Positions 1-64,000 of a DNA stretch of 64,000 nt are shown in pieces (positions within the stretch are counted from its first letter, which is position 1; each line of letters opens with the position of its first letter). Source of the DNA: Tanypteryx hageni (Eukaryota > Arthropoda > Insecta > Odonata > Petaluridae); NCBI GenBank assembly GCA_028673005.1, contig CM054114.1, positions 11,873,108-11,937,107 of the forward strand. Direction: 5' to 3'. Under the pieces are notes generated by a model. The model had not been told where the DNA came from and ran no database searches. It was given only the letters and a program-made list of their open reading frames with translations. A program made the position numbers and the translations under genes.

Positions 1-598
1 AAACATTATTTAAACTGGAACGTTCGAATGAATAGGCACTAGAGTGGTGTGTACTACGTTCTCAATGTCGCTGCTTTTGAGGGGACGACGCATATGATCA
101 TTCCCTAAGCCGAAACGTAGGTGACGCATCTTCCGTTAAAAACCGAATGTTACACAGTGGCGGCCTTCTCTGGAAAGTGAACAAAGATGGAGGAACGTGT
201 TTGGACGGCACGATGATAGGGGTCCACTTTGGGTGACGCGAAGATATGCAAGGAAGGGGTGGGAGATGCAGCCGTGGACCCTCCGATGGTGCCTGACGGC
301 CGCCTGTGTCCGGAGCGGAGTCCAGACAGGCGATATATGGTGCGGAAAAATCATACGCCGCGGGATGTTTTTTCGTGTTCTTTGTTGAATACCTGGGTCG
401 AAATTTTATCACGGAGTAATACCTCGTTGTTCCAGTCTGTCACCTCCAGTCAATATGGATTATCCGGCGGTTTGAGTCTTCCTAATGTGGTAGGACACCT
501 GCCAAGAGTACTGCATCGGAAGAATCCGCTCCTGCTTATGCCACAACATTTCTCCTCCGCGAGGTCGCCTTTCTTGTTCTCGGTTTCACCTCCTCCCC

Positions 599-850
599 AT
601 CTCTCCCCCTCCTCCTCACCTTCCTCCTCACCTTCCTCCTCACCTTCCTCCTCACCTTCCTCCTCACCTTCCTCCTCACCTTCCTCCTCACCTTCCTCCT
701 CACCTTCCTCCTCACCTTCCCCCTCACCTTCCCCCTCCTCCTTCCCCTCCTCCTTCCCCTCCTCCTTCCCCTCCTCCTTCCCCTCCTCCTCCTCTCCTCC
801 TCCTCTCCTCCCTCCTCCTCTCCTCCCTCCTCCTCTCCTCCCTCCTCCTC
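599..850 (+). repeat. CCTTCCTCCTCA minisatellite, polypyrimidine
   Basis: About ten perfect or near-perfect 12-bp units (CCTTCCTCCTCA) run to about 728, followed by variants of CTCCTTCCC and CTCCTCCCTC. Open frames across it are low-complexity Pro/Ser or Glu/Gly strings and are not genes. The + strand is almost pure pyrimidine. Confidence 0.95.
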
Positions 851-1295
851 TCCCCCCTCTCTCTTTCACCGCCGCCTCACCTCGAATGGAGAGACTGCTG
901 CGACGTCTTTGAAACAACAAAGATCGGTTACAAAGACGCCATGCGAGAAATCCTATGGATGGGGCTTTAAAGATGGTCAGGGAAGACAAATTATGTGTTA
1001 TGCCGTGCGTGTTAGTTTCTTCATTTATAAAGAAACAAAAGAATTGGCGGATAAAGATGTGTTCAAGCTGATATGGCACTGTATAGTTATTACGGAACTA
1101 GTTATAATCCGTTAGTCCTTTATTGCTGTGCAAAACGTACTTGCAAAAGCATTTTTTCCTATTTTATAACTGCTGCAATAACACCGGTTGATTTTTAAAA
1201 ATTTAGGCAAACGCTCTTAGGAGACCCTACTTCCACGAAGTCACGCCTCATTCCGATCAGTTATACTCTTCAAAACTCTTGTCGTGCCCCTAAAG

Positions 1296-1567
1296 CAGTG
1301 GCGCCCGAACACTATTATATGACGGGCCGCATCACTGGCTGCGAATCCTTCGGCGAGCCGCATTGGAAGTAGCTATTTCTCCGGGGGACCGGATTCGAGT
1401 TCAAGTTGGAGGTTATATATATATTTTTTTATATCGAAATTTTCATAAAAAATTATGAATCTCCAAGTTGAATTTTCCGGATTGCTTTTTCGTCGCAGCT
1501 TCGCGGGCGGCACAAACATCCTTCGCGGGCCACATTCGGCCCGCGTGCAGTAGGTTGAGCACCACTT
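1296..1567. mobile_element. hAT-type non-autonomous element, GGCCGCAT family, copy 1
   Basis: The left end reads CAGTGGCGCCCGAAC and the right end GTTGAGCACCACTT, an imperfect inverted pair. The interior has the GGGCCGCAT...TGCGAATCCTTCGG block and a GGCCCGCG block near the right end. Possible degenerate 8-bp duplications CCCTAAAG / CCCTGGTG flank it (5 of 8 match). A related copy lies at 44917-45235, with a diverged version at 41974-42590. Confidence 0.55.
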
Positions 1568-2504
1568 CCCTGGTGATGCGCGTACCCACGATTGAAAGCC
1601 CGTAAAAGTTTTTTTGTCAAGTTAGTCACACATTTGGCAAATACTGCAAGAAGAATCAAGCAGAAGATTAGCGTAACTCTATTGCAACTACAACAGTTGA
1701 GTCCGCCGTAGAACTACTGATCGGTGAGTTATTACCAGGACGGATAATTTGTTACTGAAGTGTGCATCTGGTTCACTCGAAATTTTTATTTGGTAGTTTC
1801 CTTGAACATTTATTAGATTGAAAGTTTAGCCAGAAACATCATTCTTTAATATTTGCAATATCAGCAACATCAAATCTAGGTAGTACATTAAAAAAATTTC
1901 TAAAACAAGTTCATCCATATAAATCGATGTAAAAATATTTCATGTCTCATCGCAATAAACTTATGGAGTTGCCAAATGTTTAATATCACTTTTAACTTGA
2001 AGTGGAAAATGCAAGAGGTAATTTTATAGTTATAACAGTTTCACAAAGAGGTATTAAATATTTAAAATAATGGAGAGTGGATATATTTCTTTGTACATGA
2101 TTCGCCTACGCAAAAGTAAATTAAATTATCTAATAAAAAAGTTAACACACGAAGCTGCATTCCAATTTTATATATGGTTAAATAAATAGTGCTCGTATGT
2201 TATCTAATGCCATGATGGATCACGGACTCGCTCTGGGTTTTGTAAAAAATTTGAAACAGTTCATTTCCATGTTCCTACATCTCGGATATTTTAATGTAAA
2301 TGTTTGAATCGTTGTGTGGAAATGGAAGTGTAAGTGCACAATGGACTCCCAAAGGGCGATGACTCGAGGCCAGACCGGAAGACAAATTCGTAGCTATTAA
2401 AAGTGGCTAATTTTGTAAATTAAGTAACATATGAATGGGAGATACTAAGGAAATGTCATTTCAAATGGAAAATAAAAAGAGGCAACTCGGCAGTATACTA
2501 AGAC

Positions 2505-2778
2505 CAGTGTTTTTCAAACTTTTTGTGTCGCGACCCCGTGGAATGTCTCGCGACCCAGTAGAAGGGACGGCACAAGGAGAAAAACGTTCTGAATTCAGTT
2601 TTCATTAATTCGCGATAAAATAGCAACTCATACTAAAAGATCGGCGTTTGTATAATGAGAGCATTAAGTTTTCCGTCATTTTTGATACATTTCAGCTGGT
2701 TATGCGTTGAGTGCCAGATATTCCTCCTAAGCCTCGCGCCCCAGTAATGGGTCGCGACCCCAAGTTTTAAAAACACTG
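2505..2778. mobile_element. hAT-type MITE with GTCGCGACCCC ends
   Basis: Terminal inverted repeats begin CAGTGTTTTTCAAACTT and end in its counterpart AAGTTTTAAAAACACTG. Subterminal GTCGCGACCCC blocks are also inverted at the two ends. Length is 274 bp with no coding capacity. I see no clear 8-bp target duplication, so family assignment rests on the CAGTG ends. Confidence 0.65.
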
Positions 2779-3760
2779 TACTATATATATATCGAATATA
2801 AACGAGTTATAGTCATAGCGAGTCGCAAGATAAATTTTACATTTTATTTTAAAGGTTCGGGAAAATAACTTTGTCCGTGAATAACAATCTTCGTTACTTC
2901 AGTCGACAAACTTAACGAGTGACTGGTGTCACTATTGCTCCTTCGGTTACTGAAGTTTATTATTACATTATTTTAATGCCATGCAAAGATAAGAGGGGCC
3001 ATGAGGACAATCAACGGTTTGTAGATTAAATTACGAAATGGAGAAAAACGTACGTAATGCAGAAGAATAGATTAACAGGAAAAGTTACGACTGGTAGCCA
3101 CCATTGCAATCGAGTCCTTCACTGCCTATTGACAAATCTTTGGCGACATTCTTTCTTGGTTGCCCTTCCAGGGTCTCAGCTCCAACTTGTGCAATTGGCA
3201 ACGTTTTATCAGATCGCACGGCGCATCTTTGCTTTATCTTTAAAGAAACAATAAACATCGGCTGTGAATTTACCTCACCACTACAGTACAACCTCTATAA
3301 TCCGAACTAATTAATGCAAGGGTGTGTTCGGTTTATCGAGGTGTTCGGATTACCGAATTCATGTAAAATAACGAGGAAAAAATCTATTATGTATTACATT
3401 TCTGTAAATAAAACACCAATCAATGTACTTACAGTTCACTAACATGATTGGGAGAGATCCGCGTTGATGGATGGGAAAATTATAATCTACACTGGGCCGC
3501 GGCAGTAGGAACGAGCGATCGATACGGCCGGCCGCAAGAGGCGTTAGTAGCGGACATCTGTGCCCGACTTGATTACAAAATAAAAGGTTCAAATTTCACT
3601 TTCCGACGCTCGCTTCGCCTAACCGACACTTTACACCTGATGTTGAGAAACAGTTCGGTTTACTGGGAGTTCGGATGAACGCGGGTTCGGATTATAGAGG
3701 TATAAATACACAGCATTTTTAGACGCGTTTCGTTTTTAACGTTAGCGCCTATTAACTTTG

Positions 3761-3860
3761 TTCTATCCGTCCGTCCGTATGCACGTTCTCGGCTTCTACC
3801 GGACGGATTTTCATGAAATTTGTTATTTAGGACTTATGGGCAAAAACACTAAGAAAACTA
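3761..3860. repeat. GTCCGTCC dispersed repeat, copy 1
   Basis: CCGTCCGTCCGTATGC is followed by a CGGACGGATTTTCATGAAATTTG block. The same order (GTCCGTCC, a 20-30-nt spacer, GGACGTATTTTGATGAAATT) recurs near 4647, 6338, 17190 and 33585, so it belongs to one dispersed family. Class unknown. Confidence 0.4.
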
Positions 3861-4599
3861 TACATGTGAATGATTCACATAACCCAATCAGGAGTGCCGC
3901 TTGACTGGTAACAAAAAAACGATCTTTCCGTCATGTGTTGTAAAATATTGGTAGGTAATACCAAAAATGTTTTCAAACAAAATTTGTAGATCTAATTGAG
4001 TAAAATATTTCTTTTCCTTTACATTTTATCGTAAGAGTATCCGTTTTCAAAGAAAACCTTACAAGAGAACTTCCTAATTCACTTAAAATATTTATTGTAT
4101 GAATAATTTTGGGCGTTGGTTCTCTTCTTTAATCTGTGTATTTTTGTTGTTTACAACCCGTCATTGTTGATCGGCAATTACACCATTGATACTATAATTA
4201 CGTTAATAAGTTTATTAAAGCACTAACTTAGGAGAGAGAAGAAATTTTCAGTAGACGGAGATACAAAATCGGTTCGTTGTGTTTAGCCGTTTTATGTTGC
4301 ACGTTCATTCAAACTACATATATCGTTTAGTGTCAAATACTTCGTCGCACGAAACGCGCCTATTTGTGATGCACTGTACACTATCCTAAGTTGTTTTATT
4401 TTCTCTCGATGATTATAACTCCCTCCACAGTTATGCAAGACTCGGCTAGGAAAATTTTCAAGTGGTCAAAAGGACGTGAACTGTTTAATCGAATGATAAA
4501 ATCTTCTAGTTTCGCGAAAAGAGAAATGACAAGTTTTTACTTTGATTGAGGACCGACATTACATAAAAATTCTGAGATTACTCTTCAAATGTCCCTTTT

Positions 4600-4935
4600 T
4601 ATCCGTTCTTTGCACGAAGTGAACGCATATTGGGTAGGTCGTTTACTTCCGTCCGTCCGCATGTCGGGAACTGCTGGACGTATTTAGATGAAATTTGGTA
4701 TTTGGGTGTTCTAAAATGTGTCGACCGTTTCCAATTTTGGTTAAAATCGTACAATAATTACGACCGCTTTACATGGCCTACATGTAGTTTACACAACGTA
4801 CCTCGCTAGCTCCTCGTTAAATACTCATCTGAGCGAAAAATAATGAGAACATTGTGAAATCTCAAAGAACGCTTTTGGAAACTCTGTGTACTCCGACATG
4901 GAGTACACCTTTCCAATCTTGTTTATGTAAGTAGA
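4600..4935. repeat. GTCCGTCC dispersed repeat, copy 2 (longest here)
   Basis: Contains GAAGTGAACGCATATTGGG, CCGTCCGTCCGCATG and TGGACGTATTTAGATGAAA, then about 200 bp later CATGGAGTACACCTTTCCA. The first part matches 6290-6440; the last block matches 17615-17640. The element is therefore at least 330 bp long. No coding capacity seen. Confidence 0.5.
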
Positions 4936-5118
4936 CGATTGTTGGGTGTCTTCAGCAACCGATTGTCTGTATTTCTAACTTTTCGACGTCTATAATTAAT
5001 TGCAACACCAGATAATTTTAAATAAATATGAATTTTATTTATTTTTAATCTATTTAATAGAGTATTTACTCCCAAGATTTAATTTACATTAACTAATATG
5101 TACCTGTGTTTGTTACAG

Positions 5119-5238
5119 GCGGATGGAAACCACTGAGTGATCACCAAGCGCCCGAAAACTGTCAGGCGAGATCATACCAGGGGCAGTTTTCCAGTTTGCC
5201 TAATGATATGCAAAATTGGCCGAGAAAATTAAACAATG
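5119..5238 (+). CDS. dsx: dsx internal exon, 120 nt, phase 1-1 (candidate)
   Basis: This exon sits between a clean acceptor (TGTTTGTTACAG, AG at 5117-5118) and a strong donor (AATG|GTAAGT, GT at 5239). Reading with one nucleotide carried in gives about 40 residues, GWKPLSDHQ...PENCQARSYQG...WPRKLNN, polar and rich in Gln, Asn and Pro, without stops. Length is a multiple of three and phase is 1 on both sides. Its last nucleotide G joins the GC of the exon at 17833 to make Gly and continues in frame into the dimerisation domain. In dsx the stretch between the DM and dimerisation domains is a poorly conserved linker, which fits. Being symmetric, it could be skipped without a frameshift. I do not recognise the peptide itself; assignment rests on splice signals, matching phase and order. 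Confidence 0.6.
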
Positions 5239-5339
5239 GTAAGTTAATAATCATTTATAAAAACATTCTAGATCAAATTATCCGATCAACCGAGCTTCAT
5301 CTGAAGTTGGTTTTTTTATATTATCATCTATTAAATGTT

Positions 5340-5420
5340 AGAATTCCATGGCTCCCTTGGTGCTCTTCGAAACAGTAAGCTAATGTTGGCACCGTATTTC
5401 CCTCCTCCCTTGTGTGAATG
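5340..5420 (+). repeat. SINE 3' fragment
   Basis: CCCTTGGTGCTCTTCG followed by a GGCACC and a CTCCTCCC block, in the same order as the 3' part of the tRNA-derived SINE at 52549-52805. No tRNA-like head is visible here, so the copy looks 5'-truncated. Confidence 0.45.
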
Positions 5421-6289
5421 TTTTCGGTTTGGAAGGAGTTATGTATATAATAATCCAAATAATCCAAGAGGTTAGCCATAAATACAAAGAAACAAGTTTG
5501 GATTCCATCTTTCTGCCACAATTTGTTAATTAATCATTTTTCCAATATTCGGTCTCCCTCATCCCGCTTTGCTATAATACTTCCGGTATTATTTTTTCAT
5601 TTTTAATGTCGTAATTTGTTTTTTACCGGGGCCTTTTATAGCGAAGATTTTCCCCTTAACTAATTTAATAATGGAATAATAGATTTCTATTAAACGCTTG
5701 TTTTGTAATTTACACTTAATTAAAAATCGAATCAATTATAATATTTTTAATGGAGGTACATACATACATGATTTCTATGGATATCGCCATATTGCTCGAA
5801 AGTAAATATTTCAGACTTCTTCTTTCAGGCAAAGAAATTTCCCTCACATGTAATTCCCCTTAATCCCCTCCGCGCGTCGACTGTAGACAAGTAGAGAGAG
5901 AGACGCTGACTTATAGCTTAAGTTAATGTCCCGCTGTCCTTCACAGCCGAAGGAACGGTGTTCCGTTTACCCCAGGGACAATAAATACCTTCTAAAACAC
6001 ATTAGCGTTATTAGAAATAAATCGTTTGAATATTTAATTTTAATGTGCAATTACTTCCAATTCCCTCATGGATCGGAACATTCTCGGAGATTGTTCGCTG
6101 TGCCTCGTTTTACTATTGTCTTTTTCCTGTGCTACATTTATGCGGTTTTTGCATTCTGCTTTCGAGACTTTCTTGGGTAGTTGGCAGCCGAACAAAATGG
6201 ACTGAATCGGTCCAAGAATTTCCGAATATTGTTCGGGATTATTTGCTTCTTATTGTGACGTCATCTAATATGCTAGGTCGGCTCTTTCT

Positions 6290-6440
6290 CACGTCTGCGT
6301 TCTTCGCACCAAGTGAACGCATTTTGGGGGCGTCGTTTCCGTCCGTCCGCATGTTTGAACTCGGGATCCGTTGGACGTATTTTGATGTAATTGGGTATTG
6401 GAAACTTTTAGTAAAATTTTTTGATCTCAAAAAATGCATT
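6290..6440. repeat. GTCCGTCC dispersed repeat, copy 3
   Basis: AAGTGAACGCATTTTGGGG, CCGTCCGTCCGCATG and TTGGACGTATTTTGATG follow in the same order and spacing as in 4600-4760. Confidence 0.5.
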
Positions 6441-7225
6441 TGAAAATACTTGGTTTTCTCGCAATGGAATGGAATTGAGGAATAGTTTTGTAAATTTCAA
6501 AACTGAAAAATGACGGAAAACAACCGTTTCAGCGTAGCATTTGTAGGCAGCCGCTTCCTTCCTAATTTTCTTCGTTATCACTCATTTTGATGAGCGATAT
6601 TCACCCGAGTATATAGGATGTTCCTCAGATCCGCACGAAAAATGCGCGTGAGATGCATTTTCAAAGAATGATTTTGATGTTATGTGGCTATTTTGAGGGG
6701 TTATTAATCGCTTTAAATTTCTTCAAACTATTCGCAATCGGCAAAAGCACGATAAATAACTTTGGGCAGTTTCTCTTGCTTGGAAACAAATTATTTTTCT
6801 TCATATGTTTTCCTCCCTGCACGAACTGGTTTTATTAATATTTATGCGAATTTCTCCGAGCGACTCTTAAGTATTATTTATTGAGTAAAATAGCCGTCGG
6901 CTGTTCGAAGTCTTCATTTACTCCGGTTCTCACTCTCCGCCAATGGGAGATGGTGAGGTCGCAGGTTGACTCCAACCCAACCTCGATTCACCGGCTACAC
7001 CAGGTGAGCTATATCCTGGACTCCATTCAATGGCTATGTCGGCGCAGTCTGCTACTATTTTGTTTTTATCCTTTGTTCCTTTTTTCTCTTACACGACTTT
7101 CTCTTCATCCTGTCCTCCCATTGGCCGGTTTCGAGGGCGGTGGGCGTGTTAACATCGCTGCCCTTTTCGCTGGCCCTCTCTCTTTTCGCCTCCCACCGGC
7201 AAGACGGCGGCTGTGAAGAAGCAGT

Positions 7226-8028
7226 GCCCCTCCTCCCCCCTCTCCCTGCCCCCTTCCCCCCCTCTCCCTGCCCCCTTCCCCCCCTCTCCCTGCCCCCTTC
7301 CCCCCTCTCCCTGCCCCCTTCCCCCCCTCTCCCTGCCCCCTTCCCCCCTGCCCCCTTCCCCCCTCTCCCTTCCCCCTCTCCCTTCCCCCTCTCCCTTCCC
7401 CCTCTCCCTTCCCCTCTCTCCCTTCCCCCCTCTCCCTTCCCCCCTCTCCCTTCCCCCCTCTCCCTTCCCCCCTCTCCCCCCCTCTCCCCTCCCTTCCCCC
7501 CTCTCCCTTCCCCCCTCTCCCTTCCCCCCTCTACCTTCCCCCCTCTCCCTTCCCCCCCTCTCCCTTCCCCCCTCTCCCTTCCCCCCCTCTCCCTGCCCCC
7601 CTCTCCCTGCCCCCCTCTCCCTGCCCCCCTCTCCCTGCCCCCCCCCTCCCCCTGCCCCATCTCCCCCTGCCCCCCTCTCCCCCTACCCCCCTCTCCCTCC
7701 CCCCGCTCTCCCTCCCCCCTCCGTGCCCCCCCCCTCCCCCCCCTCCATGCCCCCTCTCCCTCCCCGCGAGGGCCACCCCTGCCCCCATCCCCCATACCAC
7801 CTCTCCATGCCCCCTCTCCATGCCCCCTCTCCATGCCCCCTCTCCATGCCCCCTCTCCATGCCCCCTCTCCATGCCCCCTCTCCATGCCCCCTCTCCATG
7901 CCCCCCTCTCCATGCCCCCTCTCCCTCCCCGCGAGGGCCACCCCTGCCCCCATCCCCCATACCACCTCTCCATGCCCCCTCTCCCTCCCCGCGAGGGCCA
8001 CCCCTGCCCCCACCCCCCCATACCACTT
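7226..8028 (+). repeat. 800-bp polypyrimidine satellite with higher-order repeats
   Basis: The first half is CCCCTCTCCCTTCC/TGCC units. From about 7800 there are nine or so 13-bp units (CCCCCTCTCCATG and variants). A longer block, CGCGAGGGCCACCCCTGCCC followed by CATCCCCCATACCACC, occurs three times (from about 7765, 7930 and 7990). Open frames on both strands are Pro/Ser or Gly/Arg/Glu low-complexity strings and should not be annotated as proteins. Confidence 0.95.
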
Positions 8029-9444
8029 GTGTCCCTTCTTCGCCCTTGTCTCTTCGCTGTTATTCACGCGCCTCTTGTCCTTTTGTGTGCTCACGTGCAT
8101 GCAGCTGCATCCGCGCAATGGATGCATACGATCATTGGAACAGGTGTATAAGGAGCTAGCGACGATGAAACTACGAATCTCTTCTGTTCTATGAAGTCCT
8201 TTTTTGCGTCATTCTTCTTCTATTTGCATTTTAGGGTGCTATGCTGCAAAACGTTCGCCATCAAAGACCCAAAATTTGTTTTTGTACGTATTTTATTGTA
8301 AAATAGGTTATGCTATCGCTTGGCCTTTTTTGTTAGCGTCCATTCAGCTTTTTACATTTTCTGGTATTTTTCTTTCTAATGGAGAATTTTTAAAAATCAT
8401 TATTTCGTAGAAAATTTACGAGAGACTCCTAGAGAAAATGTTTTAAATGTTTATCCTCCGTTAAATTATCATTCTGCAAGTGAAATAAATAAGCTAAAAA
8501 ATTGAATTTCGCATTATCATATTATGGTTAATTGGCGTAAGGAACTGGTGCTTAGCACTTAGAAATTTAGCGTATAACAGTTAGCAGAGTAACGTGAATA
8601 GGGGATAATTCCTTATCCCTTAATGACAAAAATTGTTTATATAGGGTCCGTGTGCAATTCCACTTCTTTTACACTTACGAAAATACACAATTTAAACGTT
8701 TCTCGGTATTTAATGTCGTAATTTCGGGTTTGACTTGCTTTAACAATAACGAAAAAGCTGGGTAAATTTTGAAGACGTTTTTAATTGAACCAAATAGTGG
8801 TAGATCACATCTTCCGAACTAATGAACTCGAGCATTATTCTTCCATTGAAATTCGGAAATATTCAACTTCACTTTTAATTATTCTGATTTATAATAGTTT
8901 AAGTATTTTTCACGCATGCAAAAATGTGCATATAGTTTATTGTTTTATTTATGGTGTATTAAATCCATCTGATGTAGTTTGTAGCCGTAGTCCTAATAAT
9001 CAACGTAAACCTAGATCGTTCATCAAAAGCCTATAGAAAACTCCGCATCTTGAGCACCGAATCTACGATGGCCGTTGGGTTCTAAAAAAAAAAGAAAACG
9101 CTGAATGAAATACGAAACAAAGCCGCCGCCGATAATGTTTCTTATTACGTCGGCACCATTGTAATTAAACCAGGAGAATATTGGAAAGAATCGCCACGAT
9201 CTTTGACTTAACGGAATTTGGTAGATAAACGCACTATAAATGGTCGCGCGCGAAATAATCGCTTTACGATTCGAGACTCGTTCTATTGGGTCTCTAAATG
9301 TCCGCCTCAAGTTTGTCGTCTGTTTCGCCCGCGAAGAGAATTAAGTAGTTTTCCTAATTAAGGGAAGAGAAGGAAAAAAGAAAAGAGCGAACCTCCTCTA
9401 CGAAATGGAGACTCCTCTGTAATCCCTTCTTCTGCCGCGACTTA

Positions 9445-9670
9445 AAAAAGAAGGAAGGAGATAGGGGGAGGGAGAAGCAGGGATGGAGGTAGAAGTAGGA
9501 AGGGAGGTAGAAGGGGGGAGGGAGTTAGAAGGAGGCAGGTAGAAGGAGGGAGGGAGGTAGAAGGAGGGAGGTAGGTAGAAGGAGGGAGGTAGACGGAGGG
9601 AGGGAGGTAGAAGGAGGCAGGGAGGTAGAAGGAGGCAGGGAGGTAGAAGGAGGGAGGTAGACGGAGAGGA
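9445..9670 (+). repeat. Polypurine repeat GGGAGGTAGAAGGA
   Basis: Diverged 12-16-bp units of the type GGAGGGAGGTAGAAGGA. This is the only long tract in the window with purines on the + strand. No gene. Confidence 0.9.
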
Positions 9671-11582
9671 GTGGGTGAGCTGAGACGGTTGAGAACCGCT
9701 CTTTTCTCTCTCTCTCTCTCTTGGGAGTTTTCGAAAGGGGAGGTGGGACCGACCCTTTCGGTTTGGGCGGAAAACAAATTTCGGCTTCCGAAAGCAGAGT
9801 GCGTCTCATTCGCTAAGAAGACATTCCGGAAAGAGAAGGGTTTCGAAAGCGTATTTATAAAAGAAGGATTAATTTTCTGAAAGGATCCTTTTTAAAGCCT
9901 TTTGTCCCTCAACCTCTTTCTGTCTCTCTTTTTCCTCGCCCTCCCGCGAGATGTCTCTGCGTAATTAGTTCGGACGGATTAATCGATTTCGACGCTAATA
10001 GGATATGGTAAATATTGTGGGCGGGATGGGGTGTGCGGCGAGGAAGAAGTTTGTTTTACAGTTAAAGAAGTAAGAATCTCTTTTTCTAAAAGGTTACGAT
10101 CGAATGTATTTGGCCTGGAGGGATACATACTGAATTCGATTCGATGGTTAAGTTTTACTAACGAAGGTAACTCGTCATTTGTTGAGCCTGATGGCCATTT
10201 GCAGTGTGCTTGCGTCTCACGCAACTCTTTCCCATTGAGATCGTGCACCAGCTTTGAAGAAAAAGATACACATTTTTTAAAAATTGCTTCACATTATTTA
10301 TTTTGAAATTTCTGTGTGTTCATCTTGGATCTTGCAGTTAAAGCTATTTAAAGGCTACTTATATCGGAATGTTTTTGTTGTCTTTGCCTAGGGTTTAATT
10401 CCAGAAGTGTTCCGAAATATCAATAAAAACGATCGTTCGTTCTATAAGGTTTATTTAGCTGTGATAATCTACATTGTTTTTCCTGTGTGGCATTATTTTG
10501 CCTTGCAACTTCAAAAATTGAAATTGACCACAGTTGCTTAGAAAATGGTCTCATTCCACTCTTTCTTCATCGATTTTATACTTATCAACGAAGGCTTTCT
10601 AGCCCAAAGGTTTTATTTTGGCGGCCTACAGGTTTTCCCAAGCTTAATCAGTACCTTTACATTTGCGTGTAATTAGTATCCTAAAAATAAGACATCTTTC
10701 AATAACCGACTGTTATCTCCTCCCCCCTTCTTTGTCACTTAGAATGTTTCTTAGTTATAGCACCCGATCAGTTAGTTATTCAAAGTTTTTTTTTTCATTT
10801 AGGCCTGTTGTAATTTTTATTTGCGAGTACATTAGGATTCGTATGAACCCTGAATTTTTTCAATAAAATTCTCCTGAAAAACTGGAGAATGTAACATAGA
10901 GGTTTGAAATTGCGATAAAACTTAGTTTTCATCTCTTATATTTCGGTATTTATAGCTGCTCCTTGACTAAAATCAGGCGGACGATAAAAACGTGGAAAAT
11001 TGTAGACCGATTAATCGAATGTGGGTAGTATACAAAATTATGGAAAAGGTTATTGTCGATTGATTTAGACAGTTCCGTAACTAGGGTATGGGTTACATTT
11101 TCCATAGGCGCCACTTGCAAAAGAAGCTAAACGTTCCCGTTAAAATTACAAGTTTATTTTCTCATAAATAAGTATTAATTTAATACTCAAACGTTAAAGT
11201 TGTACTTAATAAAAACGCCATTACACTTTATCAAAACGCAGCAAAAATAATATTCTGCATAACCAAGTTGTTTGCTAAAATTTTGCCACAGGCACCATAT
11301 CTCGCAGGTACGTCTCTGACCTTAGAATTGTCTGGGTGAATAATTGGTTATTCGAAACAAAGCACGGTTCCAGAAGGGTATACTGGCACTAAACTCAACT
11401 ACTAACAATAAGTCTCTTTCAGGACATCGCAGAATCGGTTGACAGTAGAGAGGAAGTGTGTGTGTCATATTGGATTTTTCTGAAGATTTCGACAGCGTCT
11501 CCCATGATATATTGTTAGATAAACAGGACTTGTAAATAACATAGAAGTGGTTCTAAGGAAGACAGATAGGTGTGCTCTAGGA

Positions 11583-11873
11583 CATTGGTGCGCAACCTTT
11601 TTTAATCGCGGACCACACAAACACGGATAAATTTGCGAAGTGCCTCGCAATTTATTAAAAACACTATCACCAGTATATATAAATTTAAGTAGTTATGGCA
11701 GGTTGAATTTCTGTTCTAAAGCCATCTTTTTCGCCTTTCGATAATTATCTTTCTCACTAATGATTCGGCGGTTAGGTTAGCCGACGGGTTGATAAAATCC
11801 AAAAGCGAAAATTGTTTGAAGGCTCCGCGGGCCACCTGAAATCGAGTCGCTGACTACAGATTGCGCACCACTG
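11583..11873. mobile_element. hAT-type MITE, 291 bp, 7/8 target duplication
   Basis: Ends are CATTGGTGCGCAACC and TTGCGCACCACTG (inverted). Direct flanks CTCTAGGA (11575-11582) and CTCTAGGC (11874-11881) match in 7 of 8 positions, the duplication length of hAT elements. The interior has GCGGACCACAC and GCGGGCCACCTG blocks. Non-coding. Confidence 0.8.
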
Positions 11874-12155
11874 CTCTAGGCAGATATAGGGGGATGATAA
11901 TGTAACCGAGATGTTGCAAAGTTTAGGTTGGGAGTCATGAAAAAGTAGAAGAAGAAAATTGTAGACTGACTAAGGAGGGTGTGCCAAACAAGTAGCGATG
12001 GCCAAGCCTTTGTTGATCTGCGTAGAAGAATAAAGCGGACCTCAATGACAAAAGAGATAACAAATTTAAAATTAAATTTTGAGCGCATAAAAGGGACCCA
12101 GGAAAATACACATTCATGTATAGAGGGGCAAGAAAATGAAACATGTTGCCTAGAG

Positions 12156-12413
12156 CAGTGTTTCTTAACCTTTTTTGCAGCCGCGGACCTCTTAGGGAGT
12201 ACCAGAATTTCTGCGGACTCCCTCCCTATGAAAATTTCATGCATTTTTCATTCATATTCCCGTATTTTCAATTTGAAACATTAACCAGAGCTCTGTGCTG
12301 GATCAAACGAGTTATAGATAAAAATAAACATCATATCCTACTCAAATCGCGGACCCCTGAGAAATAACGCGCAGAGCCGTTTGAGTCCGGGGATCTCCGG
12401 TTGAGAAACATTG
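12156..12413. mobile_element. hAT-type MITE, 258 bp, 7/8 target duplication
   Basis: Ends are CAGTGTTTCTTAACC and GGTTGAGAAACATTG (inverted). Flanks GCCTAGAG (12148-12155) and GCCTACAG (12414-12421) match in 7 of 8. The interior (GCGGAC...CTCCCTCCC, AAATTTCATGCATTTTTCA) is shared with 58380-58525, a second copy. Confidence 0.85.
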
Positions 12414-13735
12414 GCCTACAGAACTTCAAATCCTTCCCGAAAAATGTCAACGCTTTTAAAAATAAGACGAAGAGTCTAGTTTCAGAAGTTAATTTCGCTG
12501 TATGATAAATACGACGAAGAAGGAAGAAGTAGAGGACCGCTTGGTATGGTGAGGTGCTGTTGGACCTCGAGAGCTCCATGGCAACTATGATTCCGTGAAG
12601 GTCTACCCTGAGCCTTGAATACTCTGACCTCCATCTGTGGAGCCTTTTCTCCTTTCTTGCCTTTTTATAAATTCGCTTTTGTACTGCCAACAGGTTCATA
12701 GCCTTAATTGTAACATATTGGAAACAATAACAATAAATGTAGCTTCCAAAAAGGTAGTTACTAGGGACCGTTATATAAAACAATGAACCAGTTTCTTCTG
12801 GTGATCCCCGGCAACCCTCTTGAGGGAGCAGCTGCTCGTAAACTGACTTATTTTGTTGTGAGATTTTTTCAAAATGGAAGAAATCGATTTTTACGAGCGT
12901 ATTTTTTCTGTTTTTCTTTATTTTGATTCATTCAAACTGTTGTGTGGCAGAAAAATGCGGTTGCTTCAAGTAAGAGATGCCTCTAAAAGAAAAATACTTT
13001 TTTGTCGCTTTTTTGGTCGGTGTGAATGTTCCAAAGCGGTCTCATCAGCCGTGGCGTTATCTGTTCTCGCTCGTTTGTCAAAGCGTAATTCTGCCTTCGA
13101 GCCGCGCGCGCGCGCGGAACTTGTCTTCAAATTGCAAAAAAGTTGTCTGTCAACATCGTCACACGAGTCGGAAGGAAATTCGCCATCACATTTTGTTAGA
13201 AAAAGAGAAGTAGTAGCGAAGAGATAAAATATTATGGATTCATTTTTGTTAGATGGCTCCTTTTTCCTGACGCGTTTACTGGGGTGAAATCCTGGAATTT
13301 CCTCGTAAAAAATATGATTTTACGCCAGGCTGCATTTTGTAGTCCAGTTTTTCAATTCAGCGCGGAAACTGGGAGAAGAAGGTTATCGTATTCTTCAATG
13401 GTTTGAAGCGGTGAGTGAGTGAGCGGACAACTGTTTATAACGGGCGCCATTTTCACCTACTCGGCAAAAATTTTACGAGTCATAAATTGCGGAAGATATG
13501 CCTTAGGAGTAAACATCTTAAGACTTAAAAAGAATTCTTTTTTATTTTATCGAAGTAAGTGTCGCCATTTTTTGTCATTCCTTAAGCACAATCGTGCGAC
13601 TAAATGGTCGTTTTGAGAGTCGATTTAGATTATATCCATTGCTTTGATGCAACTCTGTTGTGATGCATATGATTCGGATACAAGTAAAGTCTAAATCTCG
13701 GCTCATTCCTTGGCTCTCCTCTACGTCAACTAGTG

Positions 13736-13900
13736 TACTGTCAATTCGTCGCGGTCAATTCGTCACGCGTCATTTCGTCGCAGGACATTCGTCTCAAGAC
13801 ATTCGTCGCATTGCAACTTCATTGGAAGACAGATTCGTCGTATGGCAAAGTAGTCGCAAGACAAATTCATCCCAAATTCAGAAATCGTTGAGGAAATAGG
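13736..13900. repeat. Degenerate TTCGTCGCA tandem repeat
   Basis: About nine diverged units of 13-17 bp, each built on (A)TTCGTCGCA with a short GACA/GTCA linker, lie just upstream of the TIR element at 13990. No coding potential; class unknown. Confidence 0.6.
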
Positions 13901-14051
13901 AAATATTTTTGTTATTTTCAGAGGTCGTCTTTGTGTATTAAAATTGCCGATGTATGGCCGAGGGTGAATATTTTTCCAAATAATCCATTGTGGCCACCAC
14001 ATGACTTTCTCCATACTTGTAATATTTCTAAAAATTCCAAATAGGTTACAT

Positions 14052-14624
14052 CATCATCATAGGTAGTCTGTCCGTAGACAGGTCCGTGATTATTCTTGGT
14101 TAAACCTGGTTCTCCATATATTCCTATTTTCCGCTGTCCTCTTTATTTCTTGATAACTCTCTTTCCCTTTCAAATCGTCTATCAGCTGAAACCTTTTCCT
14201 ACCTCTTTCCCTTTTCCCATCTAGTTTTCCTTCTAACACGTCTTTAATCATACTCTCTCTCCTCAGGTAATGTCCAACCCAGTTAGCCTTCCTCTTTCTG
14301 ATAGTCTGTATAATCATTCGCTTCTCTCCTATTCTTCGTAGCACTTCATCGTTTTTCATCCTATCTGTCCATTTTATCTTCAGCATTCTCCTCCAAGTCC
14401 ACATTTCAAAGCTTTCCAAGTATTTGATGTCATTTTTCCTTAGCGTCCATGTTTCTGCCCCATACAATGCTATACTCCATACGTAGCATTTTATCAACTT
14501 CTTGCGGATATCTTCCCTTATATTCCCTGTAAGTAGTTGTTTCTTTCTCCTGAAAGCCGCTTTTGCTTTTCTTATTCTAGTTCTGATCTCATCCGTACAT
14601 TTTGCCTCTCGTGTTATGATACTT
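14052..14624 (-). mobile_element. 5'-truncated non-LTR retrotransposon insertion
   Basis: An 8-bp direct duplication GGTTACAT (14044-14051 and 14625-14632) flanks it. Copies B and C of the host repeat have a single GGTTACAT at that point, so the insertion is proven by comparison. On the minus strand the element ends with a short ATGATGATGATG microsatellite tail, as in LINEs of this type. The 5' part is missing. Confidence 0.85.
14090..14620 (-). pseudogene. C-terminal fragment of LINE endonuclease/reverse transcriptase
   Basis: An open frame without its own true start runs the length of the insertion. The peptide carries EIRTRIRKAKAAF, LYGAETWTLRK, WRRMLKIKWTDR, EVLRRIGEKR and NWVGHYLRR, the usual C-terminal sequence of insect endonuclease-reverse transcriptase polyproteins. 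Only about 175 residues remain; the polymerase palm and the endonuclease are absent, so it is non-autonomous. Exact LINE clade cannot be settled by eye. A methionine inside it (14497) is not a biological start. Confidence 0.85.
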
Positions 14625-15407
14625 GGTTACATAATAATAAATAATTTAAGAAACTGCAAGAAAATTTTAGACTTTACAAAGAACAGAAATAAACTCATAG
14701 ACTTTACAAAGAACAGAAATAAACTCAAACCCTAGCCTTCTGATAGTGGATATAGCCAAACAGCTCCAACAATTTAGAAAAGAAAAAGGAGCGTTACTAA
14801 GACGTAACTAAGCGTCAATTGTTAACAATAGTCGTCGGTAGGTGACGTGGTGGTGGCAGCTAAAAATATAAGATATCTCTTAAACAATGCATTATATGGG
14901 AAAATGTTTCAAACAAAGGTTGTAGAAAATTACATTTCCTACGACTTTTATACCAATATATTTTTACATTTATCAAATATAAAGCAAATATTCCAAAATA
15001 ACGGATAAGTGACAAGAGTAAACACCCACTTCCGGTTGACCGATATTTACCAAAAGTAATCAGTTCTTCTGAATTTTATAAAAATATTAAATATAAAATT
15101 TCGCGTTGACTTGATTTATAGTTTTTAGTTAGAGCACCCACAAAAACATCTATCACGTACACACACACACACACACACAGACATCATCGAGAAAATGGTC
15201 AAAACGTGTTCAGGGGACCTCAAAAGGTGTATTTCCGTTGAAATCTCCAAGTCGATTTTTTCATGAAGAAAGTAAAAAATGCCGCGCTACGAATTGTCAT
15301 AGAACCACGTCAACTGGATGAGAACGAACACAAGAGTTAATACACGAGTCCATATGAGACGATGCCACATGTCAAAGGTAGAGGAATTTTGATACGGTAC
15401 ATATACG

Positions 15408-15891
15408 CAGAGTCGTCTGAAAGGGGGGGGGGGGGCTGGGTGGGCAGTCGCCCAGGGCCCCGCATCTATGAGGGCCCCGCATCTATGAGGAGCTATAGTA
15501 GAAATTGTCTCCGAGAAAATGTCTCGAGAAGAGGAGATAGGTGCTCGTTTACTCGTATACTGTTTATATATACTCGTATACTTTTCTCATTAATTTCCAA
15601 GTTGATAAGATTGAAAAATCTATATTTATCCACAGATTTGCGCATATTAAAGCTAGAAAAATAAACATTTAAAATTGTAATGTACTGATTATTGTTCTTT
15701 TAATCTGTGCAAACCTTAACAATTAATGGTTTTAAAAATATATTTCACCTACTGTATTTTAGGAGAAAAACTAACATAAACTTGAAAACAATAATAAAAT
15801 TGTAATTAAATGAGAAATTTGATTTGTATAAATAGGGGGCCCCGCGGCAACACTCTCGCCCGGGGCCCCGCGGGTCTTAGAGACGGCTCTG
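15408..15891. mobile_element. hAT-type element, 484 bp, perfect 8-bp TSD
   Basis: Ends CAGAGTCGTCT and AGACGGCTCTG are inverted. Direct flanks CATATACG (15400-15407 and 15892-15899) match 8 of 8. Near the left end a G run and GGGCCCCGCATCTATGA in tandem; near the right end GCCCGGGGCCCCGCGGG. The perfect duplication suggests a fairly recent insertion. No transposase. Confidence 0.9.
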
Positions 15892-16963
15892 CATATACGT
15901 ATTTTTGGATTTGTTTAATTCAATTTCTGACGATTAGTTTTCGAATTACAACTTTTTTCGAAAATTCTTGATGTATATTCTTAAAATTCGCGTAGCCAAT
16001 AATTAAATTTGCGTATTGTGTTGGGAGGAAGTGCATATAAATTTTTTTGCTTTATGCTTTAATGGCATTTTTTCCTATTTTATTTAATTGCTTTCCGTCC
16101 TTTTCTATAATTTTTAAGCTGTCCAAGTTGAAGCTTCTGTATCTTATCTGTATCTTAATTTGGTTATAAGAAAACCATAAGATGCGGATGTTTTCAAAGG
16201 ATTTTCACCGAGTGCTATAAATATACACTATTCGATGACGCGCGAGATGTCTATTCTAATTCATTTGGCAGATGAGTTGTATGAATTAAATACTAAGCTA
16301 TAAATAGATATTGTGTACAACGGAATCTACAGTTCGATTGAATGTAATCACGGCTAGTCAAGCATACGTAGTTTGATACAAGTTGTCTAAAAAGAGTTTG
16401 AAGTTTACGTAACAAAACAAATTTGTGGCTCATTATCAGCATTTAATGATTCTTAAAAAGTAAATGTCAATTAAATCTTTCTTGGTATTATTATACTTTG
16501 ATGAATTTCTATGTTGATATTACAATTTGCAAGACAATTAATCGTAACACAAAAATACGATTGAAACCAAAATAAAAATCTTATTTGTTGCTATGTCAAC
16601 AAAAGAACGACGAAATTTTGTACAGCAATTTAAAAAACCGAATTACATTGAATATTTCTCAAATAAAAGTATTGGGCTCGCAAATGGGGCAACAATGGGA
16701 GTCGCCATCTTAGTTGAATTTTATTATAGTTGAAAGCGCGACAAATATCCCGCACTCGTTCGAGTTATTGTCAAATTTAGAAGAAAAAGTTTCCTGTAAT
16801 TATCATGTATTTTGTAAGATCCATTAAACGTTTTCAATGAACCGTGAATTTATATCCTTTGCTATTGTGAATTTAGCCTTAGCTGACAATAAGGCCTACC
16901 TCGTGAACTCTTTAAATTTCAACTTAGTACTCGGAATTTTTGACGGGAAATTACACCATTAAT

Positions 16964-17683
16964 CAGAGACGTTGCTAGAGGGGAGCAGGGAGGGGGGGCT
17001 GGGAGTAGAATCGCTCATAGCACCTCACCTAGGGGAAGCTCGCGCCTATGGGGCTCCGCTCTTGAAGTTAGCTTACTAACTACTCGAAGGCAGAAAGACG
17101 CTACGTAGGTGGAACGTGAAATTTTTCCTAGATGTTTGTTATAAGCAAGATTTCATTTTTAGGCGGAACGCCTTAAGGACACGTCTCGTCCGTCCATCCG
17201 TCCGTCTGTCGTAACTTTCATCTCCTAAACCGCTGGACGCATTTTATTTAAATTATGTAGGAGTGATCCTTATTAAAATTTATCGCCCAAATGTGATTTT
17301 GAACTGAATCCGTCAATTAGAACTTCCACTTTATATAAATCATTTTATTACACTTATACTCGTTAACTGGCATCCGTAAAGCAACAATTAAATACCATGT
17401 TTTTCTCTCCCTATCTCTCATATGATCTGTAAGGCATAGATTAAAAAAGTTATTCGGATAGAGGACATCATTTGCCACAAGAAAGTCCACGGGACCACAT
17501 AATTACGACTTGTAGTTTCGGAGATAAAAATTCGAGAATCGCCCAGTCTTTCGATATTGTTTTATACGTATTTTCCATAAAGTACTCCTTTGAAATCTTT
17601 GTGCATTCCATTTATGGAGTATACTTTTCCATCTTGGTCTGTTTGAGGTGTAGTCGGCCCCGCGGATCCTAGAGACGACCCTG
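16964..17683. mobile_element. hAT-type element related to 15408-15891, older
   Basis: Ends CAGAGACGTTG and AGACGACCCTG belong to the same terminal family as 15408-15891. Flanks CCATTAAT (16956-16963) and CCAGTAAA (17684-17691) match in 6 of 8. The interior contains a GTCCGTCC repeat copy (17180-17640), either captured or inserted. It lies only about 150 bp upstream of the dsx exon. Confidence 0.65.
17180..17640. repeat. GTCCGTCC dispersed repeat, copy 4
   Basis: GTCCGTCCATCCGTCCGTCTG and CTGGACGCATTTTATTTAAA near the left, and CATTTATGGAGTATACTTTTCC at the right, match the two ends of 4600-4935. Confidence 0.5.
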
Positions 17684-17832
17684 CCAGTAAATGAAATAAT
17701 AATTATAACACCTACTATTCATCAGCCTCGGATATTGGGTGTGTCATAGAACAAATGCATTCCAGTAAAATACGTCCTTAGCTTTCTATTTTTTCTAAAT
17801 GCACTGATTATTATTTTTGTTTTCCCTTCCAG

Positions 17833-17976
17833 GCGATAATATGGATTTCATCAAAGACGCCATCGTGGCCCTCCTCCAAATGTTCCGCTTGCCAGTGGAC
17901 ACCCTTCCCCTCATATATGCGGTGCTTAAAGGAACCAGGTGTGACGTCAAGGAGGCGTCCAATCAAATACAAGAGG
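17833..17976 (+). CDS. dsx: dsx exon: oligomerisation (dimerisation) domain, common part
   Basis: The exon follows a strong acceptor (TTTTGTTTTCCCTTCCAG) and enters in phase 1. The peptide contains DFIKDAIVALLQMFRLPVD, TLPLIYAVLKG and CDVKEASNQIQEG. This matches the C-terminal DSX dimerisation domain of insects, whose family pattern is LL..F..P....PL.Y..LK....D..EAS..I.EG. That domain is a UBA-like helical fold that pairs two DSX chains so that their DM domains bind DNA. The common part ends at GAGG|GTGGGT, 48 codons, phase 1 out. DSX is the terminal switch of insect somatic sex determination. The domain match is strong; the start in the Gly codon shared with 5119-5238 is inferred from phase. 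Confidence 0.9.
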
Positions 17977-17982
17977 GTGGGT
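17974..17982 (+). promoter_or_regulatory. dsx: Alternative 5' splice site at the sex-specific fork
   Basis: AGG|GTGGGT departs from CAG|GTAAGT at -2 and +4, so it is a weak to moderate donor. Only a cut after 17976 keeps the frame into 55960: GAG + G|CT gives Glu-Ala. A cut at the next GT (17981) would put the 55960 exon in a frame that stops after about 20 codons. Weakness is expected of a regulated site. No regulator binding site is identified. Confidence 0.7.
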
Positions 17983-18017
17983 ACAGAGAATTGATCGCTC
18001 CCCTAATGGGGACGTGA
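17977..18017 (+). CDS. dsx: dsx female-type C-terminal tail by read-through
   Basis: If the donor at 17977 is not used, the frame continues from Glu into GGYRELIAPLMGT and stops at TGA 18015-18017. Gly-x-Tyr directly after the I.E motif is also how the Drosophila female-specific segment begins, so this is the likely female-type end. At 13 residues it is much shorter than the fly tail of about 30. It is contiguous with the common exon rather than carried on its own exon. The female assignment is inference from homology and needs transcripts from both sexes. Confidence 0.75.
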
Positions 18018-21000
18018 ATTGTGATCAGTCATTCTCCGCGGCGATTCGAAAGAAGCCTTTAATACTGATGGCTAGTTCGTGATAAATTTGGACTCTAGGA
18101 TGTCCACAAATGATGTGATGAATTATTAAAAGTTGAGCATGACCTCAGTTGTGATAAATTAATAATTTTAAAACGATCTGATTTGTGATGGATGCATGAG
18201 TTGATGATCCGAATTGCAATCGGAGACCGAAAAATGGTTCTTAAATGGGGCTTTTTGCGGCCGCCTATATGTAAAAAACACTTCGGATGTGCTCGAGACG
18301 CTTTTCGTGCTGACGGATGAGATGGGAGAAGAAGTTTCTCGGGCAGCCATGAAGGAAAGATAAAACTGCCCGCATTGGCGCGGCATTCAATACGATTTCT
18401 GGAGTGCAACGCGAGAGGTGTGATGCGGTTTTCACTAGGAATTCCGTTTTTTGCCTGCGAATGCGATGCCGAGGCAATCTCGTCCCTCGCGGACGTGGTC
18501 ACCCGTGGGAACCAACACGGAGAGATACAGGAAACGGCCATTTTTTATTCGATCATCGTGTTTAAAAAAAAGGGGGAAAAATGCAAAGTTGCACGATAAG
18601 TGATCACCCCAACAAGGTGGCGCACATCTGATGTAGTGATTCTGAATGATTTTTTGATGGCTGCATTCATTGCATGATGTCCTTAAATTGGCGCTGTTGT
18701 GTTAAGTAATGCGCCCTCTTTCAGTGTAATGATGATGTTCGAATAAATGTGCACCATGATTTGACAAAATAACGCAAGTTTAGTGACAAAATAGTCATTG
18801 GATGTTCCGCAAACCCTTGATGTTTTAAGCGGCCTAAAATTGCTCCTATTTAAAAAAAAACGATTTTTTAAACAATGGCTGTCATGATTCGATGGAATGG
18901 GATTACGGTGCATTTTATATAAGAATTTTATACGATATGAAAGTGAAAATAAATTAATCATGAAATCAAACGAATTTTGACAATAATGTCAAGTTAAGTC
19001 ATTTACTAAATGATCATGTAATAAGGAAATAATATCAAGAGGATATTCTTCTCTATTTCAACTTGTTCCAGAATGTTAAAAAGTTTCAAAAATTACTTGG
19101 GACAGAAATGAAATCATCCGACTCACAGTGCAGTGGAATATCTTCCGAATTTTCCATTACTTACAAATATATGTGCCATTTATGTGTGACTATGGATCGC
19201 AAGTCGAGGAGGCAGATTGTGTTATGTTTCTATCATGATAAATGTGTCACTTGGAAACCTCTTAAGTTAAAAAATGGAGGTGAGGAATGTTGTGTTGTTA
19301 CCATTATTAAGTGGCGCGGTGAGATTCGGAATATGGATATCTCTGATAAATAAATTGTGGAATAAATACACGAAATCAGTGGCATCCAGAGAAACAACCG
19401 AAGGAAAGCCTTTACTTGAAAAAAGAGCATCACAGGGTGAAATCAAAATGTGCTATCTTGCTGCAAGCAATCTTTTAAATGCTTTTAAGCTCATAAACAT
19501 TTTCAAGTCCCGAGTCAGTGGTACCTAATTCACACAATGCTTTGAAGTAGGAATTCAGCTGGGAATTTTATTTCATTTCAAAAAGTAGCAGCTGCAGTTC
19601 TGAAGGATGAATAATACTAATAAATTACTAACTCGTTCAGTTTTTTAAAAATGCGACGGAGTGGATGCGTGCCACGGGGTTGATAATCCCCTGTGTACTT
19701 TAAAGTTGATGCGGAAATATAAAATGAATAACAGATTGTTTTGTGCAATGTGCTTCGATAAAAAGAATATTACTATAAAGCCCTGGTGAAGTTGTGATTA
19801 GAATGATGATATTTGGAAATACCTACTTTCAATATTTTGAATTTTAATTCCACCGCTCAATGCCTCCAAAGGTGTTCTCAAAACTAATTTTCATGTTCCA
19901 TCATTTTTCATGTGGATGTTGGTAATTCTGGTGGCATTGCTTTCTGAGTAAGGTGTCAAAAAGGTATTGCGGTGAACGAATGTTACTTCTTTATGGAAAT
20001 GTGGAAATGTGTGCTGTCTTCACGAACTTGGAATTAGACAAAAGAAAATAATGTGATTGTTTTGAATTCATAATGCTTCTAATGTGAAATTCAGATGGTG
20101 AAATTTTTAGTGTCTGTGTTATAGAAAAAATAGTAAATATTCATTCAGAGTTCAATACATGCTACCTGCTTTGAGTGAATTATATTGCTTGAATGTACAT
20201 ATCACATTAAGTGAAGATATAAAATATGCAGGATACCTTATGACGGTTCATATGTAAATTAGCAAAGTTGTTTAAGGATTACTCAGTGGTTTCTTACAGT
20301 GAGTGATATATTTTTTGAAAACTCAATGGAAATGTGGAAGTGAATATGATCAAATTTTCAGTTAAGTGCCTTTCAGATTTAAAAATTTAAAATGTAAAAT
20401 ATGGAATGGTTCTGCATTATTAAATTGTCCTCTGACCATGAATAAGAAAATAAAAGATGTGATGTGAATAAAAGTGTTTATAAAGGAATCGAAATTTTTT
20501 TGGGGTGCAGTTTTGTTATATAAATACGCAATGAATTGATGCTTGACGAAGTGTGGAGTCATGCTGGATGAAACTGCTACTTTAGTCTTGTGTTAAAAAA
20601 AATGAACAGTAGTTTGAAGTGAAAGTTTGCATCATGCAGCAATCGTTGAAACACGTGGCCTTGGGTGAAACGTTTCCCCAGTTAACGGGGCATACAGAAA
20701 TAAATATCGCTTGATTTTTTTTTAAGTGGCGGAAGAAATCATCGGTTGAACTTTGAGAATCGTGCTACGGAAATTTCTTATCATGAATAATACTGATTTG
20801 TGGCATTGCGTGTTGTGGCCGTTGTTTGTATTCACGGCTTCTTTATATTTTGCGCCAAAGCCAATATTAGTGAAAAGTTGGAAAATTGGAAATGAAGTTC
20901 AAGTTTGGACTACGAAACAAATATTAATGAGTGAAAAGTAATCGACGTTGTGTGTGTTTGCTAATCTTTAACGGAAATACGAACTTGAATCAATCGCTTC

Positions 21001-21890
21001 GACGATTTTCACGATCCATTTTGTCAGCAGTCAAAATCATTTTCATGGAAACGTTGAAGTGCCTCGATGGATTGCAAATTCGCAAATGCAAGTGCTTGAG
21101 TGGGTTGAGTCTTTCTCTTCAAAGTTTTGACGTGATAAATTGTGCCGCAGTACACTGATGCCATTCTCGTAATCGAGATTCATTGAAATAAAGACGGCAC
21201 TCGAAGAAAGTGAACGCATGTAAGCATCGCGTGGGAAATTTCGAGATCGTGCCTACGAAACGAGCGAGCATCAGTGCGTGCGGTGCATGCACCACGGTCT
21301 TCGTCGAAGGGCATAGGCAGTGCTGGAAGGGGGACGTCCGTGGCTGATTTCCAATTCCGCCCCTCTTGCGATCGGCTCGCCAAGTGGAATAATGCGTTGC
21401 CTGACGACGACACGTGTGCGAAAGCATTTATCGGATACATCTGAATTGAATGAAAAGTTGAAATTTATGCGAGTGAAATTAAGAAACAAGTGACAGTGGC
21501 ACGTTTCCCGTTAGAAAATATGGACAAAGTTAAATCGTTTAACTCACGAGGTGATCATTAATGAGAACAATGTAAACGTGCATTGATCAAATTGAATCCG
21601 TGGCCGCTATCGCCAGTTAATGGCTAGCAATTATTTTTTGCCATCACATATGAAATTCAAATTTCACAATTTTTTCCTTTTAGTATACGTTGACATTCTG
21701 AAATATGGATTTTTTGGTCGCTTCTCATTCAACGGCCAGTTTTTTGCTATAATAAAAATATGACCTGTGGTATTTATTGACCAAATCACTTGTTGATTTT
21801 GAAAGTATTCATGTGTGTTTAAATTATTTCTGTAGTGTGTTTTCTATAATGATGGTGCAATAGTCAAATCAATCCTGGGCAAAGTGCCAG
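18018..21890 (+). other. dsx: Candidate female-type dsx 3' UTR / long terminal exon
   Basis: 3.9 kb of sequence in which I see no transposon or satellite, in contrast to both flanks. It is visibly G/T-rich and C-poor on the + strand for most of its length. TGTGAT/GTGATG/TGATGA strings recur (18113, 18152, 18182, 18635, 18729, 19788, 20459), as does GGAAATGTGGAA (19996, 20329). AATAAA hexamers occur (18744, 18948, 19349, 20697, 21187) and could serve as polyadenylation signals. 21180-21440 is more GC-rich. No long frame is coding-like. It ends exactly at a consensus donor (21891), suggesting part of the UTR is spliced. Confidence 0.5.
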
Positions 21891-21896
21891 GTAAGT
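21888..21896 (+). promoter_or_regulatory. dsx: Consensus 5' splice site closing the long exon
   Basis: CAG|GTAAGTT is a full consensus donor at 21891. It falls where the repeat-free block ends and repeat-rich sequence begins shortly after (22177). If used together with the acceptor at 17832 it defines a 4058-nt exon. Its partner acceptor is not identified. Confidence 0.5.
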
Positions 21897-22176
21897 TGAT
21901 AAAATTTTTGTTTTTTATCAGTGCAATCGTTTTTCTCTTTGTAAATGTGTAGAAATTTTTAAACTCAATCAATTGAGTTCCTTTAAGTTTTCTGTTGAAA
22001 AATATGTGTATCTTCTGTGGCTGTGTTTAATTCTGTATTCATCGAGAGAAAATAATGAGGCTGACTCTCTCATTGATCGGCGTGGTGCATTCAAACGTCT
22101 GCAATGGATGGGAATCTATTTTACGGAATTGAACATTCGGAGGAGGTGATGTTGAAGGAGGAGGAGATAGTAAATC

Positions 22177-23697
22177 TTACAAGGAGAGGACACGGTAATG
22201 GCATCACGGATTTTTATGAAACTTGGTAGGTGTATAACTCTAGATTCCAGGGTCACTGCAAATCCCCCTTTTGGGTGTATACGGCCGATAGTTTTTCCGA
22301 AAATCGCGATTAAATATTGCAATTTCACGTCAACTGGTATAAATTTCTTAATGCACGCAAAATTGATAAAGTAATTGCTGGCGGTGAGCGTATAGTGGGT
22401 GCGCCCTAAACGTGAGGTCGCGAGTTCGACTCCCTATTGGTCTATTTTAAGTATTCGGAGGAAGTCTTCGCAAAAATAATTTCAGGGATCCTTTCCATGC
22501 CATAAGCATCAATATAGGTACAGGATGTAGCGTGTGCCGAGATCAATGAAGAATATGCGATTTAATAATTTAAAACTTTGTTGAAATAATCGTGCTTTGA
22601 ATTACTTGAGAAAAAAATCCGGACCACCACCTAACAACATAGAAAAAAAATCTGATGTGGCCAGCACATGACTTTCTCTATATCTATAAAATCTAAAAAT
22701 TCCAAATAGGTTACATAGTAATAAATATTTTAAGAAACTGCGAGAAAATTTTAGGCTTTACCAAGAACAGAAATAAACTCAAACCATAGCCTTCTGATAT
22801 TGGATATAGCCAAACAGCTCCAACAATTAAGAAAAGAAAAAGGATCGTTACTAAGATGTAACCAAGCGTCAATTGTTAACAATAGTCGTCGGTAGGTGGC
22901 GTGGTGGTGGCAGCTAAAAATATAAGATATCTCTTAAGCTATACATTATATGGAAAAATGTTTCAAATAAAGGTTGTAGAAAATTACATTTCCTACAACG
23001 TTTATTCTAATATATTTTTACATTTATCAAATAATAAAGCAAATATTTTAAAATAACGGATAAGTAGCAAGAGTAAACACCCACTTCCTCTCGACCGATT
23101 TTTACCAAAAACTAATCAGTTCTGACTTTTATAAAAATCTTAAATATAAAATTTTGCGTTGACCTGATTAATAGATTTTGAGTTGGAGCACCCAAAAAAG
23201 GTATCACGTACACACAGGCAACATCGAGAAAATGGTCAAAACGTGTTCAGAGGACCTCAAAACGTGTATATCCGTTGAAATCTCGAAGTCGATTTTTTTC
23301 ATGAATACAATACTTTCCCCTATACTACGTATGTGGAGAAAGTAAAAAATATAAATATGAATGTGACTGCCCAGTTAAATTTTAAAGCGAAATATGAAAA
23401 AAAGACTTGAAAAAGGAGGTGGAATGAAAAAAAAAGCTACCAATAGGGAATCAGGCTCACGACCTCACGTTTAGGGCGCACCCACTATACGCCTACCACC
23501 AACAATTACTTGACCAATTATGCGTGCATTAAGAAATTTATACCAGTTGACGTGAAATTGCAATATTTAATCGCGATTTTCGGAAAAAACTATCGGCCGT
23601 ATACATACAAAAGGGGGATTTGCAGTGATCCAGGAAACCAAACACCTACCAAGTTGCATAAAAATTCGTGATCCCACTACCGTGTCCTCTCCTTGTT
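22177..23697. mobile_element. Composite inverted-repeat element with tRNA-like arms
   Basis: Arms 22177-22440 and 23439-23697 are inverted copies of each other: outer AAGGAGAGGACACGGTA, middle CGGCCGATAGTTTTTCCGAAA-type block, inner GTGGGTGCGCCCTAAACGTG. The inner end of each arm has a tRNA-like B box (GAGTTCGACTCCC in the left arm, a degraded version in the right). Between the arms lies copy B of the TIR element. No transposase. Confidence 0.75.
22654..23349. mobile_element. TIR element family, copy B (uninterrupted)
   Basis: Left end GATGTGGCCAGCACATGACT, right end ACGTATGTGGAGAAAGTAAA; the ACTTTCTC(C) termini are inverted. The GGTTACAT site near 22710 is intact, showing the pre-insertion state of copy A. 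About 0.7 kb, non-coding. Confidence 0.75.
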
Positions 23698-24111
23698 ACC
23701 GGAAACGCGAAGCCAACCACGATGGAAGAAATGGATTATGGAAGAAAGATTACATGCGCAACCCTCATTTGCAAGAGATAAATGTATATCTAATAATAAA
23801 ATATTTTCTATGTCCACGGGTGATCTCCCGTGATTCGTCGTGGCATTAAATTCAACTCGCTGCCTCGATATTGGGTCCACAGTGGATGGCCAAATGGAGA
23901 AAACAGAAGAACCTCACCATAATAACCACAGAATTATTTAGAGCCATGAAATGAAATCATAATGGAGGCTATCTATTAGTGTTATCCGTTTGAAATATTA
24001 TTTACTTTATGGATGGAAAATAAATCCATTACAAAAAGCCGTCCAATTTGCATTTTTAATAATATAATATGATTTCTGAGTTAGTGTCGTTCGTAAACGA
24101 TTTTAGTAATG

Positions 24112-24113
<2 letters not shown>

Positions 24114-24184
<71 letters not shown>
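24114..24184. repeat. (TA)n microsatellite
   Basis: About 35 uninterrupted TA units. Likely polymorphic and able to extrude a cruciform. Confidence 0.95.
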
Positions 24185-24187
<3 letters not shown>

Positions 24188-24660
24188 TGCTTTAAATTTA
24201 TTTCACTGTCATTGGATTGTGAAATGACTTGTGTTAATAAAAGAGAATTATTTAGCCATGATAAACAATTAGTGGGAGAATCGTCCGCTCACATTGGAAT
24301 GCTTCCAAAAATTGTGCCATTATAAAATGCGCGCCACTAAAACGAATCGTAATCTCACGCGCTGAATCCTTTTATCAGAATTCATGCGAGTGAAGTTTCG
24401 AGAGAAAAATATTTACACAATTACTGATACTAATTGGAAAGGCATGATGATGAAGTGGCAAATATGCACCAGTTATTATATTAAAACTAGTAATGTCAGC
24501 TTTTAAGTTGATACTTAAAACGTAATAATTTCTTATTAAATACATCCGAGTGATTAGTAAAAGAGGCAACGTGGTCGTCTGTCGCTAGACATGTCGATCC
24601 GTTTCTAAACGTTTGCATTGGATAGTAGAAGAAGAGTATTAACTTGGGATGTAGCGTACG

Positions 24661-24819
24661 ATGGAAAGTTTCTCCCTTCTCCAATGGACATTTTCCAAAG
24701 AGAAACGTAAGGGCGGCGACTTTAAACCTCCTCCGTCCAAGAAGCGCCTTCTTCGACCGCATCCCACCAACACAATTCACCTCTGCAGCCATGGGAACGA
24801 CACCTCTGCCCCGCCGGTG
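24661..24819 (+). other. Weak candidate exon with consensus donor
   Basis: An ATG at 24661 opens 53 codons (MESFSLLQWTFSKEKRK..., then basic Pro-rich) that end at a good donor GTG|GTAAGT (24820). GC content is higher than in the surroundings. No family is recognised, the acceptor side lacks a good pyrimidine tract, and the minus strand is also open. It could be an alternative dsx exon, a non-coding RNA exon or chance. Confidence 0.2.
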
Positions 24820-27599
24820 GTAAGTAAATTATCTTTTTTTATGTCTTCCCATTTTATCTCTTTTTCGAAAATTTTAATAAAAAAATGAGGTATTAAAAAG
24901 TTAAAGCTTGCCCCATAACCGTACGGTGATTTGTTTATATGTTGAATGCTGTTACTTAAAAATATATACTGGTTTTTATCTAATGGTTTTATATCGAAGG
25001 TAGTCATAATGGTTTTCATTCGGGTTAAAAAAATCTTTATTTATATATTATCAAATCAAATTAGATAAAAAAACAGAAAGCAGGAATGAAATTTATCGAT
25101 GAAAAAGACGTTTACATAATAATAAACCTTAAGTTTGGCGTTAACTCTGTCCATTTTTATTAATCTAATAAGTTTTTTTAAAATAATTCCAAAATAAATT
25201 TATTATCCATCCCTTACTTTTGACCTTTGGGCTAAAAGCAACCACAATGTGAATCGTACTATCTCATGCCTTTAAAATAACCCGAAGGAAAGCGTTTTAG
25301 CACCGATTATGATGTATTTCCTAATATCGCAAGATATATTGGAATTGTTGGAGCTTAAGTTGTTGAGCTCAAATATATTTAGCTATTTTAGAGTATTTAT
25401 TATGAATGTATTAAAACGGAAAAAATATTTAAGATATTTATGAAACGTTTTCGGAATTTTGACTGCCTTTATGCGAGAGAGATTACGTAAGTTCCAAAAT
25501 TTTTAACAAATCAATGCCTAGTATGACTTATACAATGCCTCTTACGTTCTAGTTGTGATATTTCCAGACTTGTGTTTTTATATTTCTCTGTAGAAATTCT
25601 CCAAAATATTTAAATTTCGGAAGCATTGGATTGCATTCCATTTATTTTTGTTTCGATTGCAGACAGTGCTTAATTTGGAGATAAAAAGAAAGCGAAACGC
25701 ACAAAAGTATGATGGGGTTGGTGCATCTATTTTTTTTAATTCATATTTTAGTAGTTCACTTGTTGTAGTGTTTCTTGTAGTTTGGATATAACGGAGAATG
25801 GACATCAGAAAAGTACTAAAAAGCGTTAATTTTTACGGGTAATATTTACTATTCAAGAAATTTGATGAAAAGAGCCTTACTATATTATTTCATATAAAAA
25901 TAATCGAATCATGCTATAAAATCGCAATATAAATAGCTTACCATCTGTCTTATCGCTTCTTCATTGCACGGTGTAAAATTCAGTTTTTTTATTCCTTCTT
26001 TATATCTCCCATTTTCCATTCAAAAGCATTAGACTCGTTTCCATGACATCTGAATTTCTTATTTCCTGATTGTTTCACGTAGGGTGTTCCCGCCAGATGA
26101 CGACGCTTTTCCCAACCTTAATAGAATCATGCTACCGCCAGGGCATTTGCCATCCTTAAGAGCATCATACTCCCGCCGTATGACGAGGCATTTGCCAATC
26201 CTAACAGCAACATACTCCTGCCAGCTCGATGAAGTAAAGTTATTTCTCCAGGCGTTTACTTGTGCTTACTTAACAATTTGATCAATAAGTTTCGACTTTA
26301 AAATAAACAAATACAGAATCCAGCTGCTATTTTTATAAGCGGGGGAAATCGTTTAATAATGAAAGTTTGGTTTGTCTTTTTAGTGACTAACGCAAATGAA
26401 AGGTCTTAGCTGTTTTACTGCGTAATATTTCGAATGAGGAATAAAAACAATTGCGTTTTTTTATACTAAAGTATTTAGAGGCAAAGAGTGAGTGTTAGGC
26501 CTAGCACTCATGGCGATTTTATGTGCATTAATTTGAACGTTCAACGTTGGTACACCATTAGTTAGGCTCGAAGGAAGAAGTTAATCTGAATTAGTACCAC
26601 TCTCCTACTAACATAGATGACGTCTCTGTGAAACCTGTGAAACTCAAACTAATTAATCCACGTTATCGTAAAAATGATATTGATTCCGCAGATAATTTAA
26701 AATACAAAATTAATTTTGTGTTTCTTTTAACTTGTTACCATATTTCCGCTCTTTGCCAACGTTTCGCGAAAAATAGAAGCTTTGTACCTTATTTAGCGCA
26801 TGTTGCAGAGTGAATTGTTTATGCAACTAATATCTGTTTAAACGTACATTTAGGACGAATATAAAAAACAATGAATTCGAGTTAATATTGTTTCAATTAT
26901 ATTCAAAATAATTAATGATTGTTTTGATGCAATGAAATAATCGCTGTCGCATTTCATTCCGGCTGTAATATATTATTACATGCGTATTTATCCTGAAGGA
27001 TTTTTTACAATAGTAAATGACTTGCGAAATATTTTTTATGTTATGTTTATTGTAATCCAGTCACTAAAATATAAAATTTCATTTGCAATTGTGTTGATCT
27101 CAAATGTTGTAGCATTAGTCAGATATATGCTTTGTGTTCATGAATCATTAGCAAGTTATAAGTTAAAATTTTATTGTCTCTTGGAGGTATTCCATTGCAA
27201 TTTATCCGCGAGATTATGGCGTCGAAGATAGAATAATTTTATTATATTGTGGTTGTCCTTAACGGCGGAATATTTCTTAGCTTGTAACGGCAATGGTATC
27301 CACTCGAGAAAGGATTAATGGTCGTTTCGAATACGCGTTTCCATAATAAGGGATCGGTAAGCAACCTTGGAACCACATACGTATCTCGTCACCCTTTCAC
27401 TCACCTCTGTGCTCGTTTACGCAAATAGTTACCAATACGTAGTATATCACACGACAATATACGGAAAAACTTGAACGTAAAATGTTTGTAAGAGTGCGTA
27501 AGAAGCATATAAAACGTTATTTCTGAATATATATAAGAGAATACTAGGGGCCTATTTAAATTGTTATTATTTAATTTGCAATATTTCTTCATATAAAAT

Positions 27600-27815
27600 T
27601 TAGTGTTCGAGTTCTTGAATACCCCACATATTTCCATGTGTAAACCAAGGTTCAGGCCTAAAAATTTCAACTTTGGCTAAGGTTTGGCCTTGCGATTTAT
27701 TTGTTGTCATGGCATAAGACAGTTTGATCGCGAATTGTCTTCAAAGCATGTTAAAAAGAATTGCTGGATCATTTTGCCTGTCAATTTTTACACGTGGAAT
27801 AAAACCAGTTATGAC
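27600..27815 (-). pseudogene. Helitron helicase C-terminal relic
   Basis: Minus-strand translation gives TGFIPRVKIDRQNDPAILF, a stop, then QFAIKLSYAMTTNKSQGQTL and AKVEIF, and after a frame change FTHGNMWGIQEL. This is the end of the Pif1-like helicase of Helitrons, whose hallmark is the FA(M)T.NKSQGQT motif. The stop and frame change show it is dead. The Rep domain and Helitron ends are not seen. Confidence 0.7.
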
Positions 27816-28595
27816 TTCCAATAATTAAATAATTTATTAATCACATTTTATTAATCAATCGCTCATCATTCTCTCTCACATTTTTCAATCATAACCCACG
27901 CTACGTGCCTCTTATTTACGTTAAATAATGCTACATTCGGTTCTCGTGTTAAATCATAATGTTCTTTTTCAGATTCAATGAACTTGATTGTATTGTAACT
28001 TTAATTGGAATAAAATCGAAATTAAATATAAATACCGATAATCAAATGAAACTTATACGTATACAGCATATATATTAATTTCATTTAACGTTATAACGTA
28101 AGACTTTCATTTAAATACTAACTAAAATTATTTTAGCGTGTTGTATACATAGAAGCTTTCTTTACTTTTCGATATATTAAAGAAATTCTGAATATACATT
28201 TATAAGCTGAACACGACTTCTATTAGTTATAAAGTGTTCCGCCAGGTTGCAGCACTCCACTCTTACTTACTTTTGTAAACTAACTGCGCTTGGCAAAAGT
28301 CACCTCACCTTGTATAATATAATATAGATTAGCTCCTTTGTCTTCTAAAGGATTCGCTTCATTGAACTCGCTATAAAAATAATTAATATCATACATTTTT
28401 GAGCTTTAGATGCACATTTTGCTGCCATATTGACTGAGTGATATGCTTTTTTACGTGCATCTTGTTCTTTTCCCCCAACTTGAACTTTTTATCCATAGTC
28501 TCCAAATGTTTTTATGTAGCACGAATATTTAGATATTCAAATACTATTTACTTTTCCGGTAATATGTAGAAGTGTTTTATATACATATGTCGAGA

Positions 28596-29097
28596 TTAAC
28601 CCGCCGGTATTTATTAATGTAATTCACAACGAACTTTACAATATCCTTATTCAAAGTAATTCTTATACAATCATTTGGATTTTTTTGGTTATCTTTTGCT
28701 CCCTTGAAGCCAGGCGCTTACAAAATATTACTGTGAAAAGGAATTCCTAAATTGCGTGTTGTTCCTATTTCTGCCACTTTGTAATATCATCCTTCCTACG
28801 TGTAAATCTACATTCTACGAATCTTCCGTGTCGCTATCACGCTGCGATTCGAGTGTGCCTTCTTCCGAAATCTCTTCATCAAAATCAGTAAATTCTTCTG
28901 AAGATTCGTTTAAAATGAAAGCAATTTCAGAATAAAATTTTTTAAAACAAAAAGCGTAAGTAACCCAATGTAAATAAACGAAATATATTAAATGTCTTGG
29001 TATTCTAGAAAGTGAAAAGTTAGGGTTCACCGAAATCCATAGGAAGGAGACTACCATAAAAATGGCTCGAGTGTAAAATACACCCCGTACGGGTTAA
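28596..29097 (-). mobile_element. Possible piggyBac-like relic (TTAA...TTAA)
   Basis: TTAA followed by CCCGCCGGTATTTATT at the left; GGGTGTATTTTAC in inverted sense, with CCCGTACGGGG next to TTAA, at the right. A minus-strand frame between them (28815-29057) ends with acidic ESSEEFTDFDEEISEEG...DSDTEDS, of the kind found at piggyBac N-termini. The two ends share little beyond CCCG, so this is tentative. Confidence 0.35.
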
Positions 29098-29879
29098 GCT
29101 AACACAATGTTTCTTTATTTGAAATATCTTAAACTATTTTTCGTACCACATTTTCCGAACCTTTTAAAGATCCTCCATTTGTATTCTGCTGTAGGGAATA
29201 TTTCACACTATCATTGTTGCACTTAAAACAAGATAGATTCGAGAGCCGTAAATGTGTGCATGTAATCTTTTTTTGAAAAACACCGAGGTCACATTCCGAA
29301 TGACTGTAGGAGTTACCAAAGAAACTGTACGGAACTACCGGGAACGCCGTATAAAAGCCCAAGGGGACTACTTTGAAGGGGACGGTGGAAATTAGGATTT
29401 AGCATAAGTAATTTTTTTATGCACAAATTCCCGGAACTTTTGGGTAGCACCTCGTATGGCATTAAGAAGGTAAAAATGGGCATTTATAGTCATAGAGATT
29501 TATGAATCTGCCTATTTATTATTAATAGAGTTGATGATTCTTTGTAGATATTTTAAGTGCGAAATGAAAGGGATTATGGTTTTCACATTTGGTCGCAAAA
29601 AGGAATCATGACAATGGGTGGATACTTATTTTGGCTCAGTGGCATTAGATTATTTGAAAAAGATAACTTGATCATGATTCCTTTCAGATTGTCCATCATC
29701 ACGAAGACTACTTAAGCATTCTGCGTATTCGACGAACTTGATGAATTCATATTCAATAAATCCTATAGTTTTCTACAGTTCTGCAGCAGTTAATGTTTCA
29801 GTGCGCTATGAACGCTGATCGAGGATAATAGTTTCGTATAAATAGATCTTTAAACGCGGAAGGTTTATTGTGTTATAGT

Positions 29880-30159
29880 CGTGGCCGGCCCGAGCTACGG
29901 GCGGTCCGGGCGGCTGTCCGGGGCGCCCAAGTTTCGGGGGAGCTATCCCGATCAGTTATTTATGCATTACTTGCAAGTGAATAAATATTGGATATCAATT
30001 TATATCGAGGAACAGGCTAAAATCTTGATGGCATTCCTTTTAATTTTTCATTATCAATAATTTCTACATGTACTTTGTAAATATCTCAACAACCAATAAC
30101 GGAGGGGGGGCTGGAGTGCTATCTCGCCCGGGGCGCCAAAATTCCTCGAGCCGCCCCTG
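29880..30159. mobile_element. hAT-type MITE, 280 bp, perfect 8-bp TSD
   Basis: Ends CGTGGCCGGCCCGAG and CTCGAGCCGCCCCTG are imperfect inverted copies. Flanks GTTATAGT (29872-29879 and 30160-30167) match 8 of 8. CCGGGGCGCC blocks are inverted near both ends, AT-rich middle. Related in design to 15408-15891. Confidence 0.85.
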
Positions 30160-32388
30160 GTTATAGTTGTTTGGTAGCAACTCCCAAGTTTCGTCACGAT
30201 AGACGTTTCTATGCCAGCAAATGCGAACAATTCTTGCCCTATGGTTCGTTTGATGTCCTTTTCCTTTCTGACCTACAGTCTTTATATTTAATTAAAATAG
30301 CAATTTGAAATTCTCATCATTACCTCCATTTTCCCCTTTAAATTGCCGTTTTATTGCACGTACACATGCTCAAGAGCTTGCGCTTAATATATTCAGCGAG
30401 ATTGCACGTCAAACAAAATCTATTTCAGCGTATTTTTTCAGTATATTTGTTGAATGTTAAAAGTCCAGAAGAATCATCGCAGTTTTATGACCAGACGAGT
30501 TTACATATTTATGTGTTTATTTTCAAAGTTTTTAACGCCTCTATAACAATTGATGAAGAAATAAAAATGTCTGTAAGTGTAATTGAATTCGATCTTCATT
30601 GTGTGTATTAGTTATACATGCTTTAATTATTGCGACGCTTCTAGCAATATCTATTCAATCGTGTGCCATGTTATTAGCTATTTATTTAAAGGATGATGAA
30701 TTAATTGATTACGCATTTATCCATCGCGTTGAGTTTCGTTTCCATGAAATACATTCCGCTCTTTTCAAACGCATTTCGTACAAATCGGCCCGGTAGATGA
30801 AATTTGGTCCTCAATGGCGAACTAGATCAAACACGTTGAATTAAATATAATCTCGCGGTACATAATCCAAATAATATAAAGTTTCTTCCACGGCGAACAT
30901 TTAAATTAATTTCGGTCTATCACTCCGGGGTCGCAGTCGTCTAGAGGCCGTATTCGGTGACGTCCTAACTGCATTTGTATTACTTTCGTTATATCGAAGC
31001 CTCCCTCTTACCCTTTGGGTCGACACATGCATCGAGTGCGCACCATGCCATTTACGGTTCTTGTCGCACTGCACGAATTTCGCCGCACTATGCGATATTT
31101 TAGACAAGAGCCCGGATAGGTCGATACATGCAGCGTTGGGATGCCGATTTCTTTTATGGATCTCTTTCATGGAGAGGGAGCGAAATGGACGTAAACTTGC
31201 TCATGGCACCGGCTTACCAGCGCGGAAGGAATAAAACGAGCGGGTATTCCGTATCTCTGCGAACACGCAAAGTGTTTTCGTCCGCTGACACAAATACGCC
31301 GCCCATTAATAAAAGGAAGGAAAGATAAATTTGTATTACTTTAGATGATCCCGATAGAGGGCGATGGAAGGATGGAAATCCGCGACGCCCTCTCTTGCGC
31401 ACGGGTGGTCTTCCGTTTGTTAATTATCGAGCGGTCGGGATGTGTTGTAAAAGCGATCTTCCTTCGGGCGATGATGAGAGATGGACGGACCGAGGGAAGG
31501 GAGGCGTGAAAGTAGTCTCGGCACTCCTGCTTAGCGTGCGTGTGTTTGTGTGCGCTGCCGTGGTGGTTGCCCTCCCCCCTAGGAGCACCTCGGCCCGCCT
31601 AGGAGACGCCCATTTGGCGTCGTCGGCGTGCGCCGCTCCCGCGGAAGAAAGATTCCTTGACGAGATCACGTTTCGTTCCAATACTCCAATTGATCAGTTC
31701 AAGTGGCAGAATTTACACCATAAGGAAATGAAATGCTACAATTAAGTAGGAGTCGATAAACTTGTTACGAGGCCGCATTAGAAGTTGCGTATGCGGACCG
31801 CATAATGTTTCCTTTAGAAATTGCAAGGGATGCTTGTTTTAGTTTTAGTCATAATTTAACTACAAAATGTTTTCTGATCTTATTTTTAAGTAGCAAGTAA
31901 TGGCTTCGCGGGCTGTAAGTTCTCCGATCCCTTTTGAAGAATTCTTCTGCAATATATGAATGTCTCATTCTCATCTGCTTGTAACTAATGTAATTTCTCA
32001 TCAAAACATGACGAGAAAATATTAATAAATTCTAATGTTATCGATTAAAAATAATTAAACCGTTTTACAATTCAGATACAAACAGGCACATCAATTATTT
32101 CGCTCATCACATTTTAATACTATTGATTAATAATTTATGGAAAATTACCTCTGTTAAATTGATATATCGTAGCCTCAGGTCATTTCTAAATAACAGCGTA
32201 AACAGGATCCTAAATGCATTCTAAATAAAAATTCTAAATTTCTCGAACCATGATGTAATTGTAGAAGTTGAGCGGTCTAAAATGTAACAAGGGTTTAACG
32301 GATTCAACAGGGATCACGGATTGAACCCTGAATTTAACTCCATGCTTCGCTACCGACTGAATAATAAACACTACAATTATTATTGTTA

Positions 32389-32491
<103 letters not shown>

Positions 32492-33559
32492 AATAAAATA
32501 ACGTTACAGCTTAAACTCTTTGAATTTTGTGGGATAATGAATGTTATAAAAGTGAACGATGAAGTGATTGCACGTCCACATACTAAACCATTTTTTAAAT
32601 ATTTAATTTTGTTATAGCTATCTAAAATGGCATAACTTTGAACATTTTCTGTTCCTGCAGCGGACGCAAGGCCAGTTTCCAATCGATCATAGGCCGAAAG
32701 TAAGACTATTCCCGCACTTTGATGGAGACGATATTTAGGGAACGCTCCGATTGACTTAAGATGTGTTAAAGTAATTCTCGAATACATTTCTTATCAACAC
32801 TAACACAGTGAATTTTAAGCTCACCGTGTCTTTCATCGAAAAGATGGCGCAGGAAATTCTAAATGGATAGAAATGAAGCACTAAATTGTAGGAAGCAGCC
32901 GATCCTGGCGAAGGGACGCAGCTTCCTCTTTAGCGAGTTGGAACACCCAACATATTATGGACGGCAATTATGACATTTTCAACCTTTTTTAAAAAACCTT
33001 CAAAGAGTCGTCGCCATTCTTAATAAGAAGGTCCAAGGCGGTTTGTGTTAAAAATGAGCTCGGTGCGGAATGGGTTTCTCGGAGGGAATGCCTCAGTTAA
33101 TAAAGAAATCCTTTGCATCGGCCTCCGGAGACCACACGCGAACTTCACATTTTTATGGGCCTTCGGACGCACGAGGTGGGAAAAATGGCTTTCGAGGGGC
33201 GCAGACCTACGTAACGACCTCTCACGGTTCCACGCTCTATCGTCATCTATGGAGCGGAAAGGAGACTTCCACGCCGGGTTCTCCTTCCTCCATTCTCCAC
33301 GCTCTTTTCGACTCGCAGACCACTAGTTTTCAAGTCATTCACCAAAGAAAGAATAGTGGCAACTGCTTTCCTTTCATTTCTTGTCGGTTTTCTCTCCTTC
33401 GCTATCGTCATTAATCTATTTTTAACTCTTTTCATTACCTCTCAGATTCCGCCCTCCCCTCCTTATCCCCCCCTCTCTATTTCTTACCTCCCCCCTCCTA
33501 TCCCTACCTTTTCTCCAGATATCACTCCCTGTAATTTTTAGCCTACTTTCCATAATGGA

Positions 33560-33680
33560 AATAGGCTTATAGTTTCGTCGTTGTGTCTGTCTGTCTGTCC
33601 GTCCCCCCTTTTAACTTTTGAACCAATGGGCCGATTTTCATGACACTTGGTGGTAATCTCTTGCTACTCGGGCCGAGCTC
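33560..33680. repeat. GTCCGTCC dispersed repeat, copy 5
   Basis: GTCTGTCTGTCCGTCC followed by GGGCCGATTTTCATGACACTT, the same design as 3761-3860. Preceded at 33440-33535 by a CT-rich stretch. Confidence 0.45.
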
Positions 33681-34440
33681 TATAGGATAGCTTTTGTTGC
33701 GAAGATTGGAAGTCCCGGGTTCCACTTCAGAAAATCTCTTTCCCATTTGATTTACATGGGAAATCTGAAAGCCATCGTGCAGGGTAATTTTCTGTTGAAC
33801 ATTAAAATATCTTAGAATAATAATATCGGAGTGGGAATTGTACTATTATCTGAGGAAATGAATGAAGAATCTTATTTTTATCGTAGAATTTAGTTTATAG
33901 ATCATATTTCTTAGAATTTCGCATAAATACTGGTGCTTTTTTGCAGTTTCTATCACTCATTACGAGAGTGCTGCCATAGCAATAACTATTGTTGAACTCG
34001 AATTCGGTATAGTCTAGTACATACACGCGTTATTTTTGTCATAAATACGCGTGATCAATTTAGTTTTCCGTTCGAATGTATTTTTAATATTTTAAAACAA
34101 TAAATTATGAAGTTGTGGAAACTACAAAGTTATCCTTTCATTATTACTAAATTATCCTTTCATTATTACTAAATTATAAAATTTAGGAAAACAAAGAACA
34201 ACATTTCCGCGGTGATTTTAAAGCTATTAGAGCCAATATAAGTATTAAACAATAGATTAAATGGAAAGTAAACATCACAAGTTCCGTTTGGATCATCTTG
34301 TTTTATACTTCCTCTCTATTTGCTGCACTTCTCTGTTCCTTTCTCCATCCTCGCGCCTATCTCTTCCCCGCATCTTTTACTCCCCCTTTGCATCCATCTC
34401 TTCCTATAGTTCTCAGTCTCTTTCACTCTCTCCTTTCTCC

Positions 34441-34990
34441 CCCCTCTCTATCTCCCTCCCTCTCTATCTCCCTCCCTCTCTATCTCCCTCCCTCTCTATC
34501 TCCCTCCCTCTCTATCTCCCTCCCTCTCTATCTCCCTCCCTCTCTATCTCCCTCCCTCTCTATCTCCCTCCCTCTCTATCTCCCTCCCTCTCTATCTCCC
34601 TCCCTCTCTATCTCCCTCCCTCTCTATCTCCCTCCCTCTCTATCTCCATCCCTCTCTATCTCCCTCCCTCTCTATCTCCCTCCCTCTCTATCTCCCTCCC
34701 TCTCTATCTCCCTCCCTCTCTATCTCCCTCCCTCTCTATCTCCCTCCCTCTCTATCTCCATCCCTCTCTATCTCCATCCCTCTCTATCTCCCTCCCTCTC
34801 TATCTCCCTCCCTCTCTATCTCCCTCCCTCTCTATCTCCCTCCCTCTCTATCTCCCTCCCTCTCTATCTCCCTCCCTCTCTATCTCCCTCCCTCTCTATC
34901 TCCATCCCTCTCTATCTCCATCCCTCTCTATCTCCCTCCCTCTCTAGCTCCCTCCCTCTCTATCTCCCCCCCTCTCTATTTCCCTCCCCC
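34441..34990 (+). repeat. 16-bp minisatellite CTCTCTATCTCCCTCC, about 33 units
   Basis: Highly homogeneous 16-bp units; a variant with CTCCATCC occurs at 34641, 34753, 34769, 34897 and 34913, in a repeated single/double pattern that suggests block duplication. Pure pyrimidine except for the TA/CA steps. The long Ser/Leu/Pro frames here are not genes. Confidence 0.97.
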
Positions 34991-36252
34991 CTCCTCTCAA
35001 CTCCCCCTGACCCCTAGTCGAAGCCGCGCTGTAATAATCCCTTCTCATGCACAGCTGCGTTCGTCACCACATTATTGCCATTTTTATTACTCGAGTTTTT
35101 CAACTCAAGAGAGTGTCCGCAGGATGTGAGTACAAGGCTTCTAAGAAAGATCGTAAAATCCGTGGCAAGTACGACGCGAGGATTGGATTGAGCTCGGCGC
35201 GAGGTGGGCGAAGAGGGGGAAGGGGGGGGGAGAGTTGGAGAACGCTTTGTTCGCGAGTCATAAGATAGGAGCGGCTAGGGAAATAAAAACCCATGTTTCC
35301 ATTGTGGAAAGTTATGTGGAGGAGAAAAAAACTCCCTTTTCCGCTCGCAACACACCCGCGCGTTCGAATTCTTATCGCTAGGCGATTATTGGAGAGCGGT
35401 TCGCGGAAATGAGGGACTCGCGTGAGATTGATGGCGACCTCTGCCGGTAGTTTTCTTCGGGCCGATTTGGTATTCTTTCGGAATAAAAGAGACTTATTTA
35501 ACGCCCGGAAATCATCGGACCCGCGTCGTTTTGAAGATCTATTCTCGATACATTTTTTTAAATAGCTTTTTTCAACGCATAATAAAAACTATTATTTTTT
35601 ATTATAGTAACGGGGTTGAAGCCGCGGGCCATTCGAAGACTTCGATTTGTTGTGAGACTGGAACTCAGTGTTGCGTTAGGTCGTTTTTTAAATCCGTTAA
35701 TTAAAAGTGCGTTTAGTGTGTGGTTTCCGTTCGAGGAAAGTCTCGCCCCTCGAGCAGAATGAAATACAGGAGCGAAGTGTTTTGTTTGGGGTTACGATGC
35801 GGAGATTGTTGTCGCCGCGGCTCTTGTATAGGGCGCGTCTTAAGAAGGACATGAACAAGCCGTCTATAAGAAAGTTGAGAATCATCATCAATCAATATGT
35901 GAAAGATCTAATTATGGTTCCTGGTAATGTTGGTCGACGTGACATTTAGTACTGAGATGAATTATATGCGTTTCGAAGATGACCTTTTTCAGAGGATGAG
36001 GTCACTGAAGAAAAACGGATAGTTAGGCGAGCGTTGATAAAAATTTTCTGATTCCATCCTTTTTTGCACTCCTATTCGTGTTTCTATTTTATTTTCATAA
36101 CAATTCGTTGGCATATTTAATGAAATGAAATTGACTACACTTTTTGGTGCTGCTAATTCCAAAGAGTTGTGGAGGTTTATTTTTATATGGCTTCAGTGCC
36201 GGCACGAGGTAATCAAAGTATTGAGGACGCTAACCCGATAATCTTCCTACAC

Positions 36253-36531
36253 CAGTGGTTCCCAACCTGGGTGCCGCAGTTGATTTTAAGGGGGCCCGCG
36301 ATAAACCTAATTTAGTGAATAAATAGTGATTTGGATATGTTGATAGGTAACTAGGGCAATAATTCTTTCTCTAAAAAATTTATAATGGTGTAGTAACAAC
36401 TAATGTATAAGTCCAAAGGTTGTAATGCTCGTATGTAAAAATATAAAAACATTGTTTAGGGGCTAGGGGGCCGCAAAATTCGGTTTAACTTTGAAAGGGT
36501 GCCGCGCTTACGAAAAGGTTGAGAACTATTG
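36253..36531. mobile_element. hAT-type MITE, 279 bp
   Basis: Ends CAGTGGTTCCCAACCTGGG and AAGGTTGAGAACTATTG are inverted. Flanks TCCTACAC (36245-36252) and ATCTACAC (36532-36539) match in 6 of 8. GGTGCCGC and GGGGCCGC blocks near the ends. A further GGGGGCGGTCCGCCCC fragment lies at about 36686. Confidence 0.75.
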
Positions 36532-37829
36532 ATCTACACATTACTTGCAAGTGAACAAATATTGGGTGCAAATTTATACCGGTGAAAAGGAGGGAATCTA
36601 GAGAAATTCATGTTAATTTTTATTATTTAACAGAACAGTGAATAAATTAACAAGTTCTTTTTAAAATATCTTAGCAAAAATTTAGGGGGCGGTCCGCCCC
36701 CGTGTGGCCTTTCCCCTCATTCATATCAGCCTGGTTTCTCAATACGTATGCCCGTGCGACAAAAGAGCCGCAAATCCTTCTCTTATTACTAGAGAAGGAC
36801 GCTGTGAATGCCGCACAGGTTATTTTACTTGCGTAATAATCATTTCAACAGAAGGATTGCACTAAAAGATTATTTAAATTGCTGTGTTGGCAGCCTAAAA
36901 AATTTATTGAGGTTATTTAAGATTTGTTATTAATCAAAACGAAATCCCTTTTAGTTTGCATACTTTATTTTTAAAAGAAAGCATGAAAGTTGTGTCATCA
37001 TTAACGATAATTTGCTACAAGTGTTCTAAATTCTTCCGACGATTGCTATATTATTGCAAATTTCGACTTATTATGCATATCAATCAAAATGTAGCACCAT
37101 TGAATATTACCTGTTTGAATTTGGTACTGTAAATTAGTGTTACCGCTAAAAATTGATTTATGTTACGACGAATTTCCGCTTATTCGAAGTATTTTACTTG
37201 ATATCTTAATTTTTCATGAATAAATTGCGTAGCTGTGTGAGAAATATTTTAATGTGCCTCATTCCCCTCAAATTACCTTTATGGCAAGATCATCTTGCTT
37301 CTCTGGATAGGAAATTGTTGCTATATCTTTTGTGGACATTGAAGATAGTTCATTGTCTTATCGCAGTTTTACGGAGATGCTGTAATGGTTCTCTTGTAAA
37401 CATTGACAATACGAGATTCTTCTTTGCCGATTGTTTTGTTTTTCCCTCGGCCATCAAAATCTCAAAATTTCATTGCGGAATAAAGATAGCGGCTATAACT
37501 TTGAACTGTTTTTCGTTGGTGTACATTGGGAGGAAGTGTTTCAACTGCTTTGTTTATACTACATCTAGTGATTTTTATAGGTATTTTGTTGTTAATTTTT
37601 CATTGCTCTGTTAAAATAGGTCATTATAAGGTATGCTGCACCCATTAAAACTGGTTCAAATTAATTATTTGTTGTCATGTCTTCGGTCACTAAGCATTTT
37701 TCTCGACAAATAATCATCAAAGCACTTTAACTAACCAATGGAAAGCATTTTAATCAATTTAGGTGTTTTTAAGTACGTTTTAACTCAGATGAGATCAATA
37801 TTTAATAATAGCACTGGTTACGTGATTGA

Positions 37830-37885
37830 TGAGCGTTTTTATCGATGCTAAGGTCGTGGGATCGAATCCTGCCTGGTCGTATGTG
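37830..37885 (+). repeat. tRNA-like sequence (SINE head or tRNA relic)
   Basis: GATGAGCG...GATGCTAAGGTCGTGGGATCGAATCCTGCC has a B-box-like GATCGAATCC preceded at a plausible distance by an A-box-like stretch. No acceptor stem closes, so it is not a functional tRNA. Confidence 0.3.
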
Positions 37886-38889
37886 TTCATCTTCGCACAT
37901 TGTAAATGGTCCCAAAGCGCTGTGCTGTTTTGAGATAATTAAAAATAAATATCAGAAGAAATCAAGGGCGTTAATTTCATATCCGGCGGGGCTTTTGCAT
38001 GGAAATCAGCCGCCTGAGACAAAAAGACAAAAGTGACGCCTCATTTCACGACACAAAGGTTTAGATCGGGGGCGAGGCTAGAAAAATGCCGCCTCTCGAA
38101 CTCACTTCTCGCGAGGGCCCTGATAAACTGATTGGTTTTTCGTCCAATCTGAAGACGATGATTCTGTTTTAAGGTGATTGTGTAATACATTCCAGTTTGT
38201 TTGTTTTTAAATGCCCACTAATTATTTTTTTGCATCACTCCAGTAACTTTGTTTCTTATTCACGAAATTTTAGCCCAAAACATCAACATTTTACTTATGT
38301 GACATCGGTTTCCAAAGTGAATTTCACATAGCCTCAATTTTAGCTTTCTTATTTGAAAATTTCCACGCTCTTAGTCCTTGATAGCGCATTTCCCTCTTTG
38401 CTCGTCTTCGTTTCTGTTATTTGGATCACATGCTGCAGGTGCACATTTTATGAGATGAGTTACCATATGGCTTATCGTATTCTGATTTCGATAGTTTGCA
38501 GGAATAAAGATATGAATTAATCTGTTTCAGTATTGATTTTATTTTTTGGCTTCGAGCTCATGTTGCATACTAACGACTGCTAATAGAGTAAGAGGAAGTT
38601 CACTCTGAGCTATATTCCTTAACTATTTCAGACCTGGCTCCAGATAGAACGTTATCGTTTCCACGAAGTGTACGCTCCTCACGTAACTTTATTGGGCGCA
38701 ATAAAATACATTTTTTAAAACTGGGTCACATTTTAAACGCCCTTAAACGAAAGCCGACCGATACTTTTAGCGGCAGGTTAACAAAAATTTCAAAATTTAA
38801 CGATGCTTCTAATTTTTAGTGGTTTTTACTACCATTTCTCAACGAAAAATGGTGTTATTGTGGCGAACCGATGGCCTTCGTTTGGGGGT

Positions 38890-39420
38890 GGTCGTTCCCT
38901 TCACCCTCCTATCTGCCTCCTCTTTCTCTTTCTCTCCCCTTTCTTCAACAAAATTAAGGATTGTGTGAAAGAAGGGGCTGTTTGGCCCTATTTCCTCTGC
39001 ATGCGTAACTATCTGCTTTTTCCCTCTCTACCTCTCTCCATCTCTTCTCCTCGGCATTTTCTTTCTCTGGCGTTTTCCACTCATTTACTCCATAACCTCG
39101 GCGTTTTTCTGTTTCATTTTCCCCTTGTTAGTGCTTCCGTCTTTATTTTTTCGCTTTCCCCTCGATCATCTTCTTTCTCCCTCTTTCATATTTCTCCACT
39201 TCGTCACTCCACGTTCGTCATCTATTGTAACCTCCAACTTCATCCTCTTTTTCCTTTCTTTCTTAGCTGTTTTTCACTCCCGCCTCTCTTCCTTTTCCTT
39301 CTCTCTTCCTTTTCCTTCTCTCCCTCTCAGTTCTCCCTCTTCTTATCCCTTTGCCCCCGCGGTTTAGTCTCGCCCTTTTCACTTCTTCGCCGCTTTCTCG
39401 AAGGACTTCGGATTTTTTTC
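38890..39420 (+). repeat. Irregular polypyrimidine-rich tract
   Basis: About 500 bp dominated by C and T on the + strand (TCTCCCTCT, CTTTCTTT, CCTTCTCTC), without a regular unit. Frames over it are Ser/Leu/Phe low complexity. Confidence 0.7.
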
Positions 39421-41973
39421 CAAGGGTCAGACCCTCTCTCTCCATCACTTCACATAAATATATGTTACGATTTTCCAACCGAGGGGTCGTAAATAACTTT
39501 TTTAAGACCGGTCATCCGGGTCTCAAAAATCCTGTGTATCGCTGCGGTCGTTTGGTCGCTGATGGAGTTGGGAGTCGAGAAGGAGGGGAGAGGGGAGGTG
39601 AGTGGGAGGGAGAGGGGAGTGGGAAGGGGGGCGTGGGCGTAGCTAAGACGGAGACAGAGATAGGGTAAGGAAGGGAGGAGCGCTGGTAGAAAAAAGTCCT
39701 TTTCCGAAACGGCTTAAAATGTATGATTTGCGGCTTCGGGCCCGGAGAACGAAGTGGTTGGGATTCGTACTTGGAACGCTTTTTTTATCGAGTTCAAGTA
39801 ATTTGTAAAGTGTGGTGAATATTGAAGCAAGAATGGAAATTGTAAAGATTTTTATATAACCTCACCAGTGGGATTAATTAATATTTTTTGGTCAAGCCTT
39901 CGATGACTTAATTATTTTATAACAGAGAGTAAACAAGTCTAGGTTGTAAAATATGAAGTGTGGAATTCTTGGGACGCTCTGCTACAATTTCCGACGTTCG
40001 CATTATGGATGAAATTTTGGGATCTCTTTCAAATCACAGAGACAACGTCTGTCAACTTACAAGGCCGATCATTTCAAGGTTGTTTAGATAAAAATGACAA
40101 CTCATTAACTCCACCATTAGGCTATTTGAAAAAAATGAACTCGCGCAAGTTTAGGGGACCAGCAGCCCTCAATTTCAATGGCGATCAATCGAATCTTTTC
40201 TAGCTTCCAGTGTTTCGACCGTTTTAGTTCCGCTCTAGAAATATGAACTATTCAGAATCTTGTGCTCTCGATACGCAATACTACAATTTATGGCGATTAT
40301 TTAAAAATACCGCTTATATTACTACAACAATAAAAACTCTCATTTCACTGGCTGCACATTACAATAGGAATGATTTTTATGAAAATAATTGATGTGATTT
40401 TTTACAGGTAATGGGTATTTTTCAGTTGAAATCAATTGTTTTATGGGGATTAGATTTGCCTATGTGAATTATGCTCAGCTCTCAAATTGTTTTTTTTTAA
40501 TCGAGAGATTAGTTATTCCGCCACTTTCCACAAAAAAGTAAATGCGTAGTAAAATCATCGTAGAAGAATATTGATTAACAGAAAATAACTTTACCAAGCT
40601 ACGGATTTCAACAAAATTGAGGCGTCCTCAGTGGATTAGATTACATTATATTTCTTTTCATAATTTTTTGTCGGCATTATTTCCATGAAATCGTAATAAA
40701 ATACTGTTTTAAAATATCTCCTTATGAATATTAAATATGGCCGAGAAAATTCTCGCAGAATACAAAGAATGCAGGAATGTCGATGAAGCTATAAAATAAA
40801 CCGGTGCCGTTCATTAACCTAATGATTCAATTCGTTTTCGGCCTTCGTTCTCCCTTTTTTGCCCGATAATTTTGATACGCGATTTGGATGCGTCATCGCA
40901 AAAAACACGAATACAATTCTTAGGTATATGGAATCACATATTATTGGAATTTTCTAAGATCCATCGTTTATATAACACGAATTTAATAGCTTCTTTCGGA
41001 TGCAACGTATGATCTCCATTCATTTAAAAATCGCGGCACAGTTATAGTTCAAGTCCCTTGATTGAAAACATTGGAATTTGTTGAAAATGCTCGTTTTTCT
41101 GATGACTAATATCGAGCACTTGACATCAACATAAAATGTATTCTATTATAAAAGGATGGATATTTAGTTATTTTAGATTTGTCTTTTAAGGTCCTTTTAA
41201 GAATTCATTCAAGTAATATCGCCTTCGAATTCTGCCAATCTCTCAGGTCATCCACCTTATTGAAAACAAAAACAGATTTTAATTCCTATTTCTCTTGAAA
41301 ACAACGCGCTTAATTATGCTACCCTCGGTGAGGCGCCGAAATTACAGGAGTCAAACGTTGGGTACCAAAGTTTCACTCATCATATTTCAGGCGACCCTAG
41401 CTTTGCTATATGGAATTTTTAGCGCAGGGTTTTTTTCTATAAGATTTTTAAGCGGCATTGTTAGTAGCAGCGGAAATAGCCAAAGCCTACGCGTTTGGAG
41501 GCATCATTACTTTTTGCTATCAACATCGTTTCAGGGAGCTACAATATCTTACAACAAGAATTAATTGGTGCAAAGGGTCAAAATGAAACTACGAGCAATT
41601 CTCTTTCGACGAACGGCATGCGTTTGTTAAAAACGTTCGTTAAAGGAAAATTCTTTGAAAGATGGTGATTTTACCGTTGACTCCCATGTTGCAAGCCAGG
41701 ATAAGTTCCAGCCAAAATATTTTTCACCCTCGAGGTTATTCTATGCTTTTTAGTAGTACAAATTGTCCGTCAAGATACCTAAAATAATGGATCAACGATA
41801 CAACCGAAACAACAGCCGAATAAGAAAAAAAAAGAAACCTCAGCGAGAGCTAGCACGATGCACTATTTGTTAACAAATCCTCGTAGTGTGACAATAGTAA
41901 GGCCCACGAGAATCTGGATTCGGTTGAACGTCACCGACTGCAGCGTTGAAAGACTGGCGAATCCCTCTTATGG

Positions 41974-42590
41974 CAGTGGTTTCCAACCTGGTTCTCGCGA
42001 GAACCGCTGTGCTCTTTGGAAGTGCGCTTGGCTGTGTTCTTCTACGGTGCTTGAAATCTCGCTTCTCAGAATCAATAATTTAATTTCCTCGGTTGATTTC
42101 TTTCTAAACGTATTCAAGAACATTAGGTATAAGTCTGTGGGTATATAAGAGGGTCTTGATATTCGCCATCGTTTGATAAAGAGAACAGTAGGTTCGGTGA
42201 AGGGAAGGGGCCTTAAAATTCAACCTTTTCTATTCGGTGAGCCGCATTGATGGGGGTGAAGCCTTCGGTGGGCAGCATTGGGTGAAAATCAAGTTAGGTT
42301 TTTAGGGTTAACAGTACAATATTAAGAATCATGATGGAATTCAGTCTTAAAAAAACCTTTGAGAAAAGACCAAAAATAAAATTAAAAAGAACTTATTTTG
42401 AATCGAGAAATATTTATTAAGGGGTTTCAATTTAATGCTAGACATTTGAAAAGTTTTTGCTAGATATAAGTAAAATAACATTTGATAGGTAAATAAAAAA
42501 ATTAAAAAAGTTTTGAATACATGTGATGGGCCGCATGAAATTGCTAATAGGGCCGCATCCGGCCCGCGTGCCACAGGTTGGGCACCCCTG
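41974..42590. mobile_element. hAT-type element, GGCCGCAT family, copy 2 (617 bp)
   Basis: Left CAGTGGTTTCCAACCTGG, right CCACAGGTTGGGCACCCCTG (inverted). The right part has GGGCCGCATCCGGCCCGCG and the interior GAGCCGCATTGATG and GAAGCCTTCGGTGGGC, as in 1296-1567. No 8-bp duplication visible. Confidence 0.6.
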
Positions 42591-42889
42591 CATTAGTCAA
42601 AATAAAAGGAAATAATACTAGGTTTAGGGGAAATTAAACCGCGCAAGGGACCTAGTATCGCACACAGTTAGTTTCCTGTAGGTTTATGTGCAGTCCGGCA
42701 GCGACAGGGACCTATCAGACGAAGCAATCACGCACACGCGCACTCGAATACACGCACACAAGATCTCTGATATTGAGGTAAACGTACTAAATAGGGGCTA
42801 ATTTATGTGAAATGTGATGGTTTGAATCGGATGGGATATATCTATCTGTGTGTTAGTTTTCGGTAAATGTTGAATTTTAACTTGTTTTT

Positions 42890-43625
42890 GTGTCTTGTTA
42901 ATAATAAGTCTAATAAACGGCGTAATATACATTGCACAAACTTTCCCATAAACGTATATACGTTTGATCTCGCAAACACTTTTTGCCCCGAAATTAACTT
43001 TCCCCTCGGACGCGTGCGCTGAGCGTCTTGTACAGAAATAATGCCACTGAACGATATAATAACTTTTTGGGACATATGACTTAGTACAGTTTGTGACATC
43101 AGGCTGTACGTTTGGATACATTTTAAACGAAATCCTTAGAGCCATTTTTGAGTAAATCGAATTTTGTTTCAAATTATCCTTGAATAAAGTACCCTTAATT
43201 GTTCCGCAATGTCATTTATCTCATCAGAATGTCTTTTATGAATGATATTATCTATAAATATGAGGTATCATTCGATTTAGTTTAACCGAAAGGCTGTAGT
43301 AAGAGTAGGAATGGATCGCGGCGGAGGCGTGACGTCATAGGGGTTAGGTAAGGCAGCTTAGCGTACATTGTAATGTCACTGGACGGCATATAGAGTGTTC
43401 AAGAGATACGTAGTACTATTTGTGGCATCAGTTCTACAATTGGTATGATTTTAATCAAATCCTCATTGCCTTTTTTGAGTAAATAGAATTTTTCATAAAA
43501 TCTCCAATCGCCGGTCTAGGGCCCAAACGCGTACATGAAATCGAATGATATTTCGTATTTGTGCAACATATCATCTTCTGCAGACCTTTTTTTTCATAAA
43601 AATGATATTGCGCAAAAATTAAGGG
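42890..43625. repeat. Dispersed repeat R2, copy 1
   Basis: Shared with 61846-62605: ATACATTGCACAAACTTTC, GAGCCATTTTTGAGTAAAT, ATGAGGTATCATTCGATTT, GATCGCGGCGGAGGC, CAGCTTAGCGTACA and GTAATGTCACTGGACG, in that order. The ATATCATTCGATTT-type block recurs inverted near the right end. No coding capacity; class unknown. Confidence 0.7.
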
Positions 43626-44916
43626 TAGTTTATTCTTGGCAATTTTTTGAAAAATTTTATTTAACGTCTATAATAATTCTTTAATTTCGACCAAAATATA
43701 ATCGTTAACTTCTTCCTTTCTTAAATAGCTATATATACATTTTGCTTTCTCTTCAACTGAACACTTGTAAGCATCAATTAAGCAAATTGTACTTATTAGA
43801 TTATAACAACAATTTCCATATCCTACTAACACACTTTTTATCATCAAAATCGATTTCAAAGTCCGGGAACTCATTTTGTTTCGTAGGTTTGGCTTAAAAA
43901 TATTCACGTGACAAATTAGACTCACAAAATCAGCCTTTGCATGGGATAACGTATTGTTAAGCTTAATTTGACTACATCTTCAAACGTGTTTCCACCGGTT
44001 GCATCCATAGAGCTTGCAATTCCGGTCCAAGGTTTTAATGTTTTTGAGATTCATGTGTGCAAAACATGGGTAGACAAGAAATATTGCATACCGTCAAGTA
44101 TTACAATAAAAATTATTTTGGGTTCATTACACAATTTGTTTTATTCTCATATCTTCCTCAATATTTTTTGTCTTGACATCAAACCGAAGCAACGCCGGGT
44201 ACTTTCAGCTAGTTTTACATAGTTCTTAGGAAATGAACTGAAGTCGTTAGACAGAGCGTACTGGATACATGTTGTCGGTTCGTCGGTGAATGGATAGATT
44301 GATTGATTGGACACGAGGTTAGGCCTTGTGGAACGGAGTCACTTGATTTCTTCCAGCATAAACTCTCACATTTAAATTTAGACTATTATTCTGCAAGCCG
44401 CCGACAGTGTTTGGCAGGGGGTGCCATTAACCAAACATACACTCTATTTAAAGCCCCCATTGGGCTGTCTTATCGCGTTCAGGAAAAATTATCTGTAGTA
44501 TCTCTTGATTTTTTTTACTGACTATTTCGATGTGTTACCTGGTACTTACTGATCTGGCCCTCACTAGTTCACTGTCACACCGGTGGGTACAACCATGCCG
44601 CGCGTTGAACTGTCAAACCTTTCTAATAATAACCGTTTGCATTCCATTCATCCACGCTTCATTGTCGGCCATCTCATGCCTCGGAAAAGTTTTTATACAC
44701 AATATCGTGTCGATATTCGCCCTTTAAAAACCGAGCCGTTCACTCATCATTTTGAGGCTCCTAGTCAGGCCCTCTAGTCAGGCCCTCCTCGAAAGGTTCC
44801 CAGAATGCGTAGCGGATTTCGAGGAAAGGACGGATTAGCGAAAAATATGCGATTTGCCAAACACTCGAGGGTTATCCCCGCAGGAATCAGGAAGAAGGTC
44901 CTTCGACACCGGGAGT

Positions 44917-45235
44917 CAGTGGGCGCCAAAGCGTTTTCACTGGCGGGCCGCATCGGCGGTTGCAAATCCTTTGGAAGTTACCAATTTTTTGGCGAACCAG
45001 ATTGGAGATTAAATCGGAAGTTATCTATATGTTCTAAGGAGCTATATAAGTGAAAATCAAGTCTAAATAAGGTATTTTATGGTTAACATTTCAGTATTAA
45101 AAGTTTTATTATCAAAATTTACATAAAATGTATGTATTTGTTAATTTTTTCGGATGGGTTTTTCATCATACCATTGCGGGCCGCACAAAAATCCTTCGCG
45201 GGCCGCATCCGGCCCGGGCACTTTGGGCACCACTG
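44917..45235. mobile_element. hAT-type MITE, GGCCGCAT family, copy 3
   Basis: Ends CAGTGGGCGCCAAAGCG and TTTGGGCACCACTG are inverted. The interior GGGCCGCATCGGCGGTTGC and CCTTCGCGGGCCGCATCC blocks match 1296-1567 in order. Target duplication not seen. Confidence 0.65.
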
Positions 45236-47303
45236 CTGTGTGCCGCTGCTATAACGTTTCTTACTTACTCCCTGCTGGACACATTACGGAGTGTAACTCC
45301 TAAGTATTTTTAATTTCTGACATTTTAAGTTTGACTTAGACATATCGTCATGGCTACAGAAGCTTAAACCATTATATACGAAATAAATAGAAAAAGCATT
45401 TTTCTTATAGAGAAAGATGAAATTGTCTTGATGATAAATTACCTACTGATATGTCTTTCACATAGAGGGCTTCCTTTACCAGGTTAATAGGAAGTGGTTT
45501 TCCTGGTTTCGGAGTAATAATAAAGCATGCTTCCACATGCATCCGTTAAGAGCAGACCACTTGGGAATTTTTTCATCACGTATCGCCCGTTGCGGTTGTG
45601 GATAGCTGAAATAAATCTTTTTCAATAGTGATTCATGGATTGCGTCTTTCGCGGGTGATAATAGCGGATGCATTGATCGTAGCAGGTTTCTTTTTGACGT
45701 TACGATTGAAAACTAGAGAATTATGGCAAGTTAAGAGCCAGTAATTGCCCTCACTATGTGCAAGAAAACAGAAACAGTTGGTCTTTTAGCAAGCGATAGT
45801 GAAAGTGAGTCGGCGCTTTATTGTCGTCGAAATGTTCCATAAGCCATAATCACCTTCGTGGATAAGGTGAAACTAAGAAAAAACGTTACCATTCTTTAAA
45901 TTCTGCAATTATTGAACAAATGCACCATTTAAATGCCTTAACTATGTGCTGTATCTCTGTCGCGTGTATGAATCAGCTCTCACTGAATTAGTGGGTTTTC
46001 AACGAGAAAATATAGTTTATTAATTTGCTTTGGAATTTCACGGCAGCTAAAAAATAAATGAGACGAAACCTATATAAGGAAACAGTTAATCTATTCCAAT
46101 TAACAGTTTTTATTACTTGTTAATGGGTCTAGATTTTCTTTGCATTTTAAAATTATTTATAATCGAGGTACGAACGCGGAACTTAAACATATGTGTGTCA
46201 AAAAGAAAACGAATTTTATTTTTTTCCCACTCAAGAAAACATGAATCAGTTCAGAATCATACTCTACACAGACATCCTTCGAGAATACGCTTATTCGCTA
46301 TTACGTCATGACAAAATTAAAGAGAGAAAATTTGAGATACGTGGTCTTCCCTCGTTAATACCACAATTTAAATTTATCATTGCGTGATTTGTTGTTTCTC
46401 TGGACGGTATTATGCTCTCAGCAACAAATGTCAATCGTGATTTTTCCGTGGCGTTTAAACCCCTAAGCGTGTATTTTTCTGGCTACGTCGATATCCGAGC
46501 AAACTTAGCAGGTCGTCGCGATCCAGTGCACGAGAGCTAGAAGCCATTTTGAGCTGATAGTTATAAGGGTCAGACCTGAGGAAGAAAAAAATAGTTAAGA
46601 TGTAAACACAGACAACAAAGAACCACAGAACGTAGACAGGAGAAAGGAATTCATAAGCAAACTGCAAGATAGCTAATAAATCAGAGCCCGAAATATTAGA
46701 GCTCATTGTGATAATGTATACGCAAACGGCGCGCACGCTGGTAGGGCTATAGACTGCTCAAATAACTCAATGTTTCTGCACAGCCTTTTTCTCTTGTAGT
46801 GTTCGCATCCACGGGTTTTTCATCACATTATCTGTGATCGCTGTTTTCGTGTGTTACGTAAATAATGACCCTCATGTCGGAAAAGAAGATTGAAGTTGAA
46901 CTACTTTGATTGCATACAACTATGTATTCACTGCATTTAATTTTGGAAACCTTGATTTAATGTAGGTCAGGGCTCGCCTAAGATTTTCATGCTGGCGCCT
47001 GGATATTGTATATGCTTGCGGTTATGGTTATACTGTAGTCATAATGAATTATCTGGCTCAGCAGCAGAAGCAGCAAAATACATTATATCTATCGGAAGTG
47101 TTCCTGAAAATAAATGCAAATTTTTATTCCTGTTCGTAAACTACATGTTTTCAGAATATCATTAGACTTTTTCAGATGCATAAGACTCATTTTATTATGT
47201 TCTGCTACATAATGTGACAAATAAATGTGTATGGCTTAATTATTGTAGCTGATTCGTGTCTGAATTATTAAAAATTTATTTTTCTGACGATAATAAAAAA
47301 ATT

Positions 47304-47985
47304 CTGATGTGGCCACATGACTTTATCAATACCTGTAATATTTCTAAAAATTCCAAATAGATTACTTAATACAAAATATTTCAAGAAACTGCGAGAAAAT
47401 TTTAGACCTTACAAAGAACAGAAATAAACTCGAGCCTTCTGATATTGGATATAGCCACAAAGCTCCAACAATTAAGAAAATAAAAGATGTAACTAAGCGT
47501 CAATTGTTAACAATAGTCGTCGGTAGGTGGCGTGGTGGTGGCAGCAAAATACTTTAGTTTTTAAGATATCTCTCATTATATGGAAAAATGTTTCGAATAA
47601 AGGTTATACAAAATTAAATTATCTACAACTTTTATTCCACTATGTTTTTAAATATATCAAATATTAAAGCAAATATCTCAAAATGACGGATAAATGACAA
47701 GAGTAAACACCCACTTCCGTTTTACCGATTTTTACCAAAAACTAATCGGTTCTTTTGACATTTTATAAAAATGTTAAATATAAATTTTTGCATTGACCCG
47801 ATTAATAGTTTTTTTAGTTAGAGCACCCACAAAAAAGCTGGCACACACACACACACAGACATCATCGAGAAAATGGTCAAAATGTGTTCAGGGGACCTCA
47901 AAACGTTTATTTCCGTTGAAATCTCGAAATCGATTTTTTCATGAAAACAATACTTTCCCCTCGACTACGTATGGAGAAAGTAAAT
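47304..47985. mobile_element. TIR element family, copy C
   Basis: Left GATGTGGCCACATGACTTT, right CTACGTATGGAGAAAGTAAA. The body has the CGTCAATTGTTAACAATAG and GTGGTGGTGGCAGC blocks of copies A and B. It appears to sit inside an older hAT-like repeat, since GCTGGCGCCTGGATAT (46990) and GCTGGCTCCTAGATTT (48012) flank it. Confidence 0.75.
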
Positions 47986-48364
47986 ATTTATCAAAATGAT
48001 CTAACGTCTGCGCTGGCTCCTAGATTTTGGAGGATATTATTATTATATTATTAAATTTAAGGTCTTAGAAGTTTAACGAGATTAAATGTCAATAGCATTA
48101 TTAATTATAAAAAATGTGACATCACGGTATTCATCTCAGTCTGCATATTAATTATTGCTGTTTAAAATATAATTTTTCGGGTACATTAAAAGTTTCTGGT
48201 TGCCGCACTTGAGAATCACTGTTCTAGAATCATAGAAGCAGTCACTGCTACTGGTACAAGAGCGATGATGCCACCTGTAACAATGTTGACGTCAGATTGT
48301 GTTTTATCGTTCCATTCCAAAAGAAGGCAATTTTCAGTAAGGCCAGCCATTGCATTAATTACAG

Positions 48365-49477
48365 ACAGTGTTGCCACCTCTCCCGAAATTTCGGGAGTCT
48401 CCTGAAATTAACCCACCTTAGATACATATCTCTCGGAATCTGGTAGAACTTGTCCGGGAGCCCAAAATCTTCGTAATTAAGTAATTTTCAGCTATACTAG
48501 TCATTTTACCTTATATTAAGTTGAGATTTTGTAGAATAATATCCTTCGATTTCAATGGAGCGATACTTAATGTAAAAATATACTCTTTATACAGGATCAT
48601 CTTGGTTAATACCTTGGACGCGCCACTAAAGGGTCGCCGGATTTTTATTACAATTTAAAACAATCAAGAAACATTCAAAATTGTTTTCGATTTCTTTTCA
48701 AAAGTAAATGGAGTTGGCGGAGACACAAAGAAAATTGTAACTAGGTGCTTTCAGTTCCAGTATCCAACGCAGCATGCGAACGTGTGTTGAATGTTATTAA
48801 TGAATTGTTGGGTAAAGATCGAAACAAATTACGTGTGAATCATTTTAAAGCAGAAATTCAAGTATGCACCAATTTTAATTACTCTTGTAAAGATTTCCAT
48901 GCCTTTTAACTATAAAAACCAGATCTTTTAGAGACTGCTCGAAATAGTTCAAAATACAAATTCAAATTAAATAAATACGTTTGGCTTTTGAAGTAATGCT
49001 ATTTATAAGAGGTGAATATAATTTATACAACAATTTAAAAAAATAAGGTAAAATGTTCATATTTTTTCTAAATAATAAATAAAACAAGTTTTAGTGTTCT
49101 CATTAGCTTTTTTTTAATTTTAACGTACAAACAATCTCGCAGTTAACTACTCATATGTTGGATATCTCCCGGAATCAGCAATTACAAGGTGGCAACGCTA
49201 ACTTTAACAGTAAAATAAAGATGAAACAATCATGTTTCTTAATAAGTAAGTAAAACAAGTTTCATTGCTCACTTTAGTTGATTTTCGACCTAGAGAAAAT
49301 TCTCCCGGAATTTTTACGCGCAATGGGTATCTAAGAGGTAGTGCAATGAATAGCTGATCAGTTTAAAAATTTAGGATGAAAGATATTACCAACATCTTCC
49401 TAGGGTTTTTTACCCGGAATTAGCTACTCATGAGGTGGAAATCTCCCGGAATCAACTACCCAGAAGGTGGCAACCCT
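48365..49477 (+). mobile_element. Internally deleted hAT transposon, perfect 8-bp TSD
   Basis: Ends ACAGTGTTGCCACCT and AGGTGGCAACCCT are inverted; direct flanks AATTACAG (48357-48364 and 49478-49485) match 8 of 8. CTCCCGGAAT/GGTGGCAAC subterminal motifs are repeated several times in the right part (49160-49477). It keeps the end of a transposase gene (48754-48909). At 1.1 kb it has lost most of the coding region. Confidence 0.85.
48754..48909 (+). pseudogene. hAT transposase C-terminal dimerisation segment
   Basis: Frame beginning at GTT 48754 reads VPVSNAACERVLNVINELLG, then KDRNKLRVNHFKAEIQV, to TAA at 48907-48909. SNAACERVFS-like plus RN.L is the hallmark of the hAT dimerisation domain near the transposase C-terminus. 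No ATG precedes it and the catalytic core is missing, so it is a relic lacking activity. Confidence 0.8.
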
Positions 49478-49924
49478 AATTACAGATTAATCTCAGGATC
49501 TGACAAATTGGGTTCTTCATAACGCAGCCAAAATTTCCCACGTACAACCGTTTGTAACATTGTCAAGAGTACGTGGTTTAAGTAATTTGAAAGTAATAAA
49601 ACATGATGAACAACTAACAATCAGGAATATATTCATAAAGAACTTTTTGCAACAACATTTAAATTTACCGTACTTTTCTGTTTGCAAGTAAATTCTCTAG
49701 TTTTGATGTTGATTGTCAATGTGCACACATATCAATAACAAAATCTCTTCTTAAGGTTCTTCGAAATTTCCAGAATTGTAATTGCGAGTTCTCTACTAGC
49801 TAACTTAAAAATTCATTTTAAATCATAAAACAACAGAAATGTTTATATCTTTAGTACTGAGATAAGTTGTTTTGAAGATTAATTCTCGAATTATTGCCAT
49901 GCTTTGATGCAAAATTTCGGTACA

Positions 49925-50177
49925 TATGTGGGTAGGTCAAAAAGAAGGGATTTTTTTAATTTCTCGCTCGGTTGGGTGGTAACACAGCTCGCACTCATAC
50001 CGCTGGTTTGGTGTAGTGTAGTTGACGACAGTTATTGTGTTGTAACACTACGTAAGCGGGTTATTATTGTGCCGTAGTTAACCGTTAAAGATGGAAGCTC
50101 GATTGTCGATTTGCACAAAAGAAGAAATGCGGGGAGTAATTCTATTCTTGTTTGTAGAAGGTGTTAAACCTGTGTGA
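49925..50177 (+). mobile_element. 5' end of a mariner element
   Basis: A TAGGTCAAAAAGAAGGG-type terminus and a short leader are followed by ATG at 50091 and MEARLSICTKEEMRGVILF...EGVKPV, then TGA at 50175. MEARxSxxTKEExR is the typical mariner transposase N-terminus. Only 28 codons remain; the paired HTH and DDD catalytic domain are absent, so the copy is a deleted relic. Confidence 0.7.
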
Positions 50178-50811
50178 ATTTCCATTTTTATTATACCAAA
50201 ATCTTAGCAGAAGGTAACTACCTACCTTCGGGCAAAATCATTTGCAAAGAAAATTAGAATATAAAATTTTCAAAGTATTTCATTGAAATATAAGACAACC
50301 ACTGTGACAGTGCAATTCAAATTGATATTTACAATTCAAATCATGGCTATGCAGTCAATAATAGTTTTATAAGACGATGAACGAACCACCAAAAAGAGCT
50401 AAACTTATAAAACTTGAGACACTATAACCCACACTTTCCGAATGTGAGACGATGCGGTCTTCTATTATGGCCGATGTAACTTCTGAGAGATGGATGATAT
50501 AGATCGCTGATCGTAGAAAAAAATTTAGAATGAGCAAATAATTGCCACGATCAACGACTATTTGATAGTTGTGCAATTTGCAGAACGAATTATACGAAAT
50601 CAAGTAAATACAACGAATAAGAGCCCTTAACCATATGGTGTGGCGTATAGAATATCTAGCGGGCGTCTCGATTCTAAATTGCAGCAATGTGTTGTAACTT
50701 TTTTGTTTTTCAGCTTTCACCCATTGTCACGCCCTTTTCATGTTACCCCTACCTATGAAAACGTTTACAGGCCAGAAAAAGTTGATAGCGGGGATCGCAA
50801 TTCAATTACTG

Positions 50812-51840
50812 CTAAATTATTATCAAGGTGTTTAAGTGCTGATAATTATCTGCTAAGTAGGCTAGTTTCAGCAGCCATTTTGTATCTTCAAGAAAGTCAG
50901 AAAAACTGGCTTTATTATTACCTTTGAAGAAAAGCGGTAGTTCCTCTCGCAGCTCAAATACCCTTGTTAAAACTTTCCCTCTTGAAAGCCATCTAACCTC
51001 AGTGTGTAGGAGAGTCACATGGTCTTTTTGCATTTTTTCACACAGCTTTGCAAACATGCGTGACTTAAGAGGGCGCTGCTATATAAAATTGACCATGTTC
51101 ACAGCTATATCAAGGACTTTTTTAAATCCTCCCCAATAGTTTTTGAAACAACTTCCCGGTGGAGTAAGCAGTGGGCCGTTATGACATCAACGTTTTTTTA
51201 TTTGTCGTGTGTAACAAAGCCTTTTATTCAGCCGATCATTGAGGGGCCACCATCAGTGCAAATTCCAACACACCGGCTCCATGACAAACCGCAGGATTCC
51301 AAATAAGAAGACAAGATGTTTTCCATTTTCCATTATTTCACCTTCGTTTTCAAATCTTACGAATGCCAACAGCTGAGCTTTACTTGTTATGTCTGTTGAC
51401 TCGTCGACTTGGAGAGCAAAGTTAGTATTTTTTAGTATTTCAAACAAGACATCTTCAATGTCGTGTGACATGTCATCCACACGCCTACTAATAGTATTAT
51501 TAGAAACAGGAACTTTGTCAATTTCACTTTAAGCCTCTTTGCCTTTTCACTGTTATTTTACAAGCAGGCATTATTAGGCTTTCAGCAATAGTGTGACTTT
51601 TCATTTTTTGTACAACTAGCTCAGTTACTAAATAGCTTTCTTCTTGGGCCTTTTCACTTCACTTTTTACCTTCTTCTCAAAAACTTTACATCGTCCTTGT
51701 GAATCCAAAAGTCGTTGAAAGTAATCAACTGTTTTATTTGACAAGTGGCCGTGATTAGTAATGAAGTGTCGATTTAACTTGTTCGGGGTCATAGCTGTGT
51801 TAGTTTTTCCCCGCAAACAATGCACAATGGAACGGGGAAA
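50812..51840 (-). pseudogene. Decayed hAT (ZBED5/SCAND3-like) transposase
   Basis: Minus-strand pieces lie in transposase order but in different frames. First 51825-51628 with CLRGKTNTAMTPNKLNRHF, a BED-like finger region. Then 51480-51253 with DDMSHDIEDVLFEIL and FALQVDESTDITSKAQLL, containing the DESTD catalytic-region motif. Then 51057-50812 with LLHTEVRWLSRGKVLTRVFE. This is the Buster/ZBED5-type hAT family. Frameshifts and stops separate the pieces. Confidence 0.85.
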
Positions 51841-52548
51841 TTTTCGTCTTCAGTCCATGTAAAACCCATGGCCAAGTAACTGTCATTGTAAAGGCGATTT
51901 TTTTAAATATCAGTCACATCTCTTCCTGCTTTACTCGTACTTGGCTCTGATAATTTTTATTCATTTTCACTGTCCTCTCCTTTACTGACGCGCCTTCTTT
52001 TCATATACTTCCACATTTTTCAATCTTCAACAGCCGTATGAAAATACTGTTACGGGGTGGGATTTTAGATACAAAAATAACCACGGTTTCGGTAAAAACG
52101 CCAATTACAAAGCTACGCAAAGACTACAAATCTACAAAATAGCGAACGACCGTAACGCGCAATAAACACCACTCGCAAAATCACCCCCGAAAATAAATAA
52201 CTCGGAGTATCACTATCGCTCAGATCCGTGGAACCGCAGTCTACTCAAGACTGACTCGGTTGCCCGATCGTCACTCTTTAAATAAAGAAAAAGAACCTTC
52301 TCGAACAATCTGGTATCAGACACAATACAACTAAATATAACCTTAAATAAGAACTGAACAAAACAAAGAGGCAGTCGGTAGCGCACGGAGATTACTCCAG
52401 TATTGCCAATTTCCGGGCAAAAATTTCCGCGATATTTCGAGGGATATTTGGAATTTTTCGCGTTATTTCTACATTTTTATTTATTTATTCTTCGATTCCT
52501 CGCGGAATCCCTGACGGTGGTTTGCGGAACCCTGGTTGGGAAACACTG

Positions 52549-52805
52549 GGTTAAGTGTTGGCCCCGCCAACTAAAGCGACACCCGGTTCGAATCCTGTAG
52601 GATTTTTTCCCCCTATTTGTGCGTGTTGGAACTAAGTAGATGTGGACGAGCCAATGAGAAAAAGTGAAATGAGGAACGCGCTCAAATCAACACTCCGTCC
52701 TTCGGAAGGGACGTTAGCCGTTGGTCCCCTTGGTGCTCTTCGTTAGGAGCACGCTAAAAGCCGGCACCAGGTTTCTCTCCTCCTTTCCTATCCGGCTATT
52801 CATTG
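52549..52805 (+). repeat. tRNA-derived SINE
   Basis: Head TTAAGTGTTGGCC...GGTTCGAATCC has a perfect B box at 52585-52595. The tail has TTCGGAAGGGACG and CCCCTTGGTGCTCTTCG, matching 5340-5420. It directly follows an orphan hAT right end (GGTTGGGAAACACTG, 52534-52548). Confidence 0.6.
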
Positions 52806-54886
52806 CACTACCTCTTAGATTGCGCGTAGGCAAGAGGTGAATCAGCTGGAAACGTACGATACTCGATATAACAATCAAGCTGTGCGTAACGTAACGAAAT
52901 GTTTTTTAAATAACGTGACGATAAACGTTAACGATATTTTCAAAGTAACTAACGAAAACGAGAAAAATGTTATTTCGTTATGTTTACGCTTTTACTGTAT
53001 GACATTTTGTCCCTTGTTCCCCACCCTATTTCTTTTCTCTCTTCCTCGGCGGTCTTATTAGCCCCCACGTACAGTCATACCGTCCTAAAATGCACCAAGG
53101 ACGGGATGATGGGTCTTTTTCGTCTCGTCTCAAACTACCTTTTAATATGAAAATAGCCTACATTTTATATTGTGCGCCTATATTTTCAAAAAGTTTTTCA
53201 TGTTGATACTCTGGCCCTCGAGCATGAAATTTATTGACCAACCGGCCCTTTTATAAAAAAGTTTGGAGACCTCTGGCCTAGGAAATGGTTTGCGAAGCCC
53301 ACAACTCGAGAATTTTGAAAACATGTGGTTGAATTTTGTGGAGGAAAACACTATCAAATTCTTAAGAATTTATTTTCATATATATTTACAATGTATTGGG
53401 CGTGCGTCTGAGTTCGATGTAAGGAATCCAAAAAATGTCACTTTCGTCGATTTAGGTTGAAGATAAAATTCTGTATGTTTCTGTTACAATTTATTATTAA
53501 CTTTCTCCCGGTTATGATGGGGAAGCTTTTCTTTCTAGTTTTACATACTATAAAATGTTCTCTCGAACTGAATTTTCTGAGTAAATGTTTGTTTGTTTTA
53601 GTAGTAGTTTAGTAGAAGTACTTATGTATTTCTTATTTGTTTTTCTGCCAGTAATTATGTTCTGTAATAGAACATTTTAGTCGTTAAAGGTAAAAAGTCG
53701 TTAAGGCAAGAATGAATAAACATGACCCACATGGCTGGTGAGCGTTCCAGGTAGTTGTATTTCGAATCTTTAGACAATATTCATTTTATGGAGGGAGTAT
53801 TTCCTCATCCTTCGCAAAAAAATAATGTAAGATGAGAAATAGTTGGCGGGTAATTAATTCAAAGCCTTCCGCAATAAAAATAAGTGGCACTTGGAAAACA
53901 TACTGCGGGCATCGTCCATTTTCTCGAAACGACCTCTTTCGCTTTACCGCGCAAATGAAAAGGATTTAAAATAAAGCTCATTATCGTATTTCAAGCCGGG
54001 TCGGTTATTAAAGCTGCCTTTGGAAGCCAAATAAAGTATTTTTGCATTTAAACGTAAAATTATGTTATTCTGGCGATAAAATAATGAACGGGAGAGTAAA
54101 TGTCTTCATCACGAATGGTCCATTGTTCACGGTCAGCTCGTAAAAGAGTTCTGGTTTGAGCTGTCGTAAATCAACACGCGTTTCCTATTATTTATTTTGT
54201 GAATTATTTCATTTTGTGAAATGATTAATACCAGTTACAGTCGCTGTAATGGATAGCAGCCATTGCAAAACGCAGATGCGACGAGCAGCTACGTTTGCAA
54301 TTCTGCATTTCTCTCATTCGTGCCCACCTTCAACCAAGGTAGTATATTTTTAGTTACGGGTATGTAAAGTTCGGGCGCATTAATTTGTTGGTACTGAGTT
54401 ACTATCAGTTCATTAGAAGAAAAATTATCAAAACCTCCAAATCGCTGATTTATTTATTCCTTCGACGAAGTTTTTCGCGACACCATACCGCGGCAACCAA
54501 TTGGAGAAAAACACTTCACCACGCTATCCTGCATCACAGACTTTTAATATTGCAATCGATTGTCTTATCACCTGATGCAAAAGTTTTTTCTTTCGAATTA
54601 TTTGATCTGTGGAATGATGTAAATTTAAAATTTTTCGAAATTATTGAATGTTTTTGCCTTCGCAAACTTGGGCTATTGCTATTGTATTCTGTAACGGGTT
54701 ACTGACGTAATTGAGTTTTCCGCACTTTACTTTGATGGTTATTGAATGATAAGCAAGGTCAAATCCCTGGAGCATTCTCCGTCAACATTAAAAAAGGTAC
54801 GTCTTGATTAGTGTAATTGATAGTAGCTCAATAACTTTGGCTAAGATTAATAAAGGTAAAATACTCCTTTAGCCAAACAATTAGAG

Positions 54887-54942
54887 GGTTACAACACCCA
54901 ATGCATTTCGCCCACAAGGTGGGCATCGTCAGGGGTAAAACC
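54887..54942 (-). ncRNA. Hammerhead-ribozyme-like motif (left arm)
   Basis: Reading the minus strand: stem I strand GGTTTTACCC (54942-54933), core CTGACGA (54932-54926), bulged T, stem II GCCCAC-CTT-GTGGGC, GAAA, palindromic mini-stem III ATGCAT, then T and stem I partner GGGTGTTGTAACC. ACCC/GGGT and GGTT/AACC pair around an internal loop. The predicted cut follows AUU (between 54900 and 54899). The extra U before stem II departs from the canonical core. Confidence 0.5.
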
Positions 54943-55390
54943 TGTTTCAACAGTGACTGAAAGCCAACTGCCAGGTTTGAAACGGAAAGTGTTAAGAAGA
55001 CGACCGAGAAACAAGTGAAACGCGGAAAAATTTTTCGGCGTGTGTTTCGTTTAAATCTGTCAATTTGTATAGGGTCTTGTTGAAATCGTTTTGAAAAATT
55101 AAGCGTTGCCAACCACGTTTTTGAAACAGGTCATAGTATACACGTAAACGATTTACCATTGATAACTTCAGCCAATAACTCACTAAACTCGTTAGAAAAC
55201 CTTCACATTTACAAAAACCGCGATACACTTATGAACACGGACACAGATTTCAACAAGACCCTATACAAATTGACAGATTTAAACGAAACACACGCCGAAA
55301 AAATTTTCCGCGTTTCACTTGTTTCTCGGTCGTCTTCTTAACACTTTCCGTTTCAAACCTGGCAGTTGGCTTTCAGTCACTGTTGAAACA

Positions 55391-55446
55391 GGTTTTACCC
55401 CTGACGATGCCCACCTTGTGGGCGAAATGCATTCGGTGTTGTAACC
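55391..55446 (+). ncRNA. Hammerhead-ribozyme-like motif (right arm)
   Basis: Stem I strand 55391-55400, core CTGACGA 55401-55407, stem II 55409-55423 (6 bp, 3-nt loop), GAAA 55424-55427, palindromic ATGCAT 55427-55432, predicted cleavage after 55433. The stem I partner starts CGG instead of GGG as in the left arm, giving one mismatch next to the cleavage site. Confidence 0.45.
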
Positions 55447-55959
55447 CTCTAATTGTTTGGCTAAAGGAGTATTTTACCTTTATTGATTAGTGTAGCCGAA
55501 ATGAGCATCTGGTTTTTCACAACGTTGTTATGGCTGTTGGAGATACCCAAGATAAGTACTTGTTTTTTCATTTTTTATACTTATCTGCTTATTCTTCAAT
55601 TTCTAATCGACAGGTTTTTGAATCCTCGGTGAGCGTCATGATAAGTGTAATTTCCACTTAGTTTGTTAATTTTCTCTCCAAATGCGTTCTGGTTGTGTTT
55701 CTTTTATACATTTTCAGGATTTCTCGTCTTCACCACCAGTTTTGCAGACTTGACTGTTTCACTCCAATGCCTGATAGTACAAGGAACTTCATTTTTCTGT
55801 TTGTTATTATATTTAACTTAATCTTCCGATTGAAATGCCTTAACAGCTAATATTTATTTTCATCATCCATCTTTACATAACCTTTATTATTATTATTAGG
55901 TTGTTCCTTTCTGTCAGTTGTCCGCTTAACCTCCCCGTTTTTCCGCTCCCGAATCGCAG

Positions 55960-56254
55960 CTCAGGACGACCTCCGCTCCATGGCCCTCAGAATGATGTAT
56001 CCCAGCCACTACTACTATGACGTCATATCCAGCGCACCCACTTACATCCCCACGCCATCGGTCGACCTCCCTAGCCACGGCGGCTACCCTCCGCATTCAA
56101 TGGTCCACCCTGCCCCCTCGTCGACGATGCCTGTGCCGCCGCCCCACACGCTGGCACACCTGCCCCACATGTTCACGCACCCGCCGCCCCTCGGCGTATC
56201 GCTCGCCCCAGGATCTCCGAAGGGAAACGCAACGACAGGAATCGGATCCTAGTG
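55960..56254 (+). CDS. dsx: dsx male-type C-terminal exon
   Basis: Acceptor GCTCCCGAATCGCAG (AG 55958-55959). With the G carried from 17976, the frame reads A-QDDLRSMALRMMYPSHYYYD, then SSAPTYIPTPSVDLPSHGGY, then a Pro/His-rich stretch, ending GNATTGIGS and TAG 56250-56252; 98 residues in all. Drosophila male DSX likewise continues Glu-Ala after the dimerisation domain, followed by a Tyr cluster, an AP.Y.TYPS-like segment and a long low-complexity Pro-rich tail. The exon is GC-rich with third-position C/G bias, unlike its flanks. The second AG (55963-55964) would shift the frame. Sex assignment is inferred from homology. Confidence 0.85.
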
Positions 56255-56260
56255 GTGAGT
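56252..56260 (+). promoter_or_regulatory. dsx: Donor site 2 nt after the male-type stop codon
   Basis: GTG|GTGAGT, with GT at 56255-56256, is a good donor and directly follows TAG (56250-56252). It suggests the 3' UTR continues on another exon beyond the window or further into it. At 2 nt from the stop it would not trigger nonsense-mediated decay. Alternatively the site is fortuitous and the UTR runs on. Confidence 0.45.
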
Positions 56261-56466
56261 CGAAAATATCTCTCTCATTTTCTTACTCTTAATTTCTTCG
56301 GTTCGTCATTTACAATGTGTAAAACGTACAATGTACATTTTTTACATGATTTTGACGAAGGGTGGTCCTTTATTCACCATAATTACAATCATCTACCTAA
56401 AGTTTAAGTTCAAGCTGAGTTTAGTCGCCGTCATTTTTACGCAAGAATGATCGATTTTGCACATGC

Positions 56467-57475
56467 ATTTGGTTTCGCTTAATGTGATCACTTTGGGTTC
56501 ATGGAAATCGATAACATTAAGCGGCTGATAACAATAAACGACGCTTTAAAAAATTTGTTGGGATTATAATAAACAAAAATGTTTTACTTAATCTTATTTA
56601 TTTTACTTTCACATTATGTTACTTGCACATTATAAATAAAAAATAAATACGACTAATTACATATCTCATTTATCTAACATAGGTGACATAATTTCTAATA
56701 AATCATAATCTGAAATTAAAAATTATTTTAGAGAGAAGAAACAATATACATATCTCCAGACTAAATGTTATTTACTTTGTAAAATACCTATCCAGTTTTT
56801 GCTGCTTTAAATCCTTTGTAATTAAATTTTCAATTCGTTGTTGTAAATTGTAAAATAGTTTATAGTCATCACTATTTTCCCCCTTGAGTTCCAATGCACT
56901 CCGCAATATTTGAAGGGATCTTTTTTAATTTCTTCAGCACTTTGGGTAATTTGATGAACTTCGTTGTCTTCATTATCCGAACTTTCGTCATCTTCGATTA
57001 CAGGTTTGTTGGGTTTAATATCATCAACTATATCCCTTACCGTAAGATCCCCTGTTGTGGCAATATCTTCATCAATTTTCACACACCCTCAAAATCTGAA
57101 GTATTAATGAAGCTATTTTCTATTGCAGGCATAGTTTTGCTTTCGTCAATATTTTCCGCGACACTTGACTGACTAAAAACATGCTTTACGGAAACAGTTT
57201 CTGATTGTTTTTTTCCGGATATTAACTCCCAGGGACTAGCCATCGCATGCACTGAATCTAGAAAGCTCCACTGGCCACATGTTCTCACTAAATTAGAAAA
57301 TAATGGTTGTACGCACTCGTATCATGTTTTTAAATTGATAATATTAAGCGGCGGATGTGATCTCATTTAGCGGAGGAAATTACATTTCTTACACTAAATT
57401 TGGTTTTGGAATCCTATAGTTGATAACAGTAAGCGGCTGATAACAATAACCAGTGATAATATTAAGCGGAACCTG
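56467..57475 (-). mobile_element. Deleted pogo/Tigger-like transposon
   Basis: Right end AAGCGGAACCTG followed by TA; its reverse complement CAGGTTCCGCTTAAT resembles the left end GGTTTCGCTTAATGTGATCAC (from about 56471). AAGCGGCTGATAACA is repeated near both ends. Between them the minus strand keeps a transposase tail. About 1 kb, far shorter than an intact Tigger (over 2 kb). Confidence 0.65.
56822..57300 (-). pseudogene. pogo/Tigger transposase C-terminal relic
   Basis: Minus-strand frames read CGQWSFLDSVHAMASPWELI, matching the W...(A)W..V..ETI region after the DDE core, and MKIDEDIATTGDLTVRDIVD, matching the ELT..EI acidic tail, followed by an acidic ESSDNEDNE run. The two parts are in different frames. 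The DNA-binding and catalytic DDE segments are missing. Confidence 0.6.
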
Positions 57476-57708
57476 TATTTATCACGAAACTGCACGCTAT
57501 AATCATTAGAGATGTATTGTTTTCTAAAAATGTGTTTTTTTCATATGCTTGTAAGTTCGAGATGGAGGATATTTTTATCAATTCATTCCCTGGTTATATC
57601 TGAGCGAGTCTTTGGCACGGCGTGCAACAGGTTTGCGCGGCCCATGCGCGCGGTATGCTATGCGGCTCTAACGATTTTCTCTCTGCAAGCGTCCGAGACC
57701 TCTCAAGC

Positions 57709-58375
57709 CAGTGTTTCTCAACTTTTAGGAGCCGCGAACCCTTTGCGAAAGACATGTCAAAACCGAAGAGGCATAAGGGCCGCATTGAAGCGATTGATGT
57801 TATTGAAGGACCGCATTTGAATTATTTAACCCTTTCGCTGCTATGGACTTTTAGCTTCTGCGTCAGCCGTGTGCGCCGAGTTCAGGGACCTTGAAGCACG
57901 CCTGTGCTGAATACTTTCTCTAGGAGCTCCGCATCTACGTTCTTTCATTCGTCTTTTAGTCTCTTTATATTTTAAAAGTTATTTTGTTAATCGTTTACAT
58001 TCATATTGATTATTAACCATCTCGAAAAAATATTTTCATCTTTTTTGAGCAGCGAAAGGAAGAGCTTGAAACGCATATATGCGTCGTTAGCAGTCAAGGC
58101 ACCGCTCTGCCTACCCGCATATATGCGTCGATAACAGCGAAAGGGTTAATGAGGGCCACAATGTGCAAAATAGACTTGATTTTTCCATCAAAAACTATAA
58201 TTTATAAAATGCGTTCTATTATACCTCAATAATTATTAAAATATCTCGTCTCCTTTTCAAAAAATAGAGTATTTATATAAATATCGAACGATTTAGTGAA
58301 GACAAAACATGGCTTACGGGCCGGAGTATGGCAGAGAAAGGACCGCATGCGACCCGCTAATTTGACATGTCTGCT
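57709..58375. mobile_element. hAT-type element carrying a piggyBac-like insertion
   Basis: Left end CAGTGTTTCTCAAC at 57709, then AGGAGCCGCGAACCC and GGACCGCATTTGAA. After the insertion at 57830-58145 it continues GAGGGCCACAATG and GGACCGCATGCGACCCG. The right terminus near 58375 is degraded, so the boundary is approximate. Confidence 0.5.
57830..58145. mobile_element. piggyBac-like MITE, 316 bp, TTAA duplication
   Basis: TTAA at 57826-57829 and 58146-58149. Termini CCCTTTCGCTGCTATGGAC and, inverted at the right, CCCTTTCGCTGTTATCGAC. Two GCATATATGCG palindromes lie near the right end (about 58073 and 58118). TTAA target plus CCC ends define the piggyBac group. No transposase. Confidence 0.85.
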
Positions 58376-58379
58376 TGAC

Positions 58380-58525
58380 GAGGTCCCCCAGTTTCTGCAA
58401 ACCCCCTCCCCAATGGAAATTTCATATATTTTTCATGCATTGTCACGTTTTTTCAGTTTGAAATATTAGAGTTGTGCGTGGTATCAAACAAGTAATAGAT
58501 AAAAATATACATCATATCCTCTGCT
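58380..58525. mobile_element. Fragment of the 12156-12413 hAT MITE family
   Basis: CTGCAAACCCCCTCCC, AAATTTCATATATTTTTCATG, GTATCAAACAAGTAATAGAT and AAATATACATCATATCCT match 12210-12340 in order. Both termini are missing. Confidence 0.65.
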
Positions 58526-60499
58526 GAAGGCCATCTTCCTCCTCTTCCCTCCCTACTTCTTCTCTCTCTAGAGGAATAAAACTCAGCGGACGTCATTTTT
58601 TAAAATGATTTTCCCTTTAAGTCCTAAATATTAAAAATGTTCGCCTTGCACAGAGTAAGGAGGGATTCCATTGAGCTTCATGCTTGCTGCAAAAGTTTTC
58701 TTGCGACATTCTCCCGATCGTGATCTGGAATAATAATGAAATATTTTAAAATTCCTCTACGTTTCTGCATTCGGTGGATGTCCCAGACAGTAGTCGCTTA
58801 ACATCAACGCCTTCAAAAAACTTCAATAAGAACGTCGTTGATCGTGTCAGTTTTATGCTAAAATTATCATTAAAATAGTTTTATTCTGTAATGAGTGTCA
58901 TCATTAGTTTCGAATATTATTTCCTCAGATGTGAATCTGAATTACTGAATCCTAGATATTAAGATTTAAGTGGTTCTAGCTCTGCCATTGTTCGTTCTAT
59001 TCAAATATTCTTGGGGGTAGTAATTCATGTTTTTCTGAGTAAACAAACGATATTGCCTTTATTATTTTTTATAATAATATTGGAATATATAATTTCCCAT
59101 TTAAAAGCACTTTATACCACCATTTTGTTTCGTCATAATTTGTTTTACTTCTTAATAAAGTGTATGTCTTTATATTATTTCTGCACTTGATTACGTCAGT
59201 TGGCAAAATTGACGTGAATATTAAATTTTTCACTGTGGGATAACCTAATATGAATGCATTTTGTTGGGTTGTAAATATTTTTTCTCTTTCCAAACCCATT
59301 AAAATAACCTCAACGAAGAATATAAAATTCGTTCGCCTTAGAATCGACCTGAAGTCTTGATCAAACTATTTGAAGGTGCTTCTACTGAATATCTTGGCCC
59401 TTTTAGTTACCTACTCTGAACTTTCCCTACATAACGACGAAGTAAGAATGCAGGGATGGAAAGTCGTGTATCTGTACCACGCGAGATCCCGGGCTAGATT
59501 TGTTCGATCTCTCGTTGACTACCGGGCGTCGTACATACTACTCAGGCGTTAACCACGCCGACCGAAACCATTAACCCTAGAAAGCTAATGTACGTCAAAC
59601 TGACCTTTATTGTTCCAAAAAATCTGGGATTACTCATCATCCGGTAGCCGGATTCACTCATTGCCATAGCAGTGCTTGAAATGCTCAGTTCTCTTTCAGT
59701 TGCTGACGAGTTTACTGTGAACCTGCTTTATGTGCGCCTGATAGAGCCTATATTAGGTAAGTCACCACGCTTTTTTGACGTATGATTAGCCTTACGCGAT
59801 CATTGCAATACGCCGTTCTTTTCTTACAACATGGTAAATATTGCAAACATTAACGCTTATGTTATTTAAGTTGACAATTTTTATAGGAAAATGAAAAAAC
59901 GGGAAAAAACGGACTCGTTTTGTGCAGTGTGATGTGCCGATTTGAGGCGAGCACCAAAAAAAGTTGTGCTTAAAATTGTTAAAAAGTCGAACAATTGTTA
60001 ATTGTACATAAATTATATTTGTAAATAGTTATTTTGTCATAATAAAATAGAATTTACAAAAAAGTTAAAGTAATGTTATTTTTTTCCGAGCGAAATAACA
60101 ATACACGTCAGTTTTATGTAGGATTGCCTTGAAGCGACTAACTAAAGCTTTTTAGGGTTAATACGATTTATGTTAGCTGCGTCATTGCTAAAGAGTTCCT
60201 TTTCGGCACATTTTTATCTTTATTGGTCGCCTTTCAGACGCGGGTTATCGCGTCGAGATAGAGACTTGCAGCTCATCATCTTTCCTTTTATCGTTCGCGC
60301 ATTCGAAACGGAAATCAAAAAGCATTCGTCCATACAATTCGTGACGGAATTTGTAAACACTATAAGCTCTCTTGAATCCCGCAACGCCTCCCTCAAGGTC
60401 AATGCGCCTCACCCGCAAACCAGATACGAAAGGGAGACATTTTTGCTAACCTTGCATGCTCTCTCATCGCCCCCTCCGTTGCGGTCACGGAAAGAAAAG

Positions 60500-60560
60500 C
60501 CTTCTCCAGGATTTGAACCCGTAGACTTCTGCTACATCCTGTTCCACTTCCCCAAGAAAA
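60500..60560 (-). repeat. tRNA-like SINE head on the minus strand
   Basis: The minus strand reads GGATGTAGCAGAAGTCTACG, then GGGTTCAAATCCTGG, a perfect B box (GGTTCAAATCC) in a T-arm-like hairpin. No complete cloverleaf forms. Confidence 0.35.
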
Positions 60561-60814
60561 TAGTCGCGAAGGAGAGAGAAATACCACACTGTCTGCACGC
60601 GGGGATAACGCGAGTATGCATGTGTGGGCATTGCGGGTCGTAAAGACGAGCCTTCGAGTCATTAGAAGTCACGTACGAGGATTAGAAAAGGTCGGTTGCT
60701 CCGTGCTCCCCCAGCTATCGGCTCTCGACAAGCCAAAGAGTCTCTGTGCTCACTGAACCCTGCATCTCTCTCGTTCTCATCTCTCGGACCTTCCCTCCAT
60801 CGACCCTTTAGCAC

Positions 60815-61410
60815 ATGCTCTCCCTCACCACACTCCTCTCTCTCTCTCCTCCCTCTCCTACACTACTCCTCCTCCCTCTCCTACACTACTCCTCCTCCCT
60901 CTCCTACACTACTCCTCCTCCCTCTCCTACACTACTCCTCCTCCCTCTCCTACACTACTCCTCCTCCCTCTCATACACTACTCCTCCTCCCTCTCCTACA
61001 CTACTCCTCCTCCCTCTCCTACACTACTCCTCCTCCCTCTCCTACACTACTCCTCTCTCCATCCCCCACTCCTCTCCCTCCCCCACTCCTCTCCCTCCCC
61101 CATTCCTCTCCCTCCCCCACTCCTCTCCCTCCCCCACTCCTCTCCCTCCCCCACTCCTCTCCCTCCCCCACTCCTCTCCCTCCCCCACTCCTCTCCCTCC
61201 CCCACTCCTCTCCCTCCCCCACTCCTCTCCCTCCCCCACTCCTCTCCCTCCCCCATTCCTTTCCCTCCCCCACTCCTCTCTCTCCCTCCCCCACTCCTCT
61301 CCCTCCCCCACTCCTCTCCCTCCCCCACTCCTCTCCCTCCCCCACTCCTCTCCCTCCCCCACTCCTCTCTCTCCCTCCCCCACTCCTCTCTCTCCCCCAC
61401 TCCTCCAGCC
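60815..61410 (+). repeat. Two adjoining pyrimidine satellites
   Basis: 60850-61050: 23-bp units CTCCTCCCTCTCCTACACTA. 61060-61400: 18-bp units CCCCCACTCCTCTCCCTC, with a few insertions of CTCT. The very long Pro/Ser/Leu and Gly/Glu/Arg frames are artefacts of the satellite. Confidence 0.95.
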
Positions 61411-61529
61411 TCCGACGCTTCCACGACCCCCTCCCCTAACCAGCTTCGCCCTAAAGTGCCTTTAGACATAACAACGGCGCTCTATCTGAGTGTGGATAGA
61501 CAATTATCTTTATCGTTTCACCCTCTCTA

Positions 61530-61700
61530 TTCCTCTCTTTCTTCTTTCTCTCACATTTCTTCTCCAGTCTCTCTCTTATCTTCCTTCATCACTCTCTTAT
61601 TCCCTTCATCACTCTCTCTTATTCCCTTCATCACTCTCTCTTATTCCCTTCATCACTCTCCATCTCTGCTACCTTCGCCCTCGCACCTCTTTCTTCTCCA
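61530..61700 (+). repeat. TTCATCACTCTCTCTTATTCCC tandem repeat
   Basis: Three to four units of 21-22 bp from about 61585 to 61660 inside a longer CT-rich stretch. Confidence 0.8.
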
Positions 61701-61845
61701 TTCACCCCCTCCCCCCTCTCCCGCTTGTCACCTCCGTCTCTGCTACTTACCTTCGTCCTCATTTTTACCAACATTACCTGCCTCCATATCCCCTTTGAAA
61801 TAGGCAACTAAATATACGTAATCATAATTCAAGAAATGTCACTCG

Positions 61846-62605
61846 AAATAAACGGCGCAATATACATTGCACAAACTTTCTCATATATGTTTGGTCAACT
61901 GTATGCGCTTATAAAAGAAAAACGCTTATAAATCAAAGTTGACCATAGTTTGACGTATATTTTAATACCACTGGACGATATACATACTATAGTAATGTGT
62001 TGGGACATATGGGTTAGTATTATTTTTGACATCAAGATTTACTATTGGATGGATTTTAATCAAAATCCTTATAGCCGTTTTTGAGTAAATAGTTTTGTTC
62101 AAAATATCCAAGAATAAAATACCCTTAATTGTTACGCAATGTCGTTCATCTCTTCAGAGAGAATGATATTATCCACAAATATGAGATATCATTCGATTTT
62201 GTTTAACCGTTTCGGCTGTAGTAAGATTTTTAGTGGATCGCGGCGGAGGCTTGACATCATAAGGTTTAAGTAAGGTAGCTTAGCGTACACTGTAATGTCA
62301 CTGGACGCCGTATAGTGATTTTTTGAGATATATGGCTTAGATAGTATTATTTTTGACATCAGGCTCTACAATTGGATTGATTTTACTATGTAGATTTTTG
62401 AGACATATGGCTTAAGCAGTATTATTTGTGACACCAGGCTCTACAATTGGATTGATTTTAATCAAATTCTCTGCAGCCATTTTTGAGTAAATCAAATTTT
62501 TCTAAAAATCGCCTTTATTTTTGTGCAGTATCATTTTTATGAAAAAGTGTCTGCAAAAGATGATATGCTGCACAAATACGAGATATCATTCGATTTTATA
62601 TACGC
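61846..62605. repeat. Dispersed repeat R2, copy 2
   Basis: Same block order as 42890-43625. In addition the ATACTATTTTTGACATCA / GGCTCTACAATTGGATTGA segment is tandemly doubled (62345 and 62415). The right end contains the inverted ATCATTCGATTTTATA block. Confidence 0.7.
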
Positions 62606-64000
62606 GTTTGGATCCTAGAACCGCGAACAGACAGACCGACGGCATGGCGAAAACCACTTTTACGGATTTGAGGACACCTACGGGAGAGGAAAGGTAAATG
62701 GGATAAATGGATGGCAACAAGTTGTTGGAATAAGGAAACCCAGTGAGTACTCACCAATAAGATGACTTCAGGTTGGCGAGCTGCTGGGGGTGTCGAAGTG
62801 ACACGTAAAACGAACACAGAAGCTTTCGGGGACGATCTCTTCTTCAGCACAGGAGAGAGAGAACTGATCTATATATATAGATGACAAAGTAAAAAGTGTA
62901 ATGATAGATCTCGTGTCAGTAATTTTAAAGCGATGTTTTTATCCTCTGAATATATTCGCGTATTTGCAAGTCGCGTGTTAATTTTTTCTACGTTTTTATA
63001 TATTTATTTTATTTTTATCAGCAAGCATATCGTGTTTTTCAATTCGATTTTCTTTGGTAGTTACGCATAATGACATAATTTGGGGTCGAATTTCAATATT
63101 CTTTTTTTGCTGGAGACCCATGACGCATCGCAAATTCTTTTTATATTCCATTTTGCTTTCCTCGTCGTGTAGGTCCGAGTGCGTATAAATTATAAATGCT
63201 CGTTTTTGATTGCTGCTATTTTTAAGCTCCCATAAAAATCACGTAGTTTTTATGAGACCGTCTTTTACCTTGATTAGTTACCGTATAGCATTCTAACCTT
63301 TTTTATCGGATACTTGAAGCAGTTCGTCGTCACTCGGCGTAAGATTGAATCTCTCTGGTGCACTTTAAATGCTCAGGAATATATAATTTCAACTCTCAGT
63401 AAATAAAGGAGTTAAATTAACAGCCGTTTTGTCGGTTTATTGACCTGTTGGTTTTCGTGCGCGAGGAATCAAAACACATCCGCCGTTTCGATCATAAAAT
63501 TAAAGGTCGTTCTCTGAATTTGTGGCTGCTCTTTCGCCGACACTTTCAACCTGTTGTATCGCATGTCGCCGTAAGGGCCGCACAAAAGAATCCCCTTGCG
63601 AACAGCAAATCGGAGCAGCGAGTCAGGCATCAATGTAAGTATGCGCGTTATTCTCGGATATTTTTGCAAAAGGCGCGAAATCTAAAATGTCGGTCAGTGG
63701 CGTGTTTTTGCGACTGGGATTCCTCGGTTACAGATGACCAAATGGACCCGTTAGTGAAAGCCGATTGACTGTAGTTTCGAATGGATTTTGTTTTCACCCG
63801 CTAAACTGCATTCACGCAATGTGAATTACTTCGCTATTCCGTGTAATTTTGCAAGACGAAATTTTGGTGCTGAACATTCTTTTATTTTTCAAGCTCTTTA
63901 GCCAATAACCGTTGGCGTACAGGAAATGCCCCCTTCCCCCCCCTTCCCTACTCCGATTATAGTATGTTTCTCGTCTTATGAAGCTTGACCTTGAAATCCT

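Follow-up and report, generated by a model that had tools for sequence, protein, structure and literature searches.

The 3' half of doublesex in the odonate Tanypteryx hageni: a phase-1 junction kept in relatives and a distant, probably male, tail exon

Odonates diverged close to the root of the winged insects, and here we examine a stretch of the Tanypteryx hageni genome that holds part of the doublesex gene (dsx). The window, i.e., the whole stretch of DNA analyzed, comprises 64,000 nucleotides of contig CM054114.1 (assembly GCA_028673005.1). An initial annotation had placed in it a DSX dimerisation domain and both sex-specific ends of the gene, about 38 kb apart: a Glu-Gly end read straight on from the domain, taken to be female, and a Glu-Ala end reached by splicing. 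We found that this odonate dsx, of which the stretch covers the 3' half, is ordinary in build and that the window contains three dsx coding exons, the cassette, OD2 and tail exons (Table 1).

Table 1. Coordinates of the dsx features in the window (position 1 is its first nucleotide).
Feature	Position	Strand	Basis and remarks
dsx cassette exon, 120 nt, coding, phase 1 at both ends	5119..5238	+	tblastn with P0016
OD2 (dimerisation-domain) exon of dsx, last shared coding exon ahead of the presumed fork	17833..17976	+	PF08828, PDB 1zv1, match to P0016, structure model
Read-through past the OD2 donor: rest of a Gly codon, 12 codons, stop	17977..18017	+	Female end of the initial annotation; unsupported
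Tail exon, probably the male end	55960..56254	+	tblastn, odonate junctions; stop at 56250-56252, donor GTGAGT from 56255

The dimerisation domain proposed at 17833 was borne out by sequence comparisons. The peptide translated from 17835 matched the Pfam profile PF08828 above its cut-off, with E-values of 8.4e-9 when read through and 3.8e-8 when spliced, the latter being the DMRT/DSX profile search that the initial annotation had put forward as a check, and the OD2 peptide matched the sequence of Drosophila DSX in the PDB (1zv1) at E 9.9e-7. When P0016, an odonate Dsx of 471 aa, was used in tblastn, 47 of the 48 residues of the OD2 exon were identical (97.9%), and within the 1.68-Gb assembly PF08828 was found in one of the seven candidates scored. 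A structure model of OD2 based on an 11-row alignment had a mean pLDDT of 81.6, and of 59 at the read-through end. The Foldseek search with this model gave 23 matches headed by three DSX structures, 1zv1, 2jz0, and 2jz1, with probabilities of 0.99-1.00 despite E-values of 0.036-0.42, none below 0.001. The model from the single sequence gave one Foldseek match only (E 9.6), and this was not DSX. Moreover, four DM-domain loci were detected in the assembly, and one of them is located upstream of the window, on the same contig and strand. By tblastn, the odonate Dsx proteins match this DM exon over their first 282-287 residues; the exon ends in phase 1 at AACG/GTGAGT (contig position 11736735), about 136 kb before the window begins at 11873108, and the coding part of dsx spans about 193 kb. 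P0016 joins the DM domain and OD2 within one protein. The DM exon also contains, in TPPKCARCRNHRLK, the features described for the type-A OD1 of dsx, a Thr-Pro-Pro-Asn-like start and a Lys at position 14 (PMC4538375), with the position counted by eye from the Thr. The gene prospero has been reported at 17-245 kb from dsx (PMC8346542); a query with a fly prospero domain gave no match at E <= 0.01 in the window, the 200 kb upstream, and the 20 kb downstream. The Rfam search gave no matches.

Two odonate relatives, P0016 and P0017, were obtained in a homologue search with an X-padded peptide, as two of 19 candidates at E <= 10. The unpadded 144-aa peptide gave none of seven candidates at E <= 1, full-length Dsx being probably outside the length range. 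The whole 471-aa P0016 is encoded on a 3961-base contig, suggesting that it comes from a spliced transcript, while P0017 is the doublesex-like isoform X2 of Hetaerina americana and may be a predicted model. In the window, the OD2 exon ends at 17976 with GAG-G followed by GT, in phase 1, and the exon at 55960 is preceded by AG, the G and the CT forming an Ala codon across the junction; the exon ends given in the initial annotation were thus correct to the base. Both relatives go directly from OD2 to the 55960 tail, P0016 as NQIQE/AQDDLR (longer, NQIQE/AQDDLRAMALRMMYPGHYYY) and P0017 as NQIQN/AQDHLR (longer, NQIQN/AQDHLRAMALRMIYPGNSYY), which is the phase-1 splice from 17976 to 55960 that had been predicted. 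The junction had also been called conserved and residue-exact, and of this the place and the phase were retained and the residue was not, Asn standing in Hetaerina where Glu stands here. As judged from these alignments, a phase-1 join of OD2 to a distant tail exon is kept in odonates. The 5119-5238 cassette, which the initial annotation did not include, matched P0016 residues before OD2 at E 2.4e-18; AG precedes it and GT follows it, and it can be skipped in frame. It is present in P0016 and absent from P0017, which reads ANG/DNMNF, the product expected from cassette skipping. Collectively, these comparisons established the domain, four coding exons, and the exact junction in two relatives.

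Next, the tail exon was compared with odonate and fly proteins. It matched P0016 at E 7.3e-25 and P0017 at E 5.6e-17 in tblastn, and with a simple matrix its donor ranked in the top 0.41% of the 3397 GTs in the window, the acceptor and donor of the OD2 exon being in the top 0.23% of 3055 AGs and the top 1.5% of the 3397 GTs, respectively. With the same matrix, the 55960 acceptor was poor: its score was reached by 30% of the 3055 AGs and surpassed by an in-frame AG at 55900 (5.0 vs. -1.3). A start of the tail exon at 55900 was ruled out, since both odonate proteins start at 55960. The Glu-Gly and Glu-Ala forms that had been stated for Drosophila at this place were found in the fly proteins P0001 and in P0013 (labelled male) and P0012, respectively. 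Against a Drosophila male tail, the tail aligned over 46 residues without gaps, and 6 of 3000 shuffles were as good for its first 50 residues; the likeness to this fly tail was weaker for the full tail (73 of 3000). For the retrieved Glu-Ala proteins of flies, shuffles as good numbered 18 of 2000 (P0012) and 7 of 2000 (P0013), and for the Glu-Ala form of Hermetia, P0015, 107 of 2000. This weak likeness to fly male tails suggests that the 55960 exon is probably the male end. In I. elegans, male up-regulation of dsx has been reported solely in the comparison with androchrome females (PMC5131402).

An inverted repeat (54846-55087 and 55246-55487) ends some 470 nt ahead of the 55960 acceptor; its arms, each 242 nt long and separated by 158 nt, are 99% complementary. 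When transcribed, it would form one long hairpin, with -477 kcal/mol vs. -158 for 20 shuffles, and it may be a mobile element because parts of it recur in the upstream region.

We are confident, short of certainty, that the stretch is the 3' half of an odonate dsx in which the isoform joining 17976 to 55960 is most likely male and a separate female end presumably exists. The common part is made of the DM-domain exon, the optional 120-nt cassette, and the OD2 exon, and phase 1 holds for all the junctions, including that to the tail. The isoform that is most likely male joins OD2 to the exon 38 kb away at 55960 and ends in a Tyr/Pro/His-rich tail; a second, presumably female, end would be separate from this tail exon. 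Both the male assignment and the existence of a separate female end are what we infer here, and the second end could be an exon that went unrecognised or else a long read-through exon. The alternatives weighed below overlap with this explanation, and their probabilities need not sum to one with it.

The claim that both sex-specific ends are found here held for the distant end and its junction, and the Glu-Gly female end was left unsupported. The Gly after the OD2 exon is forced, because the exon-final G and the GT make GGT in phase 1, and the open tail past the donor, of 13 residues, has a length expected by chance: of the 3398 GTs of the window, each taken as a phase-1 donor, 49% gave open tails of at least 13 codons, and the median was 12. 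In addition, the read-through was unlike the fly female tails, as 967-1569 of 2000 shuffles did as well in comparisons with five of the 11 such tails in hand. The female label is therefore without support from the sequence, and it is contrary to the following known cases of read-through. The dsxM2 transcript, in which the intron after the last common exon is kept, is male-specific in four Drosophila species and Blattella, this intron being 114 bp long in D. melanogaster and 902 bp long in Blattella (PMC9307624), and the intron-retained dsx form of the sawfly Athalia is male (PMC5524875). As a general caution, a Gly obtained by reading on from a phase-1 exon with a final G is no evidence of a female isoform. 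These cases speak for another reading, possible though on the unlikely side, in which the read-through would be a dsxM2-like male or unsexed intron retention, and the true female exon, too diverged, would be located in the 38-kb intron or beyond. However, they come from insects other than odonates, and the tail, HMM, and acceptor searches gave no candidate for a female exon. A Drosophila female tail had its best tblastn match in the window at E 0.83, on the minus strand. Neither the nine matches to regular expressions on the plus strand nor the 11 candidates from an acceptor scan of 17990-55959 (score of at least 5, 15 open codons) were female-tail-like by eye, and among the 17 matches listed for an HMM of 10 fly female tails in the six frames of 264 kb (E 0.19 to 11), none was on the plus strand after 17976. 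The TRA/TRA2 repeat elements (TCWWCAATCAACA) gave 84 sites with up to three mismatches vs. 92.6 expected, and their core, CAATCAAC, was not found on the plus strand between the OD2 and tail exons; the elements and the core are those of flies and may not hold in odonates. The literature search on dragonfly dsx gave nothing on point.

We give a lower chance to the reading in which females leave OD2 unspliced at 17976, so that 17976 to about 21890 would be exonic and untranslated past the stop, and the protein would end Glu-Gly-Gly-Tyr-Arg-Glu-Leu-Ile-Ala-Pro-Leu-Met-Gly-Thr. It is in line with the longer, female-associated dsx transcript described for Ischnura senegalensis (PMC12033981), with the Tyr at the third place, which has a 4% chance, and with a skewed composition at 18-22 kb that hints at a long read-through exon. 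Across 264 kb, the 4-kb segment with the highest G-over-C value (0.183, vs. a mean of 0.01 and an sd of 0.053) begins at 18.2 kb, and the GT at 21891 (CAG/GTAAGT) has the best donor score of the 3397 in the window. However, a second 4-kb segment, at -36.9 kb, had a near equal value (0.175), the maxima at the 1-kb and 2-kb scales sit elsewhere than 18-22 kb, and the excess on the coding strand, strong over 17977-22100 after the OD2 exon, runs past 21890 to about 22.4 kb. Moreover, a stop 3.9 kb ahead of a splice donor would be unusual, and the forced Gly, the chance-length tail, the lack of likeness to the fly female tails tested, and the male-specific read-through of Drosophila and Blattella also argue against it. 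No further copy of the 18-22 kb stretch occurs within 284 kb. It is improbable, in our estimate, that the second dsx end of odonates lacks a dedicated female exon altogether, with OD2 running through the stop into an unspliced stretch of about 4 kb (17833 to about 21890), a retained-intron state that would be a possible source of the female exon of other insects. An equally improbable reading, that the sex difference of odonate dsx resides elsewhere, e.g., in the 5119-5238 cassette, with the 55960 tail in both sexes, would agree with the two odonate proteins, which share this tail and of which one has the cassette and the other does not, and with Ischnura transcripts described just as short and long (PMC12033981), but the insect isoforms reported differ after OD2 (PMC4538375, PMC6721801) and the tail is weakly like fly male tails.

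Several repeats were observed in the window. An inverted-repeat element occupies 22150-23720, and the 284 kb around it contain many copies of its inner part (about 77-85% identical), among them 47295-47999 and 14625-15267. About 200 bp before the OD2 exon, an interspersed repeat (17401-17636) has upstream copies with 73-85% identity, and at 34436-34988 a 16-nt pyrimidine unit is repeated in tandem (34.6 copies, 97% matches). Two transposon-like open frames are on the minus strand: the one at 51253-51528 had a weak match to DUF4371 (E 0.017, below the cut-off), and the one at 14090-14626, by eye the end of a retroelement reverse transcriptase, had no Pfam match.

The position of the fork is already published for hexapods, as the dsx isoforms of Archaeognatha and Collembola diverge right after the final Glu of OD2, like those of Holometabola (PMC4538375). 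Sex-specific dsx splicing has been described in Thermobia, and a short female-specific dsx region in non-holometabolous insects (PMC9290531); isoforms are also reported for a cockroach and a woodroach, OD2 being lost in the termites tested (PMC6721801, PMC8346542). With its coding exons mapped, this odonate dsx of about 193 kb offers a guide to where the origin of the female end might be sought. Like Tanypteryx, Drosophila and other flies have the DM domain, OD2, and a fork directly after OD2, a fork that is probable in Tanypteryx, the flies with Glu-Gly and Glu-Ala forms; in contrast, the fly female tail (GQYVVNEYSRQHNLN...) was not recognised in the Tanypteryx window, and the fly male tails are just weakly alike. 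Blattella germanica is likewise hemimetabolous, has OD2, and produces alternative dsx 3' ends (PMC6721801, PMC9307624), but its first female exon, placed after the 902-bp intron past the last common exon, had no recognised counterpart in Tanypteryx. Among odonates, P0016 and P0017 match Tanypteryx dsx in exon content and in the OD2-to-tail junction, although Hetaerina P0017 differs in the Asn for Glu before the junction and, as isoform X2, in the missing cassette exon. In damselflies, dsx plays a part in the male-like colour morphs of females (PMC12033981), and Ischnura senegalensis has an odonate dsx with sex-associated isoforms (PMC12033981, PMC9290531).
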